DNA from: a virus
Direction: 5' to 3' (one strand)
IMG/VR virus record: IMGVR_UViG_3300028388_003590
Coordinates: 1 to 45,181 of that record
Length of the DNA stretch: 45,181 nucleotides
Each line of letters begins with the position of its first letter. Position 1 is the first letter of the stretch. Shown piece by piece: positions 1 through 45,181 of this stretch. The translations under genes were made by a program, and so were the position numbers. The notes beneath the pieces are model-generated. The model ran no database searches. It had not been told where the DNA came from and was given only the letters and a program-made list of their open reading frames with translations.

Positions 1-744
1 CAGCGTTTATGGAATCTTCCTGTAACGGGTATATGCAGTGATGTGGACTGGCATCATTTAACGATGAACAGGCCGACATATCGCGGTGGTTATTTTGAGT
101 TAAGGGAGATACCGAAGATGATATACAGGGTATGTGAGGGTTCGGAGAGAGTGGGTGGGTATGGTTTGGGTTTATTAGATGTGGCGTTAAGGGATATAAA
201 TAAGCAAGAGAAGCCATTTGGTAGGAATGTGGGCAGGGCGATAGGGCATTTGGTGCAGGGGAGTCAGGTAACGGGTGTGGAGACAGTGGTGGCATCGGAG
301 TACAAGAGGTACTGGGGCATATCGAATATGAAGTTTTTCCCATTATGGAGTGTAATAGGGATTTCTAGTTGGTTTGCGATTTACTATGAAGCGGAGAGTT
401 GGTGTGAGATACCATTTGGGGATTGGTTTGGGAGTGTAGATCAGTTAATGGAGTGGGGAGATCGGATGGGAATAAAGAGGTCAGGGGATGATATAGGGTA
501 TTGTCGCCCTGGGGAGTTATTTTGCATGGGTTTAGTGGGTTGGGATTATGAGAAGAAGGGTTATAATTTGAGTGGTAAGGTTAGGGGTGGCCATGCGGGT
601 TTAGTGTTATGGGATAAGGGTGAGAGTGTGCAGACTTTGGAGTGTTGCAGTGGGAATGGTGTGAGAGTGAGGTCACGTTTAAAGAGTGACATAGATGCTG
701 TGGTGGATTGGGAGTTATTGGTGGAGAGAGAGGAGATGGAGTAA
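1..744 (+). CDS. Partial gene, possible NlpC/P60- or CHAP-like cell-wall hydrolase
   Basis: The frame is open from base 1, so the gene probably begins upstream of the window; the first possible starts inside (GTG at 43, ATG at 64) have no ribosome binding site. The C-terminal half has the order seen in papain-like phage peptidases: a Trp-Cys pair (SWCEIPFGDW), then a Pro-Gly turn (YCRPGELFCMG), then a Gly-His strand (GGHAGLVLW) and a final strand with ECCSGNGVRVRSR. In NlpC/P60 and CHAP domains the Cys and His are catalytic and the last strands form the core. This would make it a peptidoglycan amidase or endopeptidase for lysis or entry. Against this, the Cys context is not a textbook motif. 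The coding strand is extremely poor in C. The gene ends in a TAATG overlap with the next gene, so the two are probably cotranscribed. Confidence 0.5.
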   Translation, partial: QRLWNLPVTGICSDVDWHHLTMNRPTYRGGYFELREIPKMIYRVCEGSERVGGYGLGLLDVALRDINKQEKPFGRNVGRAIGHLVQGSQVTGVETVVASEYKRYWGISNMKFFPLWSVIGISSWFAIYYEAESWCEIPFGDWFGSVDQLMEWGDRMGIKRSGDDIGYCRPGELFCMGLVGWDYEKKGYNLSGKVRGGHAGLVLWDKGESVQTLECCSGNGVRVRSRLKSDIDAVVDWELLVEREEME

Positions 745-1115
745 TGAGTGATGGCATAAGAGAGTTGAGATGTAGGGAGTCAGCAAGGGAGCGTTCATTA
801 TGTTTAAAGCGCTCAGGCATGACAGTGAGAGAGGTACATGAGGTAATGAGCCAAGAGGGTTGGTTGAATGAGAATACGGGTAAGGCGTATGGTTTGTTTA
901 CTTTACGTCAGTGGTGTCATGGGGTGAGTGACCAGCGTGGTTATCGCAATCCACCGAGTGAGTTAAGTGAGAGTGAGCGTAAGGCTAGGCATTTGGAACA
1001 GATGCGTGATTGGCGACTGAGAAATAAGGCGCATTGTCGAGCTTATGATGATTGGTATAGGAAAGAATTTAAGAATAAGGGTAATACCAATAAGGCTAAG
1101 AGTAAGGTGGGATGA
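744..1115 (+). CDS. Small basic protein with a possible helix-turn-helix
   Basis: The ATG at 744 overlaps the stop of the previous gene (TAATG) and is preceded by a purine-rich GAGAGAGGAG, so this start is preferred over an in-frame upstream one at 708. The 123-residue product has a segment (about residues 27-60, SGMTVREVHEVMSQEGWLN then LFTLRQW) that resembles the helix-turn-helix of recombinase or resolvase DNA-binding domains. It ends in a Lys/Asn-rich tail. A DNA-binding or regulatory role is an inference; no catalytic motif is visible. It is the last plus-strand gene before a convergent minus-strand cluster, with about 160 bases between them in which I see no gene and no convincing terminator. 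Confidence 0.6.
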   Translation: MSDGIRELRCRESARERSLCLKRSGMTVREVHEVMSQEGWLNENTGKAYGLFTLRQWCHGVSDQRGYRNPPSELSESERKARHLEQMRDWRLRNKAHCRAYDDWYRKEFKNKGNTNKAKSKVG

Positions 1116-1277
1116 TAGCTATTGTGCTATATGAGTTCTTAGTGTTTTACTTGGCCTTAAGTTTTTGGAAAGTATAGTTAGGTGGTATCTGTTTTATTAC
1201 CACTTTGAGTCGATGAAGTCTTGGTATCTTTGTACTAGATTTTCAGGTGAGTCCTATGAGTTTCATAGTATCTCCAT

Positions 1278-1616
1278 TTATTGTTGTTTAAGGAATGAGA
1301 TTAATTTTTCACAGACAGTCTCTGGAGTGATTTCGTTAGAGTTTTCTGTGAGGATATGATTAGTATCTTCTTTATTGGGCTGTGATAGTAGGATATGTAT
1401 ATTGATTTTATGTAGTGAGTCTAGGTCTAGGTCTAGGAATAGGTATATGGTTGCTTCATTTTGGTTGATTAGTGTATGGGCTTTAAGTGCAGGGTCAAAG
1501 GCTTGGCCTTGAATCTCTGTGTTATAGAGCAATACAGAGTGATTTTTATGAATAAAGGCTTGAATACTACTTATGAATGAGTGTTGGCCAGTTCTTAGAT
1601 GATATAGAAAGTTCAT
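1278..1616 (-). CDS. Hypothetical protein, 112 aa
   Basis: I do not recognise a family. The product is a soluble small protein with a mixed alpha/beta look and an acidic-hydrophobic stretch, IYLFLDLDLDSLHKINIHI. The DLDLDSL part is encoded by three tandem TCTAGG hexamers on the plus strand (1420-1437). It is the last gene of the minus-strand set that starts near 2794. The end, with ITPETVCEKLISFL, resembles the end of the neighbouring minus-strand gene (LSPDSISATILYYC), and both carry an H-x(0,1)-S-V-L segment near the middle, so they may be diverged duplicates. That relation is weak and seen by eye only. The coding strand is rich in A and C and poor in G. Confidence 0.6.
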   Translation of the reverse strand: MNFLYHLRTGQHSFISSIQAFIHKNHSVLLYNTEIQGQAFDPALKAHTLINQNEATIYLFLDLDLDSLHKINIHILLSQPNKEDTNHILTENSNEITPETVCEKLISFLKQQ

Positions 1617-1646
1617 TATTTGCGCTCTGTGGTGTTTAATTATTGA

Positions 1647-2012
1647 TTAGCAGTAGTAGAGGATAGTGGCGGAGATGCTATCAGGTGAGAGGTTTTTATT
1701 ATTCTCGACCCAAGTTGAGACATTGTGACCACTTAGCGGGCAATCTACTGAGAGTGTGAGATAAGAGTTCTCTAGGTCTATAGGGAGTATTTGTAATTCA
1801 ACAGAGATAGAGAAGTCTGATTGTGTATAAGTGTTAAGGGTGATGGTTGGGGTATTGGAGATAAGTTCTACATTGAGAACAGAGATATGCTGAGCCCACA
1901 TTTCTTTGATGCTTGCTTTAACGTCATTGAGAAAGTTGATGTGGGCTTGGCTGATGTACTGGTTGAGTGAGAGAGGTGAGATTTGAAAGTTTTCAGCGTT
2001 TAGTTGGTTCAT
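1647..2012 (-). CDS. Hypothetical protein, 121 aa
   Basis: This is an unrecognised small protein. Residues 20-45 look helical and the rest shows alternating hydrophobic residues (ITLNTYTQSDFSISVELQILP) typical of beta strands. The start has a CTGGAG ribosome binding site about 8 bases upstream. The leader carries a 20-bp palindrome (2037-2056) and a near copy of the recurrent 14-bp word (2094-2107), so it may have its own regulation, separate from the gene upstream at 2118-2459. It may be a distant duplicate of the next gene downstream. Confidence 0.6.
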   Translation of the reverse strand: MNQLNAENFQISPLSLNQYISQAHINFLNDVKASIKEMWAQHISVLNVELISNTPTITLNTYTQSDFSISVELQILPIDLENSYLTLSVDCPLSGHNVSTWVENNKNLSPDSISATILYYC

Positions 2013-2036
2013 TGTGTACTCCAGAGAGGTTAATGA

Positions 2037-2056
2037 TTAAGCCACTGGTGGCTTAA
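2037..2056. promoter_or_regulatory. 20-bp palindrome upstream of a minus-strand gene
   Basis: TTAAGCCACTGGTGGCTTAA has two perfect 9-bp arms around a 2-bp centre. It lies 24 bases before the ATG at 2012, just upstream of the ribosome binding site. The half-site TTAAGCC also occurs once more on the minus strand a few tens of bases further upstream. No T-run follows on either strand, so it is more like an operator for a dimeric repressor or an RNA leader hairpin than a terminator. Confidence 0.5.
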
Positions 2057-2093
2057 CTATTTGAGTTGCTTAGGCTTAATGTGATTGGTTGAG

Positions 2094-2107
2094 AGTTATT
2101 GGAAACT
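2094..2107 (-). repeat. Near copy of the recurrent 14-bp word
   Basis: On the minus strand this reads AGTTTCCAATAACT, 13 of 14 bases equal to the word AGTTTCCAACAACT found exactly at four other places in the window. It is between genes, in the leader of the minus-strand gene starting at 2012, and has the same orientation as transcription. Confidence 0.5.
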
Positions 2108-2117
2108 ATGGATAGGG

Positions 2118-2459
2118 CTACCAATTTTTATTTTGGAGCCATTGTTCATGGCTAATAGCTGAGAGGGTATCGAGGTGAGTTTCAGCTTTAAGTAGCAGGA
2201 CTTTATTGAGCAGATCGGCTTGTGAGTAGCCATTGATTTGTGTATGGGGGTCTAGGTATTCATTTTCTAGGTTTAGGTCGATACGTTGTGTAGTCCAGTG
2301 GAATAATGCGCATGAGAGGACATAGAGTTTATATTTTTCAAAGTAGATGTCATCTGTGTACTCTTTAGATTGTTCTAGCCATTGTTTTTTATCGGCCCAA
2401 GAGAGTGTTTTACGGAGTTGGTGATAAAGGGTAAGTTCTTGGTTAGTGAAGAAAGCCAT
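2118..2459 (-). CDS. Hypothetical protein, 113 aa
   Basis: I do not recognise a family. The product is highly helical and rich in aromatic residues and Gln/Asn (LYHQLRKTLSWADKKQWLEQ), with a central Cys-containing helix (LYVLSCALFHWTTQRI). No membrane segment or signal peptide is evident. Its start overlaps the stop of the small gene before it (TAATG), which points to translational coupling in one minus-strand transcript. Confidence 0.6.
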   Translation of the reverse strand: MAFFTNQELTLYHQLRKTLSWADKKQWLEQSKEYTDDIYFEKYKLYVLSCALFHWTTQRIDLNLENEYLDPHTQINGYSQADLLNKVLLLKAETHLDTLSAISHEQWLQNKNW

Positions 2460-2611
2460 TACTTTGCCTTTTTATTTTTGAGGGTGTGTAGGAATGTTTT
2501 GAGGTCGATTAGCTCTTTTACCAACTGGTGGTGTATGGAGTGTGGGATAAGTGGGTTGCAGAGTGTGGCTTCGATGCGTTTAGTGCGGTTCTGTGCGTAC
2601 TGTTTTGTCAT
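2459..2611 (-). CDS. Micro-protein, 50 aa, paralogue of the next gene upstream
   Basis: A short frame encodes a basic 50-residue protein beginning MTKQYAQNRTKRIEATL and containing LVKELIDLKTFL. It is clearly a duplicate of the 47-residue protein encoded just upstream on the same strand: both start MTK, share a KRIE/KKIE segment and an ELIDLKT helix, and keep stretches of identical DNA (plus-strand word GAGGTCGATTAGCTCT and the start context TTTTGTCATTATGTA). It overlaps the following gene by TAATG. Two short helices are predicted; the function is unknown, possibly a small regulator. Confidence 0.6.
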   Translation of the reverse strand: MTKQYAQNRTKRIEATLCNPLIPHSIHHQLVKELIDLKTFLHTLKNKKAK

Positions 2612-2650
2612 TATGTATTCCTTAGAATAATGTGTGAGTCTTATTGAGGG

Positions 2651-2794
2651 TTATGAGTATTTTTCAACCAGTAGTGTTTTGAGGTCGATTAGCTCTAGTT
2701 TAAGCTCATTGAGTAAGTAGTTTGGGATGGCATTATTGTTTTTGATGGTAGTTTCAATCTTCTTAATGCGGTTTAGAATTTTGCGTTTTGTCAT
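2651..2794 (-). CDS. Micro-protein, 47 aa, first gene after a minus-strand promoter
   Basis: The frame encodes MTKRKILNRIKKIETTIKN followed by a Leu-rich helix (LNELKLELIDLKTLL). It is the paralogue of the 50-residue protein that follows. The ribosome binding site CAGGAG lies just upstream of the ATG at 2794, and a TTGACA promoter with an overlapping palindrome lies 30-90 bases further upstream. It resembles a two-helix hairpin of the small-antirepressor or coiled-coil kind, but this is only a structural impression. Being first in the transcript and duplicated, it is probably expressed. Confidence 0.6.
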   Translation of the reverse strand: MTKRKILNRIKKIETTIKNNNAIPNYLLNELKLELIDLKTLLVEKYS

Positions 2795-2827
2795 TATGTA
2801 TACTCCTGAGAGTTAAAGGGTTGATTT

Positions 2828-2882
2828 AAGATTAAAGAATAATCTTGAGAATAGATGTACATACCTATTTGCGGTGTGTCAA
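2828..2882 (-). promoter_or_regulatory. Sigma-70-like promoter with palindromic operator
   Basis: On the minus strand a perfect -35 TTGACA (2882-2877) is followed after 17 bases by TACATC (2859-2854), a weak -10. Immediately downstream, where transcription would begin, is the inverted repeat AAGATTA-N5-TAATCTT (2828-2846). A palindrome over the start point is the usual place for a repressor operator. It would drive the small minus-strand genes from 2794 down. Confidence 0.5.
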
Positions 2883-2905
2883 CCATGTTTATAAAAAAAC
2901 TTTTT

Positions 2906-3397
2906 TTAATCTTCGATTTCCTCAGTGAAGCAAGTCTCTTGGTTAAAGTAGGAGATGTCAACATAGGTATTTAGGACTCTTTGGGCGTATTTGAACTCTG
3001 ATCGACCTCTTTCACATTTACCTTTGAATCCTCTGTTGTATTGTGCGAGGGCTTTGCATTTTTTATTATTATTGAGAGTGAGGAACTTTTTAATAGCTGA
3101 GATGCCTGCTTGTGTGTAATTGCAATGCCCAGAGGTGGGGCAGTGGTATTTGGGTAGAACCCCTAGTGGGCCTTTTGCGCCTTTGTGGCTTGTCAGGTTT
3201 TCAAATCTTGTTTCTTGGTAAGCGACTGAAATGGCGAGTATGGGGTCTACTTTTTGTTTAATGGCTTCCTTAGCGACTTGACGACAAATCTTCATTCGGC
3301 TTGGAATCGTTTTTGATATTTTCTTTTGGTAGGATGTAGATGCGTTAGGTGACATAATGTTAAGCATGACTATCCAACATAAGTTTGTAAGGTTCAT
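2906..3397 (-). CDS. Lytic transglycosylase (SLT domain), probable endolysin
   Basis: This enzyme would cleave the glycan strands of peptidoglycan between MurNAc and GlcNAc. The SLT-fold signature is visible in order: the catalytic Glu62 in AYQETRFE, then GAKGPLGVLP (the family GAxGxMQxxP), then ALAQYNRG (AYNxG) and YAQRVLN at the end. Residues 1-18 form a hydrophobic N-terminus (LCWIVMLNIM) that may be a signal or signal-anchor sequence, so export through the Sec system is plausible. Length, 163 residues, suits a single-domain phage enzyme. Its ATG overlaps the RusA stop (ATGA), so it is in the same operon. An A7-C-T7 dyad on the plus strand lies just past the stop and may act as a weak terminator. 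An internal virion role instead of lysis cannot be excluded. Confidence 0.85.
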   Translation of the reverse strand: MNLTNLCWIVMLNIMSPNASTSYQKKISKTIPSRMKICRQVAKEAIKQKVDPILAISVAYQETRFENLTSHKGAKGPLGVLPKYHCPTSGHCNYTQAGISAIKKFLTLNNNKKCKALAQYNRGFKGKCERGRSEFKYAQRVLNTYVDISYFNQETCFTEEIED

Positions 3398-3786
3398 AGG
3401 GCTTCCTTTATTTGGACTTCTGTCCGCGCAGGCTTGTTGCGTTCTGCGTAGTATTTATAAGCGTGTATGATGCAGACTTGTGCATCATCTTGTAGTGTTT
3501 TATTGAGTGCGTCTAAGACTGCTTTGATGATGTTGTCAAGGTCAGGTCTTTTAGTATGCAGAATAAGGCCATCTGGATGCTTTTTAGGCATAAGCCTTTG
3601 GGGTCTTGGGAAGATTGCATTGAGTGTGACCTCGATTGGGCCTTGTATGTTTTGCTCTTGGATAAGTGCTTTGAGGGCATTCTCATAATCTTTTGTTCTT
3701 TTGGGAGTATAGGCTCTGCCATTGCCAAATCTTGGTCTACCTTTAGGTACAGGAGTACCTAGTAGGGTAATGGTGATGGGAGTCAT
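3394..3786 (-). CDS. rusA: RusA family Holliday-junction resolvase
   Basis: RusA enzymes are dimeric Mg2+-dependent nucleases that cut branched DNA, in phages usually recombination or packaging intermediates. The 130-residue product shows the full pattern: the N-terminal strand LLGTPVPKGRPRF, YTPKRTKDYE, the acidic motif KRPDLDNIIKAVLDAL (Asp82 and Asp84) and DDAQV (Asp100, Asp101), all metal-binding positions in the family. The ATG at 3786 is chosen because it overlaps the previous stop (ATGA) and has GGAAA upstream; an in-frame start 21 bases earlier is less likely. The downstream transglycosylase starts inside its stop codon. Confidence 0.93.
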   Translation of the reverse strand: MTPITITLLGTPVPKGRPRFGNGRAYTPKRTKDYENALKALIQEQNIQGPIEVTLNAIFPRPQRLMPKKHPDGLILHTKRPDLDNIIKAVLDALNKTLQDDAQVCIIHAYKYYAERNKPARTEVQIKEAL

Positions 3787-3998
3787 TGGAATTTCCTTAC
3801 AGTCCAATACTGGCCTTTGTTTTTACGATCATCATCTAAGTAAACAACTGAGTAGTTATTCTCTTTCATAAATCGAGTTGCTTCATAGAAGCAATCAAAG
3901 TGACCAATGAGTTCTTGTTCTTGATCAACAGACAAGTAAATCTCAACCCATTCGTATGGCTTTTTATCTCTAGTGTCGGTGATAATGACTTCTCTCAT
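3783..3998 (-). CDS. Hypothetical protein, 71 aa
   Basis: This is a small acidic/aromatic protein of unknown function, with a beta-type start (EVIITDTRDKKPYEWVEIYLSV) and a helix that follows (CFYEATRFMKENN). No known motif is recognised. It overlaps the rusA start by ATGA. Its own start context, GAGTAAAGTCATGA, is identical to that of the ABC-ATPase gene further upstream, which suggests that the ABC-GNAT gene was inserted just before this gene. Confidence 0.65.
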   Translation of the reverse strand: MREVIITDTRDKKPYEWVEIYLSVDQEQELIGHFDCFYEATRFMKENNYSVVYLDDDRKNKGQYWTVRKFQ

Positions 3999-4008
3999 GA
4001 CTTTACTC
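3995..4008. repeat. 14-bp direct repeat, left copy, flanking the ABC-GNAT gene
   Basis: TCATGACTTTACTC occurs here and again at 4877-4890, in the same orientation, bracketing the broken ABC-GNAT gene. On the minus strand each copy contains the start codon of the gene that follows it. Confidence 0.75.
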
Positions 4009-4014
4009 TCTTTC

Positions 4015-4377
4015 TCAAATGTTGCCGATATATTCGTGTGAATAGGTCAATCTATATTTATGTATCATTTTATTTTTTGCGTCATATTTATTTAGACCTT
4101 TATAGTCTAAGCGTTTTTTTTTATTTTTAGAGGTGGCTATCCACTTTGTAGACCTTTCTCTACTCTCACCTAGCTTTGGGTGAGCGGTTTTAGCAAAAAA
4201 TCTTTTATTGCTGTTAATGTATAAGCTTGCTACGTAGTCAGATAGTTGCTTACTTAATCCTAAACCTTGAAAATCTGGGTGTATTACCAACCTATGACCT
4301 TTAAAAGCATTTTTTATATACCCATTAGGGAATGATAAAACGGAATAGAACCCAACCAAGTGAGAATCGGAACTCAT
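4015..4377 (-). CDS. GNAT acyltransferase fragment (C-terminal half of a broken ABC-GNAT gene)
   Basis: The visible frame gives 120 residues with a GNAT core: GFYSVLSFPNG (beta 4), then RLVIHPDFQGLGLSKQLSDYV, the acetyl-CoA-binding R/Q-x-x-G-x-G/A region with a following helix, and a C-terminal RLTYSHEYIG. Reading further upstream in the same frame, to about 4470, gives more family sequence with no start codon (NPCSTKAWKFFKDFHYL). This matches the acyltransferase half of proteins in which an ABC ATPase is fused to a GNAT domain (the COG2401 type). The phage Mu Mom DNA-modifying enzyme has the same general fold. Here the upstream part is out of frame with the ATPase, so a full product is not made. 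The ATG at 4377 would remove the first strand and helix, so activity is doubtful. Confidence 0.7.
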   Translation of the reverse strand: MSSDSHLVGFYSVLSFPNGYIKNAFKGHRLVIHPDFQGLGLSKQLSDYVASLYINSNKRFFAKTAHPKLGESRERSTKWIATSKNKKKRLDYKGLNKYDAKNKMIHKYRLTYSHEYIGNI

Positions 4378-4412
4378 AATCCAGCAGTTAGCTGATTTGT
4401 TTATATTCCCTG

Positions 4413-4880
4413 TTAAATAGTGAAAGTCTTTGAAAAACTTCCAAGCTTTGGTTGAACAAGGATTGATTTCTCGTCAAAAACTTTATCGTTATTTTTTAAG
4501 GCAAAAGCTAGATCGCATCTGTGTTTTTCCCCATTACTTAGTACATGATATGGTCTGCATAAAGATGGTATTGTTCCTAGACCCATAGACATAAGCAGAT
4601 CAAGGTCTACTTGACTAGCAATAGCTTTATTAGGATTCGGCTTAAAGTTTGTACTTTCCCCAAACTCTTTTAACAAACTGCTTTTACCAGTACCGCTTGG
4701 GCCTACGATAACTCCAATGTTGAAGTTTGTAGGTTTAATAAAGCTTGGAACAACAAATGAGCTTTCACCAGAGAACTCATAATCGTTGGCCTTTGATAGT
4801 TGTATTAGGGTCTCGTCTAAGTCAACCTTACTTTTTAAAGTGTTGCCCCCTACTGTTTGGTTATCAAATAAACCTTTCAT
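4413..4880 (-). CDS. ABC-type ATPase fragment (N-terminal half of a broken ABC-GNAT gene)
   Basis: The 155-residue frame has a clear Walker A (GPSGTGKS, residues 60-67), an ABC signature (LSNGEKHR, about 114-121) and a Walker B ending VFDE (about 134-137). The D-loop, switch His and the rest of the domain that should follow are missing; instead the frame runs 18 residues out of phase and stops. After a -1 shift at the codon following FDE the reading continues directly into the GNAT domain. So a segment between Walker B and the GNAT domain was lost, with a frameshift, or the assembly has an error here. The ATG overlaps the previous stop (ATGA). Intact relatives are usually predicted to modify a nucleic acid or protein; this copy is probably inactive. 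Confidence 0.75.
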   Translation of the reverse strand: MKGLFDNQTVGGNTLKSKVDLDETLIQLSKANDYEFSGESSFVVPSFIKPTNFNIGVIVGPSGTGKSSLLKEFGESTNFKPNPNKAIASQVDLDLLMSMGLGTIPSLCRPYHVLSNGEKHRCDLAFALKNNDKVFDEKSILVQPKLGSFSKTFTI

Positions 4881-4890
4881 GACTTTACTC
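4877..4890. repeat. 14-bp direct repeat, right copy, flanking the ABC-GNAT gene
   Basis: This is the second copy of TCATGACTTTACTC (first at 3995-4008), 882 bases away. It covers the stop of the 62-residue gene and the start of the ATPase. The identity is consistent with insertion or exchange of the ABC-GNAT gene by recombination. Confidence 0.75.
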
Positions 4891-5065
4891 GCTTCCTGAC
4901 AATGTAGAGTGCTTGGTTAGGGCCACCTTTTTTGATTTGCACTTGTTTCTTAAATTTAGAGAACTGAGTGCCATAGCCCCGTTCAACCCAAAGCTGACAT
5001 TCAGCCTTAGCTTCTAGGTAATTAGGTGTAATTAGAGTTATATCCCAAGGTATTTGTTTCTTCAT
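4877..5065 (-). CDS. Hypothetical protein, 62 aa, first gene of a minus-strand operon
   Basis: The start at 5065 (MKKQIPWDITLITPNYLEAK) has AAGGAC 7-12 bases upstream and is preferred to in-frame codons further up. The protein is basic, with a helix (NYLEAKAECQLWVERGYGTQF) and a Lys-rich strand region (FKKQVQIKKGG) ending in YIVRKRVKS. I do not recognise a family. The end, with Gly-Gly-Pro and basic residues, could bind nucleic acid, but this is speculative. It leads the operon that runs to the transglycosylase. Confidence 0.6.
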   Translation of the reverse strand: MKKQIPWDITLITPNYLEAKAECQLWVERGYGTQFSKFKKQVQIKKGGPNQALYIVRKRVKS

Positions 5066-5114
5066 GGTTTTGTCCTTTGTGCATACACAAGATAGGTGCA
5101 TTCCCTTACTACTA

Positions 5115-5174
5115 ATACTAGCATATTGCAAGGCTTAATTTGATCTTTATACTTTTATGGGAGTTGGTTATAAT
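5115..5174. promoter_or_regulatory. Divergent promoter region
   Basis: The gap between the minus-strand operon (start 5065) and the plus-strand genes (start 5211) holds a perfect TATAAT at 5169-5174 facing right, with only a poor -35. Facing left is an extended -10, TGCTAGTAT (5123-5115), about 45 bases before the first minus-strand ATG. Both assignments rest on consensus matching only. Confidence 0.35.
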
Positions 5175-5210
5175 ACGTCAATACTGATTAGTAAGGCTTG
5201 GAGTGTCATA

Positions 5211-5471
5211 ATGAGAATTAATATGGATTTGGTATTTAAGTTTTTAAGCTTGGGTTTAATCCCAGCTTTGATGTGGGTCAACTCGATTTCTGTTGAGGTT
5301 GCTTTGTTAAAGCGTGAACTTCAATTAAATCAAGCTAGGATTGAAAAGGTGGAAGCTCAGCAGAATAAAATACTAGAGTTGGTAAAAGACAATCAAATTG
5401 CTCTCAAAGGCATGGTTGTAACGATGAACTTTATGAAAGATATATTGCAGGACATTAAAAATGCTAAGTAG
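5211..5471 (+). CDS. Small membrane protein with coiled coil, holin/XhlA-like
   Basis: The ATG at 5211 follows TTGGAG at a good distance; an in-frame ATG at 5157 lacks this. The 86-residue product has one hydrophobic segment (about 7-24, FKFLSLGLIPALMWVNSI) followed by a heptad-like helix (LLKRELQLNQARIEKVEAQQNKILELV). This single-membrane-pass plus coiled-coil design is seen in phage holin accessory and spanin-like proteins, but also in many unknown phage proteins. It overlaps the next gene, which has the same architecture, by 11 bases. Confidence 0.6.
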   Translation: MRINMDLVFKFLSLGLIPALMWVNSISVEVALLKRELQLNQARIEKVEAQQNKILELVKDNQIALKGMVVTMNFMKDILQDIKNAK

Positions 5472-5727
5472 TCTAGCAAAAGGGGTCGCATTAATTATGC
5501 TTTGGGTCTTTGGTGCTTTAATTTACCAAGCCTTATTACATGGTGAGCATTATGCCATGCCTATTAGCCCAAAGAAGCGCAAAGCAGTACCTATGCTTTT
5601 AGAAATCAAGGTAAGAGATACTAAGCTTGATATGGGCGTTAAAGAGTTAGAACAACAAGTCAACCAAATGGCACTTGATATAATAGAATTAAAAATGAAA
5701 GAGGGAATCCCAAATGGATATAAATGA
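5461..5727 (+). CDS. Small membrane protein with coiled coil
   Basis: The 88-residue product has an N-terminal membrane segment (about 5-25, LAKGVALIMLWVFGALIYQAL), a basic KKRK stretch near residue 40, and a C-terminal heptad helix (VKELEQQVNQMALDIIELKM). The topology resembles inner-membrane spanins or holin partners, yet a separate spanin pair exists at 39809-40169, so a lysis role is uncertain. It starts within the previous gene and its end overlaps the MazG gene by 14 bases, so the three are translated as a unit. Confidence 0.6.
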   Translation: MLSSLAKGVALIMLWVFGALIYQALLHGEHYAMPISPKKRKAVPMLLEIKVRDTKLDMGVKELEQQVNQMALDIIELKMKEGIPNGYK

Positions 5728-6040
5728 TTATCAACATAAGGCAAGAGAGACTGCTAAGTACCCAACAGAGCATGGTTTGACATATTGTGCTTTAGGTTTA
5801 ACGGGCGAAGCTGGAGAGGTGGCGGATAAGATTAAGAAGATCATTCGTGACAAGGGTGGAGTAGTGAGTGCGGATGATCGTATAGAACTCGCTAAGGAGT
5901 TGGGTGATGTGCTTTGGTATATTGCTAACTTAAGCTTTGAGTTGAATCTTGCCTTAGACTTTGTGGCGGGTAAGAACATTGACAAATTAATGAGTCGTTT
6001 AGAGCGAGGTGTTATCTCAGGTGAGGGAGATAACCGATAA
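5714..6040 (+). CDS. mazG: MazG-like nucleotide pyrophosphohydrolase
   Basis: MazG-type enzymes hydrolyse nucleoside triphosphates to monophosphate and pyrophosphate; phage versions are thought to adjust the dNTP or ppGpp pool. The 108-residue product carries the all-alpha NTP pyrophosphatase motif: GLTGEAGEVADKIKK (Glu32, Glu35, Asp38) and KELGDVLWYIANL (Glu62, Asp65), the acidic residues that hold Mg2+. Length fits a single-domain MazG. The ATG lies inside the previous gene and its stop overlaps the next ATG (TAATG). Confidence 0.92.
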   Translation: MDINDYQHKARETAKYPTEHGLTYCALGLTGEAGEVADKIKKIIRDKGGVVSADDRIELAKELGDVLWYIANLSFELNLALDFVAGKNIDKLMSRLERGVISGEGDNR

Positions 6041-6213
6041 TGCCAGTTTACAAAGTAAAGGGCGGTTATCGTTGGGGTAAAACAGGTAAGGTCTATAAAA
6101 CAAGAGCCGAAGCTGAGAAGCAAGGCAGAGCAGTGAGAGCATCTATGAGTTATAAAGGTACAACTAAGAAAAAGGGCAAGGGTAAAGGCACATCTAAGGG
6201 TAAGTACAAATGA
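6040..6213 (+). CDS. Small Lys/Gly-rich protein, 57 aa
   Basis: This short frame starts in a TAATG overlap and ends in an ATGA overlap with the next gene, which strongly supports translation. The protein begins MPVYKVKGGYRWGKTGKVYK, continues TRAEAEKQGRAVRAS and ends in a Lys/Gly tail. The GK-x-Y-x-TRAEAEKQGRA pattern is one I associate with small conserved phage proteins of unknown role. It is highly basic, so nucleic-acid binding is possible. Confidence 0.7.
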   Translation: MPVYKVKGGYRWGKTGKVYKTRAEAEKQGRAVRASMSYKGTTKKKGKGKGTSKGKYK

Positions 6214-6536
6214 GAGTAGAGAAGAAAGTCACCGATGGCGTTAGGATTGTAAACGCGGGCGGAGAATTAGTCTTAACAGACAGAGAATTAGATTTGAGTA
6301 TTGAGCTACCCAAAGCAGGCGCAAAGTTGAATGAGGAGCAAATTATGGCCATTCAAGAGTCTGTTGAAGATCATGGAGACTTCTTCCCACCTATTACTTC
6401 TGTTGAGAGAGTAGATGGCTTATTTGCAAGACTTGATCTTGGTGGGTATTGGTCTGGTTGGGTAGTTGGTACAGACATTGAAGATGTTATGGAGCAACTT
6501 GATGATCTGCATGGTGTGTATAATGATTACCTCTGA
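6210..6536 (+). CDS. Hypothetical protein, 108 aa
   Basis: This is an acidic protein without a recognised domain. It has an early beta region (VTDGVRIVNAGGELVLTDRELDLSIELP), a helix (EEQIMAIQESVEDHGDFF) and a C-terminal part with GGYWSGWVVGTDIEDVMEQLD. No signal peptide or membrane segment is evident. It shares an ATGA junction with the gene before it and runs 10 bases into the convergent DUF3310 gene. Confidence 0.65.
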   Translation: MRVEKKVTDGVRIVNAGGELVLTDRELDLSIELPKAGAKLNEEQIMAIQESVEDHGDFFPPITSVERVDGLFARLDLGGYWSGWVVGTDIEDVMEQLDDLHGVYNDYL

Positions 6537-6826
6537 GACTTAATCTTATCAATCTCACTTTGTAAGTAGAAGATTGCCTTTTCTAAGTCCTCGATTTCTT
6601 TGTTTGGGTCTTTACGCCCTGCTCTGCAAATGTACTTTACTGCATTGCCTAGCGCAAAGTTTAACTCCCATGCGTTTATGACGTTTATGGCTTCATAAGT
6701 ACCTGGTCGATAATGGCTTGGATGATCAACAGAGTTGTGAGAATCTTCTGAAAAAGTTGTTGGAAACTCTTGATAGGTGGTGTCTGTATCTTGAAGTTGA
6801 TTAATAAATTGTTCTTTTGTTGTCAT
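6527..6826 (-). CDS. DUF3310 protein (phage nucleotide-kinase-like annotation)
   Basis: DUF3310 proteins are common in tailed phages and are often labelled nucleotide kinase without biochemical proof. The core is plain: VDHPSHYRPGTYEAINVINAW (from about residue 33), then LNFALGNAVKYICRAGRKD and KEIEDLEKAIFYLQSEI. The N-terminal 30 residues are a Gln/Thr-rich extension that contains one exact copy of the recurrent 14-bp word as coding sequence (EFPTTF). It is a single gene on the minus strand between plus-strand genes, overlapping tail-to-tail with the one before it. Its promoter must lie in the AT-rich gap 6827-6910. Confidence 0.9.
   Translation of the reverse strand: MTTKEQFINQLQDTDTTYQEFPTTFSEDSHNSVDHPSHYRPGTYEAINVINAWELNFALGNAVKYICRAGRKDPNKEIEDLEKAIFYLQSEIDKIKSQR
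6755..6768 (-). repeat. Recurrent 14-bp word AGTTTCCAACAACT, copy in DUF3310 gene
   Basis: This is an exact copy on the minus strand, the coding strand of the gene. It extends to 19 identical bases (GAGTTTCCAACAACTTTTT) shared with the intergenic copy at 28646. Confidence 0.85.
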
Positions 6827-6863
6827 GTCTGTTGTCTTTCATTTTTAGAGTCGTCACTTATAT

Positions 6864-6898
6864 AGTATATATATATAAGACTAAGTATATATATAAGA
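6864..6898. promoter_or_regulatory. AT-rich direct repeats between divergent genes
   Basis: AGTATATATATATAAGA (6864-6880) and AGTATATATATAAGA (6884-6898) are near-identical direct repeats whose starts are 20 bases apart, about two helical turns. They lie between the divergent DUF3310 gene and the start of the long late operon at 6911. They could be a tandem activator or late-promoter site; the simple TA composition lowers confidence. Confidence 0.4.
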
Positions 6899-6910
6899 TC
6901 AAGGGCAAGG

Positions 6911-7414
6911 ATGATGGCTAGAAAACCAAGTACCTCTAAATCTAAATCTAAAACTAAAGTTCCTAGGAAGTACACCGCGGGTCTTTCTGATAAAGAGAAA
7001 AAAGAGCGTGAAGCTCAGATTAGGAAAAGGGCTAAGGCATCTCAAAAGGGTAAGCCTAGCTATAAACCTATGAAAGGTGATGATAAGGCTAAGACTAAGC
7101 CCTCTAAATACACAACTCAAGCTAAAAAAAGCGGTTTAAAGAAGAAGATTAAGGATAACATGAATGGTAAGGGTAAAGAAGCTTACTTAAAAGCTGTTGC
7201 CAAAGCTTCGGGCTATCCATTACCTATTCTTAGAACAGTACATGAGCGAGGGGCTAGGGCTTGGGCGACTGGTCACAGACCAGGTGCTACGCAAATGGCT
7301 TGGAGTCGTGCTAGAGTTCTCAGCTTTGTTCAGGGCGGTAAAACTAGTAAAACTGCTGATAAAGAGCTTTACAAAAAAGCAAGAGAGCAAATGAGAAAAA
7401 GAAAGAAGAAATAG
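6911..7414 (+). CDS. DUF5824-like basic protein at the head of the packaging operon
   Basis: The first 100 residues are very rich in Lys and Ser/Thr; the region about 110-150 (YPLPILRTVHERGARAWAT, GHRPGATQMAWSRARVLSF) resembles the core of DUF5824, a domain found in phages and large viruses and of unknown function. The start is an ATGATG doublet after AAGGGCAAGG. It sits directly before the large terminase, where many phages carry the small terminase subunit, and its basic character would suit DNA binding. No HTH is visible, so a TerS role is a positional guess. The C-terminus is a Lys/Arg tail (KKAREQMRKRKKK). Confidence 0.65.
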   Translation: MMARKPSTSKSKSKTKVPRKYTAGLSDKEKKEREAQIRKRAKASQKGKPSYKPMKGDDKAKTKPSKYTTQAKKSGLKKKIKDNMNGKGKEAYLKAVAKASGYPLPILRTVHERGARAWATGHRPGATQMAWSRARVLSFVQGGKTSKTADKELYKKAREQMRKRKKK

Positions 7415-7416
7415 TT

Positions 7417-9126
7417 TTGGAGATACAGAAAAAGTCAAAGGCTAGAAAACCTAAAAAACCAAACCACATACTGACAAGAGAAGAACTTTTAGACATATCT
7501 GAAAAGTGTTTTCAATTTTGTTTAGAGTCAACAGGTATAGAGCTTTACCCATACCAAGAGGAATTTGCTAGGCGCATTTGTCAGTCAGTAATCTTGGAAG
7601 ATGGGGAAGAAATTACTGCCTTGTTTGCGCGTCAGTCTGGCAAGACTGAGAGCGTGTCAGTCGTGGTGGTAGGTCTAAGTGTTATCTTGCCAACCTTAGC
7701 TAAAACAGAGGGTCTTAAAGAGGATGACCGAATCAATAAGTTTAAGCAAGGTTTATGGGTGGGTATCTTTGCGCCCAATTATGAGTTAGCGGGTGTTATG
7801 CACAGTCGTATGGCCAATCGTATGCAATCAGAAACGATGCAACAAGTCTTACAAGACCCAGAGCTTGGGATTGATTTACAGGGTGGTCGTAAAGTTCTTC
7901 GATTACCTAATGGTAGCTATGTTGATGCAAACAGTGCTGGCCCACAAGCAAATATAGAGGGCAAGACCTACCATCTAATTATATGTGAAGAAACACAGGA
8001 TATATCTAACTATAAGATTCGTAAGAGTATTCACCCTATGGGGGCGAGTACAAATGCGACTATGATAAAGATTGGCACACCTAACCAACAGAAGAATGAG
8101 TTCTTTGATGCTTGTGAGCGCAACAGAAAAAAAACAGCAAGTCTAGGCAGGGGTGAATTACCTAATCACTTTCAGTATGACTATGAGCATCCTGCAAGAC
8201 ATAACCCAAGATATGGTGCATACATTGAGAAAGAGATTGAACGATTAGGGTATGAGAGTGACGAGTTTAGGATGTCTTATCGCTTACACTGGATGCTTGA
8301 GCGTGGTCACTTTATAGCACCTGAAATCTTTGATGAATGCGGTATAAAGAAAACTGACAAGTTAAGAGTGAAGAAAAAGGGTAAGTACGTTCACTTTAAG
8401 CGCAATGAAAGTCACTACTACAATGATAACGCTACTGACAATATGGTAGCATCCATAGACATTGGTCGTAGTAATGACTCAACAGTGGTCACAGTGGGTA
8501 AAGTATGGTGGGAAAACCCAATCATGTTTGCAGGCGAAGATCGTTATCATATCCATATTGTGAATTGGCTAGAGATTCAGGGGGATGACCATGAAACACA
8601 GTACCCTCAGATACTGAACTTTTTAGCAAATTATAACATAGGGTCGATCATAGTTGACGCAACAGGCCGAGGTGACCCGATTTTTGACCGCTTGAAAGCT
8701 GATCTTTATGAAGATGGTATAGACGTAAAGCCATTTATCTTTAGTCAAAGGACTAAGCATGAGGGCTATACAATCTTATATCAAGAGATGAAAGTCAGAA
8801 GATTAACTTATCCAGCGAGTAGTCATGCGAGAACTTACAAGCGGTGGCAGAGGTTTGTTCGCGAGATGTATGATCTTCAAAAGGATTGGCGGGGCAAGTA
8901 CATGGATGTAAAAGCTCCCACAAGTGGTAAGAAGAAAACAGGGTCAGATGGCCATGATGATTACAGTGACTCTTTGATGATGTTATGCTACTTAGTGAAT
9001 CGTAAAATGATTTCTGCTGAGACTGCCGACAACCCATTCTTAGGTAATGCAGTGAGTGATACTCGTAGAAGGTACTCTGCTCAGATTAAGAATGGTAGAG
9101 CTAGGAGAAAATTCGATGGGTGGTGA
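7417..9126 (+). CDS. terL: Terminase large subunit
   Basis: This is the DNA-packaging motor ATPase and nuclease that docks on the portal. The Walker A-like loop is ARQSGKTE (71-78) and Walker B is HLIICEE (about 186-192). The RNase H-like nuclease half shows IDIGRSNDST, then IIVDATGRGDPIFDRL and HDDYSDSLMM, which supply the metal-binding acids. The length, 569 residues, is normal. The start must be the TTG at 7417: upstream the frame closes within about 60 bases with no ATG or GTG, and the next Met is far inside the ATPase domain. A GAAGAAA element precedes it. It overlaps the next small gene. Confidence 0.95.
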   Translation: MEIQKKSKARKPKKPNHILTREELLDISEKCFQFCLESTGIELYPYQEEFARRICQSVILEDGEEITALFARQSGKTESVSVVVVGLSVILPTLAKTEGLKEDDRINKFKQGLWVGIFAPNYELAGVMHSRMANRMQSETMQQVLQDPELGIDLQGGRKVLRLPNGSYVDANSAGPQANIEGKTYHLIICEETQDISNYKIRKSIHPMGASTNATMIKIGTPNQQKNEFFDACERNRKKTASLGRGELPNHFQYDYEHPARHNPRYGAYIEKEIERLGYESDEFRMSYRLHWMLERGHFIAPEIFDECGIKKTDKLRVKKKGKYVHFKRNESHYYNDNATDNMVASIDIGRSNDSTVVTVGKVWWENPIMFAGEDRYHIHIVNWLEIQGDDHETQYPQILNFLANYNIGSIIVDATGRGDPIFDRLKADLYEDGIDVKPFIFSQRTKHEGYTILYQEMKVRRLTYPASSHARTYKRWQRFVREMYDLQKDWRGKYMDVKAPTSGKKKTGSDGHDDYSDSLMMLCYLVNRKMISAETADNPFLGNAVSDTRRRYSAQIKNGRARRKFDGW

Positions 9127-9337
9127 ATTACTGACAATACCGCAGATATGTGAGCTTAGTGGTATGAGTGAACGTATGGTGCAAAAAGCCTTATCTAAGG
9201 GCGACTTAGTTGATCAATCGCCAAAGTGTGTAGGAGAGTGGCTAAAATCAACAATACATATTAAAATGAGCGCACCAAAAGGTCGAATAGGCATACGCAA
9301 GGACAGAGAGACTGTTGTTCATAGAAAGTGGGATTGA
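9116..9337 (+). CDS. Small HTH-like protein, 73 aa, between terL and portal
   Basis: The ATG at 9116 lies inside the end of terL and follows TAGGAG at good spacing. The product begins MGGELLTIPQICELSGMSE and has a segment (about residues 5-30) like the winged-helix of excisionases and small DNA-binding adaptors (IPQICELSGMSERMVQKALSKG). Residues 40-73 are basic. A small gene between TerL and portal could be a packaging accessory, but nothing proves this. An in-frame ATG at 9056 exists deep inside terL and is less likely. Confidence 0.6.
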   Translation: MGGELLTIPQICELSGMSERMVQKALSKGDLVDQSPKCVGEWLKSTIHIKMSAPKGRIGIRKDRETVVHRKWD

Positions 9338-9345
9338 GGTGAAAT

Positions 9346-10956
9346 ATGGCATTAATTAGCAGAGGGATTATCGCAGGAACTCCTTATGGAAGTTCTGATT
9401 CTAACGTATATCAGTTAGTCACCTCGACTGAGCTTGAACACTCAGAGAGACTAAGACGATATAGAGAGTTTATGCGCTTTTACAGAGGTAAACATTGGGA
9501 CCATACTAGAGATATAAATGAGCCTTTTGTGACTATGAATTATTGTCGAAGATTTGTAGACGCAACTGTAAATTTCTTAATGAAGAATAGCTTTAGCGTG
9601 ACTATTCCAGATGACCCTGCAACCGCCAACAAAGAAGATGAAGATAGAGAGTTTGTTCGCTTAATGCTTGAGTCTACTTGGGCTAAGAATAGAAAAGAGC
9701 TTGTTGCTTTTGAGATGGCTCAGATGGGCGCGATTACAGGAGATGTTTTTGTAAGAGTATCTTGGGAAGATAGCGACCCAATAGAAAGCCCTTATGCTAG
9801 AGTAGATGTTTTACCTAGCCAATATGTATTTCCCTCATTTGGTGGGCCACATGGCGTAGATCGCAAAAAAGTAAACTCTATTCTAATCTTGTTCCCAAGA
9901 TTTAAGAATGGTGACGCTTCTTCGACCAATCGTTTTGGTGATATACCCTCACATAATGTGGAGTGGTATGGTGAGCGTTGGTATGCCGATAAGGTGATTG
10001 AGTATTCCCCTACTGGCGGTGAGCGTGAAAGACCTAATCCATTAGGTGAGATTCCTATTGTGCATATACCGAATTACCCAATCGCGGGTGAGTTTTATGG
10101 GCGTAGTGATTTATCAGATGTGATTGACTTACAACGTGAGTACAATGAGAAGTCTACTGATATAAGTGATGTGATCAATTATCATGGTTCACCAGTGACT
10201 ATCGTTAAGGGAGCGAAGCTGACTCAGCTTGAGCGTGGGGCAAATCGTATGTGGGGCTTGCCAGAGAATGCGTCTGTTGAAAACTTAGCGCTAAATGGAG
10301 AGCTTGGGCCAAGCATGGAATACTTAGATCGCATTAAGAAAGCCATGCACGAAATTGGTGGAGTACCTGAGATTGCTTTAACATCTAACATTAATAATAG
10401 GGAAACTGGGGCTTCCGTATCTATGAGATATATGCCCATGCTTGAGTCACGACAAGTTAAGGTTCAGACTTATGGGGCTGGGCTAAGGTTGATTAATCGT
10501 TTAATTATGAAGATTACAGCCTTAGCAAGTAATGACTTTGGTAGAGCCTTTGAGCAACTGAATGAAGAAAATCGCTATCGTAATGAGATTATCTTTCCAT
10601 CACCTTTACCGAGAGATGAAAGCATTGAGCTTGATCGAGCGACTAAGAGACTTGATCTTGGTATTTCCTCTAAGCGTTATGAGATGCAGAAAATGGGTAT
10701 GTCACAGCGTGAGATTGAAAAGATCAAAGAGGACATAGAGGAAGAAAGAGAAGAACTTGCAGAGTTAGAGTTCAGTATTGGGCAAAAGTTTATGGAAGAT
10801 GCCGAAGTACCTGAGTCCTCTGAGGTTGAGATGCCTAAGCTTGAGTCCTTAGAACCAAAGAAACCAAGTGGTAATCCTAATCCTAAACGACCTAACCCTG
10901 ACTCTGTGGGTGAGAAAATATCAAGCTCTAAGACTTCGGATATGATGGATGGCTAG
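9346..10956 (+). CDS. Portal protein (SPP1 gp6-like)
   Basis: The portal forms the dodecameric ring through which DNA enters and leaves the head. The 536-residue product has the family layout: an N-terminal helical part with YREFMRFYRGKHW, a central region with TMNYCRRFVDATVNFLM and ITGDVFVRVSWED, a clip/stem area (FYGRSDLSDVIDLQREYN) and NINNRETGASVSMRYMPML. The C-terminus is a charged coiled coil (IEKIKEDIEEEREELAELE) followed by a Pro/Lys/Ser-rich tail that may face the interior. It follows TerL, as in most phages, and overlaps the next gene by 8 bases. The ribosome binding site is GAGGTG. Confidence 0.93.
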   Translation: MALISRGIIAGTPYGSSDSNVYQLVTSTELEHSERLRRYREFMRFYRGKHWDHTRDINEPFVTMNYCRRFVDATVNFLMKNSFSVTIPDDPATANKEDEDREFVRLMLESTWAKNRKELVAFEMAQMGAITGDVFVRVSWEDSDPIESPYARVDVLPSQYVFPSFGGPHGVDRKKVNSILILFPRFKNGDASSTNRFGDIPSHNVEWYGERWYADKVIEYSPTGGERERPNPLGEIPIVHIPNYPIAGEFYGRSDLSDVIDLQREYNEKSTDISDVINYHGSPVTIVKGAKLTQLERGANRMWGLPENASVENLALNGELGPSMEYLDRIKKAMHEIGGVPEIALTSNINNRETGASVSMRYMPMLESRQVKVQTYGAGLRLINRLIMKITALASNDFGRAFEQLNEENRYRNEIIFPSPLPRDESIELDRATKRLDLGISSKRYEMQKMGMSQREIEKIKEDIEEEREELAELEFSIGQKFMEDAEVPESSEVEMPKLESLEPKKPSGNPNPKRPNPDSVGEKISSSKTSDMMDG

Positions 10957-11920
10957 AAAGAAGTTTAAAGCAAAGCCCTTAGCTAAGGGGCTTGGTTTAG
11001 TCTCAAATACTCATACAGTGCAAACTGTGGGTGGTAAAACTATAACAGTGACCGCTCAACCCTCAAGTGTGGAAAAGGGTGAGAGGAATTATGAGATAGC
11101 CGATGCTAAAAGACGTATCTTAAATAGACTACCTACCCAAGATGGCAAGGTAAGAAACTTAATGCTGAATGGCATAAAGAAAGCCGAAGCGGTTGCAGGT
11201 CGATATGATACAAGACGCAATAGATCAACTGGTGAGCTTAGGCCTGCTGATAAAGCTACTCTTAATACTGAGTTAGAACAAGTGGTAAGAGATACAGTGG
11301 TTACTGCAAGAGATCAGATACTTGAAAACTTAGAGGGTTCGGTAAAGACTTATTTGATTGGTATAAGACGAAGTTTACCAGATCGAAGTGCCTTACCTAT
11401 GTCTGTGATCAACCAAATGGCCCAAAGAAAAGCTATTCAAATTTACAATCAACCTAGTGGTAAAAGCGGTATGAATACTGCTCAAAGACTTGGTGGTGTT
11501 GGGGCAAGAATGGAAATTGAGCTAACCAAGATGGTAGACATGGGCTTGTCAGCTAGGATAGACAACCGAAGAAAACTAAAGAAAGCCTTAGTAGACCCAA
11601 AGGGGGCAAACAGGTCTTGTTTAGCTAAGTCCATCTCCAGAATAAACAGAACAGAACAGAACAGAGCGATGCACTCCGCCACCATAGAAGCCATGACCTC
11701 AATAGGGGTGTCGTTCTTTTATTGGCGGTTAAGTGGGGCGCATAAGGACTATGGTGGCTCAGAGGTATGTGAGGTTTTATCTACATCAACAGGTGGAGAT
11801 GTAGCAAGCTTACTGCCTAGTAATTTTGGCGGTAGTTTAGCAGGGCTTTACACAGGTTCTAGTGTACCCGATTTGCCACATCCTAACTGTATGTGTAGTT
11901 TAGAGCCCATAGTTGTCTGA
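10949..11920 (+). CDS. Minor head protein, Mu gpF-like head morphogenesis protein
   Basis: Proteins of the Mu gpF/SPP1 gp7 group sit next to the portal and act in head assembly or DNA ejection. The N-terminal two thirds are helical and basic. The C-terminal domain shows the usual signature: SISRINRTEQNRAMHSATIE, then FYWRLSGAHKDYGGSEVCEV, and the closing VPDLPHPNCMCSLEPIV, where the Cys-x-Cys and His match the family's conserved PHPxCxC. It overlaps the portal end. After its stop there is a gap of 86 bases with an extended -10 promoter. Confidence 0.87.
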   Translation: MARKKFKAKPLAKGLGLVSNTHTVQTVGGKTITVTAQPSSVEKGERNYEIADAKRRILNRLPTQDGKVRNLMLNGIKKAEAVAGRYDTRRNRSTGELRPADKATLNTELEQVVRDTVVTARDQILENLEGSVKTYLIGIRRSLPDRSALPMSVINQMAQRKAIQIYNQPSGKSGMNTAQRLGGVGARMEIELTKMVDMGLSARIDNRRKLKKALVDPKGANRSCLAKSISRINRTEQNRAMHSATIEAMTSIGVSFFYWRLSGAHKDYGGSEVCEVLSTSTGGDVASLLPSNFGGSLAGLYTGSSVPDLPHPNCMCSLEPIVV

Positions 11921-11940
11921 TTTTTGTTTGATTCTATGTA

Positions 11941-11949
11941 TGATATAAT
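11941..11949 (+). promoter_or_regulatory. Extended -10 promoter before the capsid genes
   Basis: TGATATAAT is a TGn extended -10 with a perfect TATAAT (11944-11949). A poor -35 (TTTTTG) lies 17 bases before it. It is in one of the few real gaps of the late operon and precedes the small head gene, scaffold and capsid genes, whose products are needed in large amounts. Confidence 0.55.
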
Positions 11950-12006
11950 AGATAATCACTAATTGATAAACTTATTTTTTTACAACCCATTGATTGGAGA
12001 ATAATC

Positions 12007-12210
12007 ATGGCAATGTATAGCACACACAATGCAAAACCTATGAACCGACCTGGACAAGACGCTACTACAAAAGATCGTGGCATGAGCCAATACTTTGATA
12101 TGCGTGATCAGCCAAACAAGGCTAAAGTTCAAGATGGTCGTCAAGTTATGATGCAAAATGCTCCTGGGCAACACGCCCGTCGAGCCCCAAAAGTAGACAT
12201 CTTACGTTAA
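12007..12210 (+). CDS. Small hypothetical head-region protein, 67 aa
   Basis: A strong ribosome binding site (TTGGAG) precedes the ATG. The protein is short, disordered-looking and rich in Met, Gln, Asn and Arg (MAMYSTHNAKPMNRPGQDAT to RRAPKVDILR). I do not recognise it. Its place between the minor head protein and the scaffold, straight after a promoter, suggests a virion or assembly component. It is separated from the scaffold gene by 45 bases. Confidence 0.65.
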   Translation: MAMYSTHNAKPMNRPGQDATTKDRGMSQYFDMRDQPNKAKVQDGRQVMMQNAPGQHARRAPKVDILR

Positions 12211-12255
12211 TTTATCCCAATCGCACCTAGCTAACCTATAAGGGCAAAAAGACAA

Positions 12256-12987
12256 ATGAGTGATACGACAAATACTAAGCAAGCGAATACAGAAGAAAGT
12301 CAAGTGAGTACACAGACCACCCACACCACCGAGGAAAGCAAAGTTGAGTCTAAGACTCCTAATGATGAAGTCTATACAAAGGCGCAACTTGATGAAATGC
12401 TTAACAAGGTAAGGCGAGAAGAAAAGGACAAGCTTTATAAATCTATTGAGAAAACTAAAGCGCAAGCCCAAGAAGTTCAAGCCGAGCGAGATAAGGTGCT
12501 AGAGGATTTAAAACTAGCGAAAGAACAACTTTCTACTATACAGGACTCTAATATGAGTGACATTGAAAAAGTAAACAAGCAGATCGAATTGCTTGCAGAG
12601 CAGAATGACCTATTGAAGAAGCAGTTAGAGACAGTCTCTCAACAAGCCGAAGCAAGAGTTCGTGAGAGCGAGGTCAAGTCTTATAAGCAAAAGCAAATTG
12701 AGAAAAGCGGATTACTTTTCCCCGAAATGGTAAGTGGCAATACTCCAGAAGAAATTGACGCTTCTATTCAAATGCTCAAAGATCGAGAGCAGTCAGTACG
12801 TATGCAACTAGAAGATAAACTTCGACAAGAAAAGGCTCAAGATGTACCTCGACCTATGTCACCCGAAGTAAATCAACCTCAAGTTGCGAGTGCTGATCGT
12901 TATCGAGTCTCTAAAATGAGTCGTGACGAATACCAAGCGTATCGTCAAAAAATCATGGCGCAAGCTATGGATTCAGTTCGCAGATAA
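12256..12987 (+). CDS. Capsid scaffold protein
   Basis: Scaffolds guide capsid shell assembly and leave before packaging. The 243-residue product has a typical build: a Thr/Glu/Gln-rich disordered N-terminus (about 1-35), a long coiled coil (about 45-160, with LEDLKLAKEQLSTIQ and EKVNKQIELLAEQNDLLKKQ) and a basic C-terminal part (MSRDEYQAYRQKIMAQAM) that would contact the capsid protein. No protease motif is seen. It is directly before the major capsid gene. The function is inferred from composition and position. Confidence 0.8.
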   Translation: MSDTTNTKQANTEESQVSTQTTHTTEESKVESKTPNDEVYTKAQLDEMLNKVRREEKDKLYKSIEKTKAQAQEVQAERDKVLEDLKLAKEQLSTIQDSNMSDIEKVNKQIELLAEQNDLLKKQLETVSQQAEARVRESEVKSYKQKQIEKSGLLFPEMVSGNTPEEIDASIQMLKDREQSVRMQLEDKLRQEKAQDVPRPMSPEVNQPQVASADRYRVSKMSRDEYQAYRQKIMAQAMDSVRR

Positions 12988-13024
12988 ACATTTATTTATA
13001 AATTAATTTAGTTAGGAGTCAATT

Positions 13025-13972
13025 ATGGCTATTAATGGTATTTCAGGTGCTAACGGTTTGACCGCACTACCTCAAGCAATGTTAGACGTATTTAGCTTGG
13101 ACATCTTGCATAATGCACAAGGCATTATGCGCTTTGAAGAATTTGCAGTTCGTAAAGAAGAATTGCTTGCTTCTCCAGGTGAGAATGTAAAGTTCACCAT
13201 TTATAACGACATTGATCGTGGTGGTGAATTAACAGAGAATGTAAGTCTAAGCGCAAAGGCAATGAGCGCTACTCAGAAAACTATCACAGTCACTGAGTGG
13301 GGTAATGCAATCAAGGTTTCTGAAAAGCTACTTCGTCTTTCTTGGGATGACGTTATGGCTGAGTCAGCTACTCTACTTGGTCGTGACTTTGCAGTGACTC
13401 GCGATCTTGCACTTCGTGACGCGCTATTTAGTGGTGCTTCTAGTAACATCCAAACTGATGGTAACGTATTGGCTGACATTGATTCAGGCGATACTTTTGA
13501 CATTGAGTCAATTCGTGAAGCGGTAGAAATTCTACAAACTAACGATGCACCTAAATTCTTTGGTGACTACTATGTTTGCTTTATCCACCCACACCAAGCA
13601 AGTTATCTTCGTAGAGATCAAGATTGGGTTAATGCTCACCAATATGTTGGTACTCGCAACCTGTTTAATGGTGAGATTGGGCGTTGGGAAGATGTTATCT
13701 TTATCGTGACTACTCATGCACCAAATGGAGCAGCCGCCCCTACCGCACCTGGTTATGATGCTACTTTAGATGGTACTGGTAATGCTGGTATTGATCTTTA
13801 CAAAGCTTGTGTATTTGGTGACCAATGCTTATACGTTGCAGACAGCCTACCTGTTGAGCTTCGCGACAATGGTGTAGAGGACTTTGGCCGTACTCATGGT
13901 CTTGCTTGGTACTCAATCTTCGGTGTTGATGTACTTAAGCCTGAGAACGCAGTAGTGATTGCTTCTGCTTAA
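13025..13972 (+). CDS. Major capsid protein (HK97 fold, N4-gp56-like family)
   Basis: The 315-residue product resembles the N4-gp56 capsid family: an N-terminal helix region, ENVKFTIYNDIDRGGELTE, the spine segment EWGNAIKVSEKLLRLSWDDVMAESATLLGRDFAVTRD and the strand YYVCFIHPHQASYLRRD with the nearby NLFNGEIGRWEDVIFIVT. No N-terminal delta domain is present, so assembly depends on the separate scaffold. The ribosome binding site TTAGGAG is strong and the codon choice is regular, as expected for the most abundant protein. Confidence 0.92.
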   Translation: MAINGISGANGLTALPQAMLDVFSLDILHNAQGIMRFEEFAVRKEELLASPGENVKFTIYNDIDRGGELTENVSLSAKAMSATQKTITVTEWGNAIKVSEKLLRLSWDDVMAESATLLGRDFAVTRDLALRDALFSGASSNIQTDGNVLADIDSGDTFDIESIREAVEILQTNDAPKFFGDYYVCFIHPHQASYLRRDQDWVNAHQYVGTRNLFNGEIGRWEDVIFIVTTHAPNGAAAPTAPGYDATLDGTGNAGIDLYKACVFGDQCLYVADSLPVELRDNGVEDFGRTHGLAWYSIFGVDVLKPENAVVIASA

Positions 13973-14006
13973 TATAAGTTTAGATACAACAAGATAAGGG
14001 GCGATT

Positions 14007-14345
14007 ATGTCACGCAAGAAGAAAAGTACAGACGAAGTAAAAGAATTAGCAAAAGAGATCGCTTCTGTGGTTGTAGCGACTCCTGCTGTGGAAGCTAAGA
14101 CTAAGGCAGACGTGTCAAAGCCTAAGCCAAAAGCAGTAGAGGTCAAGGCCGAAGTTAAGGCCAAACCCAAAGTAGCCGAGGTTGAAGTGGCTAAATCAGC
14201 CCCAATTAAAAACATAAAGATCAAGGCAACTGAGTCTGTTAAGGGTCAGTATAACAGCTTGAGATATGAGATTAAGGCAGGTGAGATTTACACTTTTCCT
14301 GCACCTTTGGCAGAATGGCTTATTAGTTTAGGTCGTGCATTTTAA
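14007..14345 (+). CDS. Capsid-adjacent protein with Ala/Lys/Pro-rich linker
   Basis: Residues 1-70 form a low-complexity region with repeated VEAK/KPKP/VEVK units. The last 45 residues fold differently (GQYNSLRYEIKAGEIYTFP, then APLAEWLISLGRAF), a compact end like those of small capsid- or neck-associated phage proteins in which a short beta domain follows a flexible arm. It may be a head decoration or a neck protein. I cannot name a family. It starts 34 bases after the capsid gene with AAGGGGCG as a binding site. Confidence 0.65.
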   Translation: MSRKKKSTDEVKELAKEIASVVVATPAVEAKTKADVSKPKPKAVEVKAEVKAKPKVAEVEVAKSAPIKNIKIKATESVKGQYNSLRYEIKAGEIYTFPAPLAEWLISLGRAF

Positions 14346-14365
14346 TATAGGTATATGGGGGCAAC

Positions 14366-15160
14366 ATGGCTGATCTTAATTCACTCATTAGACGCATTAG
14401 AGCAAGAGTACATGATAATGTCAGCCACACATCTCGCGAAGATGGTCGCCCTTTATACTTAGACTCTTATTACATTGATAGTATTGAGAGTGGTCTAGGT
14501 CGTATGAACCTAGACATTGATAGCTCATATACGATTGCCACTTTGCCTGTAAAATATGAGTACCTTGCAGAGCTTAGGGGCACAATCAATATGTGCTATG
14601 TTCGTGGGGCAGAGGGAGCTACCTCAGATGTAGAGGACTTTCCAGATGTGCCCGATCAAATTGTCACTGTACCGCAACTGACAGTACAGAGACAGCAGAT
14701 GCCACTAGATGGGCCAAAGTTTTGGTTGCGTCTAGGGGAAAAGCTAGAGAATGAATACTTAGAAGCCTTAGCCCGATTAAAAGATCGAGGTGAGGAGGGC
14801 GCAGAGATTCAGCAATACACCATGAGTCGTATGTCTTTACGAACAGGCCGAAGAATGCCTTATGTATATGACAAACCAATTACTCCACCAGAGGGTTTTG
14901 CGGTATCAGTGGCGAATGGTGTTGTCAGTGTAGTTTGGGGTATCGTGTATGATGAATACTTTAATTACTATGAACTACAAAGAGCTACCTCTCCGCAGTT
15001 TCCAACAACTTTGACTTCCACAGTATATGCGTCTAGTGATAACCATGATAATGTATTTAATGACCAACCAGAAGTGGGCACTTGGTATTATCGTTTAGCG
15101 ATTTACAACTCAAATGATCTTGTATCATATACACAATCAGCGAGTGTAGAAGTCCAATGA
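14366..15160 (+). CDS. Head-tail adaptor with C-terminal fibronectin-III-like domain
   Basis: Residues 1-165 are helical (LNSLIRRIRARVHDN, LYLDSYYIDSIESGLGRMN) and fit head-completion adaptor proteins that bind the portal. Residues about 172-264 look like one FN3/Ig-like domain: ITPPEGFAVSVANGVVSVVW, YYELQRATSPQFP and GTWYYRLAIYNSNDLVSYTQ, with the Trp and Tyr positions usual for FN3. Such a domain could bind the capsid surface or carbohydrate. The gene overlaps the next by 4 bases (ATGA). One copy of the 14-bp word lies in the FN3 part. Confidence 0.65.
   Translation: MADLNSLIRRIRARVHDNVSHTSREDGRPLYLDSYYIDSIESGLGRMNLDIDSSYTIATLPVKYEYLAELRGTINMCYVRGAEGATSDVEDFPDVPDQIVTVPQLTVQRQQMPLDGPKFWLRLGEKLENEYLEALARLKDRGEEGAEIQQYTMSRMSLRTGRRMPYVYDKPITPPEGFAVSVANGVVSVVWGIVYDEYFNYYELQRATSPQFPTTLTSTVYASSDNHDNVFNDQPEVGTWYYRLAIYNSNDLVSYTQSASVEVQ
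14997..15010 (+). repeat. Recurrent 14-bp word, copy in adaptor gene
   Basis: This is an exact AGTTTCCAACAACT on the coding strand, encoding part of QFPTTL. The same FPTT residues are encoded by the copy in the DUF3310 gene, although the two proteins are unrelated. Confidence 0.85.
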
Positions 15161-15594
15161 GTAAGAGAGTCATTAACGTAGTGGGCAAGGCACTACTGCG
15201 TAATCATAAAGCTTATGGTGAGACAGTACGCTTAATTAAGTATATGCCTAGTGCAACAGGCGGTATTTATCGTCAGCGCAAAAAAATGTATGAAGCTCCA
15301 TTAGAGATTACTGCTTCGGTATCAAGGATGCCAGTAGAGGAGATGCTAAGTCCAATAGGTGAATCTTCTGAGCGAGATGCTGAGATTACAATTCCTATTG
15401 AGTTCTTAAAAGACATATTTGGCAATTCTACAAAGGTCAAAGATATGATTACAAGTAGTGATCTAATTGTCTTTGATAACCGAGTTTGGAGAATCACCCA
15501 AGCATCTTTAACGGGTAGGGTTGGAGATAAGCCACTTTTAGTGTATCTTAAACTAAGAGAAAAGCTTAATGCTAAGGAGAGTGACTATGAGTAA
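15157..15594 (+). CDS. Head-tail connector / stopper-like protein
   Basis: The 145-residue product starts basic (SKRVINVVGKALLRNHKAYGE) and has a beta-rich core (PLEITASVSRMPVEEMLSPIGE, DAEITIPIEFLKDIF, DRVWRITQASLTG-type order with SDLIVFDNRVWRITQ). This resembles the small beta-barrel stoppers that close the connector in siphophages and myophages, where a strand-loop-strand plugs the channel. The assignment relies on position between the adaptor and the tail genes. It starts in an ATGA overlap and its stop overlaps the next start. Confidence 0.5.
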   Translation: MSKRVINVVGKALLRNHKAYGETVRLIKYMPSATGGIYRQRKKMYEAPLEITASVSRMPVEEMLSPIGESSERDAEITIPIEFLKDIFGNSTKVKDMITSSDLIVFDNRVWRITQASLTGRVGDKPLLVYLKLREKLNAKESDYE

Positions 15595-16165
15595 ACCTGA
15601 CTTTAAGGTGACCACCACAGGAACTTTTTTTGGTATCAAGGTTAATACTACTGGTGGGTATCTTTCAAAAATACTTAGAAGATCAGATTTCAAGCGTGAT
15701 GGTCTTTTAAAAAAGATTATGCCCTTATTCACCAAGAGATTACAAAAGCGTATTCCTAAGCTAAAAGAACAGCTAATGAATGGCTTACAAGGTTCTATTG
15801 GTACTAGACGTTTTGAATCTAGTGTAAGAGGTACACACAAACCTCACCGAGATATACCTGACCCCCTTAGTCGCATCATTGAAAAGGGTACAAGCTTTAA
15901 GTTGCAGACTAAGAAAGATCGACTACAAGTATTGATAAAGCCACATGATCGCAGAAATGGGTATATCAACTTTCATGGGAAAATGAGTAAAGTACCTAGA
16001 ATCTCAACAGTGGCTAATAGACTAGATGCGACTTGTTTACCATTTTGGTCAAATGGCCATGCAGATGCTGTGTATAGAAAGTGGCTAAATTATAGTCGGA
16101 TTGGTTTTTACTACGCATTAGACGACTTTGTTAAGGGCATGGATACTTCTGGGAGTGAAAAGTAA
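15587..16165 (+). CDS. Neck/tail completion-like protein, 192 aa
   Basis: The ATG at 15587 follows AAGGAGAG, so the shorter product (MSKPDFKVTTTGTFFG) is preferred to an in-frame ATG at 15569. The protein is very basic, with helices LLKKIMPLFTKRLQKRI and LKEQLMNGLQGSI and a later beta region (DRLQVLIKPHDRRNGYINFHG). Neck proteins of the HK97 gp10 type have a helix-beta layout like this, but I cannot claim homology. It ends in TAATG with the next gene. Confidence 0.5.
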   Translation: MSKPDFKVTTTGTFFGIKVNTTGGYLSKILRRSDFKRDGLLKKIMPLFTKRLQKRIPKLKEQLMNGLQGSIGTRRFESSVRGTHKPHRDIPDPLSRIIEKGTSFKLQTKKDRLQVLIKPHDRRNGYINFHGKMSKVPRISTVANRLDATCLPFWSNGHADAVYRKWLNYSRIGFYYALDDFVKGMDTSGSEK

Positions 16166-16884
16166 TGGCTGTTGCATTTTGGAAGCTTGAAGATGCTTTT
16201 GTAAGAAAGTTTACAGGCAAGGCGCTCAAAGATCGTAATGAGCGATTAAATGCAGTACCTGTTTTTCTTGATTATCCCGATTTAGAGGAATCGCCCGAAA
16301 GACGTTTTCCCTCAATCTCAGTGATGTTTAAGAACATGACACCTGATACTCAGCTTTATGATTCAGACATGGATAGAGTAGAGCGTGTTGATTACAGTAC
16401 AAGTCCACCGACTTTTGTAATGCGTAGAATGGCTGAGTATTATGATATAACTTATGAGGTGACCTCATACTGCTTGAGTGCAGTTGAAGATCGAGAACTC
16501 ACCAGGTGGATTGAATCAAGATTACTCCCAAGAGACTTTATTGAAGTGGATGGTGAGAGCTACCATGTTTTTAGAGAAACCTTTAATGTAGGTGACTCAG
16601 TAGATATAGATACAGTGATCTATCAAAAGACTTGGGAGTTCTCTATTAAGGCTGACATTGAAGATACCGACAATGATAGCTACCAAAAGGGAGTAAATGA
16701 GGTTAGAATACACTCAAATGTAGTGAGAACTACAAGTAAAATTGTTGAACCAACTAGCACAACTCATGCAAAATACTTATATGATAAGCCACTTGGTGCA
16801 AGCCAAGCTAAAGACGCAGATAAAGCACTTCACCGCATGATTGCTTTCAATGACCAAGATTATTGGTTTATTCCTAAAAAGTGA
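16165..16884 (+). CDS. Tail terminator/completion-like protein, 239 aa
   Basis: The protein lies immediately before the sheath gene, where tail terminator or sheath-terminator proteins are usually encoded. The N-terminal half has a helix (WKLEDAFVRKFTGKALKDRN) and strands FPSISVMFKNM and EYYDITYEVTSYCLS, then a long helix-turn (EDRELTRWIESRLLP) and YHVFRETF, an order seen in the alpha/beta terminators of contractile tails. The C-terminal 70 residues are a separate part ending in FNDQDYWFIPKK. Function is inferred from order and fold pattern only. Confidence 0.6.
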   Translation: MAVAFWKLEDAFVRKFTGKALKDRNERLNAVPVFLDYPDLEESPERRFPSISVMFKNMTPDTQLYDSDMDRVERVDYSTSPPTFVMRRMAEYYDITYEVTSYCLSAVEDRELTRWIESRLLPRDFIEVDGESYHVFRETFNVGDSVDIDTVIYQKTWEFSIKADIEDTDNDSYQKGVNEVRIHSNVVRTTSKIVEPTSTTHAKYLYDKPLGASQAKDADKALHRMIAFNDQDYWFIPKK

Positions 16885-16892
16885 GGTAGAGT

Positions 16893-18728
16893 ATGGCCTA
16901 TTCAAGACCAGACGTATACATTGAAGAAATTTTAACACCCGAAAATGCACCTAATGGTATTTCAACGAGCATTGCCAGTTTCTTAGGTTTTGCTGAAAGA
17001 GGGCCAGCGAATACACCAATCTTCGTTGACAGCTTTAGTTCTTTCAAGCGAACCTTTGGGGGTGCAGTTGCAGAAGAATCACTTTATTATAGTGTTCGTT
17101 CATTCTTTGAGAATGGCGGTTCTGCTTGTTATATTATTCGCTTGATTGACGTTTCAGCGTGTGAGGGAGTGGGTGCTACTACTTTCCCTGCTTACAACAT
17201 TGCTGATAACCAAGATAGTGCAGATATGCTTAAGTTCTCAGCAGGCTTTAGAGGTCTTAAGAACTTTGGTACTTGGGGTAGCGCGCTTGAGGTTGAGATT
17301 CGCAAGTCTAGCACTTATGCCAATAGCTCATTAAGTGCGGATGCGTCAGCAACAGATACATCTTTAAAGCTAACTTCAATCAGTGGTTTAGTAGCTGGTG
17401 ACATTCTCAAGATTACTGATGCAGGGAACGCTGAGACTTTTGTTAAAGTGACTGCGGTTCGTAGTGCGGTTGAGGGTGGCTCTATTGTACGTTTTGTAGA
17501 CATTTCAAGTGCCTTATCAAGTGCAATCGTTGCAGTAGGTTCCACTGTTGAGCTATTGGCTTATGACATTACTGTTAAGCTCGATGGCGAAGCAGTAGAG
17601 ACTTTTAATCGTCTAAGCATGAACCCCGACTCAGATCGCTACTTTGAGACTATTGTTAATGATGAACAAGTTGGTTCACGTTATATCTTAGTAGAAGATT
17701 TAGAGACTGGTGTTCTATTATCAAATGACCGAGAAATCTTAACAGCTAATCTTAGTGGTGCGCTTACCTTTACAAGCGGTGGCCAAGATGAAAAAGCAGG
17801 GTTTGACCTACAAGCTGACTTGATTGACGTTGCGCTTCCAAAGCTATCTGCTAAGAAAGCGGTTAATCTTCTTTGCGTACCGCCATCACTCAGCGCAAGC
17901 GGTAAGATTCCAGCAACTGACGTACCCGTACTTCATGCAAGTCTACTAGAGTTCTGCGGTGACCGCATGGATATGTTTGCGATCTTAGACGCACCTTTAG
18001 GACTAGAAGCAAGCGCAAGTGGGGCAGACTCAGTTGGTCAGTATCGCAATGAGGATTTAGGTATTGATACTTACTGGGGTGCTTTATATTACCCACACAT
18101 CTCTGTACCAAAAGTCATTGGCGGTTCACAACTTGTGACTATTCCACCAAGCGGTGCGGTAGCAGGTCTTTATAGCCGAGTTGACTCTATCCCTGCGCCT
18201 AGAGGTGGTATTTCAACATCTCCTGCGGGCCATGGTGAGTTTGGTGAGCTTCGTGGTATTAGTGGCCTTGAGGTTGAGGTAAGTGACTCAGTTCATGGTG
18301 ATCTTAATCTTCTAGGCATCAACTGCTTACGAGTGGTTGACCAGGGCGTAGGATTACCATCTGTAAATGTTCTAGGCGCACGAACTCTAAGCACTACCTT
18401 AGACTTCCGCTATATCAATGTAAGACGCATGATGACTTTCATTGAGAAGAATGTTAAGCAAATTGGAGAGCGTAGCTTGTTCCGCAACAATAGCCCTATC
18501 TTATGGTCAGAGCTTACCTCTCAGATTGAGACTTTTTTAGTATCTCGCTTAGAGCTAGGTGAGTTAGCTGGCGCAAACAAGCAAGAAGCTTTTTATATTA
18601 AAATTGATAATGAAACAAATACAGCCGATAACATCAAACAAGGCATCTTGGTTGGTGAAATTGGTGTGGCACTTCTTCGCCCTGCGGAGTTCATTATCTT
18701 CCGCTTTAGCCAAATTCAATCTAACTAA
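16893..18728 (+). CDS. Contractile tail sheath protein
   Basis: The 611-residue sheath subunit surrounds the tube and drives contraction. The N-terminus has the standard opening SRPDVYIEEILTPENAPNGISTSIASFLGFAERGPANTPIFV (read in parts), where the first strand exchanges with neighbours, and SVRSFFENGGSACYIIRL. The C-terminal conserved domain reads DFRYINVRRMMTFIEKN, NNSPILWSELTSQIETFL and EFIIFRFSQ. The middle (about 150-290) is an inserted, outward-facing domain with Ala/Ser-rich loops. The start has GAGGTAGAG. It is followed after 11 bases by the tube gene. Confidence 0.96.
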   Translation: MAYSRPDVYIEEILTPENAPNGISTSIASFLGFAERGPANTPIFVDSFSSFKRTFGGAVAEESLYYSVRSFFENGGSACYIIRLIDVSACEGVGATTFPAYNIADNQDSADMLKFSAGFRGLKNFGTWGSALEVEIRKSSTYANSSLSADASATDTSLKLTSISGLVAGDILKITDAGNAETFVKVTAVRSAVEGGSIVRFVDISSALSSAIVAVGSTVELLAYDITVKLDGEAVETFNRLSMNPDSDRYFETIVNDEQVGSRYILVEDLETGVLLSNDREILTANLSGALTFTSGGQDEKAGFDLQADLIDVALPKLSAKKAVNLLCVPPSLSASGKIPATDVPVLHASLLEFCGDRMDMFAILDAPLGLEASASGADSVGQYRNEDLGIDTYWGALYYPHISVPKVIGGSQLVTIPPSGAVAGLYSRVDSIPAPRGGISTSPAGHGEFGELRGISGLEVEVSDSVHGDLNLLGINCLRVVDQGVGLPSVNVLGARTLSTTLDFRYINVRRMMTFIEKNVKQIGERSLFRNNSPILWSELTSQIETFLVSRLELGELAGANKQEAFYIKIDNETNTADNIKQGILVGEIGVALLRPAEFIIFRFSQIQSN

Positions 18729-18739
18729 GGAGTAAGACA

Positions 18740-19261
18740 ATGGCAGTATTAAGTAAAGACGTATACAGAGGTTATAAATTCAGAGTGACCTTATCTAGTA
18801 CAAGTAATCAATTTAATTTAGTTCGCAGTGCTTTCCAAAAAGTCACAGGCATGAAATCATCTGTTGAGGTGGTTGAATACCGAGAGGGCAATATGCCTGA
18901 CCGAATGGAAAAAATGGCGGGTATGATGACTTATGATTCAGTCACTCTTGAGAGAGGGATTTCATACGATAATGACTTTAATCTATGGATGAAGAATGTT
19001 TGTGACGTTGCCACCACTGGTGTCATCCCTGCAAGCTCTAGCCTAAATGACGTAGGGGCAAACTCTTATCGTTGTAATGTAATTATCAAGCTTTTTAACA
19101 AGCAAGGCCAAGCTGTTAAGAAGTATACATTAAAAGATGCTTGGCCCAGTGAATACACTATTGGTGATTTTGACGCGACTTCTAATGATGTAGTTATTTC
19201 TAGCTTAGTTTTACAGCATCATGGAATCGAAGAAGAAGATTTACTAGGCCAAGAAGCATAA
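18740..19261 (+). CDS. Tail tube protein (T4 gp19-like)
   Basis: The product stacks in hexameric rings to form the rigid inner tube. It has the gp19 family features: YRGYKFRVTLSSTSNQFNLV, FQKVTGMKSSVEVVEYREG, the loop MPDRMEKMAGMMTYDSVTLERG and a final strand NDVVISSLVLQHHGIEE. Length (173 residues) matches the family. The ribosome binding site AAGGAG is good. After its stop comes a 52-base gap holding a 12-bp palindrome ACTATATATAGT that runs into one copy of the 14-bp word. Confidence 0.95.
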   Translation: MAVLSKDVYRGYKFRVTLSSTSNQFNLVRSAFQKVTGMKSSVEVVEYREGNMPDRMEKMAGMMTYDSVTLERGISYDNDFNLWMKNVCDVATTGVIPASSSLNDVGANSYRCNVIIKLFNKQGQAVKKYTLKDAWPSEYTIGDFDATSNDVVISSLVLQHHGIEEEDLLGQEA

Positions 19262-19280
19262 AAAGACACACACTATATAT

Positions 19281-19294
19281 AGTTTCCAACAACT
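19281..19294 (+). repeat. Recurrent 14-bp word, intergenic copy between tube and chaperone genes
   Basis: This is an exact AGTTTCCAACAACT, 19 bases before the ATG at 19314. It is joined to the palindrome ACTATATATAGT (19271-19282). It is one of two exact copies that are not coding. Confidence 0.85.
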
Positions 19295-19313
19295 CAAAAG
19301 AAACAGGTAAAAC

Positions 19314-20141
19314 ATGATTACAGATAACAACAATGTTGTACTTCCTATTGGATATGAAGTAGATGGTATTCGTTATAGAAATGTCGTGATTGATGAAATG
19401 ACAGGCATTGACGAAGAAAACCTATCTTCGCGTAAAGTTCGCAATAATGGCGCAAAGGCTATCTCAATTCTGCTTAGACGTTGTATACAGTCGATTGAGG
19501 GTGTACTTGAGCAGAAGCGTGACCCTTTGAGCCTTATTGACGAAAAGTATGTTCGCAATATGTACGTTGCGGATAGAGATTATCTTATTCTTTGCATTAG
19601 AGTCCTAAGTGGCGATTCTGAGCTTGTGACTTCGGTTGAGTGTACGGACTGTGGTGCAGAGAATGACCATCATATTGATCTAAAGAGCTTAGACGTATAT
19701 GAGTGGGATGAAAATGAGCCAGTAGAACTTAGTTTAGAACTCCCTAGAGGTTTCTATCATAAGGCGAGTGGCGAATATAAAAACCGAGTGGTTTGGGCTT
19801 TCCCAAAGGGAGTGGGCCAAGAGCGTATTGCTTCAATGCCTGAGAATGAAATGGGCACTAATCTAATCGCCATTGGGCTAAAAGAGGTCGATGGCTTAGA
19901 GACTATCCCTATGCCAGATGATGTACGAAAGCTAAGTCTTAGAGATCGCAATGCCTTTGCAGAAGCTATTGTGGATAATGCGGTAGGCGTAGATACAAAA
20001 GTAAATGTCACTTGTGATGTATGTGGCTTTGAGACAACTGCCGAGGTAAACACTGTGGGTTTTTCCAATTTGGGTCGCCAACAGACCCGCAAGCCCTCAA
20101 GCGTTGGGATAAATGGGCGGAGACTACGCAAAAAGCGTTAA
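19314..20141 (+). CDS. Tail assembly chaperone / baseplate protein with two CxxC pairs (0-frame product)
   Basis: The 275-residue zero-frame product lies between tube and tape measure, the usual place for tail assembly chaperones. It has two Cys pairs, ECTDCGAEN (Cys110, Cys113) and TCDVCGFE (Cys234, Cys237), which together would bind one zinc ion, as in T4 gp26-like proteins of contractile tails. The last 25 zero-frame residues (SNLGRQQTRKPSS and basic end) follow a slippery site at 20057-20063. The alternative -1 product is described separately. Start: AACAGG is a weak binding site. Confidence 0.8.
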   Translation: MITDNNNVVLPIGYEVDGIRYRNVVIDEMTGIDEENLSSRKVRNNGAKAISILLRRCIQSIEGVLEQKRDPLSLIDEKYVRNMYVADRDYLILCIRVLSGDSELVTSVECTDCGAENDHHIDLKSLDVYEWDENEPVELSLELPRGFYHKASGEYKNRVVWAFPKGVGQERIASMPENEMGTNLIAIGLKEVDGLETIPMPDDVRKLSLRDRNAFAEAIVDNAVGVDTKVNVTCDVCGFETTAEVNTVGFSNLGRQQTRKPSSVGINGRRLRKKR

Positions 20142-20287
20142 TTCATACAGTTGTCGCTGTTGCTGAGAGATGGCATTGGACAAGGTATGATATACTTAGT
20201 TTACCTATTAGACAGAGAGCTTTATACTTAGAGTTATATGAAGAAATAATAGATAAAGAGCGAGAAGCAAGCCGAGTTAGGAGATAG
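19314..20287 (+). CDS. Tail assembly chaperone, -1 frameshift product (about 324 aa)
   Basis: The -1 frame stays open from the slippery site to TAG at 20285-20287 and encodes coherent protein: FQFGSPTDPQALKRWDKW, then TVVAVAERWHWTRYDILSLP and RQRALYLELYEEIIDKE. The WHW...ILxLP...R pattern is like the C-terminal half of tail chaperones. There is no start codon with a binding site for this piece alone, and it ends 2 bases before the tape measure ATG, so the sequence itself demands frameshifting. Zero-frame residues 1-250 are joined to 74 new residues. Contractile and non-contractile phages make a short and a long form in this way to load onto the tape measure protein. Confidence 0.8.
20057..20063 (+). 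other. Programmed -1 ribosomal frameshift site GGGTTTT
   Basis: In the zero frame the bases are split G GGT TTT, an X-XXY-YYZ heptamer, directly after residue VGF of the chaperone. Slipping back one base moves reading into the open -1 frame that continues to 20287. The downstream stretch to 20110 was not tested for a stem-loop or pseudoknot. Confidence 0.75.
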
Positions 20288-20289
20288 TC

Positions 20290-23200
20290 ATGGCAACAAT
20301 AGCACAGAATATAGAACTACAACTAACTGGCGTTAATCAAATGGTTGCCTCTCTCAGTAAAATTGAGAGCAAGATGGACAAGTATGAGCGGTCTTTAAAA
20401 CGCACTGCTAAACAACAAAATAAAACTAAGAAATCTGCTAATCAAATGACTGACCAGGGGCTTGCCAATATACAAGCAGGTTTAGTTCAGTTATCGACTT
20501 ATCTATTAAATATGAATGTAAAGCTTAATAATGTTTTTGCAACCATGCAAAAGGGGTTTGCCGAAACAGAAACAGCAAGTATTCAGCTAAAGAACGCTAT
20601 GGGCCTTGCAGGTGCTTCTGATTTAGAATTACAAAAAAAAGGTTATTTAGGCTTTCAGAAAACAGTAGAAGATGTAGCACTAAGAACTCAATTTACCGCT
20701 AAAGAAGTCTATAAGGCATTTGAAGCCTTAACTACTAGTGGTCGAACAAAAGAGGAAGCTCAGGCCATGCTTGAGCCTGTTCTTAAATTGGCAACTGCAA
20801 GTGCGGGGGCTATCGACTTAAATGAAGCGATTCAGATTGGTATCAAGAGTGTCACTGCTTTAGATACAGAAGCCAAAGATATGGAAAAGACCTTAAATAA
20901 GGTCTTTAGGACAACCCAAAGATCATCTGTGGGTATTGCAGATATGGCGGGTGGTTTAGACTCTTTAAGAACATCTTTCTTAGGATTCGGCAAGACTGAG
21001 GGAATCAGTAAAGAAGCGGAGTTATTAGGTCTTTTAGGTTTAGTTAAAGGCGGGGGGTCTTTTGGTTCTGCTAAGGAAGCTGCTCAACAAGTTAAAGGGT
21101 TTGCTGGGGCTTTGAGCAAGCTTGTGTCATTAGCGAATAGAAAAAACCTAATGGGTGGTAAGTCAAGAAAAAACATTAAGACTCAATCTTTGTTTTCGCT
21201 ATTTGGGTTTGGTAGTGGTGGTAAATTCAAACTAGGTTCCAAAGAGAGAGAACAGTTTAACAAAGCGTTTTCTTCTCAAATAACTGAGTTAGGTAAGGGT
21301 TTTACAAAAGAGTCCTTTGTAGAGCGTATGTTTTTAGGGGCAGATGGTGAAAAGCTTGGGGCTAAAAAGGTAATCTCTAATGTGTTAAAGGCTTTCTCGA
21401 TTATGAAAGGCAAGCTTGGAGAGGGCGGAGCATTATCTTTACTTAAAGACGCGCTAGGTCTTGATACTGCCCAAATTACTATAACTGCGCTTATGGGTGG
21501 GCTTACAAAAAAGCTAATGAGTGAGGGTTTTAAAAAAGATCAAGTCACTACTGATTTAATCTTAGGTAAATTAGAGACTTTCTTACGAGATATAGACAAA
21601 GTAGATAATGACTTAGGCAAGGCTGAGGGCGAGTTCTTAAAGACCTTACAAGGCCGACTAAATTTATTAAGTGGTGCAGAGGATGCTTTATCTAGGACAA
21701 TCTTCAAGCATGACGTATATGCCAACTCAGCTTTAGATACTTATACTGAGCTTGTTAAGTCAACAAACACTCTTATGCAGAATAATGATAGCCTTGCATC
21801 TTCCGTATCGTTTTTAGGAAGATCAATGCAATTCCTAACAGGGATTGGAACAAACTTAGGCTTTATGCTTACAGCGAGTGCTACCTTTAGTATTGCATTA
21901 AAGCACTCAATGGAAACCGCAGGTGTTGCTACCACTGGTCTTGGAGCGACTATGGGGGCGTTTTCTAAAATGTTCTTAGCTCCTACTTTTTTAGTTGTAG
22001 GTCAGTTAGCAGGTGGTTTATTTGTGTTGGGAGTTGTGATTGTATCAGTAATGAAATACTTGTCTGGGGCAAAAAGCATTGGTGAGGGCTTTAAGATTGT
22101 CTTAGATAAGGTAACCACTTCGGCAAAGGCTATGGGTGGGATGTTTCAAGCTGTATTTAACAAAGACTTAAATAATAGGTCTATTCAAGATGTGACTAAA
22201 AGTTTCTTCGACCTAAATAGTAAAATTACAGATACTAAATATGAACTAAGTCAACTTATTGACGTTGATACGGGTAAGGCGTTTAGTGGTCAAGAAAAAG
22301 CTGTAAGTGAGTTAAAATCTCAATTAACCCAACTAAGTGAGGAAAAGTCTAAGCTTAACAAACTCTTTGGCGTAAGTGGCCAAGAGGGTTTAGAGATGCT
22401 TAATAGTGACAAGCTATCTGGAGTAGGAAATTCGATTGCTTATGTAGTCGATATGTTAAGAAACTTAGGTAGGGGCTTTATGATGATTGCCCAAGGGATG
22501 TCAGTTCCAATTATTGCTTCTTTAGGGCTTGTGTTTGAAAGTCTACGGATAGCGATTAATCTAATTCTTACACCATTTAAGGCTTTAGCTTTGATCTTCG
22601 GTCTAGCTTCTGACGAATCCTCTGCAATGGCCTATGTGCTAAAGGCTGTCGGTTTTGCATTAGGTACTTTGCTAGGTGTATTTATGGCATATAAGGGAGT
22701 CACTATGGTGGTAGCCCTTACAAGAGCGGTAGGTATGTCATTCTTAAGTTTAGGGGATAAAATAACAGGGGCTAAAAACAGATTAACTCAAATGAACACT
22801 AACATTGGTCAATTCAATATAAATCTAAGAAATCAAACTAATACTGGGAACCAAATGATAGGTTTCTTAGGTAAGTTAAAATTAAGATTCATGGCTTTAA
22901 CAGGCTCAGTAAAAGACAATAATATAGCAATTAAACAAGTCTCAGACTCTAATCAAAAACTAGCTAATGATAATGCTAGACTAAAAAATTCTTTAAGGGG
23001 CACTGTAAAGGGTGCAGGACTTGCAGGTGGTGCGCTTTTTGGTTTAAGCGAGGTAGCAAGGTTACTAGGGTTTAATCAAACAGCAGATTGGCTTTCAGGG
23101 GTAGGCAGTGTTGCCATTGGGTTAATACCTATTATTTCTGCTCTGACAGGAGTAGTTACTGCGCTTAGTATATCATGGGCTACTTTATTTTGGTGGGTAG

Positions 23201-23595
23201 CAGGTATAGCGATTGTCCTTGGTGGTTTAGCCTACGCATTTGGCGCATTTGATAGTGAAGCTGATAAACTAAGTGATACAACAGTTAAACTCAAAGAAGA
23301 ACAAACTGTGTTGATAGGGCAAAATCCTAATAGTATGCTTGCTCAAAGCTCAGGGGCAGTCAGCCCAACAACCATGACTAGTCCAGAAATCTTTAACACT
23401 AACAATGAGACATCTTATCTAAGCTCTAGTCAATATATGCCTGCATCATCTACGACTCATGTAGAGGAACAAATTGGCACTGTATTGAACATTAACAATG
23501 TTAATGTAAGCAAGGTGAGTGACAGTAGCGATCTTCTTAAAAAGGTTAAGAGAAAAACCATTAATCTTGATGGTACTGATCGTAGTTTTGGTTAA
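20290..23595 (+). CDS. Tape measure protein
   Basis: At 1101 residues this is long enough to set a tail of roughly 165 nm, using the common 0.15 nm per residue rule. The N-terminus is helical (LSKIESKMDKYERSLKRTAKQQNK) and residues 100-220 carry the tape-measure core ETASIQLKNAMGLAGASDL, FTAKEVYKAFEALTTSGRT. Hydrophobic stretches near 560-600, 750-790 and 990-1040 (IALKHS..., PTFLVVGQLAGGLFVLGVVIV, WATLFWWVAGIAIVLGGLAYA) could insert into the host inner membrane during DNA injection. The end is Ser/Thr-rich. No lysozyme motif is seen. Confidence 0.95.
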   Translation: MATIAQNIELQLTGVNQMVASLSKIESKMDKYERSLKRTAKQQNKTKKSANQMTDQGLANIQAGLVQLSTYLLNMNVKLNNVFATMQKGFAETETASIQLKNAMGLAGASDLELQKKGYLGFQKTVEDVALRTQFTAKEVYKAFEALTTSGRTKEEAQAMLEPVLKLATASAGAIDLNEAIQIGIKSVTALDTEAKDMEKTLNKVFRTTQRSSVGIADMAGGLDSLRTSFLGFGKTEGISKEAELLGLLGLVKGGGSFGSAKEAAQQVKGFAGALSKLVSLANRKNLMGGKSRKNIKTQSLFSLFGFGSGGKFKLGSKEREQFNKAFSSQITELGKGFTKESFVERMFLGADGEKLGAKKVISNVLKAFSIMKGKLGEGGALSLLKDALGLDTAQITITALMGGLTKKLMSEGFKKDQVTTDLILGKLETFLRDIDKVDNDLGKAEGEFLKTLQGRLNLLSGAEDALSRTIFKHDVYANSALDTYTELVKSTNTLMQNNDSLASSVSFLGRSMQFLTGIGTNLGFMLTASATFSIALKHSMETAGVATTGLGATMGAFSKMFLAPTFLVVGQLAGGLFVLGVVIVSVMKYLSGAKSIGEGFKIVLDKVTTSAKAMGGMFQAVFNKDLNNRSIQDVTKSFFDLNSKITDTKYELSQLIDVDTGKAFSGQEKAVSELKSQLTQLSEEKSKLNKLFGVSGQEGLEMLNSDKLSGVGNSIAYVVDMLRNLGRGFMMIAQGMSVPIIASLGLVFESLRIAINLILTPFKALALIFGLASDESSAMAYVLKAVGFALGTLLGVFMAYKGVTMVVALTRAVGMSFLSLGDKITGAKNRLTQMNTNIGQFNINLRNQTNTGNQMIGFLGKLKLRFMALTGSVKDNNIAIKQVSDSNQKLANDNARLKNSLRGTVKGAGLAGGALFGLSEVARLLGFNQTADWLSGVGSVAIGLIPIISALTGVVTALSISWATLFWWVAGIAIVLGGLAYAFGAFDSEADKLSDTTVKLKEEQTVLIGQNPNSMLAQSSGAVSPTTMTSPEIFNTNNETSYLSSSQYMPASSTTHVEEQIGTVLNINNVNVSKVSDSSDLLKKVKRKTINLDGTDRSFG

Positions 23596-23614
23596 TCTTA
23601 GTTAGGAGCTTTAA

Positions 23615-24133
23615 ATGACAGTCGCTAATAATAATTTTGGTAGAAACACAAAAGGTAGACTTCAATCAATGCCAACAGTAGGTATAGCTTCTGAGCATAT
23701 ATTGGATTTTCAGTTTAATCCAACTACGATCAGCGAGAGTCGATCAGTCGATTACAATTACTCAGAGGGCCAAGGGCAACATTTACCTATGGCGCAATTT
23801 GGCAAATTGGGTGAAACAAAGATCAGCTTTAGCTTATTTATGTTTAGTCACAATGGCTTGGGAAAAGAGCTTAAATCTCTTAGACGACTAACATTGCCCA
23901 AGTTAGTGACAAGGCTCACATATTATGAGCAGGTACAACCTCACAAATACTACTTACAACTTGGTCAATATGGTACTTTTACGGGAGTAGTTGAGAATGT
24001 AGATATAGATGTTAGCCAGTATTCAAAAAAGACAATGACTCCGATAAGATTAACAGCAAGCATTGATTTTGTTGTTATCAGTACAGGGTTAGCAAGCGAT
24101 GTAAGCCGCCTAAAGGATATGGGTGATCTATGA
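23615..24133 (+). CDS. Baseplate hub tube-initiator protein (CIS_tube-like)
   Basis: The 172-residue protein has a beta-barrel pattern starting HILDFQFNPTTISESRSVDYNYS, typical of the CIS_tube domain of contractile injection systems and of small hub proteins on which the tube starts. It continues with KISFSLFMFSHNG and ends with a long strand (PIRLTASIDFVVIS). It follows the tape measure and precedes the LysM/gp53-like gene with a 4-base overlap, the order found in many contractile tails. Ribosome binding site TAGGAG is good. Confidence 0.8.
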   Translation: MTVANNNFGRNTKGRLQSMPTVGIASEHILDFQFNPTTISESRSVDYNYSEGQGQHLPMAQFGKLGETKISFSLFMFSHNGLGKELKSLRRLTLPKLVTRLTYYEQVQPHKYYLQLGQYGTFTGVVENVDIDVSQYSKKTMTPIRLTASIDFVVISTGLASDVSRLKDMGDL

Positions 24134-24459
24134 GTCTTATTACAACTAAGAGCCGATATAAAGAGTATGGATTAGTGGTGTACTACGAGTATGCAGAGTC
24201 AGCTAGGGCTTTTGACTCTATACCTGCGAGGGAAACACTTACTACACTATTAAGACCTACTACCTTTAATTCAAGCTTGGACTTAATTATACACACTATT
24301 AAGCTGGGCGAGGACATACACAAGCTTGCCTTACATTATTATGGTGACGCTCGATTTTGGTGGTTTATTGCTGACTACAACCCTTTACTAGATGTTAATA
24401 ATCTCAAAGAGGGCGATCAAGTATCTATTCCACCAAATAGAGAAGTTAATGCTTACTAG
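24130..24459 (+). CDS. gp53-like baseplate wedge protein with LysM-like fold
   Basis: This 109-residue protein has a C-terminal LysM-like segment: IKLGEDIHKLALHYYGDARFWW, followed by FIADYNPLL and GDQVSIPPNREV. In T4 gp53 and related baseplate proteins this fold sits in the core of the baseplate instead of binding peptidoglycan. The N-terminal part (about 1-55) is a short beta region. It overlaps the tube-initiator gene by ATGA and is followed closely by the hub gene. Confidence 0.85.
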   Translation: MSLITTKSRYKEYGLVVYYEYAESARAFDSIPARETLTTLLRPTTFNSSLDLIIHTIKLGEDIHKLALHYYGDARFWWFIADYNPLLDVNNLKEGDQVSIPPNREVNAY

Positions 24460-24471
24460 GGGGGATAAGTT

Positions 24472-26892
24472 ATGCCAAGCCAAAGACCAAAGAAAAGAAA
24501 AGCTAAAGTCTCACAGAAAAAGAGAACAGCGAAGCCTGTAAAAAGAGCATCCACCCGTAAACCAAGCAGAGAGCCTACTGAATACTCAGTAGAACCAAAA
24601 AACGCGATAGTGAATGATGCTTATAAAGAGAGTATAGCTACTAAAATTGGTCTTACAGAGCTTCAACCTTATGTTTGGATAACTCTTAAAGGCGATAATA
24701 ACTTAGAATCAAGTTTTTACGCAACAAGCAATGAAGCATTTACAAGTAGCTTCGTACCAAGCCGACATGGTTTGAAATCTGTTAATCTGTCAAATGAGGT
24801 AGGCAAATACCCTAAAGTCGAGTTTGATTTATACGTTCCAGATTATCGTAAACTAGATTTCAGTATGCAAGTGGGTGATGTGAAAAGAGATAATCACCCA
24901 GGTAGACCTTTAGAGAAGTTTAGGATTGGGGCTAGGTTTGATGTCAAGTGGGGCTACTCAAGTAGCTATACGATATGGAAAGACTTTAAAGTCATTGAGA
25001 GAGACATCTCCTTTGACGAGGGAACAGCCATTTTATCAGTGACAGGGATTATAGGCGCAAGATTAAGGGCCACAACATCTTCTGAGGTCTTTACAAATAC
25101 TTATGGGTACTCTGCGGTTGACCAGATAGCAGAATTATTAGACTTAAGTGTTAATAAAGAGGAACTTTTAGCAGAAGAACTATCAAAGTTTTATGACGAG
25201 AATGAGCAATTAGTCATGGCGGGTAGTGACCTAGGTATGGCCATGTGGAAAACTAGTCAAAAGTTTGATGTTGAGATGTATTTTAATCCTGAGATTAAAG
25301 AGGTTCGATTTAGTACACCTTTTAAGTATGAGTTAATCAAAAGAGGAGCTAGACCATTAAAAATGATCTATGGCTTTCCTACATCCATTATCTCTACGAT
25401 TGATGTGGAAACAAAGTTTCCAAAGAAAAAAGGTACTGGTAAAGGAGTTAAAAAATCTAACTCTCAAGATGTTGGTGGCATAACAACAAAAAAGGGTAAA
25501 AAGGGTGACACTGTATTTAGTGTAGTCGTGGCAGGTCGCATCTCTATTGGCGGTAATATACTAGACATAGGTAATCCTTTAGCGCTTGCCAATAGCTTAC
25601 AACCAAAATGGGTATTCAGTACCTTAGATGAAAAGGGCAATAATAAACCCAGTAATGCAATCACGAATGCTTACAAAGTTTATCCTCGCTCTCAAGGGTA
25701 TGAGGTTAAGCTCGACTCAGACGTTAATGTCATTAATGATGTAAATAACACTAAGGCGGTAAAGGTATTTAAAAAAGTCACCTTATCCAAAGGTAAAACA
25801 ATAGTGTATGAAGAAAAGGAAGCCACTCTTACAGAGTATAATAAAAGAGTGATTCCTAGAGTTAGAGCAAATCAGATTGCAGTAAAGGTGCTAGGTTTAA
25901 AAGGGAGTGATAAGATTCTGTATGCTGAATACACAGTACCCAAAGAGTCTACTGATCAAGATCAGAGAAGAACAAGTGAATCTTCAAAGAAGAAAGAACA
26001 ATCACCACCTACAACCACAGTAGAAGCTACTTCCAAGAATGACCCATCGGCTCCAGAGGGTGAGGAAACAGAAGATCGCTATGTATGGAAAAATGTGTCA
26101 AAGGCTTATCATAGATTCCAAACTGACGCAGGTCGAAAGAATGACCCTAATACAGTAGCTAGTAAAAAAGATTTAGAAGATAAGTTAGCAGAGCTTCAAA
26201 AGCAAGCGGGTAAGAATGGTAATCAATATAAGATTGTAGAGAGAACCACAAAGGCAAAAGATAGTGGTGGCCGAGAATACGACAAGGATTACATTGTTGA
26301 GATTATGGAGAGGGTGAAAATCAGAAATGACCCTGCCAAAGCAGATAGCTCTAATGGTGAATCAACAAATAATGCTGAAAGTTCATCTGTTGATGACAAT
26401 GCTTCATCACCCTTTGCTCCCGTTGCACTGGGTGCAAGATCAAGCAATAGTAGTAAGAGAGTAGCTTTAACTAAATTAACGATTGGTCTTAAAACAGGCG
26501 ATTGGACTATGAGAGTGGGTAAGCTTATAGAATTGGTTGATCTTTATAAGACAATAGATGGCTTCTACTATGTAATAAGAGAAGAACATACGATTGATAC
26601 AAATGGTTTCAATACAGAAATCGAATGTCGCAAAGCGAGTCGTAAAGAGATAAATACTTATGGTCGAAATCGAATTACAGCTAAAGGGAGTAAGGGCAAT
26701 AAAGGTAAAGAATCAAAAAACAAAGGCACAAGAGAGTCAGCTAATGATGAAAAGGCAGGGTTAGGTGACAAAATTGATGTCGTTAATATGACTCTTAAGA
26801 AAAAAGAATCTCAAAGGGAAGCTGATAGACAAGCAAAGTTAAGAGCTAAGAGAGAAAGAGATCGCTTAAATGACATGAGAGATTTATTTTAG
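24472..26892 (+). CDS. Baseplate hub protein (gpD/gp27-like) with large insertion
   Basis: The 806-residue product has a basic, disordered N-terminus (KKRKAKVSQKKRTAKPVKRA, about 5-45), hub-like beta domains (about 60-300, with IGARFDVKWGYSSSYTIWKD, VIERDISFDEGTAILSVTG and WKTSQKFDVEMYFNPEIKEVRF), and a final hub domain near 665-725 (LKTGDWTMRVGKLIELVDLY, GFYYVIREEHTIDTNGF). Between them is about 300 residues of extra sequence with Lys-, Ser- and Glu-rich linkers. Hubs form a trimer between spike and tube. The C-terminal 80 residues are again charged and helical. The insertion is unlike the compact hubs of Mu or P2. Confidence 0.87.
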   Translation: MPSQRPKKRKAKVSQKKRTAKPVKRASTRKPSREPTEYSVEPKNAIVNDAYKESIATKIGLTELQPYVWITLKGDNNLESSFYATSNEAFTSSFVPSRHGLKSVNLSNEVGKYPKVEFDLYVPDYRKLDFSMQVGDVKRDNHPGRPLEKFRIGARFDVKWGYSSSYTIWKDFKVIERDISFDEGTAILSVTGIIGARLRATTSSEVFTNTYGYSAVDQIAELLDLSVNKEELLAEELSKFYDENEQLVMAGSDLGMAMWKTSQKFDVEMYFNPEIKEVRFSTPFKYELIKRGARPLKMIYGFPTSIISTIDVETKFPKKKGTGKGVKKSNSQDVGGITTKKGKKGDTVFSVVVAGRISIGGNILDIGNPLALANSLQPKWVFSTLDEKGNNKPSNAITNAYKVYPRSQGYEVKLDSDVNVINDVNNTKAVKVFKKVTLSKGKTIVYEEKEATLTEYNKRVIPRVRANQIAVKVLGLKGSDKILYAEYTVPKESTDQDQRRTSESSKKKEQSPPTTTVEATSKNDPSAPEGEETEDRYVWKNVSKAYHRFQTDAGRKNDPNTVASKKDLEDKLAELQKQAGKNGNQYKIVERTTKAKDSGGREYDKDYIVEIMERVKIRNDPAKADSSNGESTNNAESSSVDDNASSPFAPVALGARSSNSSKRVALTKLTIGLKTGDWTMRVGKLIELVDLYKTIDGFYYVIREEHTIDTNGFNTEIECRKASRKEINTYGRNRITAKGSKGNKGKESKNKGTRESANDEKAGLGDKIDVVNMTLKKKESQREADRQAKLRAKRERDRLNDMRDLF

Positions 26893-26936
26893 TGAAACAC
26901 CTCTCCCTTATATAGATGTATGATTAGGTAATAAAT

Positions 26937-28304
26937 ATGGATAACGCAGAATACCAAAGACGCTATTATGGCCGAGTTTATGGCAAACGTAGAGCTAGAG
27001 TGGCAGACAACCAAGACCCTGAAAAAAGGGGTCGTATTAAAGTAGAGAATACTGAGTTGTATGGCACAACCTTATCGCCTTGGTGTATGCCCTCTTATCC
27101 ATTCTATGGTGGCCGAGACTGTGGTTTTTTCTCAGTACCCCCTTTGGGTTCACTAGTTTGGATTGAGTGTGAGGAAGGTATACCAGAGTACCCTATATAC
27201 TCAGGTGGTTTTTTTGATAACGTTACCGATGGGCACTTTAGTGATGGTACTGAGGTAGAGGATAGCTTAGAGTTTCAATCTGAGCCTAGCTCAGTGCCAC
27301 CTCATGGCCGAGCGCATTATGATGGAAGTGATTTTGGTAATCTAAAAGGCTCTTATGGTGTGCCTGCATCTTCTTTTGAAGCTGAGTATGGCGAGGTCAC
27401 CATATTGCAAACCAAGACAGGTCACCGCTTAGAGTTTGATGATACAAGTGGTGGTGAGCGTATTGAGATTCACCATGCTAAAGGTGCGCATATTGAGATT
27501 TTACCAGATGGTTCAATCAACATTGCAACTGAGGGGAATATACTAACTAGATCATCTAGTCGTAAAGAGTTTGTCATAAACGATAGGGAAGAAACAGTTG
27601 GTAGTCATAAAGAGACTATTAATGGTGATCAACAGTCTAATATAGGCGGTGAGTCTACAACAAACGTAAATGGGGCTGTCAACTTATCTGCTGATACTGC
27701 AAGTGCCGACATAGATGGCCTTATTCAAGTTGAGGGTGGCTCTCTAAAAGCTACTATCTCAAATTTGTTAGATATAAGTTGTGGCAACGATTTATTATTA
27801 ACATCTTTTGGCAATATAGATTTAACAAGTGCGAATAAAGGGTTCTTTAGTTTCTCTAACGCTTTAGAAGTACCTACTTTGCCTTATGTTGCAGACTCCT
27901 TAACAATACAAGGATTAAATGGGAATGTAAGTATTACAAGCTCTGATTTACTAGGAGTAAATTATGGGTTGTTAGCTAGAGGTGGAGTAAGTCCTCAAGT
28001 ATATCTTGGTAATCTTAGTTTGCCTGAGTCCGTATTAAGTGTAAGTAGTGTACCTTTGATCAAAGAGCCTGCAATCATGGGTACTCAAATGAGTCTGTTA
28101 TTAGAGAGTATTTTTACTGCCCTAGATGCCTTTTTTACTTTAACATCTACGGGCGGTGTGACTCCTGGGTTCGGTGGGCCTAATCCTGTTTTGGGAACCG
28201 CTTCGACAACCGCTCAATTAGCTTTGGCTACTGCTAAACAGACATTTATGAACCCCGCAAGCCCATTAATCACCTCTGACTGTGTATATTTAAGTAAGGT
28301 ATAA
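26937..28304 (+). CDS. Baseplate spike protein (gp5/VgrG-like)
   Basis: The trimeric spike punctures the outer membrane. The OB-fold is about residues 12-110 (RVYGKRRARVADNQDPEKRGRIKV, WCMPSYPFYGG, FFSVPPLGSLVWIECEEG). Strands typical of spike stems follow (TKTGHRLEFDDTSGGERIEIHH, GAHIEILPDGSINIAT), then beta-helix repeats (REETVGSHKETINGDQQSNIGG) and finally a domain ending ITSDCVYLSKV. No lysozyme domain is present, unlike T4 gp5. The start has GGTAAT, a weak binding site, but the ORF begins cleanly. Confidence 0.92.
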   Translation: MDNAEYQRRYYGRVYGKRRARVADNQDPEKRGRIKVENTELYGTTLSPWCMPSYPFYGGRDCGFFSVPPLGSLVWIECEEGIPEYPIYSGGFFDNVTDGHFSDGTEVEDSLEFQSEPSSVPPHGRAHYDGSDFGNLKGSYGVPASSFEAEYGEVTILQTKTGHRLEFDDTSGGERIEIHHAKGAHIEILPDGSINIATEGNILTRSSSRKEFVINDREETVGSHKETINGDQQSNIGGESTTNVNGAVNLSADTASADIDGLIQVEGGSLKATISNLLDISCGNDLLLTSFGNIDLTSANKGFFSFSNALEVPTLPYVADSLTIQGLNGNVSITSSDLLGVNYGLLARGGVSPQVYLGNLSLPESVLSVSSVPLIKEPAIMGTQMSLLLESIFTALDAFFTLTSTGGVTPGFGGPNPVLGTASTTAQLALATAKQTFMNPASPLITSDCVYLSKV

Positions 28305-28307
28305 CTC

Positions 28308-28646
28308 ATGGCATTAAACGTACAACAATTAGCCACTGCTTTGGCGCAAGCTGACATTACAGTAATTAATAATATATATGCACGAAGCGCGACTTCGGGT
28401 GCAGTGCCACCAGTGATAGAGGAAGATGAATTAGAAGCCATTAACCAACGTGCCAACTTGTATGCTCAAGCAATTTACACTTGGGTCTTAACAGCCACAG
28501 TGAATACGAATGTGAATACTAATGTGACAACTACTCACGCTCCAGGAACAATTAATGTGACGGGTACTGCGGTTGCGCAAACAAACCCTGCACCTATTGC
28601 AGGTACAGGGGCAGGCACAGGCACAGGGATAGGTACCCTATCTTGA
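28308..28646 (+). CDS. Small virion-type protein with Thr/Gly-rich C-terminus
   Basis: The N-terminal 65 residues are helical (VQQLATALAQADITVINNIY, DELEAINQRANLYAQAIY). The rest is Thr/Asn/Val- and Gly-rich (VNTNVNTNVTTTHAPG, GTGAGTGTGIG), like short fibrous or tip segments. It is encoded directly after the spike, where tip or PAAR-like proteins are often found, but no PAAR motif is seen. The sequence stops 1 base into a copy of the 14-bp word. Confidence 0.6.
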   Translation: MALNVQQLATALAQADITVINNIYARSATSGAVPPVIEEDELEAINQRANLYAQAIYTWVLTATVNTNVNTNVTTTHAPGTINVTGTAVAQTNPAPIAGTGAGTGTGIGTLS

Positions 28647-28659
28647 GTTTCCAACAACT
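28646..28659 (+). repeat. Recurrent 14-bp word, intergenic copy after the spike block
   Basis: This is an exact AGTTTCCAACAACT, 12 bases before the ATG at 28672, in the only gap of this part of the operon. The identity with the copy at 6755 extends to 19 bases (GAGTTTCCAACAACTTTTT). Confidence 0.85.
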
Positions 28660-28671
28660 TTTTGAGGTAAT

Positions 28672-28986
28672 ATGAGCGACTTAAAAATAAAAGAGCTAGA
28701 ATCTTCTTTAGTACCTATTTGGGAACAAAAAGGAATGACTGCCGAAGAATATGCAAGTGATCTTAGTGAGCGTATAGGGCAAGTTAATGATATACTCAAT
28801 GGTAGACGTAAGGACACTTCAATAGTAAAATCAACGCTTAAAGACACGTTAGAGTTTATAACGTGGGCAAGTGCTAAAAAAGAGCTAACCTCTGCGGTGG
28901 CTTTATTAAGAGCAGAATTAGTCAAAGCAAAAGGCAGAAGTCATGGCAGAAAACCCAATAGAAGCACAACAAAGAGGCCCCACTAG
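28672..28986 (+). CDS. Hypothetical protein, 104 aa
   Basis: This is a helical, charged protein (IKELESSLVPIWEQKGMTA, YASDLSERIGQVNDIL) with a basic tail (KGRSHGRKPNRSTTKRPH). The binding site GAGG precedes the ATG. The last 44 bases overlap the next gene in another frame, and the basic tail is encoded entirely there. No family recognised. Its place among baseplate genes suggests a virion or assembly role. Confidence 0.6.
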   Translation: MSDLKIKELESSLVPIWEQKGMTAEEYASDLSERIGQVNDILNGRRKDTSIVKSTLKDTLEFITWASAKKELTSAVALLRAELVKAKGRSHGRKPNRSTTKRPH

Positions 28987-30217
28987 AGAAGATAGTTGGA
29001 AAGAGTTTAATGACACTTACTCACCTAACTTTGAGTTGCAATGGGGTTTAGGTGTTGACGCAGTGGCAGTATTAGACGCGCTGGGTATTGATCGCTTGGT
29101 GATCGAGGGGCTTTTAGGTGGCATAGACGCTTTTGTAGATTCATTAAACTTTTTAATAGATGTAATAGAGGGCGGGATTGAAATACTTTCAACTTTCCTA
29201 GAGTTTGGTACGGATGTCTTTGAAGCTTTAATTAGTGGTATTCAAGAGCTTGTTAGGAACCTAATCAACATTTTTACAGGGATTAGCATAAATACTCTGT
29301 ACCATTTCCCAACAAACCCAAGAACAAGGAAAACACCTGACCAAATTATTTATGATGTTGGTTTAGCGTATTTAGATGAAAATGACCCTAATCGACCAGT
29401 GACTATCACAGAGTCGTATGGTGTAGTCCTTATGGCGATTTGGAGCTTACCTAATCTCAACGCTCTTATGGATGTCTTTGAGAGGTTAAAAAGTCGGTTT
29501 GATAGAATTGCCACAGACTCAAATGAGATAATTGGTAGGTACTCTAAAAGAAACGAAAGATTTAGGAGTCAAGATTACTTAAAAAGAGGTGGCTCTGGCA
29601 TGAATCCCGATTTCAATCTTGAGATTAACTTAGAGGACTTTTCAGCGATAAGAGATTTGGTAAAAGGTTTAGTAAAGGTCTTAAATGGATTGGAAAGTGG
29701 TAAATCATACACTCAAGCTTTCAGGGATATAGTAGAGTTAGCAAAAAGACGAATACTTAGTACAACTAATCAAATCCAAGCTGTTCTTACCGCGATTGAT
29801 AACATTGCAGAGATTTTTGCTTTTGGTGATGCAAACACAGTTCTTTTACTAGCAGGCTCAGGCACATCAGATGACTTCTCTAGGGCAATCATTAATAGCC
29901 CTAACCATGAGAGCTATCCTAGGCGTGATTTAGCAGAAGAATCAGAAAATGCGATAGAGCCTAGAGGAATACCTAATGAGGAATCATTAATTAGGGCAAG
30001 AGAATCACTATACAGTGGTGCTTTTCTAATCCACGCCCAAGCGCCCGACCTTGTTGGCGGGGCTGATAAGATTTACAACTTGTTTAGTGCTTTAACTCAA
30101 AAGTATGAAGCTACTGAGAATCAATACAATGTTATCTCACAAAGATTAAATGAGAACTTTAGTCGTGTTGCTCAACGAGATACTGGCGAATACAATGCTA
30201 ATGGCTTTAAGGAGTAA
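28943..30217 (+). CDS. Baseplate-region protein with hydrophobic helix, 424 aa
   Basis: After a polar N-terminus the protein has a long hydrophobic/amphipathic region (about 35-115: LGVDAVAVLDALGIDRLVIE, SLNFLIDVIEGGIEILSTF, LVRNLINIFTGISINTLYHF) and then helical soluble sequence to the end. The hydrophobic part could be packed inside the baseplate or act as a membrane-active segment during injection. It lies between the spike and gp25-like genes. I cannot assign a family. It ends 3 bases before the next gene. Confidence 0.6.
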   Translation: MAENPIEAQQRGPTREDSWKEFNDTYSPNFELQWGLGVDAVAVLDALGIDRLVIEGLLGGIDAFVDSLNFLIDVIEGGIEILSTFLEFGTDVFEALISGIQELVRNLINIFTGISINTLYHFPTNPRTRKTPDQIIYDVGLAYLDENDPNRPVTITESYGVVLMAIWSLPNLNALMDVFERLKSRFDRIATDSNEIIGRYSKRNERFRSQDYLKRGGSGMNPDFNLEINLEDFSAIRDLVKGLVKVLNGLESGKSYTQAFRDIVELAKRRILSTTNQIQAVLTAIDNIAEIFAFGDANTVLLLAGSGTSDDFSRAIINSPNHESYPRRDLAEESENAIEPRGIPNEESLIRARESLYSGAFLIHAQAPDLVGGADKIYNLFSALTQKYEATENQYNVISQRLNENFSRVAQRDTGEYNANGFKE

Positions 30218-30220
30218 GGT

Positions 30221-30586
30221 ATGCCTATTTTAAAAGGGTTAAGCTTTCCAATTAGCTTTAATAAACGTGGCTCCCTCTCTCAGAGTGAGGGGCTAACCAA
30301 AATCAAAGAGAACCTTAAGGCATTAGTGCTTACCGCAGTAGGTGAGCGAAGAATGAATCCTCATGTAGGGGCTTCGGGCTATGAGTATATGTTTAGAAAT
30401 TTAGATGAATCAGAGATAAGCATACTCAAGTATCAAATAAGAATGGGTCTTGAAGCGGGTGAAAGCCGAGTGACCATAGTAAACGTCACTATTACTCAAC
30501 CTGACCAAGAGGGTCAGTTATTAATCGACATCTCTTTTAGAGTTGATACGACAAATGAGTTTGAAAATCTTACGTTCTATATATAG
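30221..30586 (+). CDS. gp25-like baseplate wedge protein (GPW/gp25 family)
   Basis: This protein joins the inner baseplate to the sheath. The 121-residue product shows the family pattern: the N-terminal GLSFPISFNKRGSL, KIKENLKALVLTAVGERRMNPHVGASGYEY and the closing VTITQPDQEGQLLIDISFRV. The GERRMNP motif is the most conserved part of the family. It is short-spaced with the baseplate J-like gene downstream, as in Mu and P2. Confidence 0.94.
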   Translation: MPILKGLSFPISFNKRGSLSQSEGLTKIKENLKALVLTAVGERRMNPHVGASGYEYMFRNLDESEISILKYQIRMGLEAGESRVTIVNVTITQPDQEGQLLIDISFRVDTTNEFENLTFYI

Positions 30587-30596
30587 GAGTTAAGTT

Positions 30597-32501
30597 ATGC
30601 CATTAAGAAACCAACCAACCTCTTTAGGTGGATTACCTATTCAGATTGATTACACAGCTAGAGATTATGATTCAATCTTAGCAGAGTTATTAAAGGTAGC
30701 GAGTCAATTAACTCCTGAATGGACTGACAGAGAACCAGGAGACATTGGTGTCACTCTTTTAGAGAGTATGGCCTATGTTTCTGATATATTGTCATATCAA
30801 CTAGATCGAGTTCAGAATGAGTCTTACTTAGGTTCTGCTCAAACAAGAGAAGCAGTTGTATCACTACTGCGCTTGATTGGTTATGAGCTGGCACCTGCAA
30901 CACCTGCAACAGTAGCTATGGTGGTAAGGACTAATCAAGACAATGTAGTTCTGCCAGAGGGCTTTACAGTAAGGACAGAGGGTACTAATCAGCTTGATGC
31001 TTTAGAGTACCAACTAGAGGAAGATGTTCAGCTTGGGTTGGCGGGATTATACTGCGTTTCTTATGAGAGAAACAAAGTCACTCGCATCTTTGGCGAACCT
31101 ACTGCGACTGATGATCGTTTAGTCTTTACAGCAGGCCAAAGGGTTCAAGAGGGCATTGGGATTTCCGATGGCACTCCTGACCAAATCTTTTTACTACCTA
31201 GCTCACCTGTATGCTTAGGTGTAGAGGGTGGGGCTTCGATTCAAGTGACCATTAATGGAGACTTATATGAAGCAAGGACATCTTTTATTGGTACTGAGCC
31301 GACTGACAATGTTTTCACTTATAGGTTCTTATCGACAGAAGAAGTCATTATTAAATTTGGTGATGGTGTTAATGGTAGGATTCCACCTGCTCAAGGCCCA
31401 ATAATTGTTTCATATCGAATCAATGGTGGCGAAGAAACAAATAGAGCGGGTGTAGGAAGCATCACTGAGTTTGATAGAGTTGAGGGATTAGTAGAAGTCT
31501 ATAATGCTAATCAACCATCTGGTGGTAGCGACCCCGAAGATATATATACAGCTAAGAAGAAAGCGCCTTTAAGTTTGAGGGCTTTAGACAGGTGTGTGAC
31601 ACTTAACGACTTTGAGATTATGTCACAAAGAACACCAGGTCTTAGCATTAGAACTGCAAGGGCTACTCAAGGCGACTCTCCATTAGATGTTAATATATAT
31701 GTAGCCACAGAGGGTGATAACCCAGTACCTAATGGGCGGTGGTATGACCAATTACAAAATGGGTGGGGCGCGATTGGCGCAGTAGGTCGTTGGTTAAATC
31801 AGAAAAAGCCTGTACCCACTAGAATTAAAGTTTTAGCTCCCACAGTAGTTAATCCATACTTAGAAGCCGAAGTATTTGTATACCCTAACTTACTTAGGCA
31901 AACAGTTGAGTTTGATGTAGATCAGACCTTACAGGTTTTATTTAATGAGATTACTAGTGAGTTTGGCCAAGACATCCCTTTATCTAGGATAATCCAAGCC
32001 ATTGAGAACACTAGGGGTGTTGATTATGTAAATGTTAGATCATTCCACAGATTACCCAGCTTGAGATACCTAAGAGGTAATGAAAATTCTTTTGAGGGTG
32101 TTAGTTTGTCGATAACTAATATGTCACCTCAAATGACAAGAGGTACTTACCATATTGAGTGGTTGAATGATGCGTCTTATCAAGTAAGAGCAGTTGATAG
32201 AAATGAGCTTATCACAGATGAAAATGGTGACACGCTACTCCTAATCTCAGGTGTGAATGGGTCTATTGCTTTTTACAACAGTAGAGCAATTGACACTGAG
32301 TTAAGGCAAGAGAATCAATTTGATCTTTACTTAGAGGTGGGTGGAATACTACCAAGAGCAGGAGACACTTGGGAGTTCTCAGTTGATAATTATCTTGGTA
32401 ATATAGAAACAAAAGACCATGAGATTGTGGTATCTCCGATTCAGAGTGATGGTCGTTTAAACACTGACCAATTTAAGCTGACTTATCTTGGGGGTATCTA
32501 A
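30597..32501 (+). CDS. Baseplate wedge protein J-like (gp6 type)
   Basis: The 634-residue product begins with the family's start IDYTARDYDSILAELLKVA, then EWTDREPGDIGVTLLESMAYVSD and YLGSAQTREAVVSLLRLIGYE. The central region is beta-rich with a phage-J stretch (VIIKFGDGVNGRIPPAQGPI), and near residue 320 is APLSLRALDRCVTLNDFEIM. The C-terminal 150 residues are an extra beta domain. J/gp6 proteins form the ring that links wedges. It overlaps the next ATG by one base. Confidence 0.95.
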   Translation: MPLRNQPTSLGGLPIQIDYTARDYDSILAELLKVASQLTPEWTDREPGDIGVTLLESMAYVSDILSYQLDRVQNESYLGSAQTREAVVSLLRLIGYELAPATPATVAMVVRTNQDNVVLPEGFTVRTEGTNQLDALEYQLEEDVQLGLAGLYCVSYERNKVTRIFGEPTATDDRLVFTAGQRVQEGIGISDGTPDQIFLLPSSPVCLGVEGGASIQVTINGDLYEARTSFIGTEPTDNVFTYRFLSTEEVIIKFGDGVNGRIPPAQGPIIVSYRINGGEETNRAGVGSITEFDRVEGLVEVYNANQPSGGSDPEDIYTAKKKAPLSLRALDRCVTLNDFEIMSQRTPGLSIRTARATQGDSPLDVNIYVATEGDNPVPNGRWYDQLQNGWGAIGAVGRWLNQKKPVPTRIKVLAPTVVNPYLEAEVFVYPNLLRQTVEFDVDQTLQVLFNEITSEFGQDIPLSRIIQAIENTRGVDYVNVRSFHRLPSLRYLRGNENSFEGVSLSITNMSPQMTRGTYHIEWLNDASYQVRAVDRNELITDENGDTLLLISGVNGSIAFYNSRAIDTELRQENQFDLYLEVGGILPRAGDTWEFSVDNYLGNIETKDHEIVVSPIQSDGRLNTDQFKLTYLGGI

Positions 32502-33970
32502 TGGCAACGCATGAGTATTGGCAATTTGCCTTTGTAAGAGAAATAGGGGATGGCACAAAAGCAGTGCCGAGGATTGGTCATCTTTCACCTTTGAAAGTAG
32601 AAATGAGCAATCTCCCAAAAGATTCTGCACCAAATGAGGAGTACCCAAACGAATTGGTGACTGGCGATCACTTAAGGGTCTTATACTCTTTACCAAGTGA
32701 TATAAGCGTTGGGCAGTTGCCATTCACTTTAACAGGTAAAATAAGAATACTTAAAAAAACCAAAGAGTTCCCTAGAGGTTATCAAGATGGCACAGCCACT
32801 TTGGTATTAGAGGAAGATTTATCAAGTGATCTTGTGAATGTAGAAAGAGATACTTACTTCTTTCATTTAGACCATGACACCTCTAACTCTAAGGTAGTTT
32901 GGTATTACACAGTATTCTATGAAGTATTAGAGACTGCGACATCTAATACCTATTGGGTGTTCTCGCCTATTAATGGTCACGATAGGGGCTTTGCTTTAAG
33001 TCATGCTGATTCTAAGTTTGGCGATCAGATGTTTAAATACTTTCCTAGAGGAATAAGGATAAGAGATAAATCAGAAGCTAATGATACTCTTTATCGCTTA
33101 TGCCAGATACTGGGTAAACCTCTTGATGAAATTAAAGAGAGGTTAGATCAGTTTAGTGAGAAAAGATTTGACCCAAATACAGTAGACGCTTCTTTGATTC
33201 CTTACATAGATCAACTTTTGGGTTGGCCTACAAACTTTGAGCTTGGCGAGTTAAGAAGAAGAAAAGAAACCAATAATGCGATTGATTTATGGAAAGCCAA
33301 AGGAACAAACAATGCCTTTGAGCTTGCTTTGCAAGAGCTTACTGGTTGGGATGTCGAGCTAATTGAGGGCTATAACCATGTAATAACCACCGCAACTGCG
33401 GATGATTTCTTAGATGCTAATAACCCACCGAATGGTTGGGATGAACAAGTTGATGGTGTATGGGCAGACCAAGTAAACCAAGTACCTTTTAATGGTACTC
33501 CTGACCTATCTAATCCTACCCAAGTATACCAAGAGGGTGATCGAAATAGCCCATTTAGGATTATCTTTAATAATGATAATTGGCAAAATCTTTATGGTGT
33601 GCTTGTGCAGTTGGTATCACCTTTAAGTGATGGGTCACCTTTACTTAACAAATTGGCTCAAGAGAAAATTGAAAGACTTTTGACTTACTTGGCGGTACAC
33701 TATGCAAACTTTAAGGTGCAAGTGGCAGAGGTGTATACTGAGTCTTTGAGCATAAACACGCTTGATTCATTCTCAGATGATTATGTCAGAGGTGTGGATG
33801 AAGATGGCCAATTAATAGTTGATGAAATAGTTTCTCATGCAACTAACACAGGTGTAATGTATACTTACCCACACCCCGACTCAGAGCAGTCGGCAAATAA
33901 TGTTATTTGGAGTTCTACATTAAGTGGCAATGCGGGTAGACTCTTTCACAATGTACTAAACTTAGGATAA
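32501..33970 (+). CDS. Baseplate protein gpI-like (phage tail protein I), 489 aa
   Basis: The gpI-type core is about residues 175-275: FPRGIRIRDKS, LYRLCQILGKPLDEIKERLDQF, FDPNTVDASLIPYIDQLLGWP and NAIDLWKAKGTNNAFELALQELTGW. This family sits on the wedge and carries the tail fibres. The N-terminal 170 residues are a beta domain (Ig-like: IRILKKTKEF, TLVLEEDL, VWYYTVFYEVLETATSNTYW) and the C-terminus is a further domain. The longer N-terminus differs from the about 180-residue P2 protein. Confidence 0.87.
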   Translation: MATHEYWQFAFVREIGDGTKAVPRIGHLSPLKVEMSNLPKDSAPNEEYPNELVTGDHLRVLYSLPSDISVGQLPFTLTGKIRILKKTKEFPRGYQDGTATLVLEEDLSSDLVNVERDTYFFHLDHDTSNSKVVWYYTVFYEVLETATSNTYWVFSPINGHDRGFALSHADSKFGDQMFKYFPRGIRIRDKSEANDTLYRLCQILGKPLDEIKERLDQFSEKRFDPNTVDASLIPYIDQLLGWPTNFELGELRRRKETNNAIDLWKAKGTNNAFELALQELTGWDVELIEGYNHVITTATADDFLDANNPPNGWDEQVDGVWADQVNQVPFNGTPDLSNPTQVYQEGDRNSPFRIIFNNDNWQNLYGVLVQLVSPLSDGSPLLNKLAQEKIERLLTYLAVHYANFKVQVAEVYTESLSINTLDSFSDDYVRGVDEDGQLIVDEIVSHATNTGVMYTYPHPDSEQSANNVIWSSTLSGNAGRLFHNVLNLG

Positions 33971-33973
33971 GAA

Positions 33974-34543
33974 ATGATTGAGCTGAGAATGATTGGCCAA
34001 TTTAAAGATACCCTTAGATGGACATCTTTAACTGGCTCAGAAAAAATTGAGGAGCGGGGGTGGAGTTTTAATCAGATTCAAGACTCTGCGCTTAATTTAA
34101 TAACAGGTAGAATCTTAGGGATTGATGAAGCAACATCTGGTTTATTTTCAGATACAAACCCTATTCGATTTATGGCCATTGGTTCAGGCGATTCCTCTTG
34201 GGATGCAGACCCTAATAATGTTGTGAAGCCCGTTGGTCAGTTAGCTCTCCAAAGTGAGTTTACTCGACTCGCGCTAACTGCGGATGATTGTTTATTCTTA
34301 GATGGTCAAGGTGCAGAACTAAGCCCACAAGTATTAAGTCCTCGTTTTAAATTCTCAAAGACTTTAGGCGCAAATGACGCAAATGGAGACTTGAGAGAGT
34401 TTGGCTTATTTGGCGGAGATGCAGACCTTACCGCAGACAGTGGTATCATATTCAACTGGATTACCCACCCACTTATCCAAAAAGACGCTTCTTTAGTTAT
34501 CGAGCGTGTAGTAGACATTCAGTTCTCAATTAACAGGAGTTAA
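33974..34543 (+). CDS. Tail-fibre-base-like protein, 189 aa
   Basis: The protein has a mixed beta pattern. The end reads LREFGLFGGDADLTADSG, NWITHPLIQKDASLVIERVVD, the same kind of sequence found at the base of phage fibres and collar proteins attached to gpI. It is located between gpI-like and the giant tail protein, so it probably connects the wedge to a fibre. Start ATG is 4 bases after the previous stop. Confidence 0.6.
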   Translation: MIELRMIGQFKDTLRWTSLTGSEKIEERGWSFNQIQDSALNLITGRILGIDEATSGLFSDTNPIRFMAIGSGDSSWDADPNNVVKPVGQLALQSEFTRLALTADDCLFLDGQGAELSPQVLSPRFKFSKTLGANDANGDLREFGLFGGDADLTADSGIIFNWITHPLIQKDASLVIERVVDIQFSINRS

Positions 34544-34545
34544 TC

Positions 34546-37500
34546 ATGGCAAATTCACCAAACTTAAGTGACCCTAATCATCAATTTGATAAAACGAAGC
34601 AGTATAACAAAGTAGTTTTTCAGCAAGGCAAACCAATTCTTGATGTAGACTTAAATGATATGAGTTCTGCACTTCAAGCTCAAGCCACATCTGCTTTAAT
34701 TGAGAAAATGGGATATAGTCCATCTCAACTTGATTACAGAGAGTGGGCAATGACTGCTGTTGACGCAATCAATCCTCTTTCAGATCGAAATAGAGATAAC
34801 TTTGCGTTGTCATTAGGTCGATTAGATACTCATAAAGGGATTATTGATACAGCAAGTTATAGAAGCTCAGATAGCTTATCTCCTAGCATCATCTTCGACT
34901 ATGGGAAGATTACCTCTCTTAATGCAACTGCTGTCGGTGATCGACCTTTTGCTAATTATCTCTTTAAAGGTGTGATTACAAATAGCTCCTTTAACTCAAT
35001 CACAGATAGTGAAAAGAGCTTTGGTAGTAATGCGTCAGATAATGCAAGATTAGACGCTTATGATCATTATGAGGTGGTTAGTTCTGCTTATGATAATGTA
35101 GCCTTAAGTTCAAACACAGATACTGTCACTCCTATACTAGATCATGTGGTTCGTATTAAAGAGGGGGCTTGTCGTGTTCACTTTGTAGCTACTGGAGAAG
35201 AACGCGAAATTAGCCTATTTAATAATGATACAGTATCATGGGCAACGGCTCTTGATAATGTACCCGCAGTAGGTACTGAATACTACATCTTGCCACCTAA
35301 TACTCTAACAGACTATCGCGCATTATATGATGCAGTTGTTGATCAAGATAGAAGTGTAAGCGAGGGTTTAACTAATCTTCCGAAGCTTTTGACTTATGTC
35401 CAAGCATTTGAAGAAGATGTCTCCTCGACTGAGGATAGCGAGATTGAATCTACTGCATTAGGGTATGAGACTACACATAGAACTCAACTAAGATGGTGTG
35501 TTCGTGTTGCGCTTATGTATACCTCAGTTGAGGGTGATACCTACAATAATGAAGCGGTAGGGAGCTTGAAGCCATCTCATGTATTTAACTTACTATCAGA
35601 CAACAAGTTTGTTGATTATCAAGCAATCTTAGATTCAACAGATGAAGATGCTAGTCAACATAATGGCTATGGTCAATCTTACTTTTGGAAACAAACAGAC
35701 TCCGCAGGGAATCTAGTAAATCCTTACATACAAACTCAAGAGTCACCTTTTAAAGAGTTGGGTCTAACACCTGCTCACTTCCTAAGTGCCGAAGAAAACA
35801 ACTTAGACCGAATCTATTGGGCATTTCTAAAGGGTCTTTTCCTAAAGGTAAGTGGCTCAACATTTAATGACTTTGTGATGTTGAATGTATTCAATAGTGA
35901 AACAAAGTCTAACTCAGTATCTTTAGCTTTTGAGACGCTGAGTGAATACTTTGTGCCAGGAGCGCAGACCGATACTACTCAAACACCTATGGTTCATGCT
36001 TGGTTATCAACAGGTAGTGCTTATCAAAGACTACAAGGTGACAACAATGGAGTAGGGGCTTTCTTCAAAGCTCCGCCAAGAGTATTCCATACTCAGGCTG
36101 ACTTATCTGCCGATAATCTAAAATCAAGAACTTTACATGGCATTAGTGGGTTAGGTTCCGCGCAAGGCCAAACCAGAGAAGGCGCTATTCTAGGTTCAAG
36201 TGTTGACTACACACTGCCAAATACGGATGTAAGTCTTGGGCAGTCGGGATATGGTGTAGGTGCAATTAAGCCTTTAGACTTGTTAGCGCAGTCTGGAGAG
36301 AATGAGGGCTTTTTGACAGGTTCTTCTTCTTATTTATTAAGAGAAAAGGGAGATAGAAGCTCACATACAGTCAACTTCAATGACGAAGATATGGGTTGGT
36401 CACTTTACAAGCATGACTCTAGTGAGTTGGCTAACAATAATCAGACTGACTTTACTATTCGCGCTTGGAATGAGGGTATGGCACAAGCGGTAGCATTCTC
36501 AAATGGTATAAATTTCAGAAAGCTTGCGATTAAGACAACTGCCCACAAGAGCATGGACTTGTTTACAATTAGTGAAACACCGATTGCTACAAATTTAGAA
36601 CCTCAACTTGCACTTAAAGCAATGACCGCATCGAGTACAGCTTTCCAAATTCCCACAGGTCAATCGCAAGAGAAAAATGGGAATCTATTCATTGATTCTT
36701 ACAGTGGAGCTATAAATAGTCCTTTAGACTTTGATAGTGTAGACTTTAACTCAAGTTCATTTATTCCTGCGAATAGAAGCGAATTTGACCCCAAGTCTTT
36801 GTTAGCTCAATACCAAGCTCCAAATGGTGGTATTGTAGCTTTTAATCAATCACAAACTGCGGGGCGTGACATAGGTTTGACCTATGGGCCTTGGAATAGG
36901 TTTAGAGGTAATCACTCCCATAGTTCCGAATTGTTTGAGGGTGGAGAACTGTTAGATAACAATGACACTCCGCTATACTCAAATGATTTAATGAGTAATC
37001 GCTGTACTGCTATGCGTTTACGTTATCATATTGGTGACTTTTATCCTGGTGAGCTTGATAGTAATGGTGTTCCAAGGAACTTGCTTGTAGATTCATTAAA
37101 TCTATTTATGAAAGTTGAGCCATTAAGCCTTGCGCATTGGATGACCATGCCTAAGCATCAACACTCTATTCTTGAGGGTTCATTCACCTTTGCAGAGGGT
37201 ATTGAAGCTTTGCTCAAGGTGGCTCATGGTTTGGGAGATACCCAAAAGTTAGTAAATAGCTTTGGACAGTCTTTAGTACAAGCTAATTCACCTGCTTTGA
37301 CTGAGGGTGGTGATTATCAATCGCGTTCAGTAGGTGATATAGACCCACTGAATTTACCTTTTGAACATCATAGACAGCCTTTTGTTCATTGGTATCACCC
37401 TGCTATGCACAAGATTAAAGCTCCACATCCAGATGATAGTTCAAGATACTATGTGAATAGTCAAAATCAAACTTTTGATTTAACTGTTTACCCTAAGTTC

Positions 37501-39432
37501 GGTCGTAGATCATTGATTGTGCCTGCACTTGTGCCTTTTAAGTTTGGTGAAGCCGAGGTTGATCATCCAACAAATACAAGCATTTCTTACACAGTGCCTT
37601 ATATTAAATCAGAGCAAGATAATTCACCTAACCCACCTACTACTGAAACCTCGCCTGAGATTCTTGGTAGTTTCTCACAGTCAACAGTAGAGGGTGGCTT
37701 CACAGTTGATATATCAGATGATGATAATGGTACTACCGCAACCAATGTGGCAACAGGTGTCTTGCCTTACTTCCATCATAGCTCAAAGCCAACGGGTACG
37801 GGTACAACGACATATCCCACAGACTCTGGTAGTTTAAATGTCCGTAATAACCAAATCGCTTTCCCTGCGATTGGTACTGGCGGTGATGAAATCACTCCAA
37901 CACCTGTCTTTATACCAGCAAGTCGCGTTTATGCTAAAAACTTCTCTACTTCAAGCACCGAACCTCATGTTGGCTTTAACATGATTATGCGATCAGATAG
38001 TAGTTCTAGTTGGGATGACATTACTGCTTATGAAGATACAGTATTCCCTTATGATGAAAAGGTTATGTACTATCAACTAGAAGCAGGTGGCGCGAATGAA
38101 TTGCCTAATAACTTTAATCAAGACTATGAAGCGTGGTCTACACCTGTTTTAAGAGCGAGTGTAAACACTCAAACAGTTGCAGGTATTGTTGATTTGGTTA
38201 GAACATCATTTGACACTGGGCTAGATGACGCAGTGTTGAGTGATGATTATGACTTTACAATGCCAACTAATCTAGGTGTCAATTATGACGCTGATACAGT
38301 TGGTTCACCATTCTTTGATATGAGTCAAGCTCCTGCGATTGGGCCCGACCATACCACTGATACTTTATTTGTGGGTGACTTAGGAACCGCGCTTGGTGGC
38401 TTTACAGATCGAGCAGGCTTTATTAGTCCTTTGAATCTTGGTGTGCCCATGCGAATGAAGTCTGGTGTCATGGCAAATGGCATGGATGATGGCGGTATTA
38501 CCTTTAGAGATTCATTTGAAAGAGCCGAAGCTGTTTTAGATAATGAAAGTTCATTACTTACTCAAAGCTTTACTGCGATTAATCGAATGGGCTTGCAACA
38601 GAAGTTAATGTGGAACTCGTCTTTCCGCGTTTTACACACACGCCCAGGTGGAATTGATCAAGCTTCAACAGCGCCTAAGAGCTTAACAGAAGTCATCATT
38701 GCACATGATCGAACTGATGGGGATATGACTGCACAGCCTTTCTTACCAGTCAATCATGCTAAGAGAAAACCATTTATTCATCTTATGTCTGCGCACCCTA
38801 ATGCAAATCAAAGTTGGGATAATACAAGGTATCTAGGTCACTTATACCCAATGATTAGTGATTCAACGGGTGGTAGTCATGACGCGACATTAGATAATCA
38901 AAGTCATTATGATTATACAGACCCTAAAGTATTGACTAGCTCAATGGGTGATACATTTGCGGTAGACCCTTTTGACTCAATGGTAAACACCGCAGTATTT
39001 GGTAATAATAATCCATTGAGAGAGACTGAAAATCAAAATGTAAACAGTGGTATTGAGATTGATCTTTTATCAGAGTTAAATACAATCCATGCTACTCCCA
39101 ATGTTTACAACTTAGATACGATTGGCCAAATTAATGGTCAAGATATGTCATTACTTAGTACCATGCCAACAGCCAATGAACTGACTTTACCTGGTGATCA
39201 TGAAGTTGTCTTTGTTCTATATACAGGACACTATGGCGCAAATATGTATTCACCTAATGATCAGATTGATGTGAGTACAGTACCACCAGTAGCGGGTTGT
39301 CACTTGACTGCCACTATTGAGGTAAATCGACCATCTGAACGTGTTAGCTCTACACCGACTGAGGAACGTCACTATGGCGTGACTTCGGGTGGTTCAACAA
39401 TTAAGACTTATGCAATTCCTAGTACAAAGTAA
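34546..39432 (+). CDS. Giant tail protein, 1628 aa, putative host-recognition or tail-tip protein
   Basis: The first 60 residues include YNKVVFQQGKPILDVDLNDM, similar to a motif at the N-terminus of phage baseplate-attached proteins of the DUF4815/DUF6519 type (xxFQxGxxLLDaDLN). The rest is Ser/Asp/Asn-rich, beta-rich sequence with long low-similarity loops. I see no enzyme motif, coiled coil or membrane segment. The gene is the largest of the window, with an in-frame open reading over 4.9 kb, and is followed directly by the holin gene. Surface-exposed receptor binding or baseplate cover is the best guess. Confidence 0.65.
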   Translation: MANSPNLSDPNHQFDKTKQYNKVVFQQGKPILDVDLNDMSSALQAQATSALIEKMGYSPSQLDYREWAMTAVDAINPLSDRNRDNFALSLGRLDTHKGIIDTASYRSSDSLSPSIIFDYGKITSLNATAVGDRPFANYLFKGVITNSSFNSITDSEKSFGSNASDNARLDAYDHYEVVSSAYDNVALSSNTDTVTPILDHVVRIKEGACRVHFVATGEEREISLFNNDTVSWATALDNVPAVGTEYYILPPNTLTDYRALYDAVVDQDRSVSEGLTNLPKLLTYVQAFEEDVSSTEDSEIESTALGYETTHRTQLRWCVRVALMYTSVEGDTYNNEAVGSLKPSHVFNLLSDNKFVDYQAILDSTDEDASQHNGYGQSYFWKQTDSAGNLVNPYIQTQESPFKELGLTPAHFLSAEENNLDRIYWAFLKGLFLKVSGSTFNDFVMLNVFNSETKSNSVSLAFETLSEYFVPGAQTDTTQTPMVHAWLSTGSAYQRLQGDNNGVGAFFKAPPRVFHTQADLSADNLKSRTLHGISGLGSAQGQTREGAILGSSVDYTLPNTDVSLGQSGYGVGAIKPLDLLAQSGENEGFLTGSSSYLLREKGDRSSHTVNFNDEDMGWSLYKHDSSELANNNQTDFTIRAWNEGMAQAVAFSNGINFRKLAIKTTAHKSMDLFTISETPIATNLEPQLALKAMTASSTAFQIPTGQSQEKNGNLFIDSYSGAINSPLDFDSVDFNSSSFIPANRSEFDPKSLLAQYQAPNGGIVAFNQSQTAGRDIGLTYGPWNRFRGNHSHSSELFEGGELLDNNDTPLYSNDLMSNRCTAMRLRYHIGDFYPGELDSNGVPRNLLVDSLNLFMKVEPLSLAHWMTMPKHQHSILEGSFTFAEGIEALLKVAHGLGDTQKLVNSFGQSLVQANSPALTEGGDYQSRSVGDIDPLNLPFEHHRQPFVHWYHPAMHKIKAPHPDDSSRYYVNSQNQTFDLTVYPKFGRRSLIVPALVPFKFGEAEVDHPTNTSISYTVPYIKSEQDNSPNPPTTETSPEILGSFSQSTVEGGFTVDISDDDNGTTATNVATGVLPYFHHSSKPTGTGTTTYPTDSGSLNVRNNQIAFPAIGTGGDEITPTPVFIPASRVYAKNFSTSSTEPHVGFNMIMRSDSSSSWDDITAYEDTVFPYDEKVMYYQLEAGGANELPNNFNQDYEAWSTPVLRASVNTQTVAGIVDLVRTSFDTGLDDAVLSDDYDFTMPTNLGVNYDADTVGSPFFDMSQAPAIGPDHTTDTLFVGDLGTALGGFTDRAGFISPLNLGVPMRMKSGVMANGMDDGGITFRDSFERAEAVLDNESSLLTQSFTAINRMGLQQKLMWNSSFRVLHTRPGGIDQASTAPKSLTEVIIAHDRTDGDMTAQPFLPVNHAKRKPFIHLMSAHPNANQSWDNTRYLGHLYPMISDSTGGSHDATLDNQSHYDYTDPKVLTSSMGDTFAVDPFDSMVNTAVFGNNNPLRETENQNVNSGIEIDLLSELNTIHATPNVYNLDTIGQINGQDMSLLSTMPTANELTLPGDHEVVFVLYTGHYGANMYSPNDQIDVSTVPPVAGCHLTATIEVNRPSERVSSTPTEERHYGVTSGGSTIKTYAIPSTK

Positions 39433-39443
39433 GGAGTATTATT

Positions 39444-39812
39444 ATGGAAGAAATTATGAAACACATCATTAGTGAAGTTATCCCAGTATTAGGGGCGATT
39501 CTTACTGCTTTAGCCACTTATGGTATTTCTTTACTGACTAAGCGATTCAAGCTTCAACTCAGCGAAGAACACAAGGTTCTTACTCGCATTGCAGTGCGTA
39601 AAGCTATTTCAGGTGCAGAAGAATGGGCTTACCGCAAAGGTAAGATTGAGGAACGTGCGGTACAGGGGGCTGAGAAAGCTCAATGGGTACATGATCGAAT
39701 CAAAAAAGCATTCCCTGACTTAGCTAGTGATGAACTTGATCTTATGATTGACGAAGAACTTGGTTCAATAAAGGGTGTTGGTTCAAGCGGTGAGCAAGGG
39801 CTAGACGTTTGA
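39444..39812 (+). CDS. Holin-like protein (LLH-type)
   Basis: The 122-residue protein has one N-terminal membrane segment (about 8-30, VIPVLGAILTALATYGISLL) and a charged helical C-terminus (AVRKAISGAEEWAYRKG, AEKAQWVHDRIKKAFPDL, DELDLMIDEELGSI) as in the LLH holin family. The ATG follows GGAG. It precedes a spanin pair, so the block looks like a late lysis cassette, with the endolysin encoded elsewhere (the transglycosylase near 3150). Confidence 0.7.
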   Translation: MEEIMKHIISEVIPVLGAILTALATYGISLLTKRFKLQLSEEHKVLTRIAVRKAISGAEEWAYRKGKIEERAVQGAEKAQWVHDRIKKAFPDLASDELDLMIDEELGSIKGVGSSGEQGLDV

Positions 39813-40027
39813 TTACTATACTTACAAGCATCTTCTCTACTATAATCCCTATTCTATTAAAGTATTTATCTGATAGAATGGAGACTCCACAAGTAGAGGA
39901 GAAGCAGAATGAACTCAAACGACTCTATAAAGCTAAGAACGCTAAAGAAATTGCTGTTGCTTGGAAGCGTCACGATAACAATCTTGAGCGGTTGTTGCTT
40001 AAAGCCAAGGCCAAAGGAAAACGATAG
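39809..40027 (+). CDS. Inner-membrane spanin (i-spanin, Rz-like)
   Basis: The start is a TTG that overlaps the holin stop (TTGA), with AAGGG upstream. The 72-residue product has an N-terminal hydrophobic segment (ITILTSIFSTIIPILLKYL) and then a charged periplasmic helix (VEEKQNELKRLYKAKNAKEI, LERLLLKAKAKGKR). A lipoprotein gene is nested in a different frame inside it, which is the classical Rz/Rz1 layout. The two would span the periplasm and fuse the membranes in the last step of lysis. Confidence 0.72.
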   Translation: MITILTSIFSTIIPILLKYLSDRMETPQVEEKQNELKRLYKAKNAKEIAVAWKRHDNNLERLLLKAKAKGKR

Positions 40028-40169
40028 TGTTATCGTAATAGATGACAATAGTTTGGTCGAGAACCCTGATGGCACTTTTACAGTGTCAAGAGGGTGGATG
40101 CTTGAGCGTATGGATATGGAACGTAGGTTAGGTGAAGCCCTAAATATGTGCTTAGGAGAGGAAGAATAA
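39909..40169 (+). CDS. Outer-membrane spanin lipoprotein (o-spanin, Rz1-like)
   Basis: The ATG at 39909 follows GAGGAG, inside the i-spanin gene but in another frame. The N-terminus is a lipoprotein signal peptide: basic KLRTLKK, hydrophobic LLLLGSVTITI, then the lipobox LSGC, with the next residue also Cys. Mature length is about 58 residues, with Pro/Arg/Lys near the start (LKPRPKE) and an acidic end. The overlap and the lipobox together make the spanin pair likely. It overlaps the next ATG by TAATG. Confidence 0.8.
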   Translation: MNSNDSIKLRTLKKLLLLGSVTITILSGCCLKPRPKENDSVIVIDDNSLVENPDGTFTVSRGWMLERMDMERRLGEALNMCLGEEE

Positions 40170-40522
40170 TGATCTCAGGTATCTATAACATGACGATTGA
40201 GCAAGGTTCGACTTTCAAGTTAGCTTTGTATTGGAAGAATAGCGCAAACCAAGCTATTCCTTTGACTAATTATACAGCCAAGATGCAAATTAGGGCTTCA
40301 ACAGGAGCGAGTGTTGTCCTTTTGGAGTTATCTAGTGAAGATTCTGATCAAATTCAGATATATGAAGCACAAGGCGCAATCAATTTAACGATTGGTTATG
40401 AACAAACACAGAATTTAACTCCCTCAGTAGCAGTGTATGACCTAGAGGTCACCTCACCAGAGGGTGTGCGTACCAAGCTCTTAAAGGGGCGGTGTAGAAT
40501 TGAGGGAGAGGTGACAAGATGA
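40169..40522 (+). CDS. Ig-like virion protein, 117 aa
   Basis: The ATG at 40169 lies in TAATG after TAGGAGAGG and gives MISGIYNMTIEQGSTF; a start at 40148 is less likely. The pattern TIEQGSTFKLALYWKN, NYTAKMQIRAST, LTPSVAVYDLEVTSPEG is that of a single Ig-like beta-sandwich domain found in phage tail or upper baseplate proteins. No cleavage or membrane signal is seen. It may decorate the fibre base. Confidence 0.7.
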   Translation: MISGIYNMTIEQGSTFKLALYWKNSANQAIPLTNYTAKMQIRASTGASVVLLELSSEDSDQIQIYEAQGAINLTIGYEQTQNLTPSVAVYDLEVTSPEGVRTKLLKGRCRIEGEVTR

Positions 40523-41295
40523 AAGTAGATGTATATCCAAATATAACGAATGTTGAGGTATATGAGAACCCGATCTCTGTACCTGTTGAAGCGACTTGGG
40601 AAAAAGTCACTTTTTTAGTGCCCAATCCAGTAGTAAGTGTTTTTGATCTAGGTAGACAAGTTGCTTTAGATCGGGATGGTGACTTTGTACTTCAAGTCGC
40701 CTTAAATGGTGTCAGTGCAGAGTATGGTGACGACTTCACATTTGAGGGTACAGAGATTACTTGGGTTAGTCCTATTCCTCTTGAAGCAGGTGAAGAATTA
40801 GTGGTGTGGTATTCACCTAAGACTATTTATGGTAGCGTACCAGGTTCTGGTGAGGTGACTGCACTTACTCATTTAAGTGATGTGACTTTAGAGGGCACAC
40901 TTGCGGGTCAACTGCTGATTCGCAATGGTAGTGGTCAATTCGTTAATCGTTTTTTAACCGCAGGCGATAATGTTGAGATTAGTGCGGATGGTAATGCGGT
41001 GTCTTTATCTGCGAACCCTATGTTGCCTTTATCTTTACTGACCGCTAATGTGACTGCGGTTGCTCAAAGAGCTTACTTGATGGACACAACTAATAGTGCT
41101 TTAGAAGTAACATTGCCTGCGAATGCGGTCTTGGGCGATACTGTTCAAGTCTCTCGATTTGGCGGTGAGTCTTTAAGCATTTTGCGTAATGGCCACCTCA
41201 TAAATGGTCAAGCAAGTAATTTAACTCTCAACAACCAAGAGTCTACTACCTTGCGATATGCCAACCAAGCGATTGGTTGGTTTGAGGTGATTTAA
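40519..41295 (+). CDS. Tail fibre-like protein, 258 aa
   Basis: The N-terminal 115 residues are two short beta domains (VFDLGRQVALDRDGDFVLQVALNG, EELVVWYSPKTIYG), followed by a linker with SGEVTALTHLSDVTLEGTLAG, which recalls the repeats of phage fibres, and a C-terminal domain (AYLMDTTNSALEVTLP, TLRYANQAIGWFEV) like the tip of short tail fibres. It starts within the stop of the previous gene and ends before a promoter-like site. Host binding is inferred. Confidence 0.65.
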   Translation: MKVDVYPNITNVEVYENPISVPVEATWEKVTFLVPNPVVSVFDLGRQVALDRDGDFVLQVALNGVSAEYGDDFTFEGTEITWVSPIPLEAGEELVVWYSPKTIYGSVPGSGEVTALTHLSDVTLEGTLAGQLLIRNGSGQFVNRFLTAGDNVEISADGNAVSLSANPMLPLSLLTANVTAVAQRAYLMDTTNSALEVTLPANAVLGDTVQVSRFGGESLSILRNGHLINGQASNLTLNNQESTTLRYANQAIGWFEVI

Positions 41296-41305
41296 ACAAT
41301 AGTTA

Positions 41306-41314
41306 TGTTATACT
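41306..41314 (+). promoter_or_regulatory. Extended -10 before the fibre-region genes
   Basis: TGTTATACT is a TGn extended -10 (TATACT at 41309-41314), located in the 43-base gap before the gene starting at 41339; no good -35 is seen. It could give separate expression of the fibre genes that follow. Confidence 0.4.
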
Positions 41315-41338
41315 TAGCACAAAATAATGGAGTGAGCT

Positions 41339-41728
41339 ATGCCAGCAATAAGTAAAGTAAGCTACCCAAGTCAAGAGGGTAGATATAGAGCGGTACATGA
41401 GATAACCGCTAATGCAACTACCGATTGGACTGATCTTTCATCTGAGGATTTTTATAGTCTAGTGACAGGCCAACAACTTACTGAGGGTAAGGTAATGGTC
41501 ACAATCAATATAGCGATTGAGGGCAGTGACCCTATGTTCTTTAAGCTTAGGGCAAGAGATGGTGCGAATGATGGAACTGATTACACAGATGGTGTTTTAA
41601 AGGTTCATAGTGGTTATCTTGAGAACCCAATCAATCTACATGGTGGCCATATCACCACTATTTCCTATAAGAAAACTAATGCTAATACTTCCGCACAATT
41701 CATTTGCGGTTTTATTGACCAACCATAA
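41339..41728 (+). CDS. Hypothetical fibre-region protein, 129 aa
   Basis: This is a beta-type protein (MVTINIAIEGSDPMFFKLRA, VLKVHSGYLENPINLHG) with the end TTISYKKTNANTSAQFICGF, the type of sandwich found in small fibre or decoration proteins. It has no recognised family. GGAGTGAG precedes the ATG. Confidence 0.6.
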   Translation: MPAISKVSYPSQEGRYRAVHEITANATTDWTDLSSEDFYSLVTGQQLTEGKVMVTINIAIEGSDPMFFKLRARDGANDGTDYTDGVLKVHSGYLENPINLHGGHITTISYKKTNANTSAQFICGFIDQP

Positions 41729-41740
41729 GGGGCATTTATT

Positions 41741-42232
41741 ATGACTATTTATTTAACACCACCCGCTTCTGGTGGCGGAGTCGCCAATGTTGCGTCAGGT
41801 ACAACTGCGGTTGAGGGTACAGTTCGATTAGCAACGACTGTTGAAGCTCAAGATGTGAATAATGAAACACTTGCGATTACTCCTAAAGCCCTAAATGAGC
41901 AGATTTCTTCTGCGCTTAGTGGTGGGGTGACTTATCAAGGTGTCATTGAGGGCGATAACATTGCTACGTTAGTTAATGCTAATCAAGGCGATCTTTATAA
42001 AGTTAGCGTAGCAAGCAGTGGAGTTGTTGCAGGCCATACTTGGGATGTAAATGACAACCTCTTAGTAAATGCGGATATGGGCGGTGCTTTTGACGCAAAC
42101 AAGATCAACAAGATTGATAGCACTGATAGCGACTTAGCTACTGTTGCCACCAGTGGCTCATATAATGATTTACTGAATCAACCGACTATCCCTGCTGATT
42201 CTACTGATTTAGGTGATAGTGCACTTAAGTGA
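41741..42232 (+). CDS. Tail fibre, N-terminal part (reading frame ends early)
   Basis: Residues 1-160 are typical fibre sequence: ASGTTAVEGTVRLATTVEA and TPKALNEQISSALSGG are the conserved head-binding repeat, then QGVIEGDNIATLVNANQGD. It ends after a repeat unit (LATVATSGSYNDLLNQPT) at a TGA that lies only 20 bases after the start of an overlapping second frame carrying the same repeat again. The remaining fibre is thus out of phase. A single-base change near 42220 would restore one protein of about 640 residues. Confidence 0.7.
   Translation: MTIYLTPPASGGGVANVASGTTAVEGTVRLATTVEAQDVNNETLAITPKALNEQISSALSGGVTYQGVIEGDNIATLVNANQGDLYKVSVASSGVVAGHTWDVNDNLLVNADMGGAFDANKINKIDSTDSDLATVATSGSYNDLLNQPTIPADSTDLGDSALK
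42131..42193 (+). repeat. Fibre repeat unit, copy 1
   Basis: This 63-base unit encodes a 21-residue sequence (LATVATSGSYNDLLNQPT core) that is encoded again at 42258-42320 with the same residues but many synonymous codon differences. Confidence 0.85.
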
Positions 42233-43682
42233 TACTGCGACTTTAGTTAGAACCACTGACTTGGCCACAGTAGCGACCAGTGGTTCATATAACGATCTAC
42301 TTAATCAGCCGACTATCCCAAGTAGTTCTGACGATCTTACAAGTGATCATAATGGCACAAATTATACGGGTGCTTTAAACGCAAGCCTTACCACTCACCT
42401 TGCGGGTATTGACACTGCTCTAGGTAATGCTCTAAGTGGTACTTCTGATTCAATACTTGAGGGGCAAGCTAAGGTTGAGACTATTGATACAGGGGCTGAT
42501 GCTCGTATTGAGTTTTCTGCCGACCCTAATAGTACAGGTACAGAAAAGATTTGGGAGTTCACCTCTGCTGGTCACTTACACCCCGCATTAAATGACACTT
42601 ATGACATTGGTAGTGCAGAAAAGAAAGTGCGTGATCTTTACTTAGGTACAAGTACACTTTATCTTGGCGATACTTTGTCACTTGGTGTCGTAAATGGCAA
42701 TTTGAGATTGAGTGGTGGCGGTAGTTTTGAAGTTGGCACTGAGACGGTCCTGACTCAAGCCGACATCCCTCAGTCAAGTGCTGATCTTACCGATGGCGCA
42801 GACTTGTTGAAAACTACTGATAAGGGTACTAACATTGGTGACCTAGTAGAAGTGGTTGATGTTGGTGGTAGCACCTCTGGGTTGTCGGCTTTAGATGGTA
42901 GTAATCTAACCAACTTAACTTATGGAAACATCACAGGTACACCGACTATTCCTACTACCTCTGATGACTTGACTGGCAATTATAACGCTAATAGTTATAC
43001 AGCGTTAGAATACAGATTTAAATTTTTCAATCATGGCGATGGCACTTTACGCATTTTAGAGCTGAATAATCCAGGACTTATTGACCCGTCAGAGGATGGG
43101 TCAAATCCTGGCGATAGTGGCGCTTCAATGAAATACTTTAACTCACGTTGCTTGGTTGAAGTATTTAGTATTGTCGGCACAACCCATTATGAATGGGTAG
43201 TGCATGATCAACTCGAAATGGGTAAAGAGTCACTAAGTACAGCGGGTCAAGTGTTACGATATAATCCAACAAATGATCAAATGACAGCGCTTCCTTATAC
43301 GTTCCCTACATCTGTGGGCTCAGCAGGCCAAATCCTCAAAACTGACGGTGTGGGAGCATTAACTTTCATTGATCAACCTAGTGGAACACAACCAAATGTC
43401 ACAAGTGCTTCACCAAGTGCGGATTATACAATCTCAACTCATATCGGCATTGAAGAAATTTATGTGTTGACGCCTTCAGCCAATATTTCAGTATTCCTCC
43501 CAGGAGCTTCTGAATGTGGGAGTGGTTATAAATACCACATCAAGAATATGGCTTCGGGCTTCACTCTCACTATTGATGCAAATAGTAGTGAGACCATAGA
43601 TGGTAGCACTACTGTAACCATTGCTAATCAGTATGAAGCTTTAACACTTGTAACTGATGGCTCAAATTGGTTTATCATTTAG
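42213..43682 (+). CDS. Tail fibre, C-terminal part (out of phase with N-terminal part)
   Basis: The frame starts with GTG at 42213 without a binding site, so it is probably the continuation of the preceding gene. It contains the repeat again (DLATVATSGSY), then SADPNSTGTEKIWEFTSAG, LHPALNDTYDIGSAEKKVRDLYLGTSTLYLGDTL (in parts), which resembles the shaft motif of intramolecular-chaperone and fibre proteins, and further repeats (LTNLTYGNITGTPTIPTT). The end (KYHIKNMASGFTLTIDANSSET) matches fibre tips. It may be a natural split, a frameshift mutation or an assembly error. Confidence 0.65.
   Translation: MIVHLSDTATLVRTTDLATVATSGSYNDLLNQPTIPSSSDDLTSDHNGTNYTGALNASLTTHLAGIDTALGNALSGTSDSILEGQAKVETIDTGADARIEFSADPNSTGTEKIWEFTSAGHLHPALNDTYDIGSAEKKVRDLYLGTSTLYLGDTLSLGVVNGNLRLSGGGSFEVGTETVLTQADIPQSSADLTDGADLLKTTDKGTNIGDLVEVVDVGGSTSGLSALDGSNLTNLTYGNITGTPTIPTTSDDLTGNYNANSYTALEYRFKFFNHGDGTLRILELNNPGLIDPSEDGSNPGDSGASMKYFNSRCLVEVFSIVGTTHYEWVVHDQLEMGKESLSTAGQVLRYNPTNDQMTALPYTFPTSVGSAGQILKTDGVGALTFIDQPSGTQPNVTSASPSADYTISTHIGIEEIYVLTPSANISVFLPGASECGSGYKYHIKNMASGFTLTIDANSSETIDGSTTVTIANQYEALTLVTDGSNWFII
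42258..42320 (+). repeat. Fibre repeat unit, copy 2
   Basis: This is the same 21 residues as copy 1 (42131-42193), with different codons at many third positions, in the other reading frame of the gene pair. Confidence 0.85.
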
Positions 43683-43692
43683 TGAGCGTATT

Positions 43693-44136
43693 ATGAGTTA
43701 TAATAATAAAAAAGCTACACTGGGCACATACCTGATTTATCTTGAAGCAAACTCAACAATCGTATCTGTGGGTGATACTATCAATTATAGTGTATCAACA
43801 GGCACAAGCGGACATGGGGTCACTGTTTCAAATGGTGTGATTAGTCTACCCGCTGGAGAGTGGATTTGTTACGCATCATTAGAACCTGGTGATATTGACA
43901 CGCTCATTGAAATAAAATGGTATGTAGACAATACATTAAATACTAATTTTCCAGGCATTGCACATAATGATTTCGATAGTAACATCGATGGACAATATGT
44001 GTTTAACACAGATATGTATACGAGTGCTATTACATTAGAAGGCGGAGTTGACGTTGAATTAAGGGTAACAGATTCGTATTCCCAAAGTACAGCAATAGGA
44101 AAATCAGATTTAGTTATTTACGGAGTACGAACATGA
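43693..44136 (+). CDS. Small C1q/TNF-like jelly-roll protein, 147 aa
   Basis: The ATG at 43693 (MSYNNKKATLGTYLIYLEAN) follows AGTGAG; an in-frame earlier ATG inside the fibre is unlikely. The order of strands (TYLIYLEANSTIVSVGD, TVSNGVISLPAGEWICYASLE, IEIKWYVDNTLNTN, GVDVELRVTDSYS) fits a jelly-roll of the C1q/TNF type seen in fibre tips. Its end overlaps the next gene by 4 bases. Receptor binding is inferred. Confidence 0.55.
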   Translation: MSYNNKKATLGTYLIYLEANSTIVSVGDTINYSVSTGTSGHGVTVSNGVISLPAGEWICYASLEPGDIDTLIEIKWYVDNTLNTNFPGIAHNDFDSNIDGQYVFNTDMYTSAITLEGGVDVELRVTDSYSQSTAIGKSDLVIYGVRT

Positions 44137-44531
44137 GTTATAGATTACCAAGAGGAATGTTTGCAATAGGAATCATTAATTCTGGGCAAGATACAGGAGT
44201 AGGTGAACTAAATAAGTTAACTATTGACGAGGTTAGAACGAGTGCGGGTTCATTTCATACTACTAAAATGTTTATTGAAGATGGTTTAGCTTTTAGTGAT
44301 CTTTACACTTATGACACAGGTGGCGGCTCTCCAAACTTATTGTCTAATGCAGGTCACTGCCCAGCTACTACGGGTGGGTTTGGTTTTGATACAGTTGATG
44401 GGTATTCAAATGCTATTTGTGGCGGTTCGGTAGGATGTGCCAAATATACAAACGATGAACTAGCGATTCACTATTATGAGTTTAATGATACAAATCACTC
44501 GCTAAACAGTTCGATTTGTGTAGTGTTATAG
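44133..44531 (+). CDS. Small fibre-region protein with several Cys, 132 aa
   Basis: Starts MSYRLPRGMFAIGIINSGQD, overlapping the previous stop by ATGA. It has a beta-type core (NKLTIDEVRTSAGSFHTTKMF) and a Gly/Cys-rich part (AGHCPATTGGFGFDT, AICGGSVGCAKYT). No family recognised. It lies in a run of small structural genes, so it may be a fibre tip or decoration protein. Confidence 0.55.
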   Translation: MSYRLPRGMFAIGIINSGQDTGVGELNKLTIDEVRTSAGSFHTTKMFIEDGLAFSDLYTYDTGGGSPNLLSNAGHCPATTGGFGFDTVDGYSNAICGGSVGCAKYTNDELAIHYYEFNDTNHSLNSSICVVL

Positions 44532-44540
44532 GAGATAGAG

Positions 44541-45020
44541 ATGACATATGTCCCATTTTTAGCAAATCCTGACGCTGATAAGTCACAAGGTACACTTGGC
44601 GTTCCAGCAGATTTAAACATAAACACACGAATCCCATGTAACAGTGTTACTCATGCAGGCATAACTAATTTAAATGGTCAGCTTGTGATAAATAGTGGTT
44701 TATCTGTATTACTTACAGCAAGTGCTTTTATAGATAGACGTTTAACGTATACTGGCGGTTATATGGTCTTTCAATGGTACGATGCAACAAACCAAGCGTG
44801 GCTTGGTAAAGATTGTCAAATCAGTACAGCAACATGGAATTCTAATACACATAGATATAAATCTGAATCGTTTGCAAGATGTGTATTAATCACAACAGCG
44901 CAAACGACTGTGGAGCTTAGAATCAAATCTATTTTGAACTGTACAGCTATAAATGAAGAATATAATGGCCCGATAGCTTTTGGTAGACCAAGCCCTTGGT
45001 ATTCAATTTTAAGTTTTTAA
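44541..45020 (+). CDS. Small C1q-like fibre-region protein, 159 aa
   Basis: The protein has the strand pattern NINTRIPCNSVTHAGITNLN, INSGLSVLLTASAFIDRRL, YMVFQWYDATNQAWLGKD and TVELRIKSILNCTAINEEY, similar in order to the 147-residue protein two genes upstream, so these may be diverged variants of one fold. Binding site GGAGATAGAG is good. A role as a fibre tip is inferred. Confidence 0.55.
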   Translation: MTYVPFLANPDADKSQGTLGVPADLNINTRIPCNSVTHAGITNLNGQLVINSGLSVLLTASAFIDRRLTYTGGYMVFQWYDATNQAWLGKDCQISTATWNSNTHRYKSESFARCVLITTAQTTVELRIKSILNCTAINEEYNGPIAFGRPSPWYSILSF

Positions 45021-45043
45021 TTCTCAATTAAAGGAGAGTCGTT

Positions 45044-45181
45044 ATGGCTTTTATTAAAGGAAAACAACTAGCCGATAGTGCTATTATCGAGAGTAAAATC
45101 GCGGATAGCGCAGTCACCAATGCTAAACTTGCGGGCAGTATTCCCGCGAGTAAATTAGACCTTGAAGATTCTTTTGATTTT
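45044..45181 (+). CDS. Partial gene, tail fibre start
   Basis: The ATG follows AAAGGAGAG, and 46 codons are visible before the window ends. The beginning (IKGKQLADSAIIESKIADSA, then VTNAKLAGSIPASKL) is the phage fibre repeat in which ADSAI/KIADSA/NAKLAGSIPASKL units bind to the baseplate. The gene continues past the window. Confidence 0.75.
   Translation, partial: MAFIKGKQLADSAIIESKIADSAVTNAKLAGSIPASKLDLEDSFDF

Follow-up and report, generated by a model that had tools for sequence, protein, structure and literature searches.

Dispersed copies of a 14-bp word in a contractile-tailed phage and its relatives form the core of a conserved DNA site, a candidate target of an orphan ParB-family protein

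Recurrence of the word in the window

Why does a phage genome carry one and the same 14-bp word, AGTTTCCAACAACT, at scattered sites in and between unrelated genes, and what might recognise it? The question arises from the 45,181-base virus record IMGVR_UViG_3300028388_003590, which was analysed over its full length and is called the window hereafter. It is a fragment without a parB gene, and its gene content is that of a contractile-tailed phage (terminase, tail sheath, baseplate hub). The first-pass annotation of this DNA had reported five copies, and suggested a binding site for a protein, an RNA target or a recombination word.

The five copies (cores starting at 6755, 14997, 19281, 28646 and 2094) are all correctly placed and oriented. 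Their excess over chance is borne out: the window contains 8 matches with at most two mismatches against a mean of 0.65 in dinucleotide shuffles, and none of 100 shuffles reaches 8. In a census of all words in the window, this one is the only 12- to 14-mer with four copies. Two further details are correct, the 19 bases common to the copies at 6755 and 28646, and the residues FPTT that the word encodes in two unrelated genes. The list of copies was incomplete, as a 26-bp profile derived from relatives adds two minus-strand sites (cores at 1160-1173 and 42802-42815), while a two-mismatch match at 17905 falls out. All in all, the original observation is correct but understated.

Conservation of the site among relatives

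The relatives, a group of uncultured tailed phages, were gathered from a public viral collection by scans with a tail gene and the terminase, and notably comprise G001 (84,945 bases), G002 (81,258 bases), G003 (32,231 bases) and G004 (25,884 bases). A scan of viral contigs with the exact word yielded chiefly single chance matches, and three true relatives emerged from it. G001 carries an exact terminal repeat of 77 bases at its ends and is, therefore, probably a closed genome, the only one of the records that looks so. In the phage collection, no close relative was found: a megablast of window positions 1-25000 against cultured phages gave no match, and the nearest cultured terminase is 37% identical.

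When the sites are stacked, conservation extends from position -10 to +16, with a moderately conserved MCCTA-t-caat block, the strongly conserved 14-bp core, and then TT. The word is the core of a motif of about 26 bp, MCCTAtcaat-A[GC]TTT[TC]CAA[CA]AACT-TT. At a threshold of at least 14 bits, the profile identifies seven sites in the window, 13 in G001, 20 in G002, six in G003, 14 in G017, 13 in G018 and 18 in G019; the relatives of 47-85 kb have 13-20 sites each, against one or two in shuffled genomes even at a looser threshold of 9 bits. The word is among the top recurrent 14-mers in G001, G002 and G003, where no prior word was given, as well as at the G019 locus. In four further terminase relatives, the short fragments G008, G011, G014 and G015, the window spelling is not matched even when two mismatches are allowed, a result that counts against the explanation preferred below. 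As a palindrome, the core is imperfect but better than expected from shuffled columns (p = 0.015), and the CCTA flank is one-sided.

Each genome uses variants of its own across its sites (AGTTTCCAACAACT, AGTTTTCAAAAACT, ACTTTTCAACAACT and ACTTGTCAACAACT): the spelling is AGTTTTCAAAAACT in G001, A[CG]TTTTCAACAACT in G002, and AGTTTCCAA[CA]AACT in both G003 and G004. Comparison of the flanks groups the sites at homologous places, with their orientation mostly kept, and the sites stay orthologous across relatives although flanks and proteins have diverged. In seven orthologous groups, identity is 85-94% in the word, as against 30-67% in the flank upstream of it (-60 to -11). When words were shuffled among genomes within the groups, the mean number of identical within-genome pairs was 10.9, against the 36 observed (permutation p about 5e-5).

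The individual sites of the window illustrate this pattern. The copy at 1158..1183 (minus strand; core ACTTTCCAAAAACT at 1160-1173; 25.0 bits with the 26-bp profile) is intergenic and belongs to an orthologous group shared with G001 60292, G002 77313 and G003 6943. The next one, at 2092..2117 (minus strand; core AGTTTCCAATAACT at 2094-2107; 27.9 bits), lies in the leader of the minus-strand ORF 1647-2012. At 6753..6778 (minus strand; core AGTTTCCAACAACT at 6755-6768; 32.9 bits), the site falls within the start of a 99-amino-acid minus-strand ORF (6527-6826), the product of which is DUF3310-like by eye and is placed by PHROGs among nucleotide-kinase-type families; orthologous copies occur in G001, G002, G003, G006 and G009. 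The plus-strand copy at 14987..15012 (core AGTTTCCAACAACT at 14997-15010) is situated inside ORF 14366-15160, a tail-module gene with no assigned function. It has eight orthologous copies in four variants, with a word identity of 0.85 against 0.44-0.67 in the flanks. The residues encoded here shift with the variant (SPQFPTT in the window, SPDFSTT in G002), and it is, therefore, the DNA word that is kept and not the peptide.

The plus-strand copy at 19271..19296 (core AGTTTCCAACAACT at 19281-19294) separates a 173-amino-acid tail gene ending at 19261 from a baseplate-hub-like gene starting at 19314; the word identity in its seven orthologous copies is 0.90, against 0.33-0.57 in the flanks. At 28636..28661 (plus strand; core AGTTTCCAACAACT at 28646-28659; 31.6 bits), the site lies between ORF 28308-28646, the stop codon of which shares a base with the core, and ORF 28672-28986, and it has orthologues in G001, G002, G004 and G019. 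The seventh, at 42800..42825 (minus strand; core AGTTTTCAACAAGT at 42802-42815; 22.8 bits), is antisense inside ORF 42213-43682 and is the weakest of the seven, since the flank comparison with the relatives found no orthologue for it. As a separate observation on base composition, G strongly exceeds C in the first 2000 positions of the window (skew 0.52) and in the region around 56000-64000 of G001, and the skew elsewhere in the genome is far lower.

The first-pass annotation had named two outcomes that would speak against a functional word, namely the absence of an excess in relatives and an uncompensated loss; neither was observed, and where the word is changed in a relative, the change is the genome-wide variant of that relative. 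Of the three suggested roles, a binding site for a phage protein is the one that is upheld, by the excess in every close relative, the conserved orthologous positions and the genome-specific spelling. We have hardly any doubt that the word is genuine and kept by selection as a site of DNA recognition. The genome-specific variants are, judged by comparison of the sequences, the signature of a co-evolving DNA-binding protein.

Placement, spacing and orientation

Although ORFs make up about 95% of the DNA, 33 of the 91 sites in the seven genomes are located outside ORFs; the remaining ones are inside genes, on both strands. With respect to local transcription, 48 sites have the same direction and 32 the opposite one; the other 11 are located between genes of mixed direction. 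The assertion that all copies lie on the transcribed strand was a small-sample effect, to which the antisense copy at 42802 is already an exception in the window. Sites occur about every 3-6 kb across the genome, and they are spaced more evenly than expected by chance in G002 (p = 0.0002), G019 (p = 0.004) and G001 (p = 0.005); the regularity is less clear in G017 (p = 0.05) and G018 (p = 0.09). Taken together, placement, orientation and even spacing argue for a site that acts at the level of DNA and is needed throughout the genome; they speak against an RNA element, a promoter and a stoperator directed by transcription. The RNA target that had been suggested is not supported, as some 35-40% of the sites are antisense to local genes; a stem-loop was rejected on the same ground and also for its dyad pairs, which break between variants. 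The recombination word found no support in this analysis.

Two observations concern orientation itself. In G002, G019 and the window, the sites form arcs of common orientation, plus relative to the late genes from capsid to baseplate and mostly minus elsewhere, the copy at parB being the exception; a link of these arcs with replication was considered and rejected, as their borders coincide with no switch in GC skew. Furthermore, G001_37857 is in a gene region homologous to those of G002_16968 and G019_55935, and the orientation of the word is flipped between the genomes; the word in G001 is nearly palindromic.

An orphan phage ParB as candidate binder

ParB-like proteins are common in phages. 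In G001, a 302-amino-acid protein encoded at 33627-34535 has ParB_N and HTH_ParB domains (PF02195, 43.9 bits with a cut-off of 26.3; PF17762, 43 bits with a cut-off of 22.6). Homologues are present in G002, G017, G018, G019 and G024, which makes six word-bearing relatives with a ParB, G001 included. Four of these proteins were tested with TIGR00180 and score 81.8-93.4 bits (cut-off 58.45). The nearest solved relatives by sequence are Noc (best, E = 1e-22), Spo0J, ParB and KorB; with a predicted structure (mean pLDDT 73.8), the top Foldseek match is Noc 7nfu (E = 1.9e-11), ParB and KorB being close behind. The motifs GxRRxxA and ENxxR are kept in seven of seven aligned ParB proteins, and CTP binding is predicted on that basis. 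The ParA-binding motif is absent. A ParA partner, the mark of a ParABS system, was found in none of nine records (no PF13614 match; 14 of 14 controls positive), among which only G001 looks closed. A scan of the genome collection with ParB returned distant homologues only.

The word stands 14-30 bp before the parB start codon in five of the six relatives (G001, G002, G017, G018 and G019); in G024, it is present, but not directly before parB. The window is a fragment, and we assume that its own phage encodes parB too.

In Caulobacter ParB and in Noc, residues 173, 179, 184 and 201 set the DNA preference (PMC7383237). We mapped position 201 by sequence alignment with Noc. The aligned residue is N in G002, G019, G017 and G018, the words of which share T5 and C10; it is R in G001, where C10 has become A, and T in G024, where T5 has become G. 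Positions 5 and 10 of the word are related by the dyad. Thus, the aligned residue 201 differs exactly where word position 5 or 10 differs. This covariation backs ParB as the binder in a manner that is suggestive and not proof, since there are two changes only and position 201 was mapped by alignment. G007, in which the word is absent, encodes a distant ParB of other sequence.

Several findings are at odds with this assignment. The chief one concerns G020, the ParB of which shares its recognition helix and the N at 201 with the proteins of word-bearing phages. A simple ParB model predicts the word there, and yet its 77.5 kb show no excess of it; G020 (55% GC) may use another site. The 26-bp motif lacks the symmetry of the palindromic parS and NBS, since CCTA is found at one of its sides only. 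Finally, other genes have the same pattern of presence, e.g., one for a 473-amino-acid HTH protein in word-bearing relatives that is absent from G007 and G020. Because of the G020 exception, the motif asymmetry and these other proteins, our preference for an orphan ParB-family protein as the phage-encoded binder, with the word as the core of dispersed, parS-like loading sites for a ParB clamp, is a modest one, just firm enough to make it the most likely reading.

Repeats of other kinds in these genomes were noted along the way. G020, the 77,536-base record behind L177, has about 28 copies of [CA]TTGACAAAC[AC]... (e.g., at 11135, 22120, 45263 and 63173), with A-rich and GATA-like elements downstream. 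They are probably phage promoters, of a family that spans the genome and has no relation to the word; as a ParB site, this motif was set aside for its promoter-like character and its confinement to one strand (29 of 30 sites, minus for nearly all copies). In G007, the minus strand carries all copies of AAAGTTTTGTCAAG, five of them with at most one mismatch and another three with up to two (e.g., at 55482, 69561, 85633 and 89430). Its reverse complement contains TTGACA, and these copies are possibly promoters; as a counterpart of the word, they were set aside for lying on one strand. G007 also has a tandem array of an 11-bp unit, CCTGTCTATAC, at 2744-2800, and G003:3686-3933 (L148) a tandem array of 14 copies of an 18-bp unit (GTACTGAACGCTTGTATA / GTACTGAACACTTGATCA, often alternating). 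A ribonucleotide reductase-like gene in G001:38780-41788 (L140:3980-6985) has an intein bearing a LAGLIDADG domain, and collagen-like short repeats (CCTTGTGGACCTTG and related) occur in G002:38076-38750 and in L232, probably in a fibre gene.

Alternative explanations

The sites could instead be dispersed operators or stoperators of a phage regulator other than ParB, repressing initiation or blocking elongation in the manner of the repressors of Cluster A mycobacteriophages. The broad anatomy is the same, with a short asymmetric word in many copies per genome and a motif that varies with the repressor between related phages (PMC6550527); over a third of the sites are intergenic in genomes that consist mostly of ORFs, and several DNA-binding candidates match the phyletic pattern. 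However, the Cluster A repressors belong to an unrelated family and their sites mostly keep one orientation with respect to transcription, while here the orientation is mixed and some sites lie between convergent genes (G001 50742 and 60292). Moreover, a tyrosine integrase was found in none of the nine records searched, with all controls positive. We regard such a regulator as unlikely, albeit with a real chance of being correct. A promoter element of a phage transcription system (e.g., a single-subunit RNA polymerase or a phage sigma factor), working in either orientation, is considerably less probable still. Many copies do precede a start codon by 10-30 bp, TATAAATA occurs in some flanks when these are read in the direction of the word, and the reverse complement resembles a T7-type promoter (14-bp block, AT-rich stretch, TAGG), an interpretation that was rejected because of the mixed orientation. 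But the information content stops at -10 and +16 with no second box, either direction leaves a third to a half of the sites pointing against genes, and the large proteins of G001, the genome that appears closed, do not include an RNA polymerase; a search with PF00940 (phage RNA polymerase) gave no match, its control being likewise silent.

We give equally little credence to the word as the mark of localised single-strand interruptions of the kind known from T5, phiKMV-like and tf-like Pseudomonas phages, for which an endonuclease of the phage would nick the packaged DNA. There too, a dispersed motif is conserved across a group of tailed phages, with 13 copies per genome in one described phage (PMC11780129), and an asymmetric motif would suit a strand-specific event; but the described motif is 9 bp long and confined to one strand (PMC11780129), as against about 26 bp on both strands here, and the analysis identified no protein as a likely nickase. 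Chance or an assembly artefact, which the small numbers in the window alone might have suggested, is practically out of the question: the sites recur, each genome having its own variants, in metagenome assemblies that are independent of one another, and the relatives refute it.

Comparison with known ParB-family systems and a possible mode of action

Among known systems, the best reading is that the phage system would work most like Noc with its NBS sites and KorB with its OB sites. Noc of Bacillus is a ParB-family CTPase without ParA that binds specifically at many sites scattered over the genome (PMC8429893, PMC4331003), and it is the nearest solved structure to the phage ParB. The NBS differs in being a 16-bp site of two symmetric half-sites, where the phage word is asymmetric and of another sequence. 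The phage proteins, furthermore, begin at the first strand of the ParB core, without the extra N-terminal segment for the amphipathic membrane helix of Noc, and they score about 82-95 bits with the Noc model TIGR04285, far below its cut-off of 315. KorB of plasmid RK2, another solved relative, is likewise a clamp of the ParB family and belongs to a mobile element. Its 16-bp OB sites lie both close to promoters and far from them, and KorB, sliding with CTP, can silence distant genes (PMC11790492). KorB acts with KorA and in plasmid partition as well; no ParA was found in the phage relatives, and the operator sequence is different. The parS/ParB systems of chromosomes and plasmids, including that of phage P1, share the protein family and site-specific nucleation; parS usually occurs in few palindromic copies near the origin and together with ParA, whereas here 13-20 sites are spread out, with neither ParA nor a ParA-binding motif.

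On the model of ParB, Noc and KorB, the phage ParB would bind as a dimer to the word, an imperfect palindrome, by way of its helix-turn-helix domain; the dimer would then form a clamp that depends on CTP and move from there along adjacent DNA. Evenly spaced loading sites would let ParB cover the phage genome and act globally; the possible outcomes include long-range silencing, as described for KorB (PMC11790492), timing of expression, and compaction or protection. ParB might also control its own gene via the site in front of parB. We advance as a bolder and rather speculative proposal, with less confidence than the identity of the binder itself, that these apparently virulent myophages (no integrase or ParA found) coat the whole genome with a CTP-dependent ParB clamp from evenly spaced, non-palindromic sites that are kept even inside essential genes, as a genome-organising or global silencing system. 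Our literature search, which covered few subscription papers, returned no description of dispersed sites for a phage ParB.

ParB-like proteins are widespread on mobile elements, often as orphans (2025 survey, PMC12704722). Here, a phage ParB is paired with a candidate target, in the form of a 26-bp motif, a list of sites for each genome, and natural variants of site and protein with a difference at a single aligned specificity residue. What orphan ParBs do in a phage thereby becomes directly testable, and these phages offer a natural system for the co-evolution of site and protein outside ParB and Noc. If the clamp model is true, they would have a counterpart of KorB and Noc that acts over a whole lytic genome.
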